A DNA stretch of 64,000 bases from Devosia faecipullorum (GTDB lineage: Bacteria > Pseudomonadota > Alphaproteobacteria > Rhizobiales > Devosiaceae): the NCBI RefSeq assembly GCF_015158295.1, contig NZ_JACDXV010000002.1, positions 257,501-321,500 of the forward strand, in the 5' to 3' direction. Each line of letters starts with the position of its first letter. Position 1 is the stretch's first letter. A program made the translations under genes and the position numbers. Shown here piece by piece: positions 1 through 64,000 of the stretch. The notes beneath the pieces were generated by a model, which saw only the letters and a list, made by a program, of their open reading frames with translations, did not search any database and was not told the DNA's origin.

Positions 1-170
1 GCCTATCGCCGGGCTGGGGTTTCGGCCCGGGTTTCACCAAACATATCGGCACTTTGGCTGTGCTATTGCGTGATCTGGCTGGTCCGCCCATCGAACTGCT
101 GCTGTAACTCGGCAAGGGGTATCTCGCCCTTGAGTGCCGCCAGCGCCACGTTCACCTTGAACGCCGTCCA
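1..170 (-). pseudogene. IS3-family orfA transposase remnant
   Basis: Read on the minus strand from about 170 down to 63, the sequence encodes FKVNVALAALKGE followed by PLAELQQQFDGRTSQITQ and then a stop. This is the N-terminal helix-turn-helix of IS3-family OrfA, whose usual form is FKAKVALAALKG...LAE..QQFDVHPNQITQWK. Beyond the stop the same frame still resembles the family (SADMFGET), so the stop looks like decay rather than a natural end. No initiator region and no terminal inverted repeat is visible, and the OrfB half would lie beyond the left edge. It marks an old transposition event at this boundary. Family assignment is by eye from a short motif; the frame and stop are seen directly. 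Confidence 0.6.
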
Positions 171-1275
171 GACTTTGCAAGGACGGTTTCAAATGATGTG
201 GTGCTGTTCCGATCAGGCGCGCTATCGTCGATCACGGTCAGCGATCCGATTGGCAGGTTAGTGTCGATGTCAAAACGGCCGACACAAAGGCTACGTTCGA
301 CATGGTGTCGGCCAGGAGGCTGCTGATCATTCACATCATCTCTCTTGCCTGCTTGCAGGTGCCGCCTCCGGCTCTTGGTGGGTGGGCCGGCACGTGCCTC
401 CACACCGACCAAGAGCGCGCCTCCAGGAGGCTCAGAGAGGCGGCCGCCGAAACGCAAAACCGGTTCCCTTTCGCCAGACGCTTGCCGCAACAGATCCAGC
501 GTCTCATGTATGATCCAGACGCTGACGTCATGGGGCTGAGCGAAGGCGCGAACGGTCTGGTCCCTGATGCTCTGCTGATCGGCGGTTTGCTTCCCGCCAA
601 CGACTTGACGTCGCGTCCTTCGAATTTAGCCACGGGAAGATGCTCATCACCGGTCGCTGTCCCATGATTCACTCCCTCCTGGGAGCAGCGTGGGAGACTG
701 TAAACGATGGGATCTATACCCCGCGACCAACCATCGTCAGCGCCGGACTGGGGGGCGGCATCTACCTCTCCGCTGCGCAAGGTGGTTATTTGATCGTGGT
801 AGTCGTTTGCGCGCCACTGAATGGATGACGACTACGGGGATCAATTCAATGGAAATTGAGCTCTGCCAATGGCGCGCAGATTCAGCGATTGGCTCAAGCT
901 GGTTGAGCGTCGGATTGCGCGTGCCGCTACCAAAAACTTAAAAGGTCGTAGAAAAGGTGTCGTTCTCTGCTTCGGCCGGTTTGGCCTGCGCGTTTTGCCT
1001 CGTGCGCTTTTTATTACGTACACGCGCTCTTACGGAGAGTTTGCACTCCGTGCGAGACTTTCCACCAGTCGATCTGTTTCAAATTATTGATAATGCTGCT
1101 GTTTTTATGAACTCAGATCAGCAGGTCGTTTGCCACAGGCCTTAGGCGGCCATGTGGCGTGAGTGTCTGGCTCTGGCAAGGAATTGAGCGTTTCGCATCC
1201 CTGGGTTGTCCCCTGGACCTCGGCCAGAGCGTGGGGGCGCCGGCGTGGTCATCCCGCCCGCCCGGCGAGGAAAGC
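171..1275. other. Region with no recognisable gene
   Basis: Several overlapping open frames occur here (for example minus-strand frames at 152-490 and 331-780), but none has a convincing ribosome-binding site, a recognisable motif or a consistent codon pattern. The part from about 840 to 1140 is less GC-rich than the rest and contains a 73-residue basic frame at 869-1090 with no family resemblance. Together with the IS3 fragment it looks like a degraded island edge. No tRNA, terminator or repeat was recognised. Confidence 0.5.
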
Positions 1276-1635
1276 TCAGTCCCCGACGAGGGCGAAAACC
1301 TGAATCTCGACGCGAATGTCGGGGGCAGCCATGCGCGCTTCGACGCAGGCGCGAGCCGGTGCGTTGCCGGGCGAAACCCACTTGTCCCATTCGCTGTTCA
1401 TCAGATCGAAATCGGCAATGTCACGCAGCCAGATATAGGCATGGGTGATCCGGCTCTTGTCTGTACCGCCGGCAGCCAGCAAGCGGTCGACCTTGGCCAG
1501 GACATCCCTGGTCTGGCCAGGCACGTCGAGGCTGCGATCATCGGGAACCTGGCCGGAAATGACCACAATGCGACCATTGGCGGGATAGGTTACGACCTGG
1601 CTCATGCGGGGGCCGGGCTGAATACGTTGAATCAT
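1276..1635 (-). CDS. RidA/YjgF family protein
   Basis: A 119-residue RidA-family protein. Archetypal members hydrolyse reactive enamines and imines released by PLP enzymes, but many divergent members act in catabolic pathways on other substrates. The family signature is near the C-terminus: PARACVEAR carries the conserved arginine that binds the substrate carboxylate, followed by IRVEIQVFALV. The ATG at 1635 is chosen because AGGAAAG lies five bases upstream; the frame could be extended to 1659 but without a site. It follows the DUF427 gene on the same strand and may belong to the adjoining transporter unit, although a terminator separates the two from the transporter. No specific substrate can be read from the sequence. 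Confidence 0.85.
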   Translation of the reverse strand: MIQRIQPGPRMSQVVTYPANGRIVVISGQVPDDRSLDVPGQTRDVLAKVDRLLAAGGTDKSRITHAYIWLRDIADFDLMNSEWDKWVSPGNAPARACVEARMAAPDIRVEIQVFALVGD

Positions 1636-1710
1636 TGTCTTTCCTAGCGACGATGGCAATCGGGAAACGGGGAATACGGCTCTTTGTCGAGTGCGTCCAG
1701 ACCGGAAGGG

Positions 1711-2088
1711 CTATTCCTCAATGGAGATGGAATCGACGCGGTCGGGATAGAAGGCCAATCGACCCTTGATCGGTGCGACGGCCTCATAGGGATTTTCATA
1801 GCTCCAGACCGCGTTGATCGCGCCCTCGCCGCCCATCGGGATGCTGTAATAGCTGGCGTCGCCCTTATAGGCACAATGGGTCTCATGGGTGCTTCGAACC
1901 AGCAGGTCCATCCTGACATCCTGGCGCGGAATATATTGCACCGGGCCGTATTTGCTTTCGCGCAGCGTCAAGGCGTTCCGCGTGTCGGCGATAACGACCC
2001 CATCCAGCATCACAACGACGCGGCCCGCGTTCTCCTCGATCGCGATCGGATGGTCGGGACCAGGAATCTTGACCAGCTTTTCGGCCAT
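1711..2088 (-). CDS. DUF427 domain protein
   Basis: A 125-residue protein matching the DUF427 family: a small all-beta domain with the motifs GVVIADT, ESKYGPVQYIPRQDV and HCAYKGDASYYS, then AVWSYENPYEAVAPIKGRLA near the end. The function of the family is unknown; members often neighbour small catabolic enzymes. The ATG at 2088 is preferred over an in-frame GTG at 2097 because GAGG lies eight bases upstream of the ATG and the GTG falls within that site. It precedes ridA-like 1276-1635 by 75 bases on the same strand. The rho-independent terminator at 2121-2153 lies just upstream, so this pair is probably transcribed separately or by readthrough. Confidence 0.8.
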   Translation of the reverse strand: MAEKLVKIPGPDHPIAIEENAGRVVVMLDGVVIADTRNALTLRESKYGPVQYIPRQDVRMDLLVRSTHETHCAYKGDASYYSIPMGGEGAINAVWSYENPYEAVAPIKGRLAFYPDRVDSISIEE

Positions 2089-2120
2089 TTCCAACACCTC
2101 AATTGCCGTGTGCCTATCGG

Positions 2121-2153
2121 AAAAGGCTCCTGCCGGCGCAGTCGGCAGGAGCC
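2121..2153 (-). terminator. Rho-independent terminator after the transporter operon
   Basis: A perfect 11-base-pair stem (GGCTCCTGCCG at 2125-2135 pairing with 2143-2153, loop of 7) is followed on the minus strand by TTTT. It lies 13 bases past the stop of the substrate-binding protein gene, so it ends the ABC-transporter unit before the DUF427 gene. Confidence 0.85.
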
Positions 2154-2166
2154 CGGGAATTAGCGG

Positions 2167-3720
2167 TCAGACCGCCTTGAAGTAGTTGAACTGCCAATTG
2201 TTGCCGTCGGGCAGGAAGGCGGGCTCCACCGAGCTGCGGTAGCCGAGGGCGAACACTTCATTGGTCAACCAGACCATGGAAGCCGTTTCATCCATAAGCT
2301 TTTGCAGTTCAATGATCTGCTGCACGCGGCTGTCGCGGTCGAGATTGCGGCCGCTTTCTTCCTGGATACGAGCAAATTCCGGGCTGTCCCAACGCTGCCA
2401 GTTCCAGTCGCCGATCTGGTTGGGCAGGAACCAGCGGGCATTGTAGGTCGGGTCTGGATTGGCATTGAAGCGCAGGATGAACAGTTCGAGCTGTTCCCCC
2501 GATTCCGCCTTGCCAGACGACCAGAAGGTGCCGGCCTCACGCTGATCGATTTCGACATTGATGCCCACCTCTGCCAGAAGAGCCTGGGCGACCAGGGCCA
2601 TGTTCTGGAAGGCCGGCTCGTTGAGAATGGTGAGCTTGAGCGTCATGGGCATCGTGACGCCGGACGAGGCCAGCAGCTGGCGCGCTTCCTCGACATTGCG
2701 CTCATAGACCGGGGCGTCGGCCCAGTGACCGAGCAGACCCGGCGGCAACATGGTATTGAGACGCTGGGCATTGCCCTGATAACCCGCCAAAACCATCTGC
2801 TCGACATCGAGGGCGGCACGGATCGCCTGGCGCACTGCCAGATTGTCGAGCGGCGCCTTCTGCATGTTCATGCCAAGCCAGACAAAGCGCTGGCCCGGGC
2901 GCTTGTCCACCACGACACCCTCGATGCCGGCCAGTTCATCGGCGGAATCGACGGACAGTTCGGTGAACTGGATTTCGTCAGCCCGCAGCGCCAGTTCGGC
3001 AGTTTTCTGGTTGGCGATATAGACCAGGTTGCAGGTTTCGAAATCCGGCGTATAGGCGGTGAATTCGGGGTTGCGCTTCAGGGTTACACCACGGTGCTCC
3101 TCAAACGCGGACACCATATAGGGGCCCGAACCGATCGGCCTGCGGCTATGTTCAGTTCCCAGTTCGGTTACGGCCTTGCGCGACTGGATAACGCCCGATG
3201 TGCCGGCCAGCACCACTTCCCAGAGGCTGGGCGAGGGCGTGGACAGGATCAGGCTGCCCGAATAGGTGTCATGCACCTGCACTTCTACCAGTGCTGCCCA
3301 GTCCTGCTTGTAGCTCGACACCCTTCCGTCCGCGTCGGGCGTATTGTACCGCTCGAACGAGAACTTGACGTCATCAGCGGTCATTTCACCGAAACCTTCG
3401 GTGAACATCTGACCCTTTTTGAGCGTGAAGTCGATCTGGAGCGGGGAAACTTGTTCGATGGTCTCGGCCGCGTCCAGCTCATATTCATAGGAGTTCGGCA
3501 CATAGGTGACGAGGCGCTGGAACACCGAGCGGATGATATTGCTGTCGGTGGTGCCCGTCATGAACGGGGGGTCGAGGTTCTGGACTTCGCGGCTGATGCG
3601 AACGGAAAGGCTCCGCTGCTCCTGCGCCCAGACCGGGCCGCCGGGCAGCATCGCGGCGCCGGCAACGCCTGCAAGACCGGCAAGAATGGATCGGCGGGTA
3701 AAGGTTGTGCTCGTTAACAT
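2167..3720 (-). CDS. Dpp-type ABC transporter substrate-binding protein
   Basis: A 517-residue periplasmic solute-binding protein of the SBP_bac_5 (DppA/OppA) family. The N-terminus has a twin-arginine-like signal: TRRSILAGLAGVAG followed by a hydrophobic stretch and a cleavage site near PVWAQE. Family features include LDPPFMTGT near the mature start, the TADDVKFSFER block and the RPIGSGPYMV block. The ATG at 3720 is preceded by GGAAG; an upstream extension to 3786 lacks a site. It is the last gene of a five-gene transporter unit (permeases 7524-5699, ATPases 5706-3752), and a terminator follows directly. The family carries peptides, opines and amino-acid derivatives; the shared upstream element at 7637-7662 links it to the ergothioneine-type genes, so a betaine or histidine derivative is a reasonable guess. 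Confidence 0.9.
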   Translation of the reverse strand: MLTSTTFTRRSILAGLAGVAGAAMLPGGPVWAQEQRSLSVRISREVQNLDPPFMTGTTDSNIIRSVFQRLVTYVPNSYEYELDAAETIEQVSPLQIDFTLKKGQMFTEGFGEMTADDVKFSFERYNTPDADGRVSSYKQDWAALVEVQVHDTYSGSLILSTPSPSLWEVVLAGTSGVIQSRKAVTELGTEHSRRPIGSGPYMVSAFEEHRGVTLKRNPEFTAYTPDFETCNLVYIANQKTAELALRADEIQFTELSVDSADELAGIEGVVVDKRPGQRFVWLGMNMQKAPLDNLAVRQAIRAALDVEQMVLAGYQGNAQRLNTMLPPGLLGHWADAPVYERNVEEARQLLASSGVTMPMTLKLTILNEPAFQNMALVAQALLAEVGINVEIDQREAGTFWSSGKAESGEQLELFILRFNANPDPTYNARWFLPNQIGDWNWQRWDSPEFARIQEESGRNLDRDSRVQQIIELQKLMDETASMVWLTNEVFALGYRSSVEPAFLPDGNNWQFNYFKAV

Positions 3721-3751
3721 ATCTAGGCTTCCATGATGTGGTGTCAGTGGT

Positions 3752-4734
3752 CTAGTCGGCAGAGCCCCCGGCCTGCTGATGCGCACTCGTAAGCGCGAGG
3801 GAATAGGGGAAATGGCATCGCACGAGCGAGCCGCTATCCGTTTTGGTCAATTCCGGCATGGTCTGGGCGCAGGCGGGCTGAGCCACGGGACAACGCGTAT
3901 GAAAGCGACACCCCTTGGGCGGATTGGCATTGCTCGGTATCTCGCCCTGCAGGATGATTGGATTGGCGGCACCACCCGCCGACAGCAGCGGATTGGTCGA
4001 TAGCAGGGTGGTGGAATAGGGATGGGCCGGCCGCTGGAATAGCGCTGCAGTCGGCGCGTCTTCAACGATCTGGCCGAGATACATGACGATCGTGCGGCGT
4101 GTGACGCGCTTGATCACATGCAGATTGTGGCTGACCATGATGAAGGTTAGGTTCATCTCGCGCTGGAGTTCCAGCAACAGATTGAGCAGTTCGCCCTGGA
4201 CGGACACGTCCAAACCCGCTGTCGGTTCGTCCGCCACCAGCACCGAAGGGCGCAGGAGCAGAGCACGGATCACTCCGACCCGGCGTGCCTGGCCGCCCGA
4301 AATTTCATGCGGATAGCGATCAAGGATAGATTTGGGCAGGCGCAGGCGTTCCAGCAAGGCCAGGATTCGCGCCTCGGTTTCCTGCCGGTCCAGGCTGTGA
4401 ATGGCCACCGCTTCCCGCATCAGACTGCCGATGGTCATGCGGGGCGAAAGCGTTGCCACCGCGTCCTGCATCAGCATCTGTATTTGCCGCCGAAATGCCT
4501 TGGCATCGGTCTTGAGCGCAGCGGTTACCGACTGTCCCTCGACGGAAACGGCGCCATCGGTGGGGCGGGTCAGGCCGACCAGAAGGCGGCAGAGCGTGCT
4601 CTTGCCCGAGCCCGATTCGCCGACGACGCCGACAGTCTCTCCCGTCCCGATCTCCAAAGAAACGCCGTCGAGCGCCCGAACCACATCGAGATAGACCACG
4701 CTTGCCTTGTCCAGGCTGACGGAGGGGCGGGAGG

Positions 4735-4738
<4 letters not shown>
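3752..4738 (-). CDS. Dpp/Opp-type ABC transporter ATP-binding protein (DppF-like)
   Basis: A 328-residue ATPase that powers the importer encoded by its neighbours. Walker A is at residues 40-47 (GESGSGKS), the signature is ISGGQARR, and Walker B is VLVADEPTAGLD. The C-terminal oligopeptide/dipeptide extension (PTAALFQRPAHPYSTTLL, then a CRFHTRCP cysteine motif) places it in the OppF/DppF subgroup. The start at 4738 overlaps the stop of the upstream ATPase gene by four bases (ATGA), so the two are translationally coupled; the longer open frame to 5194 is only a shadow of that gene. Acts at the cytoplasmic face of the inner membrane with the 4735-5706 ATPase as the second nucleotide-binding subunit. 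Confidence 0.92.
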
Positions 4739-5698
<960 letters not shown>

Positions 5699-5706
<8 letters not shown>

Positions 5707-6571
5707 GCTTTCCTCCTCGCTGCGATCTGGGATCGATGGCGTGGCGCAGCGCTTCACCCAGCATGGTGAAGGCCAGGGTCGCAATCGCCAGCGCCCCGCT
5801 AGCAATCAGCACCGGCATCACGGATTTGGACATGTTCTGATAGCCGTCCTGCAACAATCCGCCCCAACTGGCCAAGGGTGGACGCAGGCCCAGCCCGAGG
5901 AAAGAAAGGCTTGCCTCGATGGCAATCACGATCGGAATATCGAGCGAGGCGATCACGACCAGCGGCGCCAGGATATTGGGCACGATATGGAAGAACAGGA
6001 TGCGCAATTGGGAGGCGCCGAAAACCATTTCGGCCTCGATATAGGGTTCGTTCTTGACCGAGAGCACCTGCGCCCGCGCCACGCGGCCATAGTGAGGGAC
6101 CAGACTGGTGGCGATGACCACGACCAGCATGGGCAGGGACGAACCGAGCACTGCAACCGCGGCCATGGCCAATATGACGCTGGGAAAGGATGACACGGAA
6201 TCGAAGGCGATCAGAATGATGCGTTCGACCGGCCCGGGGACATAGGCCGAAAGAATGCCCAGTGCCATGCCGGCCGCCAACGCAATCCCGATCACCGACA
6301 GGGCAACGACGATGGCCACCTGCGTGCCAAAAATCTGTCGGCTCAGCAGGTCGCGTCCCAATTGGTCCGTGCCCAGCCAATGTTCAGGCGACATGCCGGC
6401 GAGGCGGTTGACGACGTCGAGCTTGTTGGGGTCGTAAGGAGCCAGAACGGGTGCAAAGATCGCCACCAACAGGATCAGCGACACCAGCACCAGACCGATG
6501 GCGCCGCTTGGATAGCGCGCCGTTTGGCGCAGCGTTTTAAGAAGGATGGAAATAGCTCTCATCTTGCTCAC
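5699..6571 (-). CDS. Dpp-type ABC transporter permease (DppC-like)
   Basis: A 290-residue inner-membrane permease. An N-terminal membrane segment (IGLVLVSLILLVAIFAPVLAP) precedes the DppC-type motif DPNKLDVVNRL and the HWLGTDQLGRD block; the EAA loop that contacts the ATPase is EASLSFLGLGLRPPLASWG. The GTG at 6571 overlaps the stop of the preceding permease gene (GTGA); an ATG nine bases further in, behind GGTGAG, is an equally good start. It pairs with the 6568-7524 permease to form the membrane channel. Confidence 0.9.
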
Positions 6572-7524
6572 CGCCTGTTGTGCTGAATACGAGGGTCGAA
6601 CAGAGAATAGCTAAGCTCCGTCAGTAGGTTGACCACGACGAAGATCACCACGACGACGAAAACCGCACCTTGCAGAACCGAGAAATTGCGTGCCTGCAGG
6701 GCATCGTAAAGCACGCTGCCCAGGCCCTGTCGGGCAAAGATGATCTCGATCAGCACCGCGCCGCCCAGCATGCGCCCAAAGCCCATGCCGATGATCGCCA
6801 GAGTGGGGATGACGGCGTTCTTGAGGGCATATTTGTAGTGGACCAGGTTTTCCCGCAGGCCGTAGGCCCGGGCAGTGCGTATGTAATTCTGTCCCAGCGC
6901 TTCGAGCATCGAGGTGCGCACCAGCCGGGCGATCAGACCGATCCAGCCCAAGGCCAGCGCTACCGTCGGCAAGATCATCCGCACAAGCTGGTCGGCCAGG
7001 CTGGCATTGTCGGAAACGCCCAGCACCGGCAACCAATTGAGCCAGACTGAAAAGACGACAAGCAGGAAAATACCGAGGATGAAGCTGGGGACGGAGACGA
7101 AAACCACCGAGATCATGGCCATCAGCGTGTCGCCGACCGATCCGCGATGCACCGCCCCGTAGACGCCGGCCGGAATGCCGATGAGGCAGGCCAGCCCCAT
7201 GGCCGCGAAGGCCAGCGCGAATGTATGCGGCAAGGCAGCCCAGACGATCGCATTGACGCTCCGGCCCGAAATGACATCGGTGCCCAGATTGCCCATCGCT
7301 ACCTGGGTGAAGAAGCGCCAGAGACGAACAGGAATAGGCTGATCGAGTCCCATTTCGACAATGAAGCGCTGGGCATATTCCGGAGTCGCCAGGGGGCCGA
7401 GCAAAGCCGTCGCGGGATCGCCCGGCACCATGTCCAGCAAGACGACGATGACCAGCATCGCCCCGAAGACCGACATGGCGGCAGTCAGAATGCGATTGAA
7501 GACGTAGTTTTCAAGTAACCGCAT
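6568..7524 (-). CDS. Dpp-type ABC transporter permease (DppB-like)
   Basis: A 318-residue inner-membrane permease, first gene of the transporter unit. It shows the DppB pattern: an N-terminal helix (ILTAAMSVFGAMLVIVVLLD), VPGDPATALLG, a PHTFALAFAAMGLACLIGI segment, and an EAA loop near RTARAYGLRENLVHYKYALKNA. The order B-C-D-F-A with overlaps of 4-8 bases between most genes indicates one transcript reading leftwards. The 274-base space upstream (7525-7798) carries no gene, but it contains the element at 7637-7662 that is shared with the lyase and hydratase operons. Confidence 0.92.
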   Translation of the reverse strand: MRLLENYVFNRILTAAMSVFGAMLVIVVLLDMVPGDPATALLGPLATPEYAQRFIVEMGLDQPIPVRLWRFFTQVAMGNLGTDVISGRSVNAIVWAALPHTFALAFAAMGLACLIGIPAGVYGAVHRGSVGDTLMAMISVVFVSVPSFILGIFLLVVFSVWLNWLPVLGVSDNASLADQLVRMILPTVALALGWIGLIARLVRTSMLEALGQNYIRTARAYGLRENLVHYKYALKNAVIPTLAIIGMGFGRMLGGAVLIEIIFARQGLGSVLYDALQARNFSVLQGAVFVVVVIFVVVNLLTELSYSLFDPRIQHNRR

Positions 7525-7636
7525 TAGTCAGCCCCTTCCGTTCGCAGCATCCGACACGCAACACAGAGCCCTTCGTTTTCCACCGGCCCGGAAGGCAGTA
7601 GCATAATGGGATGATAGCGCGGCACTCGCTGTGGGT

Positions 7637-7662
7637 GATATCCCAAATCCGGAACACTGTAT
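7637..7662 (-). promoter_or_regulatory. Candidate regulon element, copy A
   Basis: On the plus strand the site starts GATATCC; positions 9 (A), 14 (C), 18-19 (AC) and 25-26 (AT) also match the copies at 10657 and 18306. It lies about 113 bases upstream of the transporter's first start codon. The identical spacing at three operons suggests a common regulator, most simply the LysR-type protein encoded at 10707-11900. Seen by eye; statistical support was not computed. Confidence 0.5.
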
Positions 7663-7798
7663 CTCAAAAATCCTGGCCTGATCAAAAAACAAGCAATGTA
7701 TTCAGGGCCTTGCGCTATTGCCGAGCCGCCTGGCCGAACCGAGCGTCCCGATAGAATGGCAATTGCCGGCCGAAGCCATTGCGTAGGGGTGTGGCCGC

Positions 7799-9016
7799 TC
7801 AGCGTTGCGCGGGCGGGTGGCGCCTGGCGAGCGCGATACCGACGATGGAGCAGAGCGTGCCCCCGGCAATGAAAGTTGATGGCATGCCCAGAAAGTCGCC
7901 CGCAAGGCCGACAATGAGCGAGCCGAGCGGCACGATCCCGAGCAGCGTCATGGCATACATGGCCATGATCCGGCCACGCAGGGCCGGCGGCGTGAAATGC
8001 TGCAAAAGTGTATTGGATGAAAGGTTCTGCGACAGAATGGCGAGGCCCAGCGGCAGCGCCAGAAGCGCAGTTACCCAGTAGATGTCCGAAAATCCCATGC
8101 CGATCAGCACCAGCCCCAAGACCAGCGTCGACCAGGCTGGAAAGACTTCGAGCTGGTCGACCCGGTCCCGCATGGCGAGCACCAGGCCGGCAAGCAAGGC
8201 GCCAAGACCCGTAAGGCTCATCAATAGCCCCGCCGCATCCGCTTGCTGGCCCAGCATCTCGCGCACCAGCACCGGCAGGAAGTAGAAATAGGGCACCGAG
8301 CAGAAACTGCAGGTGGCGACCAGCACCAATAATCGTCCCATTTCGGGGTGCAGGCGCAGGAAGGCAAAGCCCTCTGCAATATCGGCAAGAAAGCTCGTGT
8401 TCGCCCGGTGCTGGCGCGGCGGCAGGCGCATGCGAAACAACACGACAAGCATAGGAAGGTAGGCCAGCGCCTTGAGCAAGAAGCACCAGCTCTCGCCCGC
8501 CAGCGCCACCACACTGCCGCCGATGGCGGGGCCAATGAGCCGAGCCAGATTGAACAGCATGGAATTGAGCGCGATGGCATTGCCAAGATCGTCCAGGCCG
8601 ACCAGTTCGGCCACGAAGACCTGCCTTGCCGGATTATCGAAAGCCGCAAGAACGCCAAGGCCCAGTGTAATTATCACCAGCAGGTCAATGCTGATCGTGT
8701 CGGTGAATGTGAAAACGATCAGGGCGCCGACCAGCAACACATAGCCGAGCTGCAGAGCCAACAGCAGTCGCCGCAGGTTCACCCGGTCAATGATGGCCCC
8801 GGTAAAAGGAGTCAGTAGCAGCGTCGGACCCAGCTCGCATGCAGCCAGCACGCCCAGCATCCAGGGCGAGCCGCTCAACCGCCACATCAACCAGCCCAGC
8901 GCGATGGAATGTATCCAGGTCCCGATCAGCAGCGGCACCTGCGCAAGAAAAAACCGCCGATATTCGGGATGGCTCAGAGCGCGGCTCCCTGATGCCCAAC
9001 GATTGTTTCGGCTCAC
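7799..9016 (-). CDS. MFS transporter (EntS-like, MFS_3 type)
   Basis: A roughly 405-residue major-facilitator protein with alternating hydrophobic helices throughout, an SHPEYRRFFLAQ opening typical of the EntS-like subgroup, a loop-2/3 motif GAIIDRVNLRRLL, and FDNPARQVFVAELV. Subgroup members are usually drug or siderophore exporters, so export of a pathway by-product is as possible as substrate uptake. The start is uncertain: GTG at 9016 has AGGT six bases upstream and avoids overlap, while TTG at 9091 would overlap the lyase gene by 47 bases. It is the second gene after the lyase (stop at 9045) on the same strand, so the two are probably co-transcribed. The substrate is not evident from the sequence. 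Confidence 0.85.
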   Translation of the reverse strand: MSRNNRWASGSRALSHPEYRRFFLAQVPLLIGTWIHSIALGWLMWRLSGSPWMLGVLAACELGPTLLLTPFTGAIIDRVNLRRLLLALQLGYVLLVGALIVFTFTDTISIDLLVIITLGLGVLAAFDNPARQVFVAELVGLDDLGNAIALNSMLFNLARLIGPAIGGSVVALAGESWCFLLKALAYLPMLVVLFRMRLPPRQHRANTSFLADIAEGFAFLRLHPEMGRLLVLVATCSFCSVPYFYFLPVLVREMLGQQADAAGLLMSLTGLGALLAGLVLAMRDRVDQLEVFPAWSTLVLGLVLIGMGFSDIYWVTALLALPLGLAILSQNLSSNTLLQHFTPPALRGRIMAMYAMTLLGIVPLGSLIVGLAGDFLGMPSTFIAGGTLCSIVGIALARRHPPAQR

Positions 9017-9044
9017 CCTCAGACCTGTTATCCCAAGTCCCGCC

Positions 9045-10601
9045 TCAACCTTGTCCCGCCAGGGGCCGGTCAAGAGCGAAGAATTCGTCAATTTTGGCGA
9101 GCGGCGACAAGCTCAGAAGCGCCGACAGACAATCTGAATTGGCCAGCGCCGCCGAAATCGCTTCCAGAGCCTGCGACAATGGCCGGTCCGCGTGCGAGAA
9201 ACCAAACTGACCGCGCACCGTGTCGAAGGTCAGTTTCGCCACGCCCTGGGGCGTGTCCTGGGCCAGATCGATGGCCTGGGCAGCGAGCAGAGCTTCGAGC
9301 GCGGCGAGCTGGTGAAGGGCCAGAATTTGCTGCTCGAACCGTTCGACCACCAGAGGCAGGAAGGTTGCCTCGTCCTCCATGCCGCCCGCCACCACCAGCG
9401 CTTGTGCGGAAACCGGCGACGATAGCGCCAGCACTCGCGCGAACAATTCGCCCGCCAATTTGACGACCGGCCCCATGCCGGTGGCGATCACTCCAGACGG
9501 GACCAGGTTCACCGGCAGATCGCGGCGCCCGCCATTGCCCAAGATTATGCAGCGATTGAGCCCGTTGCGAGCCAGATGCGCGAGAGCCAGTTGCACGGTC
9601 TGCATGGCCAGCGTGACCTCGAGAGGCAGCGACCCGCCCGATGTCATGACCTTGCCCTCTATCACCACGGGATTGTCGTCGCTGCGTGATGTGGCGGCCA
9701 CAACCGCATGTCCGGCGGCGACCAGCGCATCAAATCCGGCTCCGTATATCTGCGCCATCATGCGCAGGCTCAGCGGATCCTGCACATGGGTTGCCTCTTT
9801 CCAGTTCCACGCGGCGGCATTGCCGGTGAGCCACGCGCCGGCCATGGCTTCGTGCGAGCTGCCCAAATGGCTGGCGGCCAGCCACGGATCGCGCGACGCG
9901 CCCAGCGCGCCCGCCGTAGTCAGCCCAACCGCCAGCGCCGTGCGGACCACGCTGGCGGCATCACGGAGCGCATGAGCGGCGGCAGCGTAGACAACGGCAT
10001 TGGTGGACAAGGAGGCCAGGCTGTCGCGCGGCGCGAATATCATCGGCGCGATCCCCGCCTGCGTGAGCGCCGCTGCGGCCGACATGCGACGGCCCTGAGC
10101 ATAGACCTCCCCCGCTCCGGTCAGCACGGCACCAATCTGGCCCATCAGGCCGATATCGGCGCAGCCGATCGAGCCGACGCGCCGTACAACCGGCACGATG
10201 TCGGCCGCGATCATGGCGAGATACATCTCGACCAGCTCGCCCGTGACACCGACCTGGCCATTCAGCATCACATTGGTGCGGATCGCCATGGCGCTGCGAA
10301 CGATGCTGGGCGCAAAGACGTCGCCAATGCCAAAACTGTGCGCGTGCACTAGCCCCACATTGAACTGGTTCTGGTCGGCAAGCGTCCAGGATATGTCCTT
10401 CATGGCGCCGACACCGGTCGTCGCGCCATAGACGGGCTCACCGCGCGCAATGTGATTTTCCAGCACTTGCCGAGCCGCGCGTACGCGAACCATGGCATCA
10501 GCATTGGCCGTCAAGACAACCCTGCCGGTCGAAATATCGGCCAGTTGCGCCAAGCTCAGTGGCTGGCCATCAAGTTCGAGCGTCGTGCATGCAACCGGCA
10601 T
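9045..10601 (-). CDS. HAL/PAL-family lyase lacking the MIO triad; probable ergothionase
   Basis: A 518-residue protein of the aromatic amino acid lyase fold. Tyr58 (PVYGATTGVGA) matches the catalytic tyrosine of histidine ammonia-lyase. However, the segment that should read GSVGASGDLAP is GSIGCADIGLM at 143-153, so the Ala-Ser-Gly that cyclises to the MIO electrophile is missing. The HAL motif QDPYSLRC is QDPLSLRM (274-281), losing that tyrosine, and SGGNFHG is SGGSLPL. Loss of MIO fits an enzyme expelling a better leaving group than ammonia: ergothionase, which eliminates trimethylamine from ergothioneine to give thiourocanate, is a MIO-free relative. The neighbours encode what would be the later steps. 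The ATG start is preceded only by a weak GGGG site. Lys381 and Glu409/Glu411 are candidate catalytic residues. Fold assignment is secure; substrate is inferred from missing residues plus context. Confidence 0.75.
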   Translation of the reverse strand: MPVACTTLELDGQPLSLAQLADISTGRVVLTANADAMVRVRAARQVLENHIARGEPVYGATTGVGAMKDISWTLADQNQFNVGLVHAHSFGIGDVFAPSIVRSAMAIRTNVMLNGQVGVTGELVEMYLAMIAADIVPVVRRVGSIGCADIGLMGQIGAVLTGAGEVYAQGRRMSAAAALTQAGIAPMIFAPRDSLASLSTNAVVYAAAAHALRDAASVVRTALAVGLTTAGALGASRDPWLAASHLGSSHEAMAGAWLTGNAAAWNWKEATHVQDPLSLRMMAQIYGAGFDALVAAGHAVVAATSRSDDNPVVIEGKVMTSGGSLPLEVTLAMQTVQLALAHLARNGLNRCIILGNGGRRDLPVNLVPSGVIATGMGPVVKLAGELFARVLALSSPVSAQALVVAGGMEDEATFLPLVVERFEQQILALHQLAALEALLAAQAIDLAQDTPQGVAKLTFDTVRGQFGFSHADRPLSQALEAISAALANSDCLSALLSLSPLAKIDEFFALDRPLAGQG

Positions 10602-10656
10602 GGCCCAAATTATCCCCAGTGGCGACCCAGCACTAGCGGATCGGCCCGGTACGGAT

Positions 10657-10682
10657 GATATCCTAAAAACGGTACGGCAGAT
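10657..10682 (-). promoter_or_regulatory. Candidate regulon element, copy B
   Basis: Same spaced consensus as the sites at 7637 and 18306: GATATCC, then A, C, AC and AT at positions 9, 14, 18-19 and 25-26 on the plus strand. It lies 56 bases upstream of the lyase start and downstream of the regulator stop, implying that the lyase has its own promoter rather than depending on readthrough from the regulator gene. Confidence 0.5.
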
Positions 10683-10706
10683 GCGTCGTGGCCGGGCCGA
10701 GGACGG

Positions 10707-11900
10707 CTAGGCCATTTCGGTATGGGGAGGTGGCATGGGAACGCCTTGCATCAGGCTGACGATACCCTCCACCAATGGCGGGGGAAGCGCGCTGGCGCGC
10801 CAGACCAGCGTCAATTGCTGCCGATAGCTGTCCGGCAGCGGCCATTTGCTCAACCGGTATGGCAGGCGTTCCACCGCGCTTTGCGGCATCACGCTGAGAT
10901 AATTGTAGCGCGCGACCATATTGACGATCACCGGCACGGAGTCGATTTCCACGATGCGCTTGGGGCCATGGGCCAGAGACGCGGCGACCTCGCGCATATA
11001 GCGGTCCGCCGCCTGGCGAATGCCGCTGCGCACGCTGGGTAGAACCAGGGTACAGGCGCCGAGCACCCCGTCAATGTCCGCCGTGCCGTCCAAGTCCGGC
11101 GCCCCGACCAGCCAAAGCGCGTCGGTTCTGATCGGCCGACACTCAAAATCGGGTGGCACAGATTGATGGTCGATCAGGACCAGATCGAAATGGCCGGTCT
11201 TGAGCCCTGACAACAGCTCGTCCGCGGTGGCGCCGGAAATCGCCAGATGCTGGCGCGGCCGGAGTTTCTCCCAGCCGGCGGCAATCGCGGCCAGCATATG
11301 GGCGATGGAACTCTCGTGTCCCAACGGCATCACCGACCCCATTCGCCAGGTCTCGATATTCTGTCGGAAGCGGGCGGCCGCAGCCTGAGAAACGGCCTCC
11401 CAGTCCTCAATGATCTGCTCGGCGATCGGCAGAGCGGCATGGCCATAGGTCGAGCATGACACCCCAGCGCCGCTGCGTTTGAGCAGAGGGAAGCCCAGGT
11501 GGCGCTCCATATCGGAAATCTGTCGCGTCAATTGTGGCTGGCCGACACCGAGCGTTCTTGCTGCCTTGCGGATACTGCTTGCCCGGGCCACTTCCGTGAA
11601 GCGGATCAGACCCAGAATGCTGATCGGCGCAATCGGCTTGTCATCGGGCGCGCCCGCCAGGCTCATCAATTGCCGCGACGCCGCTGCAATACGGTTGATG
11701 GCATCGAGCCGCCGTTCCGCCTCCAGCGTCAGTGTCATGCTGGCCCCCTCGCGACGAACCAGGGGCACTGCGACAGCCGCTTCGAAACGCGACAGCGCCG
11801 CGCTCATCGTTGCGGGAGGCCGCCCCTCGATACGCGCAGCCTCTCGGACGCCGCGCACCGCAAAGATCGTCCTAACGGCGCTGATGGTGGCAATATTCAA
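10707..11900 (-). CDS. LysR-type regulator with two tandem HTH domains
   Basis: A regulator of about 397 residues, longer than the usual 290-310 for LysR proteins. Residues 3-65 form one LysR-like winged HTH (ISAVRTIFAVRGVREAAR, later LSRFEAAVAVPLVRR) and residues 94-155 a second, better-conserved one (FTEVARASSIRKAARTLGVG, then ISDMERHLGFPLLKRSG). The effector-binding region follows from about 190. The TTG at 11900 is preferred because AAGGAAG lies six bases upstream and it places the first HTH at the N-terminus as is usual; a GTG at 11966 would add 22 unrelated residues. It is transcribed towards the lyase gene and divergently from the VOC gene. It most likely senses a pathway compound and acts at the three related elements. 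The first HTH is degenerate and may not bind DNA. Confidence 0.85.
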   Translation of the reverse strand: MNIATISAVRTIFAVRGVREAARIEGRPPATMSAALSRFEAAVAVPLVRREGASMTLTLEAERRLDAINRIAAASRQLMSLAGAPDDKPIAPISILGLIRFTEVARASSIRKAARTLGVGQPQLTRQISDMERHLGFPLLKRSGAGVSCSTYGHAALPIAEQIIEDWEAVSQAAAARFRQNIETWRMGSVMPLGHESSIAHMLAAIAAGWEKLRPRQHLAISGATADELLSGLKTGHFDLVLIDHQSVPPDFECRPIRTDALWLVGAPDLDGTADIDGVLGACTLVLPSVRSGIRQAADRYMREVAASLAHGPKRIVEIDSVPVIVNMVARYNYLSVMPQSAVERLPYRLSKWPLPDSYRQQLTLVWRASALPPPLVEGIVSLMQGVPMPPPHTEMA

Positions 11901-12180
11901 AGCGATGCTTCCTTCGGAACGGGCAATTGTCCCGAACCTTTCAGTCAGGCCGAGGCATTTGTCCACAACCCCGTTCCACAGAATGCATCACCCGGAGCGA
12001 CGGCGCCGACGCCAGATTGCTGTCAACAGCCTGGCCGGCCTAGCCCTGTGCCGGAGCAATCCAGCTCGACGCCGATATATAGTGTCCATGTTTTGACATC
12101 TTTCGGGTCGGTGGCCGCTGCACTCTCATCGGCTTCACGCTGCCCAGGATGGGCTATCCAGCACTGCCACAGGACCAAGC

Positions 12181-12573
12181 ATGTACGAGATCAACCACAT
12201 TCATCTGCGTTCCTCAACGCCCCGCGAAACGGCGGATTGGTATGTAAAAGCCTTCAATTTCGAGGTGGTGCGGGATTGGGTGCGCCCGATTGGCGACCGC
12301 TTCGTGCGGTGTCGCAGCGCCGGTGGCCTCATGGTCAATATATCAGGTCCCCGGACCGGTGAAGTGCTGGCCCCCGCTACAACCGAAACCTATCTCGGCC
12401 TTGAGCATTTCGGCGTTACCGTCGACAAGCTCGAGCCGGAGATCGAACGGCTTCGAGAGCTTGGAGCGCAGCTGGTAGGTGAACCGGCGGTGGTCGATAC
12501 CGGCGTGCGCGTCTGTTTTCTCATCGTGCCGGGCGACGTGCGAATCGAGTTGATGGAAGTGTTCGACGTCTGA
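12181..12573 (+). CDS. VOC/glyoxalase family protein
   Basis: A 130-residue vicinal-oxygen-chelate protein with paired beta-alpha-beta-beta-beta modules. The metal-ligand pattern of the superfamily is visible: His7 in INHIHLRS, His or Glu in LGLEHFGV, and the C-terminal glutamate in VRIELMEV. Members include dioxygenases, lactoylglutathione lyases and thiol-transfer enzymes. AGGA lies about six bases before the ATG. It is divergent from the tandem-HTH regulator and convergent with the hydratase operon, inside the proposed ergothioneine locus, so a role on a sulfur-containing or keto intermediate is possible but unproven. Confidence 0.8.
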   Translation: MYEINHIHLRSSTPRETADWYVKAFNFEVVRDWVRPIGDRFVRCRSAGGLMVNISGPRTGEVLAPATTETYLGLEHFGVTVDKLEPEIERLRELGAQLVGEPAVVDTGVRVCFLIVPGDVRIELMEVFDV

Positions 12574-12584
12574 GCGAGTGCATT

Positions 12585-12606
12585 GGGCCCGGAGCTTTCC
12601 GGGCCC
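12585..12606. terminator. Hairpin terminator between convergent genes
   Basis: A perfect 9-base-pair stem (GGGCCCGGA, loop GCTT, TCCGGGCCC) lies 11 bases past the stop of the VOC gene, in the space facing the end of the hydratase operon. No run of T follows on either strand, so it is a structural candidate rather than a classic intrinsic terminator. Confidence 0.5.
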
Positions 12607-12727
12607 CCATGGAGCGCTGCCCTTCCCAGATCGTTTCGGTGTCTAGAAGAAACGCTGCAATGATCTAAACGTTTGTCCTATCGCGTTTTCGATCCGGAAG
12701 TCAGGTATCCACTGTTCCTGAAACGCT

Positions 12728-14392
12728 TTAGAGGTCCACCCGAATGTGGCCGATGCCCTTCCGCTCGATTTCATCAAGGCTCTCGGCGTAGCCCGCATCG
12801 GCATAGCGCATAACGCCCAGGGCCGTGTCATTGGTCAACGCATGGTCGAGCCGCTCGTCACCCTCAGGCGTGCCGTCAGCGATCACGGTCACCCCTGCCG
12901 AAGTCATGTATCCCGCATAGCCGCCGCCGCCGGAATGGACCACGACCAGGTCGGCCATGGATGAGCAGAGCAGCATGGCGTCAAGCAATGGCCAATCGGC
13001 AATGGCGTCCGAGCCATCCTTCATGCGCTCGGTCATGATGTTCGGATGCGCCATCGCCCCGGCATCGAGGTGATCACGGCTGAACGCCACCGGCCCTTTG
13101 AGCGTGCCATCGGCGACCATGGAATTGACCATACGGGCCAGCGCGGTGCGTTCACCATGGCCGAGCCAGGCGATGCGGGCGGGCAGGCCTTCGAATGGCA
13201 CATGCTGGCGCGCAAGGCCAATCCAGTTGGTGACGATCGCATTGTCGGGGAACATTTCGAGCAATTTGTCGTCGATCCTGGCAATGTCAGACGGATCGCC
13301 CGACAGCGCCATCCAGCGGAACGGGCCAATAGCCCGCGCAAAGAGCGGCCGCAGATAGGCTTCGGTGAAGATCGGGATATCGAAGGCATTTTCGACGCCA
13401 CCCGCCTGGGCGTGTGTGCGGATCAGGTTGCCATTGTCGAACACTTCGGCACCCGCAGCCTGGAAGGACAGCATGGCACGCACATGATCCACGATCGATG
13501 CGCGGCTGGCGGCCATCAACTGGCTCGGACCTTCGATGCGCAGGCGCCTGACCTCGTCAAGCGACATGCCCTTGGGCACATAGCCATAGACGAGGTCATG
13601 AGCGGATGTCTGGTCCGTCACGATATCGGGCACAATGCCGCGACGGGCGATCTCGGGGTAGATTTCAGCGGCGTTCCCAACCAGGCCGATCGATGTGGCG
13701 CGTTTGTCGCGGACGGCCCGGTCGATCATTGCCAGAGCGGTGTCGAGATCGGGTGCTATCTCTTCAAGATAGCCGATTTTCTTGCGCATCCGCGCCCTGT
13801 CGGGATCGATGTCCACGCAGAGGATGGCCGCGCCGGCCATGCGCCCGGCCAGCGGCTGCGCGCCGCCCATGCCGCCAAGCCCCGCCGTCAGGATGAACCG
13901 TCCCGCCAGATCGCCGCCGAAGCGGTTGTCGGCGATGCGCATGAAAATCTCGTATGTGCCCTGAATCACCCCCTGGCTGCCGATATATTGCCAGGCGCCT
14001 GCCGTCAGGCCGCCCCAGCAGATCAGGCCTTTGCGCTCCAGTTCGTAGAAGGTCTCGGCCTTGGCCCATTGCCCGACGATGTTGCAATTGGCCATGATCA
14101 CCAGCGGAGCCTTGGCGTGGGTCTTGAGCAGACCGATCGGCTTGCCGGACTGGATGACCAGCGTCTGGTCTTCGTCCATGCTCGACAGCGCTTCGACGAT
14201 GGCCTTGTGACTCGCCCAATTGCGTGCGGCCTTGCCCAAGGCAGCGTAAACAACCAGCTCGTCGGGGTTTTCCCCAACGCTCAGCACGTTTTCCAACAGG
14301 CGCAGCAGCGCTTCCTGGCGCCAGCCCCGGGCCCGCAATTCGGGACCGCCTGGAACGGGGAAACCGGGATGGCGCGGGTTTGGTGTCGGCAT
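12728..14392 (-). CDS. Urocanase-family hydratase with Cys to Ala change; probable thiourocanate hydratase
   Basis: A 554-residue member of the urocanate hydratase family, which adds water to the imidazole-acrylate system using tightly bound NAD+ as electrophile. The NAD site is intact: LTAGLGGMGGAQPLA (168-182) and VGNAAE. The block with the active-site cysteine of urocanase, GLPARICW, is GLPARIAW here, with Ala408 in place of Cys (Cys410 in the Pseudomonas putida enzyme). The later HHGGGVGMGFSQH block is replaced by HSGGGGYAGYMTSAG. Such changes argue for a different substrate; in ergothioneine breakdown the homologous step hydrates thiourocanate. The ATG at 14392 has GAGG seven bases upstream. 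It is the last gene of the operon beginning at 18156, 34 bases after the DUF917 gene. Family certain; substrate inferred from context. Confidence 0.8.
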   Translation of the reverse strand: MPTPNPRHPGFPVPGGPELRARGWRQEALLRLLENVLSVGENPDELVVYAALGKAARNWASHKAIVEALSSMDEDQTLVIQSGKPIGLLKTHAKAPLVIMANCNIVGQWAKAETFYELERKGLICWGGLTAGAWQYIGSQGVIQGTYEIFMRIADNRFGGDLAGRFILTAGLGGMGGAQPLAGRMAGAAILCVDIDPDRARMRKKIGYLEEIAPDLDTALAMIDRAVRDKRATSIGLVGNAAEIYPEIARRGIVPDIVTDQTSAHDLVYGYVPKGMSLDEVRRLRIEGPSQLMAASRASIVDHVRAMLSFQAAGAEVFDNGNLIRTHAQAGGVENAFDIPIFTEAYLRPLFARAIGPFRWMALSGDPSDIARIDDKLLEMFPDNAIVTNWIGLARQHVPFEGLPARIAWLGHGERTALARMVNSMVADGTLKGPVAFSRDHLDAGAMAHPNIMTERMKDGSDAIADWPLLDAMLLCSSMADLVVVHSGGGGYAGYMTSAGVTVIADGTPEGDERLDHALTNDTALGVMRYADAGYAESLDEIERKGIGHIRVDL

Positions 14393-14426
14393 GGAAAAAC
14401 CTCGTTCGTTCGGCGCGAAACCGGGA

Positions 14427-15515
14427 CTAGCCCAGGGCATAGGTTTTAAGGTCGATCCCCATTCGGTCTTCGACGAAGGGATAGACGGTCGGGTCAAGCA
14501 CGCTTGCACTGAGCGGAATAATGGATTTGGGCACGTGCAGAACAAAAATGTCCATGCCCTCGCGCAATTCTCCGACGGAAAGCGGCTGGCCTTCGGCGTC
14601 GAGCGTGGTGATTACATCGGGGAAAGTCGCGACCCGACGACCATCGGCATCGTCCACTGCCATATATTCGTTCATCACATGCAGGGTCGCCGCCCTGGTG
14701 CCCATACCGAGGGTGACGGTGCCGATATCGAAGGCTTCCTGGGTATAGATCACGTCCTTGGCCTGTACCCGGCCCTGTGTCAGGATTGTGCCGCCGGTCG
14801 CCTTGACGATGGCATCGATCACCGCCGTGCCGCCACGCTTTTCTGCTGCCAAAATGGCCTCCCCCAGGTCCAGGGCCAACGAAATGCCCCCCAGAGCTGC
14901 GTGCCGGCGCACATAGCTGGCGCGCAGCGGATTGCGACAGGAGGCGATGAAACCACCCGACTGGTCGGCAGCAGCGCGCAGCACCGGCGACACCCTGGCG
15001 GTCGCCCCCTTGACCACCAGTTCAATATAGCGATTTTCGTCGCGATTGCCGCCCACGGCGGTCTGGATCATCGGCAAGGGCGAGCCCGCCATGCCGATGG
15101 ACCCCATATCCCCGGTGGGATGAGCACGCACGTCGCCGACCGCATCGAGCACCTTGATGCCCAATATGGCCGACGGCAACCAGCCGTTGAGCGTTGAGGA
15201 TTTGCCGTTCTGTCCGATCATCAGGGCGCTGAGCTTTTCGCCCAGCGCGTCCTGCAACAGCGAAACCGCCTTGACGTAGTCGATGCCCTGCATTTCCCAG
15301 GGCGTGGTTGAAGCCGGCGCGCCGATGGCTGCGGCCGTAGCCACCCAGTCATCGCCATCCAGTTCATCCACGCTCACCAGTTCAGGCTTGCCAACGCTGA
15401 CTGCGGCATAGCCGAGCGTCCTGCCGTGATCCGCCCAACCACCGCCGCCAGCCGCATATACCGATCCACCCTTGACCGCGGCTTCGACGTCTTTTTCAGT
15501 CAAAATACGGCCCAT
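14427..15515 (-). CDS. DUF917 family protein; candidate thioxo-imidazolidine desulfhydrase
   Basis: A 362-residue DUF917 protein. The N-terminal block LTEKDVEAAVKGGSVYAAGGGG and the motif AVGDVRAHPTGDMGSIGMAG are characteristic of the family, which shares its fold with hydantoinase-associated proteins. The start at 15515 overlaps the stop of the amidohydrolase gene (TGATG). Between a urocanase-like hydratase and two ring or carbamoyl hydrolases, the missing pathway step is conversion of the 2-thioxo to the 2-oxo imidazolidine ring with release of sulfide. I recall that the Burkholderia desulfhydrase for this step is a DUF917 protein, but this must be checked. From sequence alone only the family is certain. 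Confidence 0.7.
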   Translation of the reverse strand: MGRILTEKDVEAAVKGGSVYAAGGGGWADHGRTLGYAAVSVGKPELVSVDELDGDDWVATAAAIGAPASTTPWEMQGIDYVKAVSLLQDALGEKLSALMIGQNGKSSTLNGWLPSAILGIKVLDAVGDVRAHPTGDMGSIGMAGSPLPMIQTAVGGNRDENRYIELVVKGATARVSPVLRAAADQSGGFIASCRNPLRASYVRRHAALGGISLALDLGEAILAAEKRGGTAVIDAIVKATGGTILTQGRVQAKDVIYTQEAFDIGTVTLGMGTRAATLHVMNEYMAVDDADGRRVATFPDVITTLDAEGQPLSVGELREGMDIFVLHVPKSIIPLSASVLDPTVYPFVEDRMGIDLKTYALG

Positions 15516-16804
15516 CAACCGATCTCCTGCAGTTTTCTGTCTAATGCCACAACGGCATCCAGCAGGACCGACGCGCCCAGCGCGATGTCCTGGTTGGTGG
15601 CAAATTCGTCCGGGGTATGGCTGCGGCCATCCAGGCAGGGCACGAAAATCATCGCAGCCTTGGTGATGCGTGCCATCCAGGCCGTATCGTGCCCCGCGCC
15701 CGAGGCCATGCGACGATGCCGCGCTCCCGCGGTGTCGCAAGCAGCATCAAGCACATCGAGCAAATCGGGATCGCCGGGTGTCGGGTGGTTGTCGGAAAGG
15801 ATGTGCGGGGGGCCGGCAGGCACCCCGGTTGCAGCAGAAATTTCTGCCACCGCGCGCTCCAGCCCGTCGATGAAGTGGTCCATGTCCGCGCGGCGCTCGG
15901 CGCGGGCATCGATGAGCAGACGCACATGCGCCGGCACCACATTGGCTGCGTTCGGCGTCATTTCGAATTCACCGACAGTTGCAGCAAAGTGATGCGCGCC
16001 CCCGGCCAAGGCCCGGCCCAGCGCCTCGACGCTGATCGCGATCCGGGCCGCCGTCGTCAATGCATCCTTGCGCGATTGCATCGGCGTCGTGCCGGCATGG
16101 TCCTCCCGGCCCTGCACCACGATCTCGATGCGCGTAATCCCGGCAATCGCCGTCACCACGCCGATATCGAGCGCCTGATCCTGCAAGACCGGCCCCTGTT
16201 CGATATGCAGCTCGAGGAAAGCGCTGATATCGTCGCGCCGAGCCGATTCGTGAGGATTGCCTCCGACCGTGGAAATCGCCTCTTCCAGCGTCAGCTCGCC
16301 ATTGTGGCGCGCGAGCCATTCCGCCGGCCGCGTTGCGCTCATTCCCCGGCTGCCGATGCAGGAGACGCCAAAGATCGAAACTTCCTCCGCGAGAAAGTCG
16401 ACGATCTCGAGAGCATGATCCAGCTCGATCCCTTGATCGCGTAGGGCCCGGGCAAGTTCCAGACCCGCCACGATGCCGGCAATACCGTCAAAGCGGCCGC
16501 CATCGGGCACGGTGTCGGAATGCGAACCGACCATGATCGAGCCGAGATCCGGGCGCTTTCCGGCAATTTTGCCGATCAGATTGCCGGCCGCATCGATCCG
16601 CGTTTCGGCGCCCGCATCGCGCATGGCCTGTTCCAGCCATTTGCGACCTTCGAGAAATATCGGCGTAAAGGCCCGCCGCGTCCATGGCCGGCCCGCCTCG
16701 GTCAAGGCTGCCAAGGCGTCGATATCGGCGCCGATGCGCTCGGCGCGGATCGCGGAATTGGTCCGTGCGGGATCAAGCCCGGGCGACGGTTTCCGGTCGA
16801 TCAT
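15515..16804 (-). CDS. M20-family N-carbamoyl-L-amino acid amidohydrolase
   Basis: A 429-residue Zn-dependent amidase of the HyuC/AllC group in peptidase family M20. All expected metal ligands are visible: His95 in VGSHSDTV, Asp106 in RFDGIAG, Glu140/141 in FLAEEVS, His200 in LELHIEQGP and the C-terminal His in SGAGHDTAW. The group removes the carbamoyl moiety of N-carbamoyl amino acids, giving the amino acid, CO2 and ammonia. The start overlaps the hydantoinase stop by four bases. In the proposed pathway it would release L-glutamate from N-carbamoyl-L-glutamate. Allantoate or ureidoglycine hydrolysis is an alternative for the family, but no purine genes are near. Confidence 0.85.
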   Translation of the reverse strand: MIDRKPSPGLDPARTNSAIRAERIGADIDALAALTEAGRPWTRRAFTPIFLEGRKWLEQAMRDAGAETRIDAAGNLIGKIAGKRPDLGSIMVGSHSDTVPDGGRFDGIAGIVAGLELARALRDQGIELDHALEIVDFLAEEVSIFGVSCIGSRGMSATRPAEWLARHNGELTLEEAISTVGGNPHESARRDDISAFLELHIEQGPVLQDQALDIGVVTAIAGITRIEIVVQGREDHAGTTPMQSRKDALTTAARIAISVEALGRALAGGAHHFAATVGEFEMTPNAANVVPAHVRLLIDARAERRADMDHFIDGLERAVAEISAATGVPAGPPHILSDNHPTPGDPDLLDVLDAACDTAGARHRRMASGAGHDTAWMARITKAAMIFVPCLDGRSHTPDEFATNQDIALGASVLLDAVVALDRKLQEIG

Positions 16805-18156
16805 GCCAGCTCGCCCGGCCGCACGAACCGCCCGGTACCGGGCCCCGCTACATGGGTGCCGTCAAACACCTGCTGCCCACGCAAATAGGTCAACCCGACC
16901 GTCCAGGGCAGCTCGATACCATTATAGGGAGACCAGCCGACCACGTTGTGCCCGCTTGCGGCCGCGTCATAGCGCTGGGGGCGCGCAAACAGCACGGCAA
17001 TGTCGGCATCCTTGCCAATAGAAAGCGCACCCTTGCGCCCGAGGCGGAAATGGCGCGCCGGATTTTCCGCCATCAACCTGGCTGCCCAGCTCAGTGGAAT
17101 GTCGCGCGCCAACGCACCCTTGACGAATAATGGCAACATGACTTCCAGCCCCGGCACGCCGGAGGCATTGGCCAGCATGTCCGGATCGGTCTTGCGGTTC
17201 TCAGACCAGCTCACATGGTCTGTCGAAACCATGGTGACATTGCCCCGTCGCACATGGTCCCAGAGCTTTTCGACTTCGGCACGGGAGCGGACAGGGGGGT
17301 TGATCTTGGCTTTGCCGCCAAGCCGCGCCACGTCATGCTCTTCGTCGAGGGTCAGATAGTGAATGCAACACTCTATGGTGGCGTTGAATCCCTGATCGCG
17401 ATAGCTCCGCGCGATGTCATAGCCGCGACTCAGCGAACAATGCACCACGTGGGCAGGACATCCCGTTGCGGCACCGGTTTCGTAGATTTGCAGCGAGGCC
17501 AGCAATTCGGTGAGTGGCGGCCGGCTCAGTGCGTGGGCCCGGTAATCGGAAATACCCGAGGCGCGAACCTTGGCCATGGCTGCACGGACCGCCTCGTCAT
17601 CCTCATTGTGCACGCCGGCCGTGAGCCCGGTCTGCGCAATTGCGGCAAAACACTCTTCGAGCAAAGCGGGCGGGATGCGCGGGAAGCGCACGGGGTCAGT
17701 ACCAAAGGTGGAAAATTTGAACGCGGCGACGCCTGCCTCGACCTGTTCGGCAATCCGGGTCGCCCCCTCTTCGGGTACAATGGTGCCGTAAAGCGCAAAA
17801 TCCACGCGCGCTTGCGGTTCGGCATGCGCCACCTTGCGGCGAACGGCCTCGGCGGAGGCCACCAGATTGCCCTCGTCATAGGGCATGTCGACGATGGTGG
17901 TAACACCACCGGCCGCCGCGGAACGGGTCGACCAGACAAAGTCTTCCTGGTCCTTCTGGCTCAGGGAATGGACCTGTGCATCGATCGCGCCGGGCAGGAC
18001 AAGCGCTCGCCCCAGATCGTGGCGTTCGCGGGCCGCGGGCGCGGCACCTTCGCCGACATGCACGACCTTGCCGTCACGCACCGCCACATGGCCATTCTCA
18101 ATGACACGATCGGGCAGAACGATCGTACCGCCCAGACTGAGATCGAAATCGGACAT
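16801..18156 (-). CDS. Hydantoinase/dihydropyrimidinase-like amidohydrolase; candidate hydantoin-5-propionate hydrolase
   Basis: A 451-residue amidohydrolase of the cyclic-amide group (allantoinase, dihydroorotase, hydantoinase). The usual ligands are visible for the carbamylated lysine (Lys147 in AAFKFSTFG), His183 (GVHNEDDE), His239 (VVHCSLSRG) and Asp313 (VSTDHVSW). The first metal motif is odd: the family has D-x-H-x-H, but here it is DAQVH, with Gln61 replacing the first histidine. This could alter metal occupancy. First gene of a four-gene operon (hydantoinase, carbamoylase, DUF917, hydratase) joined by overlaps or short gaps, behind the regulon element at 18306. Its proposed reaction opens the hydantoin-5-propionate ring to N-carbamoyl-L-glutamate. 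Enzyme class is clear; substrate is inferred. Confidence 0.8.
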   Translation of the reverse strand: MSDFDLSLGGTIVLPDRVIENGHVAVRDGKVVHVGEGAAPAARERHDLGRALVLPGAIDAQVHSLSQKDQEDFVWSTRSAAAGGVTTIVDMPYDEGNLVASAEAVRRKVAHAEPQARVDFALYGTIVPEEGATRIAEQVEAGVAAFKFSTFGTDPVRFPRIPPALLEECFAAIAQTGLTAGVHNEDDEAVRAAMAKVRASGISDYRAHALSRPPLTELLASLQIYETGAATGCPAHVVHCSLSRGYDIARSYRDQGFNATIECCIHYLTLDEEHDVARLGGKAKINPPVRSRAEVEKLWDHVRRGNVTMVSTDHVSWSENRKTDPDMLANASGVPGLEVMLPLFVKGALARDIPLSWAARLMAENPARHFRLGRKGALSIGKDADIAVLFARPQRYDAAASGHNVVGWSPYNGIELPWTVGLTYLRGQQVFDGTHVAGPGTGRFVRPGELA

Positions 18157-18305
18157 CTACAAAACCTTCGACGCAATTGCGATCAGGCCGGCATTGCCGG
18201 GCGAACCAGGACGAGCGGCTGCGTGCCTTCCAGCGCGCTGGGCGAATGCCCAACCACCCTTCAAATCTTGCTGAATCAACTGTATGGGATGCCCCCCGAT
18301 CCCGG

Positions 18306-18331
18306 GATATCCCATTTCCAAGACAAGATAT
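18306..18331 (-). promoter_or_regulatory. Candidate regulon element, copy C
   Basis: Third copy of the spaced consensus shared with 7637 and 10657 (GATATCC at 18306-18312 on the plus strand, then matching A, C, AC and AT). It lies 150 bases upstream of the hydantoinase start, in the 259-base space between that gene and the MDR dehydrogenase gene. Confidence 0.5.
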
Positions 18332-18415
18332 TCGCACCTTGACCTGCGATTGCGCACGACAATCGCGACGCTGGTGCGCCGCGATTATCGCCTTGCTGCA
18401 GATGAATTGCGTTCG

Positions 18416-19396
18416 TCAGACGATGTCGATGACGATCTTGCCGCGCCCCTTGCCGGAATCGAGCAATGCATGCGCCTCTGCGGCGCTCTCCAGGTCAAAA
18501 AGGTGCGGATCGAGAAGGGGCCGCAGTTTTCCGGCTTCCACCTGGCCTGCGACATCCCGCAGGACAATGCCATGCGCCGCCCGGCCTTGGCCCGTCAGCA
18601 AAGGCAACAGCATGAAGATAACATGCAAAGACAGCGCCTTGCCGTGCATCTGCCCCAGATCGATCGTCGTCCGGGCATTGGTGGTCGCAACGCGGCCACG
18701 CACCATCGTCGCCTCGAACGAGAGCAACAGGTTCTCCCCGCCCACCGTATCGATAACGGCGTCAAATCCTCTGCCGCCGGTATGTTCGGCGACATAATCG
18801 GCCACCGGCGTGGATCGCAAAACGGCAGCATCCGCGCCCAGTTCGCGCGCCACCTCGCCGGCTTCGGGCGTGCTCACCGTCGTCACGACATAAGCGCCTG
18901 CCGCCTTGGCCATCTGCACCGCGATATGGCCCACGCCGCCGATCCCGCCATGCACCAGCACTTTCTCGCCCGGGACGATGGCAAGCCGCTCCATCACATT
19001 GGCGGCGGTAATCGCCACCAGCGGCAGCGCGGCCGCTTCGCGGAATGTGAGATTGGCCGGCATTTTGGCGAGCAATTGAGCGTCGGCCGCGACATGACTG
19101 GCAAGTGTGCCCCCCAGCCCCTTGACGCCGCCGACGCAGCCATAGACGGCCTCGCCAATGGCAAAGCCGCGAACATCGGCCCCCACCGCCTCCACGACGC
19201 CCGCCATGTCTGCACCCAGAATGGCTGGAAGGGACGGTCCGATCGGCAGACCATTGCGTATCTTGGCGTCGACCGGATTGAGCGCTGCAGCGTGAATGCG
19301 CACCAGTACTTCGCCAGCGCCTGGAGTCGGTGTATCGACATCCGCCAGGGTCAGCTTTTCCGGCCCACCATGTTCCCGAAGCACAATTGCACGCAT
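18416..19396 (-). CDS. Zinc-independent MDR family oxidoreductase (quinone reductase-like)
   Basis: A 326-residue medium-chain dehydrogenase/reductase. The N-terminal GroES-like domain contains PGAGEVLVRIHAAALNPVDAK and ILGADMAGVVEAVG; the Rossmann domain has the NADPH motif VLVHGGIGGVGHIAVQMAK. The cysteine and histidine ligands of zinc alcohol dehydrogenases are absent, which places it with quinone reductases and enoyl reductases. The ATG start is clear. It lies on the same strand as the hydantoinase operon, but more than 250 bases separate them, so a shared role is not established. The substrate cannot be told from sequence. Confidence 0.85.
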   Translation of the reverse strand: MRAIVLREHGGPEKLTLADVDTPTPGAGEVLVRIHAAALNPVDAKIRNGLPIGPSLPAILGADMAGVVEAVGADVRGFAIGEAVYGCVGGVKGLGGTLASHVAADAQLLAKMPANLTFREAAALPLVAITAANVMERLAIVPGEKVLVHGGIGGVGHIAVQMAKAAGAYVVTTVSTPEAGEVARELGADAAVLRSTPVADYVAEHTGGRGFDAVIDTVGGENLLLSFEATMVRGRVATTNARTTIDLGQMHGKALSLHVIFMLLPLLTGQGRAAHGIVLRDVAGQVEAGKLRPLLDPHLFDLESAAEAHALLDSGKGRGKIVIDIV

Positions 19397-19535
19397 TGCA
19401 AGACTCCCTTGTCAGTTCGAAGAAGGCCCAGACACGGGCCATTGGAAACACCTGCGTTCAGGGGGTGCCCGCGTCAATCGGGCGAGCCCACTCTTGTTTG
19501 CGCAATATTGTACGCCTTATGCCCAATGCTGGACG

Positions 19536-19558
19536 AAACCCGCGCCGGGCGCGGGTTT
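19536..19558 (-). terminator. Rho-independent terminator after the AceE-like gene
   Basis: An 11-base-pair inverted repeat (AAACCCGCGCC with GGCGCGGGTTT, almost no loop in the full pairing, so the tip opens) starts eight bases beyond the stop of the 19566-21950 gene and ends in TTT on the minus strand. Confidence 0.75.
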
Positions 19559-19565
19559 CTGGCGG

Positions 19566-21950
19566 CTAGGCCTGATGGCGGCGTGCACCGATCAGGCTGC
19601 GTGCCGCATTTTCAAGGGCGGCGGCATCGATGCCGAAATGCGCATAAAGATCGTTCACGGTACCGGTCTGGCCAAAATGCTCGACGCCGAGAGTAATGGT
19701 GCGATGGCCCCGCACGCTGCCCAGCCAGCCCAAGGTCGCCGGATGGGCGTCGATGGCCGTGACGAGACCGGCCTGGTGTGGAATGTCGGCCAGCAGGGTT
19801 TCGATATGGCAGGTGGCACTGGCGTCGCCGTGCAACCTTGCCCGCTGTGCGCCGTGCCAGCCCGCATTGAGCCGGTCGGCCGAAGTGATGGCGAGCACGG
19901 CGACATTGCGCCTGTCGCCGCCGATGCGGGCCGCCGCTTCGATGGCTTCGCTGGCGAGCACGCCCTGATAGGCGATGACCACTTCGCATTGCGGTGTTGG
20001 AGGATTGAGCCAATAGGCACCGCGAATAATGGAATCGGCCAGATCCTTGTCCATGTTGCGAGGGGGTTGCTCGATGCCGCGGGTGGACAGGCGCAGATAG
20101 ACCGAACCGCCGGTGACGTCGCGGGGCCAGTCGGCCAGATCCGGGCGCGCATCGCCAGAGCGCTGCATATAGTCGAAGGCCCAATCCATGATGATTGACA
20201 ATTCGTCCGCAAAGGCCGGCTCAAAGCTGGCCAATCCGTCCTGCGCCATGCCGATCAGCGGCGAAGCGATCGACTGGTGAGCACCGCCCTCGCCAGCCAG
20301 CGACACGCCAGAAGGGGTGGCGACGAGCAGGAAGCGCGCATCCTGGTAGCAGGCATAATTCAGGGCATCGAGGCCGCGCGCAATGAAGGGATCATAGAGG
20401 GTGCCGATGGGCAGGAGGCGCTCCCCGAACAGGGAATGGCTGAGGCCAGCCGCGCCCAGCGCCAGGAACAGGTTCATTTCGGCGATGCCGAGTTCGAGAT
20501 GCTGGCCCTGAGGGGTGAAGCGCCATTTTTGCGCGCTGGGAATGGCTTCCTTCTGGAACGTGTCGGCCATTTCGCGGCTGGCAAACAGATTGCGCCGGTT
20601 GACCCAGGTGCCCAGATTGGTGGACACGGTGACGTCAGGCGAAGTGGTGATGATGCGCTGGGCCAGTTCGCTGTCAGTCTTGGCAATCGCATCCAATATC
20701 TTGCCGAACGCCGTCTGGGTGGAGGTCGTGCCAGTGCCGACGAATTGCGGGCCGATTGTGGCGATTGCCGGTGAGGAATGGCGGCGGGAAGCGGATGTGT
20801 TGAACGGTACGTAGGCAAGGAAGCGCGCAATTGCCGCCGGATCGAGAAGACCCTCGAACTGGTCCCATTCGTGGCCGGGCCGGACATTCATCGCCGCGCG
20901 CAGGGTGTCGATCTGTGCAGCCGTCATCTGGCCGGCATGGTTGTCCTTGTGGCCCGCCAATGGCGTTGACCAACCCTTGACCGTATAGGCGATGAAGACG
21001 GTGGGCCTGTCGCTGCCCGCGGCGCGGAATTGCTCGAGCAGGCTCGGAATGCAATGGCCGCCCAGATTGGCCATCAGCTCGGCCAATTCGGCGTCGCTGC
21101 GGCGGGCGATCAGGGCGCTCACCGGCCCCTGGTCGCCGATTTCGTCGTTGAGGCGCTCGCGCCAGGCTGCGCCGCCACGGAACATCAGCGCCGAATAGAT
21201 GGCATTGGGCGCCGCATCGATCCATGCCTTGAGGCGCTCGCCGCCCGGTTCGGCAAACGCCGCGCGTTGCAGAGCGCCGTATTTGAGGGTGACGACATTC
21301 CAGTCGAAGGCGCGAAAAATGGCCTCGATCCGGTCGTAGAGACCTTCACGGACCACGCCGTCCAGGCTTTGTCGATTATAGTCGATGATCCACCACGTAT
21401 TGCGCAATCCATGCTTCCAGCCCTCGAGCAGGCATTCATAGACATTGCCCTCGTCCAGCTCCGCATCGCCAACCAGGGCAATCATGCGGCCTTCGGGGCG
21501 GGATGTATCGGCCCAGGGCTTGGCGCGGACATAATCCTGGACCAGGGAGGCGAAGGCGGTAAACGCCACACCCAGGCCGACCGAGCCGGTGGAAATATCG
21601 ACGTCGTCGCTATCCTTGGTGCGGCTGGGATAGGATTGGGCGCCGCCAAAGGCCCGGAAATTTTTGAGATTTTCCAGACTCTGTTTGCCGAACAGATATT
21701 GGATTGCATGGAATACCGGGGCGGCATGGGGCTTTACCGCGACGCGATCCTCGGGATTGAGCACGCCAAAATACAAAGCCGCCATGATCGCGGCCATGGA
21801 GGCGGAACTGGCCTGGTGGCCGCCGACCTTCACCCCGTCGACATTGGGGCGGATATGGTTGGCGTGGTGGATCATCCAGTTGGAGAGCCACAAAATCTTG
21901 CGGGTCAGGGCCTCGATGCTGGTATGTGTGTTGTCCGCCGACCCGTTCAT
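19566..21950 (-). CDS. AceE-type 2-oxoacid dehydrogenase E1, homodimeric form
   Basis: A 794-residue thiamine-diphosphate enzyme related to homodimeric pyruvate dehydrogenase E1 (AceE, about 890 residues). The ThDP motif is at 161-192, from GDAELDEGNVYE to IIDYNRQ. The transketolase-like features KVGGHQASSASMA, VFIAYTVKGWSTPLAGHKDNHAGQM and ELGIAEMNLFL are present. Alphaproteobacteria normally use heterotetrameric PdhAB, and no E2 or E3 gene is adjacent, so this is probably a paralogue for another 2-oxoacid. A stand-alone AceE-like gene beside an Lrp-type regulator recalls mdeB/mdeR of Pseudomonas putida, where MdeB is described as a 2-oxobutyrate dehydrogenase E1; no methionine gamma-lyase gene is nearby. 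Divergent from the Lrp gene with 114 bases between. Confidence 0.85.
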   Translation of the reverse strand: MNGSADNTHTSIEALTRKILWLSNWMIHHANHIRPNVDGVKVGGHQASSASMAAIMAALYFGVLNPEDRVAVKPHAAPVFHAIQYLFGKQSLENLKNFRAFGGAQSYPSRTKDSDDVDISTGSVGLGVAFTAFASLVQDYVRAKPWADTSRPEGRMIALVGDAELDEGNVYECLLEGWKHGLRNTWWIIDYNRQSLDGVVREGLYDRIEAIFRAFDWNVVTLKYGALQRAAFAEPGGERLKAWIDAAPNAIYSALMFRGGAAWRERLNDEIGDQGPVSALIARRSDAELAELMANLGGHCIPSLLEQFRAAGSDRPTVFIAYTVKGWSTPLAGHKDNHAGQMTAAQIDTLRAAMNVRPGHEWDQFEGLLDPAAIARFLAYVPFNTSASRRHSSPAIATIGPQFVGTGTTSTQTAFGKILDAIAKTDSELAQRIITTSPDVTVSTNLGTWVNRRNLFASREMADTFQKEAIPSAQKWRFTPQGQHLELGIAEMNLFLALGAAGLSHSLFGERLLPIGTLYDPFIARGLDALNYACYQDARFLLVATPSGVSLAGEGGAHQSIASPLIGMAQDGLASFEPAFADELSIIMDWAFDYMQRSGDARPDLADWPRDVTGGSVYLRLSTRGIEQPPRNMDKDLADSIIRGAYWLNPPTPQCEVVIAYQGVLASEAIEAAARIGGDRRNVAVLAITSADRLNAGWHGAQRARLHGDASATCHIETLLADIPHQAGLVTAIDAHPATLGWLGSVRGHRTITLGVEHFGQTGTVNDLYAHFGIDAAALENAARSLIGARRHQA

Positions 21951-22064
21951 TCTGCCGTCATCCGTTCATAGGTGCATGATCATCGAGAGCTTGCATCTTG
22001 CGGCCGGGCGTTTCTTGCCTATTCTGACCCTAATTTCGGGCGTTTGCGCAGGATTTAAGAGAAA

Positions 22065-22553
22065 ATGACTAAAAAATTGGCAAAATCTGCTGATTTTGTG
22101 CTGACAGCCATCGACCGTAAGATATTGCGGGCCCTGCAGGAGGATGGGCGCATGACGGTCCAGGCGATAGCCGAACGAGCGGGCCTTAGTGCTTCTCCCT
22201 GTCTGAGGCGCATCCGGCTGATGGAAGCGAGCGGGATTATTGCGGCCTATAGTGCCGTACTGGACCAGAAGGCGGTGGGACTGCCGGTCTCGGTTTTCAT
22301 TTCCATCAAGCTGGAACGGCAAAGGGCGCAGGAATTGGACGCCTTCGGCACCGCCATCAGCCGTTGGCCCGAGGTCATGGAATGCTATTTGATGACGGGG
22401 CAGTTTGACTTCATGCTGCGCGTAGTCTGTGCCGATCTGGAAACCTATGAACAATTCCTGCGCGAAAAGCTGACCCAAGTCGCGGGCGTCGCTTCCATCG
22501 AGAGCAGCTTTTCACTTGGGCAAGTCAAATATTCACGAGTGCTGCCGCTATAG
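22065..22553 (+). CDS. Lrp/AsnC family transcriptional regulator
   Basis: A 162-residue leucine-responsive-type regulator. The N-terminal HTH is typical (LTAIDRKILRALQEDGRMTVQAIAERAGLSASPCLRRIRLMEASGII), as is the C-terminal RAM sensor domain (VMECYLMTGQFDFMLRVVC, later VASIESSFSLGQVKYSRVLPL). AAGAG lies just before the ATG. It is divergent from the AceE-like gene, the usual layout for local control of a catabolic enzyme by an Lrp-type protein responding to an amino acid or 2-oxoacid. The intergenic space contains no clear palindrome that could be assigned. Confidence 0.92.
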   Translation: MTKKLAKSADFVLTAIDRKILRALQEDGRMTVQAIAERAGLSASPCLRRIRLMEASGIIAAYSAVLDQKAVGLPVSVFISIKLERQRAQELDAFGTAISRWPEVMECYLMTGQFDFMLRVVCADLETYEQFLREKLTQVAGVASIESSFSLGQVKYSRVLPL

Positions 22554-22687
22554 AAATGCCGAGGTCGGTCGGGCTGAAATCGGTGCCTTGCCGGGCGGGA
22601 TGCACCATTCCGCCGCGATCCCGCCGGCCTCGATCCAAAATGGTCCAAGAATTGCGCCGGACGGCACACAGGGCGGCCAAATGGGCG

Positions 22688-23068
22688 CTATGCCGGGTTC
22701 GGTGCGGTAAGCGCCGCGATCAAGGTCGCATCGTCAAAGGGCTTGTAAAAAACCTGCCTTGCGCCCCAGATTTCCGCCAAGGTCAGCATGGCCTCGGTAC
22801 TGATGCCGGGGCCGCCTCCGGTCATGCCGAAGACCTTCAGATCGGGCTGGGACTGCCGGCAGGCCTTGATCAGCGCGACGCCATCGACGCCCGGCATCCA
22901 CAGATCGGTCAGCAGCACGTCGAATGTCCGGCTCGCCAGCATTTGCAGCGCCGCCTCGCCGCTTTCGGCGGTTTCGACATGCCAGCCGGAAGCGGCCACG
23001 CTGATGGCCAGCGATTGGCGCACTGCGAAGTGATCGTCGACGATCAGGATGGATAATCTTGGCGTCAT
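22688..23068 (-). CDS. Single-domain response regulator
   Basis: A 126-residue protein made of one receiver domain and no output domain. The acidic pair Asp11/Asp12, the phospho-acceptor Asp55 in LLTDLWMPG, Thr83 and Lys109 in FYKPF are all in place. The ATG overlaps the stop of the histidine kinase gene by four bases, so the two form a cognate pair. Without a DNA-binding domain it must act by protein contact or as a phosphate relay or sink. Convergent with the Lrp gene. Confidence 0.9.
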   Translation of the reverse strand: MTPRLSILIVDDHFAVRQSLAISVAASGWHVETAESGEAALQMLASRTFDVLLTDLWMPGVDGVALIKACRQSQPDLKVFGMTGGGPGISTEAMLTLAEIWGARQVFYKPFDDATLIAALTAPNPA

Positions 23069-25368
23069 GGCAGATTTCCGGTGTCGGCAGGAAAGAACAT
23101 GGTGATCCGCGTGCCATCGCCCGGCTGGCTGGCAATGGTAAGTTTGCCGCCATGCTGGCTCACCAGGCGCTTGACCACGACCAGGCCTATGCCGGAGGCG
23201 CGGCCATCGATCTTGGTGCTGACATGGGCCTCGGTGGCCCGGGCCGCCAATGCCGCGCTCATGCCCGCGCCATGGTCGGTGACCGATAGCAGGGCGCCGC
23301 CGGGGGCAGAAGCCAGATCGATCTGGATCGCGCCGCTATCGCCAAGCGCCCGCCGCGCATTGGCGACGACATTGATCAGGATTTGCAGGATGTCGCCCGC
23401 CCGTACGCTGATCCCGGGCACCGTATCGATGCTGGCCTCAATCAGCAGGTCCGGTGGCAGCGTGAGGCGGAGCGTGGCGAGAGCGTCCTGCACCGCAAGG
23501 TCGATATCGCGCCGGGTCGCCGTCGGCTCGGGCCAGCTGCCGCCGAGTTTGAGGATCTGGTCCACCAGCACGATGGCCTGCTGGCTGGCGAGGTCGATGA
23601 GATCGAGCATGCGCCGCGCCGCAGGGGCCGCCTCGACATGGGCGCGCAGCCCCTTGGACATATTGACGATCGGCTGGACCACATTGTTGATTTCATGGGC
23701 GACCGTGGCCGCCATGCTGCCCAGCGAGATCAGATGCTGCTCCTGCTGGCGCTGGTTCTCCTGTTCGATTTCAGCGGTGACGTCGCGCAGGATCGCGCGG
23801 AAATGTTGTGCGTCCTCGCCGGAAGCGCCACTGAGGCTGAGCCAGCGCGGCGTCTCGGCATCCCCCACGGGGACAATGTCGTTGCGCAAGGTCCGGCGCC
23901 CAAGTGCGGCGGCCGTCAAGGCCGTTTGCACCCGCTCGGGAAGTCCGCTCGCGGCCATGCTTTCGGGCGCATCGTCGTCTCCCAAAACGACATCGCTGCC
24001 CTCGCCAGCCAGATAGACCACCCGCCCGGATGCGTCGGTTTCGACATAGATGTCGCGGCCGATGCGGGCGAAGCTTTCCAGCCGCTCCAGCAGGGCCTGA
24101 GTGCGCCGCCGCAAGGTCAGTTCCCAGCGATAGAGCTCGAGGGGCGTCACCACGGCAAAGAGCAGCAGGGACAATGCAAGGCCGAAATAAATGCCGTTCA
24201 GCGCCATCGTGCTTGCCGCCTGGCCGATAAGGGTATCGAGCTGGATGCGCATGATGCCGGTCACCAATAGCGGCAGCCACAGGATGGTGAAGAGGATGGC
24301 GCGGCGCGGCGTCCGCAACAGGCTGAACACCAGCAGAAAGGCGAGGACGGCGCCGCTGGCGAGGCCGATATAGGGGAGCACCCGGCGCAGCAGGCCGGTA
24401 TCGGCCTGGGCATCGATAAAGGCAGCAATGCCGAGCAGCGCCAGGGCGAGGGCAAGCCCGTCCAGATTGCGCCGGAGCCGGCTGCCCTGCCGGCCGATAT
24501 GCAGGAAGCGGACGGAGAAACTCAGAAACGCGCTATAGAAGAAGACGGTGGACGACAGCGAGACGGACCGCGACAGCGCGACGGCCCCCGGGAGAAGATA
24601 GGTTTCCAGCAGAGCCTGATCGCTCGCTACATAGAGGGCCGCAAACAGCATGGCAGCACCCAGGCTGAAATAGATGCTGCGTCGCAGCGCCATGCCGAGC
24701 GGCAGCAGATATGCCGCGCTCGCGGCCATGAGCCCCAACAGAACGGAGAGGCCAACGATGCTGCGGCCATAATTGGCGGCGAAGCTGGCTTCCGACGACA
24801 GGTATAAGGTGGCGCGCATGGACGAGCCGGTGGTGATGCGGGCATAAAGAACTTCGCCTGCCAGCGCGTCTGCGGCCAGTACGAAAGCGGGAAAGCGATA
24901 ATCGGTCCAGGCATCGCGCGCGAAATGCTGCGCGCTGATGGCGCCGGCTTCATCCACAAGATAGAGGTCGACCTTGCGGAAGCGCGGCTCTTCCATGGAA
25001 AGAACATAGGGCGCCGAAGCCTGCCAGGGCGTGGCGGTGCGGAGCGCCGCCAGCGGCAGCCGGAGCCAGAAGGCGGTTTCCGGCGTGGTGCGCACCCCCA
25101 GATTGGCGGCGCTGCCATTTGCCGGCGGGAAGAAGTCGGGTTGGGCCATGATGTCGGCCAGTTCCAGGCTTCCGGTCGGGTCGGCATAGGCCTGGGCAAG
25201 GCCGCCAATGTCGAATCTTTGCCCCGCCGACAGGTTGAGCCAATAGACGAGCACCACCAGCAGCGGCAGCGTTGCCAGCAATAAAACGACGATGCTTCGC
25301 CGCTCGATCCGCGCGGAAGGATCGGTCTGCCGTTCTGGTGTCGCGACGCTAGCGGGGCTCATCGTCAT
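23065..25368 (-). CDS. 7TM sensor histidine kinase (7TMR-DISM type)
   Basis: A 767-residue membrane kinase. An N-terminal membrane segment (VVLLLATLPLLVVLVYWLN) is followed by a periplasmic 7TMR-DISMED2-like domain, recognisable by TPETAFWLRLPLAAL and RFRKVDLYLVDEAG, then about seven hydrophobic segments, a PAS-like linker and the kinase core. The phosphorylated histidine is in AATVAHEINNVVQPI; the ATPase part shows NARRALGD (N box), TDHGAGMSA (G1) and SGIGLVVVKRLV. Such sensors are thought to bind carbohydrates or related small ligands outside the cell. The start at 25368 lies inside the end of the MarR gene (20-base overlap), implying coupled translation. Cognate to the receiver protein encoded next. 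Confidence 0.88.
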   Translation of the reverse strand: MTMSPASVATPERQTDPSARIERRSIVVLLLATLPLLVVLVYWLNLSAGQRFDIGGLAQAYADPTGSLELADIMAQPDFFPPANGSAANLGVRTTPETAFWLRLPLAALRTATPWQASAPYVLSMEEPRFRKVDLYLVDEAGAISAQHFARDAWTDYRFPAFVLAADALAGEVLYARITTGSSMRATLYLSSEASFAANYGRSIVGLSVLLGLMAASAAYLLPLGMALRRSIYFSLGAAMLFAALYVASDQALLETYLLPGAVALSRSVSLSSTVFFYSAFLSFSVRFLHIGRQGSRLRRNLDGLALALALLGIAAFIDAQADTGLLRRVLPYIGLASGAVLAFLLVFSLLRTPRRAILFTILWLPLLVTGIMRIQLDTLIGQAASTMALNGIYFGLALSLLLFAVVTPLELYRWELTLRRRTQALLERLESFARIGRDIYVETDASGRVVYLAGEGSDVVLGDDDAPESMAASGLPERVQTALTAAALGRRTLRNDIVPVGDAETPRWLSLSGASGEDAQHFRAILRDVTAEIEQENQRQQEQHLISLGSMAATVAHEINNVVQPIVNMSKGLRAHVEAAPAARRMLDLIDLASQQAIVLVDQILKLGGSWPEPTATRRDIDLAVQDALATLRLTLPPDLLIEASIDTVPGISVRAGDILQILINVVANARRALGDSGAIQIDLASAPGGALLSVTDHGAGMSAALAARATEAHVSTKIDGRASGIGLVVVKRLVSQHGGKLTIASQPGDGTRITMFFPADTGNLP

Positions 25369-25780
25369 GCAATATCCGCACGGTATCTTCCAGAAAGCGC
25401 GCGATGATTTCGCGCTCGGGGCCGTCATAGCGCTCGAACACCGTCCTGAGCTTGAGCAAGGGATCCTGGCGCAGCAGCGCTTCGCCTTGCGGCGTCAGTT
25501 CCAAGGCGGTGGCGCGCCCTCGCCCTGCCCGTCCGGCGGGTTGGAGATAGCCTTTGAGGACGAGCGTGCGCACGGTGCGGGCGACGGCACTGTGTTCCTG
25601 CCCCTGGAAGCGGGCGAGATCGGAGGACGTGCGCAATTCCAGCGGCATGCGCGCGATATAGCGCAGGGCCGCCCATTGCGCCGGGAACAAATCCAGCGCG
25701 TGCGCCTGCGCATGCAATCGCCGCGCGACCTGTTCGAGCAGATTGGCAAGCGGTGGTGTTGGGATCAGCAAATCTGCCAA
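25349..25780 (-). CDS. MarR family transcriptional regulator
   Basis: A winged-HTH repressor-type protein of about 143 residues, the usual MarR length. Visible features are FPAQWAALRYIARM, SSDLARFQGQEHSAVARTVRTLVLKGYLQ (recognition helix) and the wing RGRATALELTPQGEALL. The TTG at 25780 is chosen because AGGGG lies eight bases upstream; the open frame extends to a GTG at 25897, but that start falls inside the palindrome at 25891-25903. The gene overlaps the kinase gene downstream. The palindrome sits between it and the divergent DUF3592 gene and recurs before the Sel1 gene, pointing to autoregulation and control of both neighbours. Confidence 0.82.
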   Translation of the reverse strand: MADLLIPTPPLANLLEQVARRLHAQAHALDLFPAQWAALRYIARMPLELRTSSDLARFQGQEHSAVARTVRTLVLKGYLQPAGRAGRGRATALELTPQGEALLRQDPLLKLRTVFERYDGPEREIIARFLEDTVRILHDDEPR

Positions 25781-25890
25781 GCGGTCTGCCCCTGAACTGC
25801 GCCCGGCCCTGGCCACGCGCCGGAACGAGCAAGATATGACCTGATTATGCCTTGCTGTCACGTCTTGACGGCCCGCGCATGGTCTAAATA

Positions 25891-25903
25891 TGTTCACTGA
25901 ACA
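25891..25903. promoter_or_regulatory. Palindromic operator, probable MarR site 1
   Basis: TGTTCACTGAACA is a perfect dyad around a central base, with AT-rich flanks. It lies between the MarR gene and the divergent DUF3592 gene, 25 bases before the latter's start. A close copy (TGTTCACTGCACA) is at 28884. Confidence 0.65.
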
Positions 25904-25927
25904 TTTGTTGGGACGGTGGAGGTTGTC

Positions 25928-26926
25928 TTGGAACGATCAGGGGGTAGGGGACGATCGGCAAGAGCGGGACGGGCAGCCCTCAGGGCTCTGGCATGCCTTG
26001 CGGCATGGGGGGCAATCCAGGCCGTTTCGGCCCAGGATTTGAACAGCGGCTCCGCCCTAGCCGGGATCGAATGGCCTGTCTCGGCCTATGATTGGTCCGA
26101 TGATCCGGACGGGCCGCGCCATGGCCTTTTGGAGCAGGGCGCCGCCGATCTGGGCATGCATTGCGGTGCGGCACGGGAATTCAATGTCTGGAACCTGGAA
26201 AACGAGGAAGACCCCGAAGGGTTCAGGACGGCCATCCTGGGGCGCTATGAGGCGGCGGGCTGGACCTTGACCGAACCCGTCGTGGTCGAGCCCGCGGTCT
26301 ATCTCGCGACCCGTGGGGCCGAGCAATTGGTGGTCTGGCTCAATCCCATTCCTGAGGAATTTGCCCTGGCTCTGTTCAGCTGCAAGCCGCAGGCCGATCC
26401 GGTATCGGCCGCGGACATTGTCGCCGCTGCGCCGCCGGAACCCACATCTTCCGGCCGCTTGCCGATTGTCGGAGAAATGGGGCTGGGCATCATCGCCCTT
26501 GGCGGCTTGGCTTTGTTTTTGGGGCTATGGCGGCGACGCAAGGCCAATGCGGCGCGCAACTGGGCCGAAGTGTCGGCGCTGATCCTCAAAAGCGAAGTGC
26601 AGGAAAGCGAGTTCATGGGCGATTCGCCGGGCGAAAGAGAAATCGGCTATTCGCCCAAGGTCGAATATAGCTACAGCTATGAAGGCGCCGATTATCGCAG
26701 CTCACGGGTGCATTTCGGCCCGGCAATGACGATGGACCAGCAGGTTGCCGACAAGATCATCACGCAATATCCCGCAGGCGCGACTGTCAATGCCCGCGTC
26801 AATCCCGCCCAGCCCAATGAGGCCACGCTGGCGGTCGAGCCACAGCCGGTCGGCCAGTTCGTGACGCTGCCCATCATCTTTGCAGCGACCGGTATCCTGT
26901 TGGTTGTGGTGGCCTATACTTATTGA
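25928..26926 (+). CDS. DUF3592 membrane protein with signal peptide
   Basis: A protein of about 332 residues. A Sec-type signal (ALACLAAWGAIQAVSAQ) leads a periplasmic domain of unknown type with two cysteines, then a membrane segment (GEMGLGIIALGGLALFLGLW) and a DUF3592-like domain (WAEVSALILKSEV, KVEYSYSYEGADYRSS, PNEATLAVEP) ending in a second membrane helix. The TTG at 25928 is preferred because GGTGGAGG sits six bases upstream; a GTG at 25916 is an alternative. Function unknown. It is divergent from the MarR gene with the palindrome between, so it is probably a MarR target and part of an envelope response. Confidence 0.75.
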   Translation: MERSGGRGRSARAGRAALRALACLAAWGAIQAVSAQDLNSGSALAGIEWPVSAYDWSDDPDGPRHGLLEQGAADLGMHCGAAREFNVWNLENEEDPEGFRTAILGRYEAAGWTLTEPVVVEPAVYLATRGAEQLVVWLNPIPEEFALALFSCKPQADPVSAADIVAAAPPEPTSSGRLPIVGEMGLGIIALGGLALFLGLWRRRKANAARNWAEVSALILKSEVQESEFMGDSPGEREIGYSPKVEYSYSYEGADYRSSRVHFGPAMTMDQQVADKIITQYPAGATVNARVNPAQPNEATLAVEPQPVGQFVTLPIIFAATGILLVVVAYTY

Positions 26927-26943
26927 TGCGCATCAGACGAAGA

Positions 26944-26966
26944 GGCCCGCCGATGACGGGCCTTTT
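26944..26966 (+). terminator. Rho-independent terminator
   Basis: GGCCCG pairs with CGGGCC around a 7-base loop and is followed by TTTT, 18 bases past the DUF3592 stop. It can serve the plus-strand gene and separates it from the convergent gene at 26976. Confidence 0.8.
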
Positions 26967-26975
26967 CGTATCCGA

Positions 26976-27620
26976 TCAGGTGCCGAGGGCCGCGCACGTG
27001 TCCCAATCGTAGTTCAAGTCTTCGCCCGCCTGCACCTTGGCGCCAATCGACTCGCCATAGAGCTGTCCGATCTGGAAGCGTGCATCGTCGCCGTACCCCG
27101 CTTCCATCATGAGATCTTCGGCGTAATTGGCGAGCTGCTCGCCCAACGCCTCCAGCTTGGCCGCTGTGTCGCTGTCGCCGGCGTCCTGGCTAACGCTCGC
27201 AGTGGCGAGGAAACCGGCGCCGCAGGTCATGTATTTGTCGATTTCGGCATCCAGCGCCGCAGCTTCGGCATCCGCCACCAGCACTGCGCATTGGTCGGGA
27301 TCGAAACCAAGCTCGGTATTGTTGTCGAAGGCGGCATCGACTTGCAGCGTGTAGCGCCTGCCGATCTCTTCGCGCTCCGCGGTTGAAACATTTTGCGCGG
27401 CGAGGGTGTCATCGGCAAGGTTGAGCAATATTTCGCCCATCTGCCTCAGCCTTGCTTCCTCCTGCTTGGTGTTTTCCATTGCCGGATCGGCCGATACCAG
27501 CAGATAGCCGACGCCGCAGAGCAGCTGCAATTCGGTATCCGCGTGGATCTCGAGGGCCTGTGCGGGCTGCGGGAAGGCGAGCGCCGTGCTGAGAAGCAGG
27601 GCAGGAAGAATTGTCTTCAT
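26976..27620 (-). CDS. Secreted protein with an internal duplication, function unknown
   Basis: A 214-residue protein with a clear signal peptide (MKTILPALLLSTALAFPQPAQA). The mature part is two copies of one unit: LLCGVGYLLVSADP ... FDPDQCAVL and MTCGAGFLATASVS ... YDWDTCAAL. Each begins with a cysteine in a CGxG motif and ends with a DxxxC cysteine, suggesting one disulfide per unit around a helical hairpin. The unit is not recognised. It follows the Sel1-repeat gene by 25 bases on the same strand and is probably co-transcribed, behind the operator at 28884. Likely periplasmic. Confidence 0.75.
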   Translation of the reverse strand: MKTILPALLLSTALAFPQPAQALEIHADTELQLLCGVGYLLVSADPAMENTKQEEARLRQMGEILLNLADDTLAAQNVSTAEREEIGRRYTLQVDAAFDNNTELGFDPDQCAVLVADAEAAALDAEIDKYMTCGAGFLATASVSQDAGDSDTAAKLEALGEQLANYAEDLMMEAGYGDDARFQIGQLYGESIGAKVQAGEDLNYDWDTCAALGT

Positions 27621-27645
27621 CTTGGTTGATCCTGATAGGGGATAG

Positions 27646-28869
27646 CTAAGGAGCCTGCTTTTCGAGTTCGGTTACGTCCGCCAGACCTTTCCGCGCCAAC
27701 AGGATTCCGGCATCGACGGCTTGTTGGTAAAATTGGCGCGCCAAGCCCAGGTCGCGCGGCACGCCCAGCCCTTTTTCATAGTGATTGCCCAGATTGTTCC
27801 AGGCCATCGGATCGCCCAGATCGGCCGCCTTCTGCGTCCATCGGAACGCTTCGGCCTGGTCCTCTGCGACGCCATCGCCCTGCGAATAGAGAAAACCAAG
27901 CGTCGTCATCGCCGTCTTCTCACCCAGTTCCGACGCCTGCAGCAAAAGGCTCGCCGCATAGGCGGTGTCCATGGCCACGCCGCGACCGAGGACATAAATC
28001 TGGCCCAGATTGGCGATGGCCAGGGGTTCTCCCGAAGCCGCGGCGCGTTCGAACAGGGCGATGGCCCTGACCATATCGACCGGCGTGCCTAAGCCTTCGG
28101 CATAGAAGTGCCCCAGTTCATTGGCCGCGAACGGGTCGCCCAGATCTGCCCCATGCTGGTAAAGTCGCAGGGCTTCGGCGTAATTCTGCTCCACGCCCTG
28201 CCCGCTCTGGTACAGCCAGGCCAATTGATAGAGCCCATAGGGATCGTTCTGCGCTGCCGCCATTTCGGCCCAATGGAGCGAACGGCCATAATCCTGCTCC
28301 ACGCCCAGCCCCAACTCGTAAAGCGAGGCGAGGGCGGCCTGCGCCCGCGAATAGCCCTGGTCGGCGGCAAGGCGGTAGTAATGTGCGGCCTGTTGTGCGT
28401 CGACGTCCACGCCAAAACCGAAATCATAGGCTCGGCCCATGCCATGTTGGGCGATCGCCAAGCCGCTTTCGGCCAGCGGCCGGAGCAGCGCCACAGCGCG
28501 TTCCGGCTGCGCTGTCAGGTGGCGGCTGTCGAGCAGATAGGTCGCATAGAGTGCGGTGCCGATCGGGTGTCCGCCGGACATGGCCCGCTCCAGCGCCGCA
28601 ATTGCCGCCGTGTGGTCAAAAGCTTCGGCATGGGCGCGGCCCAGCCAGGCCGCAATGTCGGCGGCATCGGGGCTGGCTGCCAGGGCGTCTTCGCAGACGG
28701 CAATGGCGTGGCGTAGATCGGTAATACGCTGCGGGTGATCGGCGAAACCCGCCTCGAACGGCGAGGCCGCCAGCGCGGCGCAGGACCCGCCTGACGATGC
28801 CAGAACAGGCTGGGCCATGGACACGAACATCCCCGCCAAGCCGATACAAGTCAGTAGCCGTGCCCTCAT
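27646..28869 (-). CDS. Sel1-repeat (SLR/TPR-like) secreted protein
   Basis: A 407-residue protein with a signal peptide (LLTCIGLAGMFVSMAQPVLA) followed by about eight Sel1-like repeats of the form A...LG..Y..G.GV..D...A...Y..AA..G, for example AAAQNDPYGLYQLAWLYQSG. Such solenoids mediate protein contacts, often in the periplasm. No enzymatic motif is present. The ATG at 28869 lies 15 bases from the palindromic operator at 28884-28896, which would overlap its promoter. Upstream of and probably co-transcribed with the duplicated secreted protein gene. Confidence 0.85.
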   Translation of the reverse strand: MRARLLTCIGLAGMFVSMAQPVLASSGGSCAALAASPFEAGFADHPQRITDLRHAIAVCEDALAASPDAADIAAWLGRAHAEAFDHTAAIAALERAMSGGHPIGTALYATYLLDSRHLTAQPERAVALLRPLAESGLAIAQHGMGRAYDFGFGVDVDAQQAAHYYRLAADQGYSRAQAALASLYELGLGVEQDYGRSLHWAEMAAAQNDPYGLYQLAWLYQSGQGVEQNYAEALRLYQHGADLGDPFAANELGHFYAEGLGTPVDMVRAIALFERAAASGEPLAIANLGQIYVLGRGVAMDTAYAASLLLQASELGEKTAMTTLGFLYSQGDGVAEDQAEAFRWTQKAADLGDPMAWNNLGNHYEKGLGVPRDLGLARQFYQQAVDAGILLARKGLADVTELEKQAP

Positions 28870-28883
28870 CGCGCCACCTTATA

Positions 28884-28896
28884 TGTTCACTGCACA
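28884..28896. promoter_or_regulatory. Palindromic operator, probable MarR site 2
   Basis: TGTTCACTGCACA differs from the MarR-gene site at 25891 by one base and keeps the AT-rich flank on one side. It lies just before the Sel1-repeat gene, about 3 kb from the regulator gene. Confidence 0.55.
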
Positions 28897-29062
28897 CTTA
28901 ACAGCGAAATGCGGGCTTAGCAATAGATTGCAGATCATGTGGCGAGCCGCTGTGGTCGATCGCCCGGCGCAGTGCCGACGGGACTTTCCGGCGCTCGACA
29001 GGGCCATCATTGCTGCAACGGGCAGCTATAATCGCCACTTGGGTCAATGGATCATCATCAGT

Positions 29063-29076
29063 TTGATCTGCATCAA
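29063..29076. promoter_or_regulatory. FNR/NnrR-type box upstream of nosR
   Basis: TTGATCTGCATCAA is a perfect FNR-family dyad (TTGAT-N4-ATCAA). If it activates from -41.5, transcription would start near 29111, consistent with the nosR start chosen at 29138. Members of this regulator family respond to oxygen loss or nitric oxide and commonly control nos genes. Confidence 0.8.
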
Positions 29077-29137
29077 CGAATTGATTGGCCGAGTGATGGA
29101 GGAATGCCTCCGCAATCAATTGCTGGAATGGCGTGGA

Positions 29138-31306
29138 ATGTCGATTTTCCGTTTTCTTCTCGCGCTTTGCTTCGGTCTGTGTCTCGCGCTCTCCGCCAGC
29201 ACAATATCCAGCGCCAGCCCGGTATTGCAGGATTACCTGCCCAGTGTGGCCGCTGCCGATCTCGTGCCTGGCGCCGACAGTTTTGGCCCGGTGCGCGACG
29301 ACATCGCGGTCGCGCCGGTGCTGAGCGGCGACGAGGTCGTGGCCTGGGCTTTCGTCACCTCCGATTTTGTCGGCACGACGGGCTATTCGGGCAAGCCGAT
29401 CCATACGCTGGTGGCGGTGGGGCTAGACGCCAAGGTCATCAGCGTAAAGCTGGTCAAGCATTCCGAACCCATCGTTCTGATCGGCATTCCCGATGCCAAG
29501 GTGCAGGCGATGGTGGCCGGCTATGCCGGACTCGATCTAATCGCGGAGGCGAAATCCGGCGGCACGGCGCATGAGGTGGACATCATCTCGGGCGCGACGG
29601 TGACCGTGATGGTGATCGACGATTCCATCGTTCGCTCGGGGCTCAAGGTTGCCCGCGCGCTTGGCCTTGGCGGCCTTGCCCGCGAGACGGAAAGCACCGG
29701 ACCGCGCTTTGAAGTGAACCCGGATGCTGCTGCCGCGACCGACTGGATCGAGGCCGAAGGCGACGGCACCGTGCGGCGGCTTTCGCTGGATGTGGCCCAG
29801 GTCAATGACGCCTTTGCCGGCCATGCCGATGATCGGGCGCGCGAACGAGCGCTGACCGAAGCGCCGGAAACCAGCTTCATCGACATGTATGCTTCCCTGG
29901 TTTCGGTGCCGGCGATCGGAACGGCCGTGCTTGGGGAGGCCGAGGCTGCCAATCTTGGAACCTGGCTGAAAGAGGGCGAGAGCGCCATCGCGGTGATGGG
30001 GCGAGGCCTCTATTCCTTCAAGGGGTCGGGCTATGTGCGCGGCGGCATTTTCGACCGTATCGTGCTCATTCAGGATGATGTCTCGGTGCGTTTCCGCGAC
30101 CGTGACCATCGGCGCCTCAATCGCATCGCACTCGATGGCGCGCCCGCCTTCACCGAAATGGACATGTTTCGGATCCCCGCCGAACTGGGCTTCGATCCGA
30201 CAAAGCCCTTCCGTATCCAGTTGCTGGTGCAACGCGAAGTTGGTCCCATCGAAAAGGTCTTCCACACATTCGAGCTCGGCTATCAATTGCCGCAACAATA
30301 TCTGCGCGCCATCGCCGCGCCGGTGACGGAAGTGGTTGTTCCCGCGGCTCAGACCGAGCTGAGCGCCCAGGCCGAACTCTGGCAGCGCATCTGGCTCGAT
30401 TCCAAGCTCAAGATCGGCATTCTGGCCGCGATGCTGGTGGTGCTGACGGGTGTGTTCTTCTTTCAGACCTTCGTCGTCAAGAACGCCAAGGCCTTCTATA
30501 TCTTCCGCATTGCCTTCCTGACCTTCACGCTGGTTTTCCTAGGCTGGTATGCCAATGCGCAGCTCTCCGTCGTCAACCTGCTGGCGCTGTTCGGCAGCGT
30601 CGTGGAAGGGTTCAGCTGGCAGGCTTTCCTGCTTGATCCTCTGACCTTCATCCTGTGGTTTGCCGTCGCCGCCGCCCTGCTGTTCTGGGGGCGCGGGGCC
30701 TATTGCGGCTGGCTGTGTCCATTCGGCGCCCTGCAGGAATTGACCAACCAGATCGCGCGCAAGCTGCGCATCCCGCAATGGACGCTGCCCTGGGGCCTGC
30801 ATGAGCGGCTGTGGCCGGTCAAATACATGATCTTTCTGGGGCTGTTCGGCGTGTCGCTGATGAGCGTCGAGCAGGCCGAGCATCTGGCCGAAGTCGAGCC
30901 GTTCAAGACCGCGATCATCCTCAATTTCGTGCGTGCCTGGCCGTTCGTTGCCTATGCGGTGGCGCTCCTGGTCGCCGGGCTGTTCGTCGAGCGGTTCTAT
31001 TGCCGCTATCTCTGTCCGCTTGGCGCTGCCCTCGCCATTCCGGCGCGAATCCGCATGTTCGACTGGCTGAAGCGGTACCGCGAATGCGGCAATCCCTGCC
31101 AGACTTGCGCCAATCAATGCCCCGTCCAGGCGATCCACAAGACCGGTGAGATCAATCCGAACGAGTGCATCAACTGCTTGCATTGCCAGGTTCTCTACCA
31201 GTCCAAGACGGTGTGCCCGGTGGTGATCAAGAAGGAAAAGGCGCGGGCCAAGCTCGCCGCCAGTCCCGGCCGTCTCCCCGACCCGGCTGTCCGAATTCAA
31301 AATTAA
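29138..31306 (+). CDS. nosR: NosR, membrane flavo-iron-sulfur protein for nitrous oxide reduction
   Basis: A 722-residue NosR. A signal-like N-terminus ([18 protein letters not shown]) leads into a periplasmic FMN-binding domain, whose flavinylation motif is in [15 protein letters not shown]. Membrane helices follow, with [13 protein letters not shown] and [12 protein letters not shown] motifs, and then a cytoplasmic ferredoxin-like part ([21 protein letters not shown]). NosR is required for nosZ expression and supplies electrons to NosZ. The ATG at 29138 is chosen because it opens the signal sequence and lies about 27 bases after the start site predicted from the FNR box; the frame runs open to 28817 but would then include the promoter. 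First gene of the nosRZDFYLX operon. Confidence 0.95.
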
Positions 31307-31326
31307 CTCACGAAGGAGAGACGATT

Positions 31327-33249
31327 ATGGAAAACAGCGAAAATAAGGGGCTCAGTCGCCGCGCATTGTTCGGCGCCACTGCCGGGGCGGCAGTGCTTGC
31401 TGGAACCATGGGGCCCGCCGCGCTTGGCCTCGGCGCTGCCATGCTGACGACGCCGGCACTGGCTGCCGGGGGCGATGGCAGCGTGGGTCCGGGCCTGCTC
31501 GATGATTATTACGGCTTCTGGTCTTCGGGGCAGACGGGCGAAATGCGCATTCTCGGCATCCCCTCAATGCGCGAATTGATGCGGGTGCCCGTATTCAATC
31601 GCTGCTCGGCCACGGGCTGGGGGCAGACCAATGAATCGATCCGTGTGCACCAGCGCACGATGTCGGAGAAGACTAAGAAGCAGCTCGCCGCCAACGGCAA
31701 GAAAATTCATGATAATGGCGATCTGCACCACGTCCATATGTCCTTCACCGAAGGCAAATATGACGGCCGCTACCTGTTCATGAACGACAAGGCCAATACG
31801 CGCGTCGCGCGCGTTCGCTGCGATGTGATGAAGACCGATGCCATTCTGGAAATCCCCAATGCCAAGGGCATCCACGGTATGCGCCCGCAGAAATGGCCGC
31901 GCTCGAACTATGTGTTCTGCAATGGTGAGGACGAAGCACCGTTGATCAATGACGGCTCGACCATGCGGGACGTCTCGACCTATGTGAACATCTTCACCGC
32001 CGTCGACGCCGATGCCTGGGACGTGGCCTGGCAGGTCCAGGTCTCCGGCAATCTCGACAATTGCGATGCCGACTATACCGGCAAATGGGCCTTCTCGACC
32101 TCGTATAATTCCGAGATGGGGATGAACCTGGCAGAGATGACCGAGTCCGAAATGGACCACGTGGTCGTCTTCAATATCGAGGAGATCGAAAAAGCCATTG
32201 CCGCGGGCCAATATGAAGAGATCAACGGCGTAAAGGTTCTGGATGGGCGCAAGGAGGCCAAGTCCCTCTTTACCCGCTACATCCCGATCGCCAACAACCC
32301 GCATGGTTGCAACATGGCGCCCGACAAGAAGCATCTTTGCGTTGGCGGCAAGCTGTCGCCGACGGTGACGGTGCTGGATATCACCAAGTTCGACGCTTTG
32401 TTCTATGAAGACGCCGAGCCGCGTTCCGCCGTGGTGGCCGAGCCGCAACTGGGCCTTGGGCCCCTGCACACCGCCTTTGACGGCCGCGGCAATGCCTATA
32501 CCTCGCTGTTCCTCGACAGCCAGGTGGTAAAGTGGAACATCGAAGACGCGGTTCGCGCCTATGCCGGGGAAGACATCGACCCGATCAAGGACAAGATCGA
32601 CGTGCATTACCAGCCTGGGCACCTCAAGACGGTGATGGGCGAAACGCTGGACGCCACCAGCGACTGGCTGGTTTGCCTCTGCAAGTTCTCCAAGGACCGC
32701 TTCCTCAATGTCGGGCCGCTCAAGCCCGAAAATGACCAGTTGATCGACATTTCTGGCGACAAGATGAAGCTGGTGCATGACGGCCCGACCTTTGCCGAGC
32801 CGCATGACGCAATCGCGGTTCACCCCTCGATCATGTCGGGCATCAAGTCGGTCTGGGACCGGCAGGATCCGATGTGGGCCGAAACCCGCGCTCAGGCCGA
32901 GGCCGATGGGGTCGATATCGACGACTGGTGCGACACCGTCATCCGCGATGGCAACAAGGTGCGCGTCTATATGTCGAGCGTTGCCCCGTCCTTCTCGCTT
33001 GAGGAGTTCACGGTGCAGGAAGGCGATGAGGTCACAATCATCGTCACCAATATGGACGAGATCGATGACCTGACGCATGGCTTCACCATGGGCAATCATG
33101 GCGTCGCCATGGAAGTCGGTCCGCAGCAGACCAGTTCCGTGACCTTCGTGGCGGCCAATGCGGGTGTATACTGGTATTATTGCCAGTGGTTCTGCCATGC
33201 CCTGCACATGGAAATGCGCGGTCGCATGTTCGTCGAACCCAAGGCCTGA
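31327..33249 (+). CDS. nosZ: Nitrous oxide reductase (clade I)
   Basis: A 640-residue N2O reductase, the periplasmic copper enzyme that reduces N2O to N2. A twin-arginine signal ([18 protein letters not shown]) shows Tat export and places it in clade I. The seven-bladed propeller carries the CuZ histidines, among them [12 protein letters not shown] and [13 protein letters not shown]. The C-terminal cupredoxin domain holds CuA: Cys619, Trp621, Cys623, His627 and Met630 in [22 protein letters not shown] lies before the ATG. Twenty bases after nosR, before nosD. Confidence 0.97.
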
Positions 33250-33252
33250 CCC

Positions 33253-34581
33253 ATGCGCTGGCTTGCCCTGTTTCTCGGACTGACCCTGGTGTTGCCCGCT
33301 GCGGCGGCCGAGCATCTGGTCGGCCCTGGCCAGGGCAAGCTGGCACTTGCCATCGCCGGGGCTTCCCCCGGCGATGTGCTGGTCCTTGAAACCGGCGCCT
33401 ATTCGGGCTCCATCATCATCGATCGTCCGCTGACCATTACGGGGCCCTCCGGCGCCGTGGTGGACGGCGAGGGCATTGGCAGCGTCATCACCATTGCCGC
33501 TCCCGATGTGACGCTGACCGGCTTTGCCGTCACCGGTTCGGGCGACCGCAATGAAGATCTCGATGCCGGCGTCAAAATCCTGAAGGGCGCGGACCGAACC
33601 CGCATCGAGGCGCTTTCACTCCTCGACAACATGCATGGGATCGACGTGCATGGCGGCCGCGACGCGCAAATCCTGAGCAACAGCATTATCGGCCGGCAGA
33701 ACCCGCACATGAATGAGCGCGGCAATGGCATTTATGTCTGGAACAGCCCCGGCACGCTGCTCGATGGCAATGACATCCGCTATGGTCGCGACGGCATTTT
33801 TTCCAATGCCAGCGCCGACAGCATCTATCGCAGCAATATCATGCGCGATCTGCGGTTCGCGGTGCATTTCATGTACACCAAGAATACCGAGGTATTGGGC
33901 AATATTTCGATCGGCAACCATCTCGGCTTTGCCATCATGTTCTCGGACCGCGCGAAAATTCTCAACAATTTGAGCCTGGGCGACCGCGAACACGGACTGA
34001 TGCTGAACTATGCCAACAATGCCGATGTCGCCGGCAATCTGGTGCGCGGCGGCACCAAGAAATGCCTCTTCATCTACAATGCCCACAAGAACCTGATCTG
34101 GGACAATCGCTTCGAAGGGTGCGGTATCGGCATTCATTTCACGGCCGGTTCGGAGCGAAACGTGCTGACCGCCAATGCTTTCATCGCCAATCGGGAGCAG
34201 GTCAAATATGTCGGCACCCGCAACATGGAATGGAGCCATGAGGGGCAGGGCAATTTCTGGTCCGATCACCCTGCCTTCGACCTCAATGGCGACGGCATAG
34301 CCGACAGCTTCTATCGCCCCAATGATCTCATGGATCAGATTCTGTGGTCGCAGCCTGCGGCAAGCCTGTTGATCGGCTCGCCCGCCGTGCAATTGGTGCG
34401 CTGGAGCCAGCGGGATTTCCCTGCGACGCTCCCCGGCGGCGTGCGCGACAGCGCGCCTTTGATGCGACCGCTGACCATCTCCGTCCCGCCCGAGATCCTC
34501 AGCCTCGAAGCTGAAGCCGAAGGTCGCTGGGAAGAAGGAAACTACGATGACGCCGACCCTGAAAATCTCGCAACTCACTAA
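33253..34581 (+). CDS. nosD: NosD, periplasmic copper-site maturation protein
   Basis: A 442-residue protein with a signal peptide (MRWLALFLGLTLVLPAAAA) and a right-handed beta-helix of CASH repeats, seen as recurrent ...G.GI.V..S.....GN.I...RDGIF stretches. NosD works with the NosFY ABC transporter in building the CuZ cluster of NosZ. It begins three bases after nosZ stops and overlaps nosF by 35 bases, so expression is coupled. Confidence 0.94.
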   Translation: MRWLALFLGLTLVLPAAAAEHLVGPGQGKLALAIAGASPGDVLVLETGAYSGSIIIDRPLTITGPSGAVVDGEGIGSVITIAAPDVTLTGFAVTGSGDRNEDLDAGVKILKGADRTRIEALSLLDNMHGIDVHGGRDAQILSNSIIGRQNPHMNERGNGIYVWNSPGTLLDGNDIRYGRDGIFSNASADSIYRSNIMRDLRFAVHFMYTKNTEVLGNISIGNHLGFAIMFSDRAKILNNLSLGDREHGLMLNYANNADVAGNLVRGGTKKCLFIYNAHKNLIWDNRFEGCGIGIHFTAGSERNVLTANAFIANREQVKYVGTRNMEWSHEGQGNFWSDHPAFDLNGDGIADSFYRPNDLMDQILWSQPAASLLIGSPAVQLVRWSQRDFPATLPGGVRDSAPLMRPLTISVPPEILSLEAEAEGRWEEGNYDDADPENLATH

Positions 34582-35446
34582 GCGTTTTGGCGAGGTTGAG
34601 GCGCTGAAGACCGTTTCCCTGTCGCTGGAAGCGGGCAAGCGCGCGGCGCTGCTCGGCCACAATGGCGCGGGCAAATCCACGCTGATGAAAATAGTTCTCG
34701 GCCTAATACCCTTTGACGGCGGTGAGGTGATCGTCTGCGGCACGACGCCGGGTTCGTCCGCCGCGCGCAGCCAGGTGGCCTATCTGCCGGAAAATGCCGC
34801 GTTTCACCCGGCTTTGACCGGCGAAGAGCAACTCCGCCACTATCTGGCCCTGCGTGGCGAGAACCCCAAACTTGCCATGGACCTGCTGGCCCGGGTCGGG
34901 CTGGAAAAAGCGGCGCGGCGGCGGATCGGCACCTATTCAAAAGGCATGCGTCAGCGCGTGGGGCTGGCCCAGACCTTGATCGGACGCCCGCGCCTGCTGG
35001 TTCTGGACGAGCCGACCTCCGGGCTTGATCCGGTGTCGCGGCGCGATTTCTACAATCTGCTCGATGGGCTTTCCGCCGAGGGGACAGCCATTTTGCTGTC
35101 CTCCCACGTTTTGACCGAAGTCGAGGCGCGCACCGACACTATTCTCATCCTCTCCGGCGGAAAGCTGGTGGCGGAAGGCACGCTCGGCGCCCTGCGTGCC
35201 CAGGCCGCCCTGCCGGTCAGCATGCTCGTTCGACCTGCTGACGGCCAAGCGAGCTCCCTCGCTTCGGCGTTGCCCGAAGCGGTTTCGGGAAATGATGGGC
35301 TGTTGCATCTCACCTGTACGCAGGCAGAAAAGCTCCCCCTGCTGGCTCGCATCACCGCGCTCGGAACAGGGGTCGCCGATCTCGATGTCATCCCACCCAG
35401 CCTCGAAGACATCTATAGCCATTTCAGCCGGAGGGACGGGCAATGA
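34547..35446 (+). CDS. nosF: NosF, ABC transporter ATP-binding protein
   Basis: A 299-residue ATPase with Walker A GHNGAGKST, signature YSKGMRQRVGLAQ, Walker B LLVLDEPTSGLD and the switch histidine in LLSSHV. With the membrane protein NosY it is thought to move a sulfur species needed for the CuZ centre. The ATG lies inside the end of nosD. The family assignment follows from the nos operon position as well as the sequence. Confidence 0.95.
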   Translation: MTPTLKISQLTKRFGEVEALKTVSLSLEAGKRAALLGHNGAGKSTLMKIVLGLIPFDGGEVIVCGTTPGSSAARSQVAYLPENAAFHPALTGEEQLRHYLALRGENPKLAMDLLARVGLEKAARRRIGTYSKGMRQRVGLAQTLIGRPRLLVLDEPTSGLDPVSRRDFYNLLDGLSAEGTAILLSSHVLTEVEARTDTILILSGGKLVAEGTLGALRAQAALPVSMLVRPADGQASSLASALPEAVSGNDGLLHLTCTQAEKLPLLARITALGTGVADLDVIPPSLEDIYSHFSRRDGQ

Positions 35447-36264
35447 GCCGCATTCTTGCCACGGCGGCCAGCGAGTTCCGCATCGCCTTTCGCAATCGCT
35501 GGGTCACCATCGCCACAGCCATGATGGTGCTGTTCGCCCTGGTGCTCGCCGCTGCCGGCTCCGCGCCGACGGGTGATGTCGGCGTCGACCGGCTCTCGGT
35601 GACCGTTGCCTCGCTGACCTCACTGGCGCTCTATCTCGTGCCCCTGCTGGCGCTGCTGATGAGTTTCGACGCGGTGGCGGGCGAGGTCGAACGGGGTACG
35701 CTGCCGCTATTGCTGACCTATCCGGTGTCGCGTCTTCAGGTTCTGCTGGGCAAGCTCATCGCCCATTCGGCCATCCTTGCCCTTGCGGTCACGCTCGGCT
35801 ATGGCGCGGCGGCTCTGGTGGCCGTCTGGTCCGACCCCAAGGCAGTGCAGGGGCTCGGCTCGTTGTGGAGGCTGATCTGGACGTCGGTATTGCTTGGCGC
35901 CACTTTTTTGTGCGCGGGCTATGCGCTGTCGGCCCTGGCGCGCCGTCCATCGGGGGCGGCGGGCCTCGCCATCGCGCTCTGGCTGGTGGCGGTGGTGCTC
36001 TATGATCTGGCGCTCTTGGCGCTGATCGTCTCGGATGGCGGTGGAGCCCTGACCACCCAAGCCTTGCCCATTGCGCTCCTCGCCAATCCCGCCGACGCCT
36101 TTCGGGTCTTCAACCTGGCGGCGGCGCAGGCGGTGGCCATTGCCGGAGGCATTGGCGGGGCGGCGGACGCCATTCCGCTTTGGCAATCGGCGGCATCGCT
36201 CGTCCTCTGGCCATTGGCCGCCCTTGCGCTGGCCGTCGCGGCGTTTCGAAAGGTGACACCATGA
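35443..36264 (+). CDS. nosY: NosY, ABC transporter permease
   Basis: A 273-residue polytopic membrane protein with about six helices, including ATAMMVLFALVLAAAGSAP and LALYLVPLLALLMSFDAVAGEVERGTLPLLLTYPVSR, the latter being the ABC-2 type signature of NosY. It pairs with NosF. The ATG overlaps the nosF stop by four bases and the gene overlaps nosL in the same way. Confidence 0.94.
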   Translation: MSRILATAASEFRIAFRNRWVTIATAMMVLFALVLAAAGSAPTGDVGVDRLSVTVASLTSLALYLVPLLALLMSFDAVAGEVERGTLPLLLTYPVSRLQVLLGKLIAHSAILALAVTLGYGAAALVAVWSDPKAVQGLGSLWRLIWTSVLLGATFLCAGYALSALARRPSGAAGLAIALWLVAVVLYDLALLALIVSDGGGALTTQALPIALLANPADAFRVFNLAAAQAVAIAGGIGGAADAIPLWQSAASLVLWPLAALALAVAAFRKVTP

Positions 36265-36842
36265 AAAAGAGCCTTCGCGCAGCATTGCTTCTTACAGCTG
36301 TCACGACGCTTGCGGGCTGTCAGCAGGAGGTGGCGCAAGACCTTACGCCCCGCGAGATGACCGCGGAAACCCTCGGCCACTATTGCCAGATGAACCTTCT
36401 GGAGCATCCCGGTCCCAAGGCGCAGGTGTTCATGCGGGGCTATGCGGCGCCGCTATTCTTCAGCCAGGTGCGCGACGCCATCGCCTATACCCGCGCGCCG
36501 GAGCAGGTGGCGCCGATCCTTGCCGTCTATGTCAATGACATGGGCGCGAGCGAGGCGACATGGGATCTGCCCGGCGAGGGCAATTGGATTGCCGCGGACA
36601 CTGCCTTTTTTGTGCTCGGCTCCGCCGTCGAGGGCGGCATGGGCGCGCCGGAAGCCGTGCCCTTTTCCAGCCGTGAGAGTGCTGAGGCCTTCATTGCGGC
36701 CGAGGGCGGCCATGTGCTTGCACTGGCCGAGATCGCCGACGAAACCGTTCTGGCGCCGGTCGAGACCATTGCCGATAGCGATGAAAATGACGCAGCGTTC
36801 AACGAGCGCCTGCATGCCCTGCATAGAAAGGTCGGAGAATGA
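36261..36842 (+). CDS. nosL: NosL, copper-binding lipoprotein
   Basis: A 193-residue outer-periplasmic lipoprotein: the lipobox is LAGC with Cys20 as the acylated residue. The Cu(I) site of NosL is visible as Cys42 and Met44 in HYCQMNLLEHPG, followed by KAQVFMRG. NosL delivers copper for NosZ assembly. Start at 36261 gives the signal directly; the longer frame from 36180 lies inside nosY. Four-base overlaps on both sides. Confidence 0.94.
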   Translation: MKKSLRAALLLTAVTTLAGCQQEVAQDLTPREMTAETLGHYCQMNLLEHPGPKAQVFMRGYAAPLFFSQVRDAIAYTRAPEQVAPILAVYVNDMGASEATWDLPGEGNWIAADTAFFVLGSAVEGGMGAPEAVPFSSRESAEAFIAAEGGHVLALAEIADETVLAPVETIADSDENDAAFNERLHALHRKVGE

Positions 36843-37759
36843 GTATGCCGATAAATCGCCGTCGTCTGCTTGCCATATCTGCCGCCTTCGCGCTGCTGCC
36901 CGCCGCCCGTGCCGCAGGGCTGTCCGGCCCCAGCCATGTCTGGACCGGGCATGCCATGGGCGCACGAGCCTCCATCCGCATCGCGCACCCCGACGCCGAA
37001 GCGATCGCGGCGCGCGTCATGGAGGAAATCGACCGGTTGGAAAATATCCTCAGCCTCTATCGCGCCGACAGCGCGCTCTCGCGCCTCAACCGCGAGGGGC
37101 AGCTTGCAGCGCCGCCCTTTGAACTGCTCGAATGCCTGTCCATGGCCGGCGCGGTCAATCGCGCCAGTGGCGGACGGTTCGATCCGACGGTCCAGCCGCT
37201 TTGGACATTGTGGGCGGAGGCGGCGATGGCTGGCACCCGGCCCGATGCAAAGGCCATTGCGGTGGCGCTGGGCAGGACAGGCTGGGACAAGGTAACGCTC
37301 GATACAGATGCAATCACCATGCGGCCCGGCATGGCGCTGACCCTTAACGGGATCGGGCAGGGCTATGTCGCCGACCGCGTTGCCGCACTATTGGAAGCCG
37401 AGGGGCTGAGCAATATTCTCATCGATACAGGGGAGTTTCGCGCCCTGGGCGGCAGGCCAGATGGCGCGGACTGGCCGATGCAGCTCGATGGCGGCGACAA
37501 AATAGGGCTGCGCCAACGTGCGCTGGCGACATCGGCGCCTCTGGGCACCACTTTCGATCAGGCCGGAAGCGATGGGCACATTCTCGATCCCGCGACCGGC
37601 AGACCCACGGCAGCGCCCTGGCGCACCATATCGATCTCGGCGCATTCAGCCGCCATCGCCGATGCCCTCACTACCGCCGCCTGCCTCTTGGCGGAGCCGG
37701 CGGCAATAGAGGCCATGCTCGGAAATTTCGAGGATGCCCGGCTGGAGGTCTGCGCCTGA
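36839..37759 (+). CDS. nosX: NosX, FAD:protein FMN transferase (ApbE-like)
   Basis: A 306-residue ApbE-family protein with a twin-arginine-type export signal (NRRRLLAISAAFALLPAARA). The family motifs are GHAMGARASIRI, NGIGQGYVADRV, and the Mg2+/FAD motif region IDTGEFRALGG. NosX attaches FMN covalently to NosR in the periplasm. Last gene of the nos operon; it is convergent with the unrelated 37819-48955 operon, 59 bases apart, with no clear terminator. Confidence 0.93.
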   Translation: MSMPINRRRLLAISAAFALLPAARAAGLSGPSHVWTGHAMGARASIRIAHPDAEAIAARVMEEIDRLENILSLYRADSALSRLNREGQLAAPPFELLECLSMAGAVNRASGGRFDPTVQPLWTLWAEAAMAGTRPDAKAIAVALGRTGWDKVTLDTDAITMRPGMALTLNGIGQGYVADRVAALLEAEGLSNILIDTGEFRALGGRPDGADWPMQLDGGDKIGLRQRALATSAPLGTTFDQAGSDGHILDPATGRPTAAPWRTISISAHSAAIADALTTAACLLAEPAAIEAMLGNFEDARLEVCA

Positions 37760-37818
37760 CGGCTCTTGCACTTTTCTTGACCGGCGTGGCAAGGCCCGAA
37801 ACAGCCCTTATCGACCGG

Positions 37819-38508
37819 CTATAGAACGAGGGCCATTTTTCTGACGGCGTCATACATGCTTTGCGGCGTGGATCCGGTGACGATGGCGCCGAGCAGGGGA
37901 GCGGCAATGCCGGCCTCCTTGAGACGGGCCATGTCTTCGGGGACGAATTTGCGCTGGCTCGGCGCTATGACGGGTATGCCGGCCGACGAGGCGATGGCGC
38001 GATAGCGTTCGAGGTCTTCGTCTTCGAGGGGCAGGCCATAACCCGAAAACTCGATGATCGAGGCCTCGACCATGGCGCCGGGAATGCTGGCGATGCGAGC
38101 TATTTCCTGAGGGCTGCTCTCAGACGAAAGGGCCGGCATGGGGCGCAGGCGCGATTGAAGGAGATGAGCCTGAAGGTGGTCGATATAGACGTTGAACCCC
38201 TCAAATCCGAGATCGGCGAGATTATCCATCTCCTCAGCTGACGGGACAATGTCCTGTCCGGCCATGACCAGAAGCGGGGCGCCGAGCTTGCTCAATTCCT
38301 CGTAGAACGGGCGCTCCTCGGCAAAGTTGCCAAAGGTCGTGCCGGTGGCGCGATGATAGGCGTTGAGGTGGGTCTTGAGGGCAAAAGCGCCGCCATCCAG
38401 GGCTGCCTTGGCCAGGTCGATATCGTGGCGGGCGAGCGAAACGACGATCGGGAAGGCGCCATCGGTGATGGCCTGGTAAAATGGGGTTTCCGGATAGGGT
38501 CGGGTCAT
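37819..38508 (-). CDS. Probable TIM-barrel protein, family not recognised
   Basis: A 229-residue soluble protein. The order of strands and small-residue loops (VVSLARHDIDLAKAALDGGA, then APLLVMAGQDI, FEGFNVYIDHL, MVEASIIEFSGYGLPLED, GIPVIAPSQRK, AAPLLGAIVTGSTP) suggests a (beta/alpha)8 barrel with a phosphate-binding C-terminal loop. The overall layout resembles NanE-type epimerases or ThiE/indole-glycerol-phosphate barrels, but no diagnostic motif was found. The ATG at 38508 has GAGGAC upstream. It is the last gene of the LacI-led operon, so it probably acts on a sugar-derived intermediate. Confidence 0.6.
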   Translation of the reverse strand: MTRPYPETPFYQAITDGAFPIVVSLARHDIDLAKAALDGGAFALKTHLNAYHRATGTTFGNFAEERPFYEELSKLGAPLLVMAGQDIVPSAEEMDNLADLGFEGFNVYIDHLQAHLLQSRLRPMPALSSESSPQEIARIASIPGAMVEASIIEFSGYGLPLEDEDLERYRAIASSAGIPVIAPSQRKFVPEDMARLKEAGIAAPLLGAIVTGSTPQSMYDAVRKMALVL

Positions 38509-38527
38509 GGTGTCCTCGGGCGTGGAT

Positions 38528-39496
38528 TTAGGCGGCTGCCTGGTAGATGGCGTCGACGAGACGTTGGGCGGCAAGCAGATCCGAAAGCCTGGCCATGGCA
38601 TGAGGCCGGTTCTGCGCCATGTGCGAAAGCACTTCGCCAAAAGCGGCATATTGCTGGGATGAAGGGGCGCTTTCGCGCTGCACCAGCCCGTTCTCGGACC
38701 TTACGGTCAGAAGCCCGCGGTCTTCGGTAATGGCCCAGCCCGGGCCATGGATGCGCCATTGCTTGTCGGCGGTGGTTTCGGTGGGCATGCAATAGCCGGC
38801 TTCGATGGTGATGGTCCGGCCCTCTGCGGTGATCAGCGAGGCCATGGCAAAGTCGTCCACCTCCAGATTGTGCAGCACATTGGACGTAGTGGCGCAGCCA
38901 ATGGTCAGCGCCACGCCATTGGCAATTGTCAGGGCGGCGTCGGCGGCGTGAATGCCCAGATTGCGCAGAGCCCCGCCCCCATAGCGGCTCCGGCTCAGCA
39001 CCCAGGGGACGCCATCGCGCAAATACCGCTGCGGGGGGCCAGCAAGGATGCGGAAATGAGCGTGGGTCCAAAGTAGAAATCGCGGATCTTGCCGGGCCAG
39101 TTCACCCCAGAAACTCATCAGGCGATTGACGAAGGGCACGGCCGTTGCAAGGCCCGAGGCGGCGGCACCAGTCGCGGCGCTGGCCAGGGCGGCGCCATCC
39201 ACGGTACCGGGCTTTTCGAGCACGAAAGGCATCGCGCGCGCGACCAGGGCCGCAAGCACTTCGGGCGTCTCGTCGGGCGGCGTCAACACGAAGGCCACCG
39301 CGTGTGGATAGGCGTCCAGCATGTCGGCCCAGCGCTCGAAGCGGCGATAGGTCTGCCCGGCGGCCAGGCGTTCGATGGCCGCAGGATCGCTATCGCTGAC
39401 GGCCGCGATGGAGCAGCCGGCGGCGATGAGCGCATCCCGGTGCCAGGGCGCGTGCCAATGCTGCGATCCGATCATGATGAAGGGGCGCGGGTTCAT
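38528..39496 (-). CDS. Gfo/Idh/MocA family oxidoreductase
   Basis: A 322-residue NAD(P)-dependent dehydrogenase. The nucleotide-binding half is divergent (IMIGSQHWHAPWHRDALIAAG rather than a strict GxGxxG), followed by AFVLTPPDETPEVLAAL and the conserved EKP motif (FVLEKPGTVDG). The C-terminal half has RNLGIHAADAALTI, matching the HxxD catalytic region. The start overlaps the stop of the preceding dehydrogenase gene by four bases. Two such enzymes in tandem usually oxidise or reduce a sugar or cyclitol in successive steps. Confidence 0.85.
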   Translation of the reverse strand: MNPRPFIMIGSQHWHAPWHRDALIAAGCSIAAVSDSDPAAIERLAAGQTYRRFERWADMLDAYPHAVAFVLTPPDETPEVLAALVARAMPFVLEKPGTVDGAALASAATGAAASGLATAVPFVNRLMSFWGELARQDPRFLLWTHAHFRILAGPPQRYLRDGVPWVLSRSRYGGGALRNLGIHAADAALTIANGVALTIGCATTSNVLHNLEVDDFAMASLITAEGRTITIEAGYCMPTETTADKQWRIHGPGWAITEDRGLLTVRSENGLVQRESAPSSQQYAAFGEVLSHMAQNRPHAMARLSDLLAAQRLVDAIYQAAA

Positions 39497-40476
39497 TGAA
39501 TTCTCACTTTCGCGCCGGTGGCGGCGGAGCGCAAAACCGCTTCCACCGTGGAGACGACATATCGGCCATAATCGAAACCGACCTCGGCGGGAGCGCCTTC
39601 GATGCAGTCGGCGAAAGCGGCGATCTCGGCATCGATCATGCCGTTCCAGTGATCGGGGACGGGCTCGAGCCGATCCTGCCATCCCTGCCCGAGATCAACT
39701 ACGAGTTCGCCTCGATGGGAGACGCGCATCTGTCCGCGCGTGCCGAGAAGCTCGGTATGGACCTGCGGCGCCAGACCGCGCGTGCCGGCAACAAGCAGGC
39801 GCGCATGAATGGAGCCGAAACTCAATTGCGCCATGCCCAGATCGTCGGCGCTCTGGTCGGCGTGGAAGCGCGTTTCAGCAAGGCCGAAGGCGTCCTCGGC
39901 GCGGGCCCCGAGCAGGAAACTCACCTGATCGATGACATGGACGCCCTGGACCAGCCACATGCCGCCTCCGGCGGCGCGCGATTTCTGCCATGGCCGGCGA
40001 TTGGCTTCATTCCAGTCGATGACGCGCCGGCTGTCGACGGCGACGATCTCGCCGATCATGCCCTCCTCGATCAATTTGCGGGCCTGCCTATGGGCGGGCG
40101 CCCAACGCATGAGATGTCCGACCATGGCGCGGGCCGACGAGGCGTGGCTGGCGGCGATGAGGTGCTCGCATTCGTCGGTGCTATTGGCGAGCGGCTTTTC
40201 GATAAGCACATGCTTGTTCGCGCGGAGCGCGTCCATGCCGAGGCGGTGATGGCTGGCATGGGGCGTCGCGATGATGACGGCGTCGACCGCGTCATCGGCC
40301 AGGACATCATCGAAGCTGGAATAGGCCAGGACGCCATACCGGCTCGACAGTTCGAGGGAACTGGCCGGTGTCGAACCGACAAAACCATGGAGCCGCAGCC
40401 GCGTCTGGCGCAGCAGGGCGTCGGCATGGGTGGTGGCAAAGGCTCCGGTGCCGACAATGACGATATTGGCGGCCAT
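39493..40476 (-). CDS. Gfo/Idh/MocA family oxidoreductase
   Basis: A 327-residue dehydrogenase with a clear Rossmann motif (IVIVGTGAFATTHADALL), VDAVIIATPHASHHRLGMDAL, the EKP motif (HVLIEKPLANSTDE) and the active-site region GGGMWLVQGVHVIDQVSFL. It is more canonical than its neighbour at 38528. The ATG overlaps the upstream ATPase stop (TGATG). Substrate unknown; the operon context suggests a carbohydrate derivative taken up by the linked transporter. Confidence 0.9.
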   Translation of the reverse strand: MAANIVIVGTGAFATTHADALLRQTRLRLHGFVGSTPASSLELSSRYGVLAYSSFDDVLADDAVDAVIIATPHASHHRLGMDALRANKHVLIEKPLANSTDECEHLIAASHASSARAMVGHLMRWAPAHRQARKLIEEGMIGEIVAVDSRRVIDWNEANRRPWQKSRAAGGGMWLVQGVHVIDQVSFLLGARAEDAFGLAETRFHADQSADDLGMAQLSFGSIHARLLVAGTRGLAPQVHTELLGTRGQMRVSHRGELVVDLGQGWQDRLEPVPDHWNGMIDAEIAAFADCIEGAPAEVGFDYGRYVVSTVEAVLRSAATGAKVRIQ

Positions 40477-41237
40477 CAGATATTCGCCATGTCCAGGGCC
40501 GAACCCAGCAGGGATCGGGAATAGTCGTGCCGAGGGTTCTGGAACAGCGTTTCGACCGGCTCCATTTCCACGATTTCCCCGCGATACATGACCGCCACGC
40601 GATCCGAAATCTGCCGCACCACGCCCAGGTCGTGGGAAATGAAGATCATCGCCAGGTTCAGTTCCGCGCGGATTTCCGCGAGGAGCTTGAGCACCTGGGT
40701 CTGGACCGAGACGTCCAGCGCCGAAACGGCTTCGTCGCAGATCAGCAGGCGCGGAGAGACGGCAAGGGCGCGGGCAATGCTGACCCGCTGGGCCTGCCCG
40801 CCTGAAAGTTCGGAGGGACGCCGGTCAAGATAGGCGGTGCCCAGACCGACCCGTTCCAACAGTTCGGACGCGACCTTGCGCGGGGCTTCGGGCCGAATGG
40901 CCTTGTGGGTCCGCCATCCCTCCTCGATCTGCTCAAAGACGGACATGCGGGGATTGAGGGAGGAGCGCGGGTCCTGGAACACCATCTGCATGCTGCGGCG
41001 CTGCTCGCGGCTCCGCCGATGGGTGAGGTCGGCCCCCGACATGATGATCCTGCCGCTATCGGGGCGCGACAATCCGACCAGGCACCGGGCAAGGCTGGAT
41101 TTGCCGCAGCCCGATTCGCCGACGATCCCGAGCACTTCCTCTTCAGCGATTGCCAGGCTGACGGATTTGACAGCGGGGACGCGCCGGCCGTCGCGGACAT
41201 AGGAAAAATTCAGAGCATCAACCTGTAGCAGATTCAC
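40476..41237 (-). CDS. Dpp-type ABC transporter ATP-binding protein (second set, F-like)
   Basis: A 253-residue ATPase with Walker A GESGCGKS at 40-47, Q-loop MVFQDPRSSLNPRM, signature LSGGQAQRVSIARAL, Walker B LLICDEAVSALD (Ala in place of the usual Pro after Glu) and the switch histidine in FISHDLGV. It is shorter than most DppF proteins, lacking the cysteine-containing C-terminal extension. The GTG start overlaps the stop of the other ATPase gene (GTGA). Confidence 0.9.
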   Translation of the reverse strand: MNLLQVDALNFSYVRDGRRVPAVKSVSLAIAEEEVLGIVGESGCGKSSLARCLVGLSRPDSGRIIMSGADLTHRRSREQRRSMQMVFQDPRSSLNPRMSVFEQIEEGWRTHKAIRPEAPRKVASELLERVGLGTAYLDRRPSELSGGQAQRVSIARALAVSPRLLICDEAVSALDVSVQTQVLKLLAEIRAELNLAMIFISHDLGVVRQISDRVAVMYRGEIVEMEPVETLFQNPRHDYSRSLLGSALDMANI

Positions 41238-42073
41238 GAGGCTTCCCCCAGCATACGACGGTGCACGGTTGGAACGTTGGCCACCAGGTGGCGGGTGTAG
41301 TCGTGGCTGGGATTGGCCAGAACCTGCGGCGCAAGCCCGGTTTCAACCACCTGGCCGTTGCGCATCACCACCAGATCGTCGGCGTAATGGCTCATCACGC
41401 GAAGGTCGTGGCTGATCAGGATCATGCCGAGGCCATCCTCGGTCTGGAGGCGGCGCAGCAAGTCGAGGACTTTCGCCTGCACACTCACATCGAGGGCCGT
41501 GGTCGGCTCGTCGGCAAGAATAAGGCGTGGACGACCGGCGAGCGCCATGGCGATCACCACGCGCTGACGTTGGCCGCCGGAAAGCTGGTGCGGATACATG
41601 CGAGCCTTAAGCTGCGGCTCGGGCAAATCCACCCGCTCGAGCAGTTCGACGGCGCGGGCGCGCGCCGCGCTGCGCGACAGGCCCTGCCGCTTGCGAAGGA
41701 TTTCACCTACCTGGTCGTCGATGCGCATCACGGGATCGAGCGCAGCCAGGGGGTCTTGAAAAACCATGGCAATCGCGGCGCCGCGCAATTCGCGCAGGCT
41801 GTCCGGGGCCATCGTGGTCAAGTCCTTGCCTTCAAACCTAATGCTGCCTTGGGTACGGCGCAGTGCAGCGGGAAGCATGCCCAGAATGGAGAGGGCGGTC
41901 ATGCTCTTGCCGCTTCCCGATTCGCCGACAATGCCGGTGGTCCGGCCGGCGGAAACCGCCAGAGAAATCGAGTCGAGAATGGTCTGTCGACCGGCGCAGA
42001 CCGACAGCCCCTCGATCTCAAGCAAGGGGGATGCGCCGGGGGGCGCATCCTTCTGGTTTTCCCAAAGGTTCAT
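41234..42073 (-). CDS. Dpp-type ABC transporter ATP-binding protein (second set, D-like)
   Basis: A 279-residue ATPase: Walker A GESGSGKS, Q-loop MVFQDPLAALDPVM, signature LSGGQRQRVVIAMAL, Walker B LILADEPTTALD and switch histidine in LISHDLRVM. The C-terminal oligopeptide-transporter extension is short. Overlaps the substrate-binding gene by four bases. Partner of the 40476-41237 ATPase. Confidence 0.91.
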   Translation of the reverse strand: MNLWENQKDAPPGASPLLEIEGLSVCAGRQTILDSISLAVSAGRTTGIVGESGSGKSMTALSILGMLPAALRRTQGSIRFEGKDLTTMAPDSLRELRGAAIAMVFQDPLAALDPVMRIDDQVGEILRKRQGLSRSAARARAVELLERVDLPEPQLKARMYPHQLSGGQRQRVVIAMALAGRPRLILADEPTTALDVSVQAKVLDLLRRLQTEDGLGMILISHDLRVMSHYADDLVVMRNGQVVETGLAPQVLANPSHDYTRHLVANVPTVHRRMLGEAS

Positions 42074-43569
42074 TTTGCGAATTGGATTTGGCTGAGATTC
42101 GGCCGGTAGACCGGATCAAGCTGGACGCCTTCGAGCTTGGCGTTCCAGGCCCAGACCTGGTTCACATCCATGGGGAAGAGACCAATGGCATTGTCCCAGA
42201 TGATCTTGCCGGCTTCCGCGTAAAGCTCGGCGCGCCTGGCCTGGTCGGAGATCGAGCCCGCTTCGCTCAGCAGCGCGTCGAGCGCGGGGTCGCAATAGGT
42301 CGTGCGGTTGGCCGCGCAGGTATAGAGACGACCCAGATTGTAGTCGGCATCGCCCGTATTGGTGATGATCGGCTGGATGATCGAGATGTCCCAGTCGAGG
42401 GCCAGCAAACGCTGGGTGCCGACGGCGGGCTCCTGCAAGTCGACTTCGCCCTTGACCCCGATACGGGCCCAATCGGCCAGGATCGCATCGACCAGCGGCT
42501 TGTAGGTCGAATTGTTCATCAGCACCTTGATTGTGGCGTCGAAGTCGAAGCCCTTGGCTTCGAGCGCGGCCTTGGCGGCTTCCGGATCATATTCATAGGG
42601 CGTCTGCTTGCTGGCGCCGAATACGGTGCCGGGCAGAGGGCCTTCCATCTTGGTGCCGGTATTGGGGTAGAGCGTGCCGATGATGGCGTCGAAATCAACC
42701 GCTGACCAGAGAGCCCGGCGGGTGTCGGCATCCTCGAACGCGCGCTGGGTGTTGAACCAGAGCACGATATTGGACATCGTCGTCACTTTATCGACGACCA
42801 GATCCGGATTGTTGCTCAGCTTGCCGACCTGGTCATCGGGAACGGTCCAGGTCAGGTCGATCTCGCCGGTTTCAAGCGCGGTGATACGGGCAGCCTGCTC
42901 GGGAATGAGCTTTACGGTCACCTGGTCGAGTTTGGGGGCGCCGCGCCAGTGATCGGGATTGGCCTTGAGGGTAACGCCAAGGCTGGGATCGAACTCTTCC
43001 ACAATGAAGGGGCCGGTGCCGACCGGGCTGAGTCCGAAATCGTCGTCGAGCTGCTCGGACGGGCCGATGGCCAGCATGAACAGCTTGCCCAAAAGTGCGC
43101 CCTGGCCGACGTCCGAGGAGATCACAATCTCGTTGGGGGAGACGACTTCGAGCGTCAACGGCTTGAAGATGCCGGCAAGCGGGCCGGCAAGGGTGACGAC
43201 GCGCTCCATCGAGCTGCGGACGTCTTCGGCGTCGAAGCTGGAGCCGTCGGAGAAGGTCACGCCGTCACGCAGCTTGAAGGTCCAGCGCGTGGCATCTTCA
43301 TTGGCCGACCATTCGGTCGCCAGGGCCGGAACATAGGCACCATCGACAAAGTCGACCAGGGTGTCGAAAATCTGGGCGTTCATCTGCAAGTTGCCCTGCA
43401 CATTGGTCAGCGCGCCATGCGGATCGAGATTGGCGATCGAGGCGACCGGAATGCCCACGGTCAGGTTCTGTTCGGTCTGCGCCAAGGCGACCGACGACAT
43501 CAGAGCCGCCAATGTTACGGCGCCACTGGCCGCAATCATCCGGTTTCCGAAATTGAAATGTCTCGACAA
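42070..43569 (-). CDS. Dpp-type ABC transporter substrate-binding protein (second set)
   Basis: A 499-residue SBP_bac_5 protein with a Sec-type signal (MIAASGAVTLAALMSSVALAQ). Family features: IANLDPHGAL at the mature start, FSDGSSFDAEDVRSSMER and SPVGTGPFIVEEFDP. The start is a TTG at 43569 with a strong AGGAGG five bases upstream, so it is accepted despite the rare codon. Unlike the first Dpp cluster, the binding-protein gene here lies between permeases and ATPases. Substrate unknown; the operon suggests a sugar derivative, acidic sugar or opine. Confidence 0.9.
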   Translation of the reverse strand: MSRHFNFGNRMIAASGAVTLAALMSSVALAQTEQNLTVGIPVASIANLDPHGALTNVQGNLQMNAQIFDTLVDFVDGAYVPALATEWSANEDATRWTFKLRDGVTFSDGSSFDAEDVRSSMERVVTLAGPLAGIFKPLTLEVVSPNEIVISSDVGQGALLGKLFMLAIGPSEQLDDDFGLSPVGTGPFIVEEFDPSLGVTLKANPDHWRGAPKLDQVTVKLIPEQAARITALETGEIDLTWTVPDDQVGKLSNNPDLVVDKVTTMSNIVLWFNTQRAFEDADTRRALWSAVDFDAIIGTLYPNTGTKMEGPLPGTVFGASKQTPYEYDPEAAKAALEAKGFDFDATIKVLMNNSTYKPLVDAILADWARIGVKGEVDLQEPAVGTQRLLALDWDISIIQPIITNTGDADYNLGRLYTCAANRTTYCDPALDALLSEAGSISDQARRAELYAEAGKIIWDNAIGLFPMDVNQVWAWNAKLEGVQLDPVYRPNLSQIQFAK

Positions 43570-43596
43570 AGCATCCTCCTGGTTCGAGATTTTAGT

Positions 43597-44466
43597 TCAT
43601 GAACGATGGCCTTTGCTGGCGAAGCGCTCGGAAAGCGCGTCCCCAACAAGACCGATGGCGATCACCAACAGAACGAGCAGCAGGCCGGGCCCGACGCTGA
43701 TCCAATAGGCTTGATCGATATGTTCGCGACCTTCGGAGATGATCTTGCCCAAGGAGACCATCGAGGCCGGCAGACCGATGCCGAGAAAGCTCAGGCTGGC
43801 TTCAGTCATGACGAAGGCGGCGAATTCGAGCGTGGCGACGCTGGCGAGCGGGCCAGCCAGGAACGGCACGATGTGACGAAAGATGACGATGGCGTTGGGT
43901 ACGCCCAGAACCCGGGCGCCGCGCACCCATTCCCGCTCGCGCAGGCTGAGGGTCGAGGCGCGCGCGACACGGGCGAAAACGACCCATCTCGTGACCACCA
44001 GCACGATGACCAGATTGAGCAGGCTTGGCCCCAACAGTCCCGCGATGACAATGGCCAGCAAGATGGCTGGAAAGACCAATACGATGTCGATGGCGCGTGA
44101 AATGGCGGCGTCCACCCAGCCGCCCCAATAGCCTGCTGCAACACCGATCACCGTGCCGACGAGGCACGAGATCAGGGTGGCCAGCACTGCGACTAGGACC
44201 GAGGTGCGCAGGCCATGCACGGCAAGAGTTGCGAGGTCACGGCCCATCGCGTCCGTGCCCATCCAGGCTATGGAGCCGTTTCGCAGCACGGTGCCGGGCG
44301 GCTTCAGCCGATCCAGCAGGGAGCCGTCGGCGGCACTGTAGGGCAGGATCAGGGGGCCAATGATAGCGACAAGAGCGATGACGCCGAACACCAGGGCCGT
44401 GCCGAAAATGACCCAGTCGATGCGATAGGGCTTGGGCGCATCGGCGTTGATTTCCACCTGGCTCAT
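43597..44466 (-). CDS. Dpp-type ABC transporter permease (second set, C-like)
   Basis: A 289-residue inner-membrane permease. First helix VIFGTALVFGVIALVAIIGPLIL, then the conserved WMGTDAMGRDLATLAVHG block; the EAA loop is MTEASLSFLGIGLPASMVSLG. The start at 44466 overlaps the stop of the partner permease gene (ATGA). The frame remains open to 45468, but that part is a shadow of the partner. Confidence 0.9.
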   Translation of the reverse strand: MSQVEINADAPKPYRIDWVIFGTALVFGVIALVAIIGPLILPYSAADGSLLDRLKPPGTVLRNGSIAWMGTDAMGRDLATLAVHGLRTSVLVAVLATLISCLVGTVIGVAAGYWGGWVDAAISRAIDIVLVFPAILLAIVIAGLLGPSLLNLVIVLVVTRWVVFARVARASTLSLREREWVRGARVLGVPNAIVIFRHIVPFLAGPLASVATLEFAAFVMTEASLSFLGIGLPASMVSLGKIISEGREHIDQAYWISVGPGLLLVLLVIAIGLVGDALSERFASKGHRS

Positions 44467-45392
44467 TGCTGACCTCCCAGGCGGATACGCGGATCGAGCT
44501 GGGCATAGACCAGATCGGTGATGACGTTGATGAAAGCCACCATGAGCGCCACCACGATGGCGATGGCCTGTACGACCGCATAGTCTCGCGCGGCCACGCT
44601 CGCCACCAGCAGCGAGCCGATGCCGGGCCAGGAGAACACCGTTTCCGTGACCACGGCGCCCCCGACCAGCGTTGTCAGCTGCAAACCGGTCATGGTCACG
44701 ACCGGAAGCAGAGAATTGCGCACCACATGGTCTGCCAGAACTTCGCGTTCGCGCAGTCCCTTGGCATAGGCCGTCAGCACGAAGGGCTCCCGCAGCGTAT
44801 CGACCACGGTGGAGCGCGTCAGCCGGATGACAATGGCCAGGAATGGCAATGTCATCGTGATCGTGGGCAGGATGAGATGGGCGAAACTGCCGCTGCCGAA
44901 GCTGGGCAGAATACGGAACTGGCGCGCGAAGATCAGGATGAGAATGACGCCGAGCCAGAAGCCGGGCAGGGACTTGCCGAAGAGGGCGAGGCTGGAGACG
45001 AGCTTGTCGACCCAGCCGCCCGGACGGCGCCCGGCAAGCGCGCCGAGCGGAATGCCCAGTCCCACCGAGAGGATTGTCGCCCAAAAGGTCAGCTCCAGCG
45101 TCGCCGGCAAACGCTCCAGCACGGCATCCATGGCCGGCTTGCCCAGGCGCACCGACATGCCGAAATCGAACTGGACCAGATCTTTCAGAAAGATCGCGTA
45201 TTGATGGACCAGCGACCCGCCCAGGCCAAGGCGATCCCGCAGGGCCGCGAGTTGGTCTTCGGTCGCGGTTGGACCAAGCATGACCAGTGCCGGATCGCCC
45301 GGCGCGAGGCGGATCAGCAGGAAGATCAGGGTCACCGCTCCCCATACGACCAGAAGGGTCGTGCCGAGGCGTTTGAACAGGCCGCGGGACAT
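44463..45392 (-). CDS. Dpp-type ABC transporter permease (second set, B-like)
   Basis: A 309-residue inner-membrane permease with the DppB pattern: an N-terminal helix (TLLVVWGAVTLIFLLIRLAPGDP), PATLELTFWATILSVGLGIPLG, the EAA-type loop AYAKGLREREVLADHVVRNSLLP and a C-terminal TDLVYAQLDPRIRLG. The ATG overlaps the DapA-like stop (TGATG), continuing the chain of coupled genes. Confidence 0.92.
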   Translation of the reverse strand: MSRGLFKRLGTTLLVVWGAVTLIFLLIRLAPGDPALVMLGPTATEDQLAALRDRLGLGGSLVHQYAIFLKDLVQFDFGMSVRLGKPAMDAVLERLPATLELTFWATILSVGLGIPLGALAGRRPGGWVDKLVSSLALFGKSLPGFWLGVILILIFARQFRILPSFGSGSFAHLILPTITMTLPFLAIVIRLTRSTVVDTLREPFVLTAYAKGLREREVLADHVVRNSLLPVVTMTGLQLTTLVGGAVVTETVFSWPGIGSLLVASVAARDYAVVQAIAIVVALMVAFINVITDLVYAQLDPRIRLGGQQ

Positions 45393-46309
45393 CAGGCGAA
45401 TGTCCCGCCGATTTCGTCGAGCATGGGCGCCAGAATTGCCCGCAGTCGTTCCTGTTCGCTCTCTTCATAGGCGCGGAAGGGCGCTGCCGGTGTTTTCGGG
45501 CTCAGCCCGAGCAGGCTGAGGGCCGCTTTCATCGAGGTCAGGCCGGGGCGAATGCCGTGAATGGTGGTGAGCGCCGTCAGCTTGTCCTGAAGCAAAGCGA
45601 CGCGATCCCAATCGGCTGCGCGTGACGCCGCCACGATGTCCATGCACAATTTGGGAGCGATATTGGCCAGGCCCGGCGTCACGCCGCGCGCTCCGACCTC
45701 CATGGCCCAGCCGAGCCGCTTTTCATTGCCCTGGCTGACGGCGAAGTCGGGCCGGTCCTTGGTGAGCGCCAGCGATCCCAGCAGATACTCGTCTGAAACG
45801 CTGCTGTCCTTCATGCCCACGATATGAGGCATCTGCAGCAGCCGCTCGAGCAGGGAGAGCGTGATCGGATTGCCGGTATAGCGGGGGATATTGTAGGCGA
45901 TTACCGGCACGCCGAATTGCGCGAAAGATGCGAAGTGATCGGCCAATTCGTCTTCGGTATGCCCGAAATAGAGTGGCGCGGCGACCACGAGCGCGTCCGG
46001 TTCGGCCGCCATGAACGCATGCGCATTGCGCAGGCCGATCTCCGTGCCGGCACCGAAGACGGTGATGAAGAGGTTTGCGCCGTTGCTCACGCTGCGCCAG
46101 TTCCTGGCCGCCTCCACGGCATAGGGTGTCGATTGCTCGGCGGGCAGCAGAGCGCCTTCGCCATTGCTCCCCAACAGCATCATATTGTCGATATTGGCCG
46201 CCGCCATGGACCGCAGCAAAGGCTCTGCAAGTCCTGCATTCGGCACGCGATCTTCGGTCATGGTGGTGACGAGCGGAACAGTCACGCCGTCCAGAATGTG
46301 CTTGGTCAT
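45392..46309 (-). CDS. DapA/NanA family aldolase (dihydrodipicolinate synthase-like)
   Basis: A 305-residue TIM-barrel lyase of the class I aldolase type. The Schiff-base lysine is Lys167 in HIVGMKDSS, the catalytic tyrosine is Tyr139 in VIAYNIPRYTG, and the pyruvate-carboxylate loop is LLGSNGEGALL (GSNGE in place of GTTGE). The family includes dihydrodipicolinate synthase, N-acetylneuraminate lyase and 2-keto-3-deoxy-sugar-acid aldolases and dehydratases. In a sugar-type catabolic operon, a role in cleaving or dehydrating a 2-keto-3-deoxy acid is more likely than lysine synthesis. Confidence 0.88.
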   Translation of the reverse strand: MTKHILDGVTVPLVTTMTEDRVPNAGLAEPLLRSMAAANIDNMMLLGSNGEGALLPAEQSTPYAVEAARNWRSVSNGANLFITVFGAGTEIGLRNAHAFMAAEPDALVVAAPLYFGHTEDELADHFASFAQFGVPVIAYNIPRYTGNPITLSLLERLLQMPHIVGMKDSSVSDEYLLGSLALTKDRPDFAVSQGNEKRLGWAMEVGARGVTPGLANIAPKLCMDIVAASRAADWDRVALLQDKLTALTTIHGIRPGLTSMKAALSLLGLSPKTPAAPFRAYEESEQERLRAILAPMLDEIGGTFA

Positions 46310-46310
46310 C

Positions 46311-47924
46311 TCAATACCCCCGAACGTCCGGCCAGCGGATTTCGATGCCTTCCGCGTAAAGACGAGATTGGAAATCGGTGAGCAGGGCGTCGTCGGCCTG
46401 CACCTGATGCGGCGTGAACCCGTTATTCAGACAATGGGCAGCAAGAAGACCGGCGACCTCCCCGACATTCCATTCGACCGGATGCAGCCGGTAGCAGCCA
46501 TTGGTGATATGGGTGGTGCCCATGTTCTTGCCGCCCGCAAGCAGGTTTTTGACGCGGCGGGGCAGGAGCGAGCCGAGCGGGATTTCGAACGGCGCGGATT
46601 CGACATCGACATAATTGTCGCCACCCGTCGAGGGGTGGAGGTCGATGCGGTACATGCCGATGCCAACGCTGTCCCGGTATTGCTTGGAAAGCGTTTTGCC
46701 GTGAATGGTCATCGACACGTCCTGTTCGACGATGCGGGTGACGGGCAGGATGCGGCGGCTTTCGCGGATATAGGGGGCCATGGCAAGGCCATGGTCGGTG
46801 CCGGTAATGTCGCCGCGCAGACGCAGGCCGGGGAAGCCCTGGCCGCCATCGAGGCGGGGCGCTTCGGTCTGGAGCCAATAGAAGACGGAATAGGAAAGCT
46901 CGGCAGCGGATTTCAGATGCGCGGCCTTGTCCTCTTCGGAGACGTCGATGATGGAGCCGAGCATGTAGTCGATCATCGGCCAGTTCACGAGGCAGATATC
47001 GGAACCATAGGCGCTGGGCACGAAATTGCGGCGGGCGGCGATGCGGCGGAAGGTCCAGAGATTGCCGTCGCCGGGATTGCGGCGCTGATCGGCATCGACC
47101 AGCAGCGGGTCGTCATCCGGATTCGGGGTGAAGCTGCGCTCGGTAATTTCGAGGGTGCGCGGATGCGGCGCCTTGAAGCCGAGCAGCGGGCCACCCCAGA
47201 AATCAGGCTGGTACTGGCGCCAGAAATCGTAGTTGGCCGGCTTGTCGATGACCTGGTTGCCGTCAACGTGGTCGATGGCGAAGCAGACGGAGACCGCCTG
47301 AACGTTGTCGGGTTGGGCGGTTTCGGGGGCGCTGGGCTCACCTGTATCCGACCGGGATTCAAAACCCTTGGCATATTCCGTGCCGGTGAGGGGCAGCAGG
47401 TCGCCGAGCTCGGTGGCGTCGACGACATAGGCGGCTGAGACGGTAATTTGACCGCCGGTGTCGCGGTGGCGGAGGGTGATGGCGCGGACGATGTCATTCT
47501 GCACGTCGGCTGAGATGGGCAGATAGGGTTGGAGGACACGGAGCTGACCGCCGCCGCGCCAGGGAGCGAGCATGGCTTCGATGACAGCGAGGCCGGTGCG
47601 CGGCTCGGCGCAGAGGCGGCTGACCCAGCCGGCGCCTGGATTGAGATCGCCCCAGGCGCGGCTTTCCGCCGTCAGCGGATAATGGTCGCGATAATATTGG
47701 CGGATGCCGTTCCGGAGCTGACGATAGGAGCGCGTGACGCCGAACTGTTCGACCCAGGAGTGCTCATCGGGCGGGACGGCCTGGCTCGTAAGCTGGCCGC
47801 CGAGCCAGTCGAATTCCTCGGTCAGAATGACGGTGCGGCCCGAGCGCAGGGCGCCAAGGGCAGCGGCAACGCCACCCAGGCCGCCACCGACGACGAGAAG
47901 ATCAGCGGAAAGTTCTTTGGTCAT
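46311..47924 (-). CDS. FAD-dependent oxidoreductase (FAD_oxidored family)
   Basis: A 537-residue flavoprotein. The N-terminal dinucleotide motif is DLLVVGGGLGGVAAALGA, followed by EEFDWLGGQLTSQ, typical of the FAD_oxidored group (PF12831 type). AAYVVDATELGDLLPLTG and LLAGGKNMGTTHITNGCYRLHP near the end are also characteristic of that group. The ATG at 47924 overlaps the LacI stop by four bases. The family is common in carbohydrate-catabolism operons, but its reactions are mostly unknown. Confidence 0.87.
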   Translation of the reverse strand: MTKELSADLLVVGGGLGGVAAALGALRSGRTVILTEEFDWLGGQLTSQAVPPDEHSWVEQFGVTRSYRQLRNGIRQYYRDHYPLTAESRAWGDLNPGAGWVSRLCAEPRTGLAVIEAMLAPWRGGGQLRVLQPYLPISADVQNDIVRAITLRHRDTGGQITVSAAYVVDATELGDLLPLTGTEYAKGFESRSDTGEPSAPETAQPDNVQAVSVCFAIDHVDGNQVIDKPANYDFWRQYQPDFWGGPLLGFKAPHPRTLEITERSFTPNPDDDPLLVDADQRRNPGDGNLWTFRRIAARRNFVPSAYGSDICLVNWPMIDYMLGSIIDVSEEDKAAHLKSAAELSYSVFYWLQTEAPRLDGGQGFPGLRLRGDITGTDHGLAMAPYIRESRRILPVTRIVEQDVSMTIHGKTLSKQYRDSVGIGMYRIDLHPSTGGDNYVDVESAPFEIPLGSLLPRRVKNLLAGGKNMGTTHITNGCYRLHPVEWNVGEVAGLLAAHCLNNGFTPHQVQADDALLTDFQSRLYAEGIEIRWPDVRGY

Positions 47925-48955
47925 TTGGTCTTCTTGGTTTTGGAGGAGGGAGCGCCCAGGGTGTCGCCCTCGAGCGGCTCGCAATGGAGGAGAATCTGCT
48001 CCACCGGGGCATCGTGCTCGACGCGGCGGACTAGCATTTCAGTGGCGGCGCGGGCCATGGCCTCGCGCGGGATGGCGAATGAGGTGAAGCGGCGGCCGAC
48101 TTCTTCAGCACGGATGTGATTGCCAAGGACGACGATGGAGAGGTCGTCCGGGATGGAGAGGCCACGGCTGCGGGCGGCGTGTTCGATGGCGATGGCATCG
48201 ACCAGTTCGGTGACGAAGACGCAGGTGGCGCCCGCGGCGAGCAGGATGTCGAGGATTTCGTTGGGGGGCCGGCCGACCTCGAAGATCGAGGTGACGAGTT
48301 CGGCTTCGCCGACGGCGCGGGAAAAGCCGTACCAGCGATCGACGGTGGATTCGGCGCCCTCATTGAGGCCGATATAGGCGATGCGGCGATGGCCGAAGGA
48401 TTTGGCGCGCTCGACCAGAGCGGAGGTGGCGGGGGCATAATCGCCACCGACATAAGGAACGGGCCCGCCGGCATCGTCGCGTCGGCCAACGGCGACGAAT
48501 GGGAAATCGCCGGCAACGAGACGGGCAAGCTCGGTATTGTCGAACTTGCGGCCAAGAATAACGCAGCCGTCGGCCAGACGGAGACGGACATTGTCGCCGA
48601 AAATCTTGCGCTGCTGGCCAGCGCCGGTGAGAAGGAGAAGGTCGTAGCCGAGGGCCTGCGCGGCCTCTTCGATGCCGAAGAGGAAGGGCGTGAAGAAGTC
48701 GGCCTGGCCGGAGGGAAAGGCGGGCTCGTAAGTGAAGACGCCGAGAATGCGGTTGAGCCCCTTGACCATTTTTCGGGCGACCGGATCGGCAACATAGCCG
48801 GTGTCGCGGATGACCTTTTCGACGCGCTCGCGGGTTTCAGCGGGGATGCGCGAGTGGCTGAGGGGGGTGCCATTCAGAACAAGCGAGACGGTGGCCTGGC
48901 TGACGCCAGCCAACTGGGCAATATCCTTTTGGGTCAATCGCTTAGCTGCTGCCAA
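47921..48955 (-). CDS. LacI family transcriptional regulator
   Basis: A 344-residue regulator: N-terminal HTH and hinge (LTQKDIAQLAGVSQATVSLVLNG) and a periplasmic-binding-protein-like effector domain. It is the first gene of the eleven-gene operon that ends at 37819, so it is co-transcribed with its targets. A palindrome of LacI type (CTAATACGTATTAG) occurs 15 bases upstream of its start with a second copy behind it, indicating autoregulation. The ligand is probably the imported sugar derivative or an early intermediate. Confidence 0.92.
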   Translation of the reverse strand: MAAAKRLTQKDIAQLAGVSQATVSLVLNGTPLSHSRIPAETRERVEKVIRDTGYVADPVARKMVKGLNRILGVFTYEPAFPSGQADFFTPFLFGIEEAAQALGYDLLLLTGAGQQRKIFGDNVRLRLADGCVILGRKFDNTELARLVAGDFPFVAVGRRDDAGGPVPYVGGDYAPATSALVERAKSFGHRRIAYIGLNEGAESTVDRWYGFSRAVGEAELVTSIFEVGRPPNEILDILLAAGATCVFVTELVDAIAIEHAARSRGLSIPDDLSIVVLGNHIRAEEVGRRFTSFAIPREAMARAATEMLVRRVEHDAPVEQILLHCEPLEGDTLGAPSSKTKKTK

Positions 48956-48970
48956 ATTTCCCTCCTGTCG

Positions 48971-49001
48971 CTAATACGTATTAGCTATTTATACGTATTA
49001 G
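48971..49001. promoter_or_regulatory. Tandem LacI-type operators
   Basis: CTAATACGTATTAG at 48971-48984 is a perfect 14-base palindrome. A second copy at 48988-49001 (TTTATACGTATTAG) matches at 12 of 14 positions. Centres are 17 bases apart. The sites lie between the LacI gene and the divergent 49236-53033 transporter, so one regulator may govern both. Confidence 0.75.
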
Positions 49002-49235
49002 CAGGCATTCCGATTGCCCGTCAACGACTTTGTATGAACGCGCGGGTCTGGCTGGCTGTGTGAATGAATGGCGGAGCGCCAATTGGCATGTCAGCAATCG
49101 CGCTCGCACTGGGCGGCATCGCCGGCTATATTGCTTTTTGCCCGATGGGGCCGGAACGAGCGGGCACTTCTAAAACGGGCACAAGCGGACACCTGTCTGC
49201 CCAAGACCAACACTGAAATCCGGAGGGATCAAACC

Positions 49236-50264
49236 ATGACCAGTCTAACGAAAATCACCACCACGGCCTTCTTCGCTACCGCGATTTCTGTGATCGCGCC
49301 GGCAAGCGCTCAAGCGCAGGGCATTTCCGGGTCAGTTCTGGTGGTCTACACCCCCAACGAAGAAGGCATGCTGCAGAGCCTGATTCCGATTTTTGAGGAC
49401 AATACCGGCGTGCAGGTGCAACTCATCACCGCCGGCACGGGCGAACTCTATTCCCGCATTCGCAGCGAAGCGGGGAATCCGCAGGGCGACGTGATGTTCG
49501 GTGGCGGTGCCGCACAGGCGGCGGTCAATGCCGAACTCTGGCAGCCCTATACCTCTCCCGAAGACGCCGCCATGGTTCAGGGTGGAAAGAACGCCACCGG
49601 CGCCTTCACGCCCTACCAGGCCGATGGCTCGAACCTTTTGGTCAACGTTCAGGCCGTAGCGGCCGCGGGCATCGAGATCGACAGCTATGCGGACCTGCTG
49701 CAGCCGGCGCTTAAGGGCAAGATCGCCTTCGGCGATCCGACTGCCTCCTCCTCCGCCTTCGCGCAATTGACCAATATGCTCAAGGCTGTCGGCGGCGATT
49801 ATGAATCCGACCCCGGCTGGAACTACGTGGAGGCGCTGGTCGATCAACTCGATGGCATCTCCATCGGCTCCTCCAGTCAGGTTGCCCAGGACGTGGCCAA
49901 TGGCGAATATATTGTCGGTCTCACCTATGAACCTTTGTCGCAGAACTTCGTGCTTAGTGGCGCGCCGGTTGAAATCGTATATCCGGCGGAAGGCGCAGCC
50001 TTCCTTCCTGCCACCGTCCAGATCATCAAGGGCGGCCCCAACACTGCCGCAGCCGAAGCCTTTATCGACTTCGTCATCTCCGAGCAGGGCCAGACCATCA
50101 TTGCTGAACAGACGGCCGGCCGTCCGTTGCGCAGCGGCGTGGTCAAGCCCGGCCTGCCGTCACTGGAAGACATCCCCACCGTTCAGGAAGATGGTCCCTA
50201 TGTCGCCGCCCATCGCGACGAAATCGTCGCCAGGTATCGTTCAATCCTCGAGGCTCGTTCTTGA
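49236..50264 (+). CDS. AfuA/PotD-like ABC transporter substrate-binding protein
   Basis: A 342-residue periplasmic binding protein of the extracellular-solute-binding family 1/6 type. Signal: TTAFFATAISVIAPASAQA. Family features: VLVVYTPNEEGMLQSLIPIFED at the mature start, GDVMFGGGAAQ, and TVQIIKGGPNTAAAEAFIDFV. Relatives carry ferric ion, phosphonates, sugar phosphates or polyamines. No obvious FbpA-type tyrosine pair was identified, so iron is not favoured. The ATG at 49236 has GGAGGG upstream at a rather long spacing. First gene of a three-gene transporter operon. Confidence 0.85.
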   Translation: MTSLTKITTTAFFATAISVIAPASAQAQGISGSVLVVYTPNEEGMLQSLIPIFEDNTGVQVQLITAGTGELYSRIRSEAGNPQGDVMFGGGAAQAAVNAELWQPYTSPEDAAMVQGGKNATGAFTPYQADGSNLLVNVQAVAAAGIEIDSYADLLQPALKGKIAFGDPTASSSAFAQLTNMLKAVGGDYESDPGWNYVEALVDQLDGISIGSSSQVAQDVANGEYIVGLTYEPLSQNFVLSGAPVEIVYPAEGAAFLPATVQIIKGGPNTAAAEAFIDFVISEQGQTIIAEQTAGRPLRSGVVKPGLPSLEDIPTVQEDGPYVAAHRDEIVARYRSILEARS

Positions 50265-50295
50265 TGCTTGAGGCGTTTCAATCGGAGCAGGTGTG

Positions 50296-51381
50296 ATGAC
50301 CACTATTGCGCTTCAGTCTCTCCGCAAGGAATATGCCGGTCAGGTCGCCATCCCCGATCTCAATCTCGACATTCGGGATGGCGAGTTCTTTACCCTGCTC
50401 GGCCCCTCCGGTTGCGGCAAGACAACCCTGCTCCGGATGATTGCCGGCTTCAATTCCATTGAGGCCGGCACCATCGCTTTCGACGGCGTGGTGATCAATG
50501 ATCGCCCCGCTGCCGAAAGGAATATCGGCATGGTGTTCCAGAATTATGCGCTGTTTCCGCATATGTCGGCGGCCAAGAATGTCGCCTTCGGTTTGCAGAC
50601 CCGCAAGATTGGCCGCGCTGAAAGCGAGAAGCGGGTCAATGAGGCGCTGGACTCGGTCCGCATGGCGCATTTGAAGGACCGGCTTCCCGGCCAGATGTCC
50701 GGCGGTCAGCAGCAGCGTGTTGCTCTCGCCCGCGCCCTGGTGATCCAGCCGGCGCTCTTGTTGATGGACGAACCTCTTTCAAACCTCGACGCAAAACTGC
50801 GCGTCGAGATGCGGGACACCATCCGCCAGGCCCAGCGCGACGCCGGCATTACCACGGTCTATGTGACACACGATCAGGAAGAGGCCATGGCCGTTTCCGA
50901 TCGCATCGCGGTGATGAATTTGGGCGTGGTGCAGCAGGTCGGTTCGCCGGCCGAAATCTATCGCGATCCGGCCAATCGCTTCGTGGCGGAATTTATCGGC
51001 AAGACCAATCTGCTCGAACGCGACCTGCGCCGGGAAAATGGCCGTGCCATGGTGAATCTGGGCGATGACCAGGCGATCGACGTCACCAATAGAATTGTTT
51101 CCGAGGCCGGTGGTCGTGTCCAGGTCTCGGTGCGGCCTGAGGCCGTGCGAGCTGCAGATACTGGTCTGGGCGCCGAAGTGGTGGATGAAACATTCCTCGG
51201 CTCGCATTCGCAGGTTCGTGCCCGGCTGGAGACCGGCGAGACCGTGGAATTTCTCGAATTTTCCCGTCGCTCCGCATTGTGGCAGCGTGGCGACAAGGTT
51301 CATCTGCAATTTGACACCGAGATGCTGACCTATTTCGATGCCGGCAGCGGCATCTCGATCATGGGCGGAGCAAGAGAGTGA
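50296..51381 (+). CDS. PotA/FbpC-like ABC transporter ATP-binding protein
   Basis: A 361-residue ATPase: Walker A GPSGCGKT, Q-loop MVFQNYALFPHM, signature MSGGQQQRVALARAL, Walker B LLLMDEPLSNLD and switch histidine in YVTHDQEEAM. A C-terminal TOBE-type regulatory domain follows (NLLERDLRRENGRAMVNL, VQVSVRPEAVR). The ATG at 50296 is favoured over a GTG three bases earlier. Coupled to the permease gene by a GTGA overlap. Confidence 0.92.
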   Translation: MTTIALQSLRKEYAGQVAIPDLNLDIRDGEFFTLLGPSGCGKTTLLRMIAGFNSIEAGTIAFDGVVINDRPAAERNIGMVFQNYALFPHMSAAKNVAFGLQTRKIGRAESEKRVNEALDSVRMAHLKDRLPGQMSGGQQQRVALARALVIQPALLLMDEPLSNLDAKLRVEMRDTIRQAQRDAGITTVYVTHDQEEAMAVSDRIAVMNLGVVQQVGSPAEIYRDPANRFVAEFIGKTNLLERDLRRENGRAMVNLGDDQAIDVTNRIVSEAGGRVQVSVRPEAVRAADTGLGAEVVDETFLGSHSQVRARLETGETVEFLEFSRRSALWQRGDKVHLQFDTEMLTYFDAGSGISIMGGARE

Positions 51382-53033
51382 ACGCGGGCGGCACCAAGCA
51401 ATATGATGGTTGGACCACGGTCGCATTATTGCTGACCGGCGGTTATCTGTTCATGGTCGTTTGGCCATTGATTACGGTCCTGTTCAGCAGCGTCACCGAT
51501 GAAGCCGGGTTTTCACTCGACGGCTTTTCGACCTTCTTTTCTTCTCGCCTCTATTACGGCACCTTGCTCAACAGCCTGGTGGTGACGGTCTGCGTGACCG
51601 TTCTGGCTTTTGTCATCGCATTCCCGCTGGCCTATTTCATGACCATGTTCCAGGTGCGCGGCAATCGGATCATTCAGATCCTGATACTGGCCTCGATGAT
51701 GTCGCCTCCCTTTATCGGGGCATATTCGTGGATTTTGCTGCTCGGCAACAATGGTCTGATTACCCGCTGGCTGCAGAGCACTCTCGGCCTCGAATCCCCC
51801 AGCATCTATGGCTTTGCCGGCATTGTCCTGGTGCTGACCCTGCAATTGGTGCCGCTGATCTTCACCTATCTCATGGGGGCCTGGCGCACCATTGACGTGG
51901 CTTTGCTCGAGGCGGCGGAAAGCATGGGGATCACCGGGTGGCGCCGCGCCGCCAAGGTCATCATGCCGCTGCTGCTGCCCACGGTGCTCGGCGGCAGCCT
52001 GCTGGTCTTCGTCCGTGCCTTTGCCGATTTCGGCACGCCCATGCTGATCGGCCAAGGCTTCCGCACCATACCGGTCCTGATCTACAGCTCATTCGTGGGC
52101 GAAGTCAGCATCGACCGCAGCTTTGCCTCGGCCGTAGCCGTCATCGTCATCGCAGTGACCTTGGCCGTCTTCCTGATCCAGAAATATATCGTTGATCGCC
52201 GCACCTTCTCGATGACGGCCATGCGCCCCATCGAGCCCAAACGTCTGACCGGCTGGCGTGGCCTGCTGATCCATGGCTATGTTTATGGCTTCCTCGTCCT
52301 GGCCCTGGCACCGCTGATCGTCGTTGTGGTCAGCTCGTTCCGCAATACGCTTTACGGCCAGTTTGTCGACGGATTTTCGTTCCGTAACTACATCACGGCG
52401 CAGCGCGACATTTTCCGGTACATCGGCAACACGTTCAGTATTGGCATCACGGCGCTGGTTCTATTGGTCATGGTGGCCGTGCTGGTTTCGTATCTTACGG
52501 TGCGCCGCAAGAACGCGCTGACCGGCCTGCTCGATACCATGACGATGATCCCATATGTGGTACCGGGCCTCGTCATCGGCATTGCCCTGATTACCGCCTA
52601 TAGTCAGCCGCCCCTGGTGCTGACGGGCAGTTTTGCCATCATGGTTCTGGCGCTGGCCATCCGCCGCCTGCCCTATACGGTGCGCTCGACGACTGCGTTG
52701 ATGTACCAGTTCAGTCCGAGCATTGAGGAAGCGGCCGTGAGCCTGGGCGCATCCAAGACGAGGACATTGATCCAGATCGTGGTGCCGGCCCTGGCGCCCG
52801 GCATTCTCGCGGGTGCCGTGCTGAGCTGGGTGACCATCATCACCGAACTCAGCACCACGCTCTTTCTCTACAATACGTCGACCCAGACCCTGGCGCTGGG
52901 CATCTATGCACAGGTCATTCGCGGGCAATTGGGGACGGCGGCGGCGCTCTCGACCATTCTACTGGTCCTGACCATGCTGTCGCTTCTGCTGCTCATGCGC
53001 ATGTCGGGCGGCAACAGGGAAGTGCGGATCTGA
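51378..53033 (+). CDS. Fused dual-domain ABC transporter permease (FbpB/ThiP-like)
   Basis: A 551-residue membrane protein made of two permease domains in one chain. Each half has about six helices and an EAA loop: ALLEAAESMGITGWRRAAKVIMP in the first and SIEEAAVSLGASKTRTLIQIVVP in the second. One polypeptide thus supplies the whole channel, as in FbpB and ThiP. GTG start overlapping the ATPase stop. Last gene of the unit; a hairpin follows at 53078. Confidence 0.92.
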   Translation: MNAGGTKQYDGWTTVALLLTGGYLFMVVWPLITVLFSSVTDEAGFSLDGFSTFFSSRLYYGTLLNSLVVTVCVTVLAFVIAFPLAYFMTMFQVRGNRIIQILILASMMSPPFIGAYSWILLLGNNGLITRWLQSTLGLESPSIYGFAGIVLVLTLQLVPLIFTYLMGAWRTIDVALLEAAESMGITGWRRAAKVIMPLLLPTVLGGSLLVFVRAFADFGTPMLIGQGFRTIPVLIYSSFVGEVSIDRSFASAVAVIVIAVTLAVFLIQKYIVDRRTFSMTAMRPIEPKRLTGWRGLLIHGYVYGFLVLALAPLIVVVVSSFRNTLYGQFVDGFSFRNYITAQRDIFRYIGNTFSIGITALVLLVMVAVLVSYLTVRRKNALTGLLDTMTMIPYVVPGLVIGIALITAYSQPPLVLTGSFAIMVLALAIRRLPYTVRSTTALMYQFSPSIEEAAVSLGASKTRTLIQIVVPALAPGILAGAVLSWVTIITELSTTLFLYNTSTQTLALGIYAQVIRGQLGTAAALSTILLVLTMLSLLLLMRMSGGNREVRI

Positions 53034-53077
53034 TCTGGGATGCGGAGCAGCCTCGCGCAACCCAGAATCCTGCCTGT

Positions 53078-53106
53078 GGCGATCATCGTGTGGGGCGATG
53101 ATCGCC
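53078..53106. terminator. Hairpin between convergent genes
   Basis: GGCGATCATC pairs perfectly with GATGATCGCC around a 9-base loop, between the ends of the permease gene and the convergent sugar transferase gene. No T-run follows, so it may act in both directions only weakly. Confidence 0.5.
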
Positions 53107-53147
53107 GGATCCGAACGCGTCCTGGCTCAGATGGATGGCAGAGGCTG

Positions 53148-54635
53148 CTAAAAGGCGTTCTGGCGAGTCTTTCTTGAAAAGACGGTGAGCAACACGATCC
53201 AGCAATCGAGAAATATCGACCAATTGTCGATATAATAAAGGTCGTGTTCCGTCCGCGCTTCAAGATCGCGGAAATCATTGGTTGGGCCGCGATAGCCATT
53301 GATCTGGGCCCAGCCGGTAATGCCCGGCTTGATGCGTTGACGATAGGCATAGTCTTCGAGTTGCACGGCAAGTTCGCCATCATGCATCAGCGCATGGGGG
53401 CGGGGTCCCACAATGCTCATCTCGCCCTTCAGCACGTTTACAAATTGAGGCAGTTCATCGATCGAGGTGGCGCGGATGAAACGGCCCACCCGGGTTACGC
53501 GACTGTCGCCGATGCTGACCTGGCGCATATTGTTGCCGTCTTCCATGGTGGTCATGGACCGTAGCTTCCAGATGAAGAATGGCTCGCCATTGAAACCGCG
53601 CCGTGCCTGGCGGAAGAAGACGGGACCGGGGCCTTCGAGTTTGATCGCGATGGCCGCGACCAGGAAAAGCGGAGAAAGCAGCAAAAGGCCGACCAGACTG
53701 CCGACGACATCGAACGCGCGTTTGAGCGCCACCGATGCATGATCGAGCGGCGCGCGCAGCACGCGAATGCCGCCGCCCGTCAGTCCCAGCGGCACAATAT
53801 CGAGGAAGCGCAGCGAGGTATTGTCGGTGGCCGGCACGCCGATCACGCTGACGGAATAGCGTTTGAATTCCCGGGTCAGGCGTTCGAGATCGTCCAGATC
53901 GTTCAACTCCCCCACGACGATGACATATTGCGTCCCCAATGCGATCCAGCGCTGCGCCGTCTCCTGGATGACGTCCTTGCGCAGATTGCCCTCGGCATCC
54001 AGAATTTTTTCGAGCGACAGAGACCCGGCAAGGCGGTAGCCGACGCGCCAGAGCTGGCCGTTGACGAGGAAGCGCGCCATGTCGATTTCGCTGCCGATCA
54101 CCCCGACTTTTCGATATTGCAGGCGACCCTGATGCACGTGATTGCGCAGGGCGGAATAGGCAATGCCTCGCAAGGTGATGAGCACCGGCGCCCCGATCAG
54201 GAAGCCCGAAATCAGCGAGACACGCGACAGCGACCCGATCAGGCCCAAGAGGAAGGCGAAGAACAGAGCCACGGCGAAGGCCAAAGTCCAGCCAAGAATA
54301 CCTTCGGCGATGCCGGATTGTCCGGATTGAATATTGTCGAGGAAGCGGCCGACCGAGATGGCTCCGGCTGCGCCATAAAGAATGCCGACCAGAACGGCAA
54401 AGCCGACATAGAGCAACAGGAGACTGCCCTGGAGCGGCATCGCATTGAGATTATGATAGACAAGAGGCGGCGCGATGACGACCAGAAACGCCGAGGCGCC
54501 CTCGACCAGGCCCATCAGCCAGCTTAAGGGCGCGCGGTTTATCTCGATCCGCCTGCTGCGGCGCCTTTCGGTGAAAGCGCCCCCAATATGTTCCTGCGCC
54601 ACGCAATTTCCCTGGCATGGTGTGACTTTGTTCAT
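53148..54635 (-). CDS. Polyprenyl-phosphate sugar-1-phosphate transferase (WcaJ/ExoY type)
   Basis: A 495-residue enzyme that starts a polysaccharide repeat by moving a sugar-1-phosphate to undecaprenyl phosphate. The N-terminal half has about four to five membrane helices and a Rossmann-like region (KVGVIGSEIDMARFLV, IVVGELNDLDDLERL). The catalytic bacterial-sugar-transferase domain follows: KRAFDVVGSLVGLLLLSPLF, WKLRSM, SIDELPQFVNVLKGEMSIVGPRP and KPGITGWAQINGYRG. The length and two-part layout match WcaJ rather than the shorter ExoY. The rest of an exopolysaccharide cluster is not in the window. Divergent from the TolC-like gene. Confidence 0.92.
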   Translation of the reverse strand: MNKVTPCQGNCVAQEHIGGAFTERRRSRRIEINRAPLSWLMGLVEGASAFLVVIAPPLVYHNLNAMPLQGSLLLLYVGFAVLVGILYGAAGAISVGRFLDNIQSGQSGIAEGILGWTLAFAVALFFAFLLGLIGSLSRVSLISGFLIGAPVLITLRGIAYSALRNHVHQGRLQYRKVGVIGSEIDMARFLVNGQLWRVGYRLAGSLSLEKILDAEGNLRKDVIQETAQRWIALGTQYVIVVGELNDLDDLERLTREFKRYSVSVIGVPATDNTSLRFLDIVPLGLTGGGIRVLRAPLDHASVALKRAFDVVGSLVGLLLLSPLFLVAAIAIKLEGPGPVFFRQARRGFNGEPFFIWKLRSMTTMEDGNNMRQVSIGDSRVTRVGRFIRATSIDELPQFVNVLKGEMSIVGPRPHALMHDGELAVQLEDYAYRQRIKPGITGWAQINGYRGPTNDFRDLEARTEHDLYYIDNWSIFLDCWIVLLTVFSRKTRQNAF

Positions 54636-55015
54636 GGGTTAGCATGTCCGCCCGCCGCGCCCAATCAACCTCGTCCGATTAAGTTAACCGCACCAAAGCG
54701 GGTTTTGGCGCAGCGCTGTGACGATGGGCGCGCAAAGGACCGGCAAAGATCGAGGCCGTCTGTTGTCGGAATATTGCCGAATAATGGCATGGGTGGCCCA
54801 CATTTTGGGGGTAATATTCTTGATGCGCCGAGGTCTTGGCTCGCCGGATTGATGTAATTCCGGTCAAAAATGTAAAATACTGATTTTAGTACTTTTATTT
54901 GAACCTTAAGATTTTCTAAATATTGATTTAGAGGTTTGTTTACCCTGTTCATTTACATGTGGTTACCCATAAAGGCTGATCAGCGCGTTCATGCGGGTCG
55001 GTATGCCCAGCGTAA
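54636..55015. other. AT-rich intergenic region
   Basis: A 380-base divergent promoter region between the sugar transferase and TolC-like genes, clearly richer in A and T (about 54840-54960) than its neighbours. It contains TTAAGTTAACC at 54679-54689 and TTAAGATTTTCTAAA at 54906-54920, which resemble CtrA half-sites and a near CtrA dyad. No gene or RNA was recognised. Confidence 0.5.
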
Positions 55016-56413
55016 ATGGGGTATTGTAAGTTGCGAAACCGTCCGATTGCCGTCTCATTTGCCTTGGTGACGCTCGTCGCCGTCCTGTTGTCGGGTTGCG
55101 CCCGCAATTCTACACACCAGAGCGCCACTTCTGGATGTCTGGGCACCGCGACGCGCGCCGAATGCCTGCCCCCGGAACTGGGTGACCCTGGCAGCGACGT
55201 CTCCGCCTTTGGTCCGATTTCCGCTGCCCCCGAAGTGCGGGCAGCAGAGGCCCGTTCCAGCGCCGCCGCGCGGGAAATCGAGCGCGTGTTGGCCGCCAAT
55301 CGTCCCGACCTGGTGTTCCAGACCGGGCTGGGGGCGCAAACGGGTGGCATGGGTTATGGTGGCCAGTCGGCCTCCAGCGACTATTCCTATGCGCTGTCGC
55401 TCAATGTGCCGATCTACCGCAGTGGCGCGGATGCTGCCGCCGATACCGCCCGGGCGGAATATCGCGTGGCCAGCGCCAATGCCGGCGACCGTCGCGTGGC
55501 AACGGCCTATGAAATCGCCATCTCGCTTCTGACCATCAGGCAGCAACAGGAGGTGATCGCGGCCCTCGACAATTACCAGAACGCGGTTGCCAGCCTGCGC
55601 AGGGGCGTCGAGGACGAAATTGCCGTCAGCGCCGCCAGCCGTCTCGATCTCGATGAGATCGACCGTCAATTGTCGCGCAACGCCATGTCGGTCGTGGCGG
55701 CCAAGCTGGTGCTCAACGAAGCCAGCACCACGGTCAAGCGCTATGGTGTTTCGGCCTCCAGTCGCTTGCCCGATGTCTCCGGCCTCGGTCTTGACAAGAA
55801 CCAGCAGGCCCTGATCGATATTGCGTTGCGCAACAATCCGCGGGTGCAGAGCCGCACCGCAGCCGTGGACGCCGCATCCTCGCGCGTCCGGGAGGCCGAT
55901 GGCCTGATGGGGCCGTCCGTGTCGGCCCAATTGCAGCTCTACGGAGAAACCACGAGCCTTTCCGAGGCCGGGTTGGCCAATGGAGCGCGGGCGCAGGTTC
56001 AGTTCTCGATGCCGTTCGACTTCAGCGGCGTTGGCGGTGCGACCAAGAACCAGCGCTCGGACGAAATGCTTGCAGCCCAATATGACAGCGAGGCGGCCAA
56101 AGCGGGCGTCGCGACGGCGGTGCGCATCGCCTTTGACCGGCGCGAGCAGGCGCGGCGCATGCAGGCGCTGGCCCAGGCCGAACTCGATAGCGCCCAAACC
56201 TTTGTCGTTGGCATCCAGGCCGAGCGGAAGGTGGGCGGGCGCACGCTGATGGATGAAGTGCGCGCGCTCGAAAATCTCGGTGCGGCCCGGGTGAGCCTGA
56301 TCAATGCCCGCTTCGAGCGTCTTGCCGCAGAATATACTCTTGCCGCTGAAACCGGGCTGATCACCAGTCTCTTCGGCTCCAGCATTCCCACGGCAGCATT
56401 GAACCTCAAATAG
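55016..56413 (+). CDS. TolC-like outer-membrane efflux lipoprotein
   Basis: A 465-residue outer-membrane factor of the OEP/TolC family. A lipobox (LVAVLLSGC) gives a lipid anchor. The family's two repeated halves with long coiled-coil helices are visible, the first ending in RRVATAYEIAISLLTIRQQQEVIAAL and the second in EAAKAGVATAVRIAFDRREQARRM; the beta-strand segments contain YSYALSLNVPIYRSGADAAADTARAEYRVA and RAQVQFSMPFDFSG. ATG 55016 or TTG 55031 are both possible starts; the latter has a distant GGGG. Such proteins work with a periplasmic adaptor and inner-membrane pump; neither is adjacent. It may serve the nearby PKS product. Confidence 0.85.
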   Translation: MGYCKLRNRPIAVSFALVTLVAVLLSGCARNSTHQSATSGCLGTATRAECLPPELGDPGSDVSAFGPISAAPEVRAAEARSSAAAREIERVLAANRPDLVFQTGLGAQTGGMGYGGQSASSDYSYALSLNVPIYRSGADAAADTARAEYRVASANAGDRRVATAYEIAISLLTIRQQQEVIAALDNYQNAVASLRRGVEDEIAVSAASRLDLDEIDRQLSRNAMSVVAAKLVLNEASTTVKRYGVSASSRLPDVSGLGLDKNQQALIDIALRNNPRVQSRTAAVDAASSRVREADGLMGPSVSAQLQLYGETTSLSEAGLANGARAQVQFSMPFDFSGVGGATKNQRSDEMLAAQYDSEAAKAGVATAVRIAFDRREQARRMQALAQAELDSAQTFVVGIQAERKVGGRTLMDEVRALENLGAARVSLINARFERLAAEYTLAAETGLITSLFGSSIPTAALNLK

Positions 56414-56423
56414 TGGCTGGAGC

Positions 56424-59400
56424 CTATAGTCCGGGCCCCAGTCGCTTCTTCAGCTTGCTGGCCAGAACCCGCACATAGGGCTCGAGTACCATGCTGTCAT
56501 GGTCGCCCGGCACTTCCTGAACATCGAGTGCTTCGACATAGGGTGACCAGCCATTGTCGTCGAGCACGACATTGCGCCCGGTCTGGAGACGCCGTCCGCC
56601 GCTGAGACGGTAAAGCACTTCCGCTCTCGGCCTCAGCAACAGCACCGCGCCGGAATAGGGCTTGACCTGATAATGCTTCAGCGCCTCGTAAAAGGCCGCC
56701 TCGATCCTGGCATTATGGAATTGACTGCCAGACTGTTCCTGGCTGGCGGCCAGCTGCTTTTCCGCCTGCACCCGTTTCCAGTCGCGGCGGCTTTTTAGCC
56801 ATTCGCCGAAAAAATTAACGCCATGGCGCCGGACATCCTGCAGCTTCATATGGACGCGATCGAGCAGCGATAGTGGGGTCTGTCGGGGCAGCGGCGTATC
56901 GAGCATGACCAGCAGGGAAACCTCCTCGCCTTGCTGCCGCAATTGCTGCGCCATTTCATAGGCGATGAGGCCGCCGCCGGAGAAACCGCCCAAAATGTAA
57001 GGCCCCTTGGGTTTCACGCTGCGGATTTCGGCCAGGTAATCGCTGGCCGCCGCCTCGAAGGTCAGGTGCGGCTCCTGGTCGCCATAGAGCCCGCGCGCCT
57101 GCAATCCATAGACGGGGCGATTGGCGCCGAGTTGCAGGGCCAGCTGGCGCAGATTGAGCAGATTGCCGAACATGCCGGCGCAAATGAAGATCGGCGACGC
57201 ATCGCCGCCCTTGCCTTGGCTCATCGGCACGAGATGAGTGAGCCGCCTTTTTGCGCCGCTCTCCGGCTGCGCAAGCTCTGCGACATCGCTGGCCGGCGCC
57301 TGTGCGGCGATGATCGCGGCGCAGGTGGCAATGGTTGGCGCTTCGAACAGCACTGAGATCGGCAGGTCGAGAGAAAACGCCTTCTTGATCATCCGGAACA
57401 ACCTGACCGCGATCAGCGAATGTCCGCCGAGATCGAAGAAATTGTCGTGAATGCCGATCCGCTCAATACCCAGCAATTCCCGCCAGAACCCGGCAAGGAC
57501 TTCTTCGACCGCCGAGCCGGGGGCGACGAATTCGATGTCGAGATCGGGACGCTCAAAGCCCGCATCGGCCTCCTTTGCCGGTTCTGGTCCCATGCTGGTC
57601 CGGTGTTTCAGCGCCGCCAGGTCCATCGAACTGATGATGGGCTGGGGCCGGCGGGTCGCGATGGCCCGCAGCATGGCGTCGAAGCCGTCCTGTGGGCCGA
57701 TGCCATTGCGCACCAGGGCAGCCAATTGCTGGGACGCCGGGCTGGACGTGGCCTCGTGCGGTTCGGCATGGCGCGCGCGCTGGGGGGCGGGAGCGGCGAA
57801 GCCGCCATCGAGGCGCTTCATGACGAAGCGGTCGGCCTCGAGCACGATTTTTCCCGCAGAATCGGTGATGGTGATGTCAAACGCGGCATAGCCATCTGCC
57901 GTGCCATTTGCGTCGAGCCGGACATGGCTCAGGATCGCCTCCGGCAAAGTGTCATGGACGCGGATGGCGCCATAGGACATGGGCACCCAAAGCGTGTCGG
58001 AAGAAGCATATTCGGGCACAAGGCCCATGGCGAAGCCGGTGGCGATATCGAGCAATGCCGGATGGAGCTGGACGCCGTTCTCAAGATCGGCGCGGAATGT
58101 CTCGGCGAGGCGGAGTTCGGCGGCGGCTTCGCTTGTGCCGATGGCTTGGGCGCGCAGCACCTGCCAGCGCGGGCCGAACTGGATTTTTCCATCCTGAACC
58201 GATTTCAACGCCGCCGACAATGGCGAGCGGATAATCGCACCGCCGGAAATTCCGGCGAGGTCGATCTTGGTGCTGCGCTCAGGCGCGATTCTGGTATCGA
58301 GGCGGGCCTCGGCATGGGTGACAAAAGCGCCTGCGCCGCTCCTGGCTTCGATCGCGACATCGTAGCCGGAGCCATTGCCGGTCATGCGCAGCCGCAGATT
58401 TGCGCTCTCGCCGTCGGCAATGGCCAGGGGCGCGAGGAAGACCAGATCGCTGATGACGAAGCCGGAGCCCAGGTCGCATTCATTGGCCGCCTGTGCGATC
58501 ATCTCGATATAGCCGGTGCCCGGAATGACGGCCTGACCCGATGCGGTGCGATGTTCCGCCAGAAGCCAATGGGTCCGGGGGCTGATCTCGACTTCAAGCG
58601 CGGGAGCCGCGCCGCTGTCGCGCACCCAATGGGTAAAGAATGGCCCTTTGGCGGGCCAGCTTGTCGGCGCATTTTGCCGTGAGGTGTCCAGATTGGTGGC
58701 GCGGGCGGCAAGGCCGATCTCGTTCCAGATGCCCCAATGGATGGAAAGGATCTGACGATCCGTGCGGTGCGCCTGTGCCTCTGCATAGGCGTTGAGATAG
58801 GCGTTGGCGGCGACATAATCGACCTGGCCAGCCGGAGCGGTGTCAGTACTGGTCGAGGAGAAGAGCACGAAAAGATCGAGCGGAACGTCACGGAACAATT
58901 GGTCCAAAACCATGGTGCCGTGGAGCTTGGGGGTGAGCACGTTTTCGATCTGCGGCAGCGATTTCACCGCCATGAGCGCGTCATCGACGAGGCCGGCGGC
59001 GTGCAGGACGCCATTGATCGGGCCAAAAGAGGCATTGGCCGCCGCGACTACCCCGGCCATGTCCTCGGGATTGCCGACATCGCCAGACACATAAAGAACT
59101 TTATGGCCGGCTTGTTCCATCGCCTCGATCTGCTCGATGGCGCGGTAGCGCCGATCATTGCTGCCATGGGTCAGCTGATAGAGCGGCCAATCCGCCCGCT
59201 CGGGCAGGGTGGCACGTCCGGTCAGGACCACGTTCGCAGCGAAGCGTTCGGTCAAATGCCGGGCCATGGTCAGGGCGAGATCTCCGAGGCCACCGGTGAT
59301 GAGATAGACGCCGTTGCGACGGAAGAGGGGATTTTGCGAGGACGGCTCTGGAAGGGCGAGCTTTTCGTGGTGCAGCGTCCAGCGCCGCCCCTGCCGATAG

Positions 59401-62400
59401 GTGAGCACTTCGGAGCCGTGCGGGGCCAGAAGGTCTTCCTCCAATTGCTCGATAAGGGCCGACTTTTGCTCTCTAAACTTGGAGAACGCAGTTTTTGTCT
59501 CGGCAAGGCCGAGGTCGATCAGGCGCACCGAAAGGCCGGCCATCTCCTTGGGAATGGTCAGGCCGGGGCCCAGAATCGTGGCTTTTTCCGGATAGGGCAG
59601 GGGCTCATCGCCGACCCGCTGCATGCCGTTGGTGACCACGTGCAGCTGGGTTTCCTCCGGCCTGCCGGCTTCATCGAGCGCCTGGGCGAGAAAGAGCAGG
59701 CTATAAAAGCCCTGTTCCTGCAGGCGATTGAAGAAAGTCGAGCCGGGGCGGTGGCTTTCCTCCCCAGTATTGAGCCAGAGATGGACTATGTTGGTCGGGA
59801 ACTCGCCTTCGGCACCAATGGCGGCGATGAGCGCATCATAACCGGCGCGGCCGTCTTCGGGGCAGAGAACGTAATCTTCTGCCGAGTGCTGGGCGAATGT
59901 ATCGCCGGGAGTGACGCTGATCACCTTATGGCCGTTGCGCCGCAGGCTGGCGATCAGTTCCGCACCAAGGCCAGTGTCGTCGCAAAAAATCAGGAAGGAT
60001 CTTGGTTCGCTATGGGCATCGATAGCGATATCGGCCACCGAGCGTCGCCAGACCGGCCTGAATCCCCAATCGGCAATGTCCTTGATGCGGGCGATGTCGG
60101 TTTCGGTCGCCTGGTCATTGCCTGACGCTTGGCCGGGCGCGATGAAGAAGCGCTGATGGTTGAAGGCATAGGCAGGAAGCGACACGCGTCTTGCCCCGCT
60201 GCCCTGCCAGAGGGTGTCGAGCTCGGGTGAAAGGCCAAGTGCCCAGGCCCGGCCCAGCGCCGTCAGCAGATGGAGGCGGTCATCGGTGTCGTCATCAGCA
60301 TGCGGCAGGCTGTTGAAAACCTGGTTGGCAGCGATGGCTGGCTGCAGCTTGACCAGCGAGGACAATGTCCGCCCCGGCCCAACTTCGATGAAGACACGAT
60401 CGGGCTGTTGCGCCAGCAGCGCCGCGCCGCGCCCGAACTCCACAGTCGAGCGCAGATGGCGCGCCCAATAGGCCGGATCGCGCGCCTCTTTTTCCGTCAG
60501 CCAGTCGCCGGTCAGGTTGGAGATGATGGGGATCTTTGGCGCATTGAGCCTGATGCTGCGCAGGAAAGCTTCGAAGCGCGGCAGGATAGCGTCGAGCATA
60601 CGCGAATGGGCTGCGATGTCGATCGGTACGCGAACGGCTTCGATACTCCGCTGTTCGAGGGAGAGCCGGAATGCGTCCAGATCCTCGTTTCGGCCCGAAA
60701 CCACGCAGAGCTTGGGGGCATTGACCGAGGCGATGTCGAGGCTCGGGGGCAGCATGGCGCGCAGGGCGTCGGGCGCGAGGGCAATGCTCAGCATGCCGCC
60801 GGGGGGAATAGTGTCGAACAATTCGCCTCGTAGCCGCAGCAATTGCACTGCGTCGCGCAGGCTGATGACTCCGGCAACGCAGGCGGCGGCGTTCTCGCCC
60901 ATGGAATGGCCCATCAGGGCATTGGGCATGATGCCGTGTCGCATCCAATGGCGGGCCACGGCCACTTCAACGATGAAGATGGCAGGCAATTGGATGGAGG
61001 GCTTGAGAAAACGCGCCGCCGCTTCGCCTTCGTCCAGTTGATCGTCAAGCCAGACATGGCGGATTTCAGCAGCGGCCGCCGGATCGAGGCCGGATAGGGC
61101 CTCTTCGACGATGGCGCGGAACTGGGCATCCTCTTTGTAGAGGCTGCGGGCCATGCCGGGATGCTGCGCGCCGCCGCCGGGAAACAGAAAGACCGCGCCG
61201 GCAGGGGCTTCGAGGGCCTGATGGGTGAATGCCCGCCTCGTCTCGGGCGTGGCCAGCAACGCTATCGCCTCGTCCCGATCCCGCGCCGCCAGTACCCGCC
61301 GGTGCTCGAAATGCTTGCGGCCGGAATAAAGCGTGTAACTGGCATCGGATATTTGCAGCGCCGGATCGGCGGCAAGGGCGGATGACAGGCGGACCATGCC
61401 CTGATCGAGCGGCTTGCGGTGCTTGGCGGAGAACATGAAAAGGTGCGGCCGATCGTCCGCCGTGGCGGCGCGGGCTGCGGGAAGAGGCGCTGCCTCGATC
61501 ACCACATGGGCATTGGTGCCGCCCACGCCCAGCGAATTGACGGCGGCACGGCGGGGCGCAGAGGTTTGTGGCCATGGGGTGAGGCGATCATTCACCACGA
61601 AAGGAGTGTCGGCGAATTTAACCGCCGGATTGGGTTTTTCGAAGCCCAGCGTTGCGGGGATTTCCCCGTGCTTGAGTGCGAGCGTGGTCTTGATCAGGCT
61701 GACCACGCCGGCAGCGGTGTCGAGATGACCGATATTGGATTTGACCGAGCCGACGCGGCAGAACCCGCGCTTGTCGGTGCTCTGGCGAAACGCCTGGGTC
61801 AGGGCTTCAATCTCGATGGGGTCGCCCAGATATGTGCCGGTGCCGTGGCATTCGACATATTGGATACTGTCGGCGCTGACGCCGGCCAGACCCTGTGCTT
61901 CCAGGATCGCCTCGGCCTGTCCGGTGACGCTGGGCGCCAGATAGGTGGCTTTGCTGGCGCCGTCATTGTTGACGGCGGTGCCGCGCACGATGGCGTGAAT
62001 GATGTCCCCGTTGTCCAGCGCATCGGACAGGCGCTTCAGCACGACGACGCCGACGCCGCTGCCAAAGACCGTCCCGGCGGCGCGATGGTCGAAGGCACGG
62101 CAATGACCGTCGGGGGAGAGGATTTCGCCCTCCTGGAACAGATAGCCCCGGCGATGCGGCAATTCGATGGTGACGCCGCCGGCAATTGCAGTCTCGCACT
62201 CACCGGCCAGAAGGCTCTGGCAGGCCATGTGCACCGCCACCAGCGAGGTCGAGCAGGCGGTCTGCACATTGACGCTGGGTCCGTGCAGGTCGAAGAGAAA
62301 GGAGGCGCGGGTCGCGAGAAAATCCTTGTCATTGCCGGTATGGCGCAACAGGAACATGCCGACCTGATCAACGAGCTGACGATTGCTGCAGACGTTGAAA

Positions 62401-62804
62401 TAGAAATAGCTGCCCATGCCGCAGCCGGCAAAGACACCGACCGGCCCACGATCTTCATCCGCGGTGCAATTGGCGTCTTCCATGGCCTCCCAGGTGCATT
62501 CGAGGAATTGGCGATGCTGGGGGTCCATGATCGCCGCTTCCTTAGGGCTGAGCCCAAAAAAGTCGGCGTCGAACATTTCCATGGCCGGCAATTCAGCGGC
62601 GCGACGGACATAATTGGGGTGGTGCAGACGGGTGGCGGATTCGCCGGCGTCCAGCAATTCTTCTTCCGTCAGGTCACGGATGGATTCCACGCCATTGCGC
62701 AGATTGCTCCAGAACTCGTCCACATTGCGCGCGCCCGGCACGCGCAGGGCCATGCCGACGATGGCGATGTCGCTGGGGGAATATTGCTCTGAAGACGCGA
62801 CCAT
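56424..62804 (-). CDS. Type I polyketide synthase, KS-AT-KR-DH-ACP-TE
   Basis: A 2126-residue single-module synthase. KS (about 12-437) has Cys184 (TACSTS), His320 (ECHGTG) and His360 (SNIGH). AT (about 538-830) has Ser634 (GHSMGE) and His733; the selectivity site reads IAAHS, neither typical malonyl (HAFH) nor methylmalonyl (YASH). A degenerate ketoreductase-like half (about 910-1145) precedes the KR (about 1162-1365), with GGLGDLA, Ser1316 and Tyr1330 (VDYVAANAY). DH (about 1390-1665) has His1418 with one extra residue before Gly, and Asp1586 (HPALLD). ACP carries Ser1796 (LGGHSL); TE (about 1870-2110) has Ser1942 (GFSGGG), Asp1969 and a C-terminal GDHDSM histidine. The usual order is DH before KR; here KR precedes DH. 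The TE implies release of a finished acid or lactone. Convergent with the TolC gene, divergent from the formyltransferase gene. Confidence 0.93.
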   Translation of the reverse strand: MVASSEQYSPSDIAIVGMALRVPGARNVDEFWSNLRNGVESIRDLTEEELLDAGESATRLHHPNYVRRAAELPAMEMFDADFFGLSPKEAAIMDPQHRQFLECTWEAMEDANCTADEDRGPVGVFAGCGMGSYFYFNVCSNRQLVDQVGMFLLRHTGNDKDFLATRASFLFDLHGPSVNVQTACSTSLVAVHMACQSLLAGECETAIAGGVTIELPHRRGYLFQEGEILSPDGHCRAFDHRAAGTVFGSGVGVVVLKRLSDALDNGDIIHAIVRGTAVNNDGASKATYLAPSVTGQAEAILEAQGLAGVSADSIQYVECHGTGTYLGDPIEIEALTQAFRQSTDKRGFCRVGSVKSNIGHLDTAAGVVSLIKTTLALKHGEIPATLGFEKPNPAVKFADTPFVVNDRLTPWPQTSAPRRAAVNSLGVGGTNAHVVIEAAPLPAARAATADDRPHLFMFSAKHRKPLDQGMVRLSSALAADPALQISDASYTLYSGRKHFEHRRVLAARDRDEAIALLATPETRRAFTHQALEAPAGAVFLFPGGGAQHPGMARSLYKEDAQFRAIVEEALSGLDPAAAAEIRHVWLDDQLDEGEAAARFLKPSIQLPAIFIVEVAVARHWMRHGIMPNALMGHSMGENAAACVAGVISLRDAVQLLRLRGELFDTIPPGGMLSIALAPDALRAMLPPSLDIASVNAPKLCVVSGRNEDLDAFRLSLEQRSIEAVRVPIDIAAHSRMLDAILPRFEAFLRSIRLNAPKIPIISNLTGDWLTEKEARDPAYWARHLRSTVEFGRGAALLAQQPDRVFIEVGPGRTLSSLVKLQPAIAANQVFNSLPHADDDTDDRLHLLTALGRAWALGLSPELDTLWQGSGARRVSLPAYAFNHQRFFIAPGQASGNDQATETDIARIKDIADWGFRPVWRRSVADIAIDAHSEPRSFLIFCDDTGLGAELIASLRRNGHKVISVTPGDTFAQHSAEDYVLCPEDGRAGYDALIAAIGAEGEFPTNIVHLWLNTGEESHRPGSTFFNRLQEQGFYSLLFLAQALDEAGRPEETQLHVVTNGMQRVGDEPLPYPEKATILGPGLTIPKEMAGLSVRLIDLGLAETKTAFSKFREQKSALIEQLEEDLLAPHGSEVLTYRQGRRWTLHHEKLALPEPSSQNPLFRRNGVYLITGGLGDLALTMARHLTERFAANVVLTGRATLPERADWPLYQLTHGSNDRRYRAIEQIEAMEQAGHKVLYVSGDVGNPEDMAGVVAAANASFGPINGVLHAAGLVDDALMAVKSLPQIENVLTPKLHGTMVLDQLFRDVPLDLFVLFSSTSTDTAPAGQVDYVAANAYLNAYAEAQAHRTDRQILSIHWGIWNEIGLAARATNLDTSRQNAPTSWPAKGPFFTHWVRDSGAAPALEVEISPRTHWLLAEHRTASGQAVIPGTGYIEMIAQAANECDLGSGFVISDLVFLAPLAIADGESANLRLRMTGNGSGYDVAIEARSGAGAFVTHAEARLDTRIAPERSTKIDLAGISGGAIIRSPLSAALKSVQDGKIQFGPRWQVLRAQAIGTSEAAAELRLAETFRADLENGVQLHPALLDIATGFAMGLVPEYASSDTLWVPMSYGAIRVHDTLPEAILSHVRLDANGTADGYAAFDITITDSAGKIVLEADRFVMKRLDGGFAAPAPQRARHAEPHEATSSPASQQLAALVRNGIGPQDGFDAMLRAIATRRPQPIISSMDLAALKHRTSMGPEPAKEADAGFERPDLDIEFVAPGSAVEEVLAGFWRELLGIERIGIHDNFFDLGGHSLIAVRLFRMIKKAFSLDLPISVLFEAPTIATCAAIIAAQAPASDVAELAQPESGAKRRLTHLVPMSQGKGGDASPIFICAGMFGNLLNLRQLALQLGANRPVYGLQARGLYGDQEPHLTFEAAASDYLAEIRSVKPKGPYILGGFSGGGLIAYEMAQQLRQQGEEVSLLVMLDTPLPRQTPLSLLDRVHMKLQDVRRHGVNFFGEWLKSRRDWKRVQAEKQLAASQEQSGSQFHNARIEAAFYEALKHYQVKPYSGAVLLLRPRAEVLYRLSGGRRLQTGRNVVLDDNGWSPYVEALDVQEVPGDHDSMVLEPYVRVLASKLKKRLGPGL

Positions 62805-63108
62805 GACCTGCCTTTATCCTTAGGTCTGGTCCAGATGATTTGCCGCTACGGAAAGAATATCGGTGCAGGCCAGACGCATCAGAGCAAATATCATCGCTGC
62901 CCGAGGCTTGCCGGAAAAACTCCGAATGTCGTTAAATTTTCCGGCTGCGCTGCAACGTGAGCAGAGAGTTAACCCTGTTGTCGCTCCGGGCACCCGGCTT
63001 AACCAAAGATTACATTGGCTCGCGCAATTCCCTTTCAAAAGATCATGATGGGCTAATCGCGGGGCCCTAGGGTGATGCGATGCGCCGCGCTGCTTTGGGG
63101 AGACGATC
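62805..63108. other. Divergent promoter region of the PKS and formyltransferase genes
   Basis: A 304-base space with no gene. TTAACC occurs at 62969-62974 and again at 62999-63004, exactly 30 bases apart, i.e. on the same face of the helix; TTAAAT occurs at 62932. No obvious sigma-70 pair could be fixed by eye. Confidence 0.45.
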
Positions 63109-64000
63109 TTGGCAATAGGTTTGAACCACGTTCTCATTGGCGATGAATCCCTGCTGGTCCAGTGCGCGGAAATTCTTCGCGAGCGCGAGCACAATGTCGC
63201 TGCCATCGTCACGCAGAACCAGAACATTGCCGATTATGCGAGACAGAACGGGATCGTCGTGCTGGATTGGGACGAGCAGCTGGAGACGCGCCTTGGCAAT
63301 ATCGGTTTCGACTGGCTGTTCAGCATCGCCAATCTGCGCATCATTCCCGAAAAGCTGCTCGAACTCGCGCGTTCCGGAGCGATCAATTTTCATGATGGCC
63401 CCCTGCCGCGCTATGCGGGATTGAACGCGCCCGCCTGGGCACTCATCGAAGGCCAGAGCCAGCATGGCGTGACCTGGCATGGAATGGAAAAGGGCGTCGA
63501 CGAAGGCGTCATCCATGCGCAAAAGCTTTTCGACATCAGCCCCGGCGAGACGGCGCTGACGCTCAACAGCAAGTGCTTTGAGGCTGGCATGGCGAGCTTT
63601 GCCGGGCTCATCGAGCGGATCGAAGCAGGCGCGTTGGAAGGACGAAGCCAAGATCTCGGCCAGCGCAGCTATTACGCCAAGGCCAAGCGTCCCGCAGCTG
63701 CCGGCACGCTGGCTTGGCACCAAAGCGCAGAAACTCTACTGCGTCTCGTCAATGGTCTCAATTTCGGCGCCGGCTATGCCAATCCGCTGGTGACGCCCAA
63801 ATTGCGAGCGTCGGATGGACTTTATCGGATTACCGATTTCAAGATCGAGCCAATGATGTCGGGCGCAATGCCCGGAACCGTCTTGGCCATATCCTCAGAT
63901 GGCGTCAGCGTCGCGACGGGCGACGCCAGTGTAATCGTCAGCGGCCAGCGGCTGGGCGACGATGCTCCGCTATTTGCGGCACTGATGATCGGTGTCATCT
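63109..64000 (+). CDS. Formyltransferase-domain protein, truncated at window end; possible NRPS loading module
   Basis: An open frame of 297 codons that continues past the right edge. It begins with a methionyl-tRNA/formyl transferase-type domain: the catalytic block INFHDGPLPRYAGLNAPAW holds the conserved Asn and His, and KGVDEGVIHAQK holds the aspartate. A C-terminal FMT-like beta domain follows (LNFGAGYANPLVTPK onwards). The TTG at 63109 is chosen because GGGGAG lies just upstream. True Fmt has about 310 residues and sits beside def; here it is divergent from a PKS, as in LgrA-type NRPSs that open with a formyltransferase domain before an adenylation domain. It could instead be a stand-alone formyltransferase for a sugar or hydroxyornithine. 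Sequence beyond the edge would decide. Confidence 0.7.
   Translation, partial: MAIGLNHVLIGDESLLVQCAEILREREHNVAAIVTQNQNIADYARQNGIVVLDWDEQLETRLGNIGFDWLFSIANLRIIPEKLLELARSGAINFHDGPLPRYAGLNAPAWALIEGQSQHGVTWHGMEKGVDEGVIHAQKLFDISPGETALTLNSKCFEAGMASFAGLIERIEAGALEGRSQDLGQRSYYAKAKRPAAAGTLAWHQSAETLLRLVNGLNFGAGYANPLVTPKLRASDGLYRITDFKIEPMMSGAMPGTVLAISSDGVSVATGDASVIVSGQRLGDDAPLFAALMIGVI

What the first reader, a model, noticed from the sequence alone, without database searches (positions are those of the whole stretch)
2167..18156. Probable complete ergothioneine catabolic regulon disguised as a hut-like cluster
Seen: a MIO-less HAL-family lyase, a urocanase-family hydratase with changed active-site residues, a DUF917 protein, a hydantoinase-like amidohydrolase and an M20 carbamoylase, with a Dpp-type transporter, an MFS carrier and a LysR-type regulator. 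Known: ergothioneine can be degraded by ergothionase (trimethylamine plus thiourocanate), thiourocanate hydratase, a desulfhydrase giving hydantoin-5-propionate, then hydrolysis to N-carbamoyl-glutamate and glutamate (from memory, described in Burkholderia sp. HME13). Inference: the five enzymes match these five steps one to one, and HutI and HutG-type genes are absent. If right, a soil alphaproteobacterium uses ergothioneine as carbon, nitrogen and sulfur source, with its own transporter and regulator.
Basis: partly seen in the sequence, partly recalled or inferred. Interest (0 to 1): 0.85.

Follow-up and report, generated by a model that had tools for sequence, protein, structure and literature searches.

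The report
Ergothioneine-degrading gene cluster with its regulator
A soil bacterium, probably a Devosia, carries a complete set of genes predicted to break down the fungal antioxidant ergothioneine; the pathway is already known, but the cluster points to a little-noticed regulator with two DNA-binding heads, its DNA switch site, and a candidate importer of an unexpected type.

Summary
Four of the five enzymes pass curated NCBIfam equivalog cut-offs for ergothioneine catabolism. The fifth is an MIO-less HAL-fold lyase that groups with lyases of other ert clusters, away from HutH, and shares two lysines, Ser, Leu and His with T. denticola ergothionase. The pathway is not new: its reconstitution is published (title seen, abstract recalled) and NCBI has models for it. 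One correction: a complete hut operon lies about 7 kb before the window, so ert is additional to hut.

What goes beyond known annotation is the control layer. The LysR regulator has two complete LysR-type winged-helix modules. GGGATAT sites (fullest form TTTGGGATATCCCA) precede the lyase gene in 71 of 75 assessable relatives; the four without a site also lack the regulator. A plasmid search with the regulator alone gave seven loci, all ert clusters, each with its best site at an ert promoter. In the window, sites precede ertD and dppB, and weakly the lyase; scores alone would not prove them. This ties the Dpp-type transporter, a class other than EgtU, to the regulon. Substrate, inducer and DNA binding remain untested.

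The parts
2167..3720 (-). Dpp-type (SBP_bac_5) substrate-binding protein
   Evidence: PF00496, 193.9 bits; below every NCBIfam equivalog cut-off listed; orthologues at E 1e-100 in 3 of 136 genomes of the family (own included), all three in ert clusters
3752..4738 (-). DppF-like ABC ATPase
4735..5706 (-). DppD-like ABC ATPase
5699..6571 (-). DppC-like permease
6568..7524 (-). DppB-like permease
7630..7649 (-). predicted operator GATTTGGGATATCACCCACA, 106 bp before dppB
   Evidence: best matrix hit of the 64-kb window, 18.8 bits, reached by 5 of 200 shuffles; a site precedes dppB in D. epidermidihirudinis and G471 too; one of two WTGGGATATCMC sites in the genome
7799..9091 (-). MFS_3/EntS-like transporter, probably an exporter; its longest ORF overlaps the lyase end
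   Evidence: 75% identical gene in L040
9045..10601 (-). ErtA (my naming), predicted ergothionase (MIO-less HAL-fold lyase)
10650..10669 (-). weak predicted operator TTTTTAGGATATCATCCGTA, 49 bp before the lyase
   Evidence: 10.1 bits, third distinct site in the window; spacing like that of many relatives
10707..11900 (-). LysR-type regulator with two complete HTH_1 modules (proposed ErtR), TTG start
12181..12573 (+). VOC/glyoxalase-family ORF of unknown role
   Evidence: PF00903, 36.2 bits
12728..14392 (-). ErtB (my naming), thiourocanate hydratase
   Evidence: NF058530, 1049 bits, cut-off 930; closest PDB 7ned, 814 bits against 625 for the next; tree
14427..15515 (-). thiohydantoin desulfurase (DUF917/S-Me-THD family; ErtC in my naming)
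   Evidence: NF058529, 597 bits, cut-off 440
15515..16804 (-). ErtE, N-carbamyl-L-glutamate amidohydrolase
   Evidence: NF058540, 586 bits, cut-off 520; NF009531 'Zn-dependent hydrolase' scores 622.5
16801..18156 (-). ErtD, hydantoin-5-propionate amidohydrolase
   Evidence: NF058538, 766 bits, cut-off 600
18299..18318 (-). predicted operator GAAATGGGATATCCCGGGAT, 143 bp before ertD; perfect palindrome GGGATATCCC at 18304-18313
   Evidence: 14.8 bits, reached by 48 of 200 shuffles; one of two GGGATATCCC places in 3.4 Mb; conserved in L040 and, as GGGATTTCCC, in G471
18416..19396 (-). zinc-type quinone oxidoreductase upstream of ertD, membership in the cluster unsure
   Evidence: found beside ertD in L040 (81%) and in no other of the 80 loci

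Best explanation
The cluster is a complete ergothioneine (ert) catabolic regulon. Predicted steps: a Dpp-type ABC transporter imports ergothioneine; ErtA removes trimethylamine to give thiourocanate; ErtB hydrates it to a thiohydantoin-type propionate; the DUF917-family enzyme removes sulfur as sulfide to give hydantoin-5-propionate; ErtD opens the ring to N-carbamyl-glutamate; ErtE gives glutamate, ammonia and CO2. A LysR-type regulator with two LysR DNA-binding modules senses ergothioneine or an intermediate and acts at TTTGGGATATCCCA-like operators before ertD, dppB and (weakly) ertA. Shown here: gene content, equivalog matches, active-site replacements, predicted tandem HTH architecture, operator conservation, co-occurrence of operator and regulator. 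Inferred: enzyme activities, ligand, inducer, activation or repression, transporter substrate, fate of trimethylamine.
For: Four equivalogs over cut-off. Hydratase scores in the class are bimodal: 5 of 385 genomes pass 930 bits (963-1049), next best 722 (at most three candidates scored per genome). Lyase tree: 25 ert lyases one side of a branch, SH-aLRT 100; K68, S199, L277, H342 and K381 shared with T. denticola ergothionase, where at least 24 of 25 HutH rows have one other residue. Hydratase tree: 15 ert against 26 HutU, SH-aLRT 100. 76 of 80 desulfurase-anchored loci carry the lyase family. No egtD found in the genome, so the compound would have to be imported (none of its 14 control genomes passed the cut-off either). 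GGGATAT in 71 of 75 lyase upstream regions against 135 of 4000 random pieces. Regulator present in 12 of 12 tested genomes with a site and 0 of 4 without. Regulator-only plasmid search: 7 of 7 hits in ert clusters, 7 of 7 top matrix sites at ert promoters, three orders. Dpp operon with operator-like sites in 3 of 3 genomes that have the orthologous SBP.
Against: No activity was measured. The lyase hit no ergothionase model and scores 158 bits to 6s7j against 151 to a HAL. In D. epidermidihirudinis the lyase lies elsewhere, beside an Opu-type transporter and with no site. By score or count alone the window sites are not exceptional: 5 of 200 shuffles reach 18.8 bits, 48 of 200 reach 14.8, and 33 of 200 have five or more hits above 9.5 as the window has; with one mismatch GGGATATCCC has 4 window matches, reached by 13 of 100 shuffles; in the genome it has two places, and so has the reversed control. 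The ertA site is weak. The matrix was made from sites chosen for an exact GGGATAT core. Of 8 Rhizobium regulators away from ert, only 2 have a strong site in the regulator/SBP gap and 2 a moderate one. Few relatives pair ert with a Dpp-type transporter, so such an importer is unusual. The absence of an Opu-type SBP rests on one query, and the tool warned that such an empty answer shows nothing. The SBP structure prediction failed (pLDDT 35.5).
Confidence: 0.85

Rival explanations
1. A diverged hut operon for histidine or urocanate.
For: The lyase and hydratase are HutH- and HutU-family proteins and hit those models (TIGR01225 223 bits, below its cut-off; TIGR01228 686 bits, above its cut-off of 375).
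Against: MIO triad absent, Y280L, N195S (recalled HAL numbering) in 25 of 25; urocanase Cys to Ala in 92 of 93, the other locus giving no match; separate clades; a canonical hut operon exists in the same genome.
Confidence: 0.02
2. S-methyl-ergothioneine (or related S-methyl thiohistidine) catabolism.
For: Same enzyme families; the hydratase and desulfurase hit the S-methyl models NF058531 (741) and NF058532 (294.5).
Against: Both lie below those models' cut-offs (880 and 450) while the thiourocanate models are passed.
Confidence: 0.04
3. Ergothioneine sulfonate is the physiological substrate, with sulfite rather than sulfide released.
For: A reconstituted ergothioneine sulfonate pathway is in print (Yan et al. 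2022, title in the reference list of PMC13405746, cited there for Agrobacterium radiobacter); T. denticola ergothionase accepts the sulfonate (recalled abstract).
Against: Thiourocanate hydratase and thiohydantoin desulfurase cut-offs are passed. The sulfonate enzymes were not at hand, so this was not tested.
Confidence: 0.08
4. The Dpp transporter and the operator-like sites before it are bystanders: a peptide transporter next to ert, with another unseen ergothioneine importer. (Not exclusive of the ert pathway itself.)
For: The SBP_bac_5 family usually carries peptides (general knowledge); Opu-type genes lie by the ert genes or the regulator in many relatives; window site scores alone are reached by shuffles.
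Against: The site before dppB is the best of the window, and sites precede dppB in three genomes; all three genomes with the SBP have it in an ert cluster.
Confidence: 0.3

Closest known systems
Five-step bacterial ergothioneine catabolism (Beliaeva, Leisinger, Seebeck 2021, ACS Chem Biol; title seen in a reference list; abstract recalled; paper not held)
   Same: All five enzyme steps; NCBIfam models for the hydratase, the desulfurase, ErtD and ErtE are passed
   Different: Nothing known in the chemistry; the regulator, operator and Dpp-type transporter are not part of what I recall of it
Treponema denticola ergothionase, PDB 6s7j
   Same: MIO-less HAL fold; shared Lys, Lys, Ser, Leu and His positions that differ in HutH
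   Different: Distant by sequence (158 bits); MIO site reads Glu-Gly-Asp instead of Cys-Ala-Asp; joins the ert clade only weakly (support 76, long branches)
EgtU ergothioneine ABC transporter (PMC9732360, passages read)
   Same: Proposed same cargo
   Different: EgtU is an osmoprotectant-type cluster F SBP (PF04069), its close homologues nearly only in Firmicutes; here the SBP is SBP_bac_5 (PF00496)
LysR-type transcriptional regulators (e.g. CbnR, OxyR, BenM)
   Same: HTH_1 plus LysR substrate domain; best PDB matches
   Different: A second HTH module precedes the usual one; none of the 13 PDB sequence matches at E 1e-10 covers the first 89 profile positions
hut operon (HutF/I/H/G/U) of the same genome
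   Same: Lyase and hydratase folds
   Different: Separate genes, about 7 kb before the window; HutF, I, H and G over their cut-offs, HutU partly masked but among HutU in the tree

Membership tests
ert pathway: thiourocanate hydratase (NF058530) | score over the curated equivalog cut-off | tested here: met
   1049.3 against 930
ert pathway: thiohydantoin desulfurase (NF058529) | score over the cut-off | tested here: met
   596.9 against 440
ert pathway: ErtD (NF058538) | score over the cut-off | tested here: met
   765.9 against 600
ert pathway: ErtE (NF058540) | score over the cut-off | tested here: met
   586.1 against 520; NF009531 scores 622.5 against 486
ergothionase | no MIO triad, and residues shared with T. 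denticola ergothionase but not HutH | tested here: met
   25 of 25 aligned ert lyases; I did not have the paper's list of catalytic residues
ergothionase | releases trimethylamine from ergothioneine | not testable with these tools
   needs an enzyme assay
HutH | Ala-Ser-Gly MIO triad and score over TIGR01225 cut-off | tested here: not met
   triad absent; 222.7 against 539.15
HutU | active-site Cys in GLPARICW | tested here: not met
   Ala in the window, although TIGR01228 is passed (686 against 375)
S-methyl thiourocanate pathway | scores over NF058531 and NF058532 cut-offs | tested here: not met
   741 against 880; 294.5 against 450
ergothioneine sulfonate pathway | similarity to the A. radiobacter enzymes | not tested
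   no sequences at hand
LysR-type regulator | HTH_1 plus LysR substrate-binding domain | tested here: met
   PF00126 and PF03466
LysR-type regulator | a single N-terminal DNA-binding module | tested here: not met
   10 of 10 N-terminal pieces tested (of 21 regulators) also pass the HTH_1 cut-off; two wHTH plus helix modules in the AF2 model
EgtU-type importer | PF04069 osmoprotectant-type SBP | tested here: not met
   the SBP is PF00496

The most novel reading that the evidence does not exclude
A distinct subclass of LysR regulators that carries two complete LysR DNA-binding modules in one chain is the dedicated regulator of ergothioneine catabolism across Alphaproteobacteria, acting at a conserved GGGATATCCC operator; and in some Devosia its regulon has recruited a Dpp-type ABC transporter as an ergothioneine importer of a class unrelated to EgtU.
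Probability: 0.55. Interest if true: 0.65.

Novelty: new variant of a known kind. Interest (0 to 1): 0.5.

Why it matters
Ergothioneine made by fungi and actinobacteria enters soil, plants and animals (general knowledge); bacteria that degrade it help set its supply and would release trimethylamine and sulfide. A 2026 paper reports that BLAST with the Burkholderia ergothionase returned only ammonia-lyase names and takes the enzyme to be limited to few genera, while granting that divergent or poorly annotated homologues may be missed (PMC13405746, passages read). Here 76 of 80 desulfurase-anchored loci, the best of 400 candidates in one genome collection and all from Rhizobiales/Hyphomicrobiales by their titles, carry this lyase family. 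A regulator-operator pair with exact coordinates makes the regulon directly testable and would find members that enzyme names hide. A LysR chain with two DNA-binding modules raises a testable question about how it reads its operator.

Tried and rejected
Considered and rejected: hut, and S-methyl ergothioneine, as functions (see rivals). Structure of the SBP: AlphaFold model unusable (pLDDT 35.5), so nothing on its ligand is claimed. Trimethylamine oxidation: one FMO-like hit of 75 bits in the genome, not followed. Second GGGATATCCC of the genome (G000:C10:30614): near the middle of a piece where a repressor-like ORF is read, taken as chance. Not tested: activation against repression, inducer. 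First urocanase-Cys pattern was too narrow for HutU (2 of 25 read) and was widened. G086 (22 HutH-family matches) was not used as ergothionase evidence: the lyase beside its ert genes falls on the HutH side.

Paper searches that returned nothing on this regulator or operator: LysR with ergothioneine, 9 papers listed, none about ert regulation by title; tandem or two HTH with LysR (12 listed, one of them read in passages, 20 of 27 listed); EgtU with ergothioneine, 4 listed, one read in passages; GGGATATCCC as text, 12 papers, unrelated by title; thiourocanate, 1 paper. These cover only open-licence PMC papers.
Full report
Observation. Pfam and NCBIfam give: SBP_bac_5 protein, two Dpp/Opp ATPases, two permeases, an MFS_3/EntS-like transporter, an aromatic-lyase-fold protein, a LysR regulator, a urocanase-family hydratase, an S-Me-THD (DUF917) protein, an M20 hydrolase and an amidohydrolase. 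A VOC/glyoxalase ORF on the + strand (12181-12573) also lies inside the cluster.

Enzymes. Four proteins pass curated equivalog cut-offs that NCBI set for this very pathway: thiourocanate hydratase NF058530 (1049 against 930), thiohydantoin desulfurase NF058529 (597 against 440), ErtE NF058540 (586 against 520) and ErtD NF058538 (766 against 600). The S-methyl versions are not passed (741 against 880; 294.5 against 450). In 385 genomes of the class, 5 pass the hydratase cut-off (963-1049 bits) and the next score is 722, so the family separates cleanly (at most three candidates scored per genome). The closest solved structure of the hydratase is 7ned (814 bits; next 625); I believe from memory that this is the Paenibacillus thiourocanate hydratase, but the entry is titled urocanate hydratase. 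The urocanase Cys is Ala in 92 of 93 ert loci scanned (the other, L107, gives no match; its piece ends just after the desulfurase gene) and Cys in 25 of 25 HutU loci. In a tree, 15 ert hydratases and 26 HutU proteins fall on two sides of one branch, SH-aLRT 100.

Lyase. No NCBIfam ergothionase model was hit, and its PDB scores do not decide (ergothionase 6s7j 158 bits, a HAL 151). Three other lines do. First, 76 of 80 desulfurase-anchored loci from named genomes carry this lyase family (the loci are the best 80 of 400 candidates, all Rhizobiales/Hyphomicrobiales by their titles); in three of the four others (L052, L091, L116) the piece begins at a contig end, and in the fourth, D. epidermidihirudinis, a 61% identical lyase lies elsewhere in the genome. 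Second, in a tree of 58 lyases the 25 ert lyases form one side of a branch, SH-aLRT 100. These 25 are the window, three fetched ones (L122, L154, L155) and 21 of 22 that I picked from 77 lyase ORFs; L050 fell out by the length filter. The other rows are T. denticola, one G086 lyase, 30 rows of a HutH search and the own HutH, which is the same sequence as L124. T. denticola joins the ert side only weakly (76) and the tool warned of long branches. Third, the MIO triad is lost in 25 of 25, and V64, K68, S199, L277, H342, G377 and K381 of the window are shared with T. denticola ergothionase, where at least 24 of 25 HutH rows have one other residue (six outlying HutH-search rows were dropped before this count, and two of the 25 are the same own sequence). 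HAL residue numbers in this report are recalled.

Hut in the same genome. A hut set is present on the same contig: HutF, HutI, HutH and HutG pass their cut-offs, and HutU is read in part before a masked stretch and groups with HutU. No EgtD was found, so the bacterium should not make ergothioneine; none of that call's 14 control genomes passed the cut-off, so the search had no positive control. This corrects 'HutI and HutG absent', which is true of the cluster only.

Regulator. The LysR (397 aa from a TTG at 11900) has two HTH_1 matches. Twenty of 80 named loci have a homologue in the flanks, on the strand opposite to the lyase in all but L040. Ten of ten N-terminal 85-residue pieces tested, of 21 regulators, pass the HTH_1 gathering score (27.6-46.5 against 26.6). 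The AlphaFold model (pLDDT 85.7, pTM 0.54, so relative domain placement is unsure) shows helix-helix-helix-strand-strand-long helix twice, at 3-80 and 95-180. The two modules of the window align at 29% identity over 41 residues. None of 13 PDB sequence matches at E 1e-10 starts before profile position 90, and the Foldseek hits listed are LysR-family structures of ordinary length.

Operator. The regions upstream of the regulator and lyase share TTTGGGATATCCCA or one half of it. GGGATAT occurs in 71 of 75 assessable lyase upstream regions (330 bp), 47 of them with the full GGGATATCCC, against 1 of 75 for ErtD, 0 of 79 ErtE, 0 of 80 desulfurase, 1 of 79 hydratase, and 135 of 4000 random pieces. 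The 75 are related, so the count is not 75 independent events. A matrix from 42 distinct sites, none from the window, but all chosen for the exact GGGATAT core, ranks these window sites highest: 7630 before dppB (18.8), 18299 before ertD (14.8), 10650 before the lyase (10.1), 9020 near the MFS start (9.7). In dinucleotide shuffles 5 of 200 reach 18.8, 48 of 200 reach 14.8, and 33 of 200 have five or more hits above 9.5, as the window has; GGGATATCCC with one mismatch allowed has 4 window matches, reached by 13 of 100 shuffles. Scores alone therefore do not prove the sites; positions and conservation do the work. WTGGGATATCMC, written after seeing the two strong sites, occurs twice in 3.4 Mb, at those two, with no control match. 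GGGATATCCC occurs at two places, one of them the ertD site; the reversed control pattern also has two.

Tests of the link. (a) I searched 16 of the 80 genomes for the regulator: 12 with a site (8 without a regulator in the flanks, 3 with one, and L040, whose sites precede ertD and dppB) and 4 with none (L051, L093, L107, L118, which are all four assessable lyase loci that lacked a site). All 12 have a regulator match at E 1e-40 or better, in the eight cases covering the first module too; 0 of 4 of the others do (Fisher p 0.0005, without correction for kinship). In seven of the eight, the regulator lies on a contig of the same length as that of the ert locus, more than 100 kb away; in G386 on another contig. 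(b) The Rhizobium regulators inspected in detail (L173, L174, L178) stand beside an Opu-type transporter; of eight loci two have a strong site in that gap (18.5), two a moderate one (11.1, 10.5), four none. (c) A search of 72,556 plasmids with the regulator alone, at E 1e-40, gave 7 places; all 7 have ErtD, ErtE, desulfurase and hydratase within 10 kb, and in all 7 the best matrix site of the 21-kb piece lies at an ert promoter (13.4-25.8), in two Paracoccus and in Thalassospira, Neorhizobium, Rhizobium, Ochrobactrum and Shinella. Paracoccus and Thalassospira belong to orders not used for the matrix; the other genera, or close kin, were among its sources. In the Shinella record the match begins at residue 30 of the query.

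Transporter. The Dpp SBP has orthologues at E 1e-100 in 3 of 136 genomes of the family: the window's, G418 (83%) and G471 (52%). G418 matches L040, D. epidermidihirudinis, and is in the window's genus, so the window is probably a Devosia. All three have dppBCDFA in an ert cluster; G471 reads ertD-ertE-desulfurase-ertB-dppBCDFA-lyase-flavin oxidoreductase-regulator, with a different lyase that also lacks the usual MIO triad by eye. Operator-like sites precede ertD and dppB in all three (12.4-19.6 bits). An Opu-type SBP from D. limi found nothing in the window genome, an answer that the tool itself calls inconclusive without a control. This makes the Dpp system the best candidate importer; its ligand is not shown.

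Known and new. The pathway is published and modelled, so the enzymes are new members of a known kind. I found no paper in the searched library on the regulator, the operator or a Dpp-type ergothioneine importer (mostly judged from listings); subscription papers were not searched. I therefore class the whole as a new variant of a known kind.

Noticed in passing
L003 5142-11496 (G000:C2 243.6-250.0 kb): hut operon (hutF, I, H, G, U; hutU read in part) on the same contig about 7 kb before the window start.
   Followed up: yes
window 12181-12573 (+): VOC/glyoxalase-family ORF inside the ert cluster, opposite strand; role unknown.
   Followed up: partly
L120/L122 (Devosia epidermidihirudinis): The lyase gene lies away from ertD, ertE, desulfurase and ertB, beside an Opu-type ABC transporter and without an operator site: a split ert system.
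   Followed up: partly
L187 662-4682 (G471): ert cluster with a second type of MIO-less lyase, an OYE-family flavin oxidoreductase and the tandem-HTH regulator in a row; the oxidoreductase could act on a downstream product.
   Followed up: no
G086 (L039, L156): A 2.7-Mb genome with 22 matches to the HutH family, and a desulfurase-hydratase pair beside a HutH-like lyase.
   Followed up: no
L189 (Thalassospira marina plasmid) 15459-20771: A Dpp-type ABC transporter about 4 kb from the regulator of an ert cluster; parts 28-39% identical to the window's.
   Followed up: no
L191 and L188 (Neorhizobium, Paracoccus plasmids): Amino-acid-type ABC transporters near the regulator, a further transporter class beside ert.
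   Followed up: no
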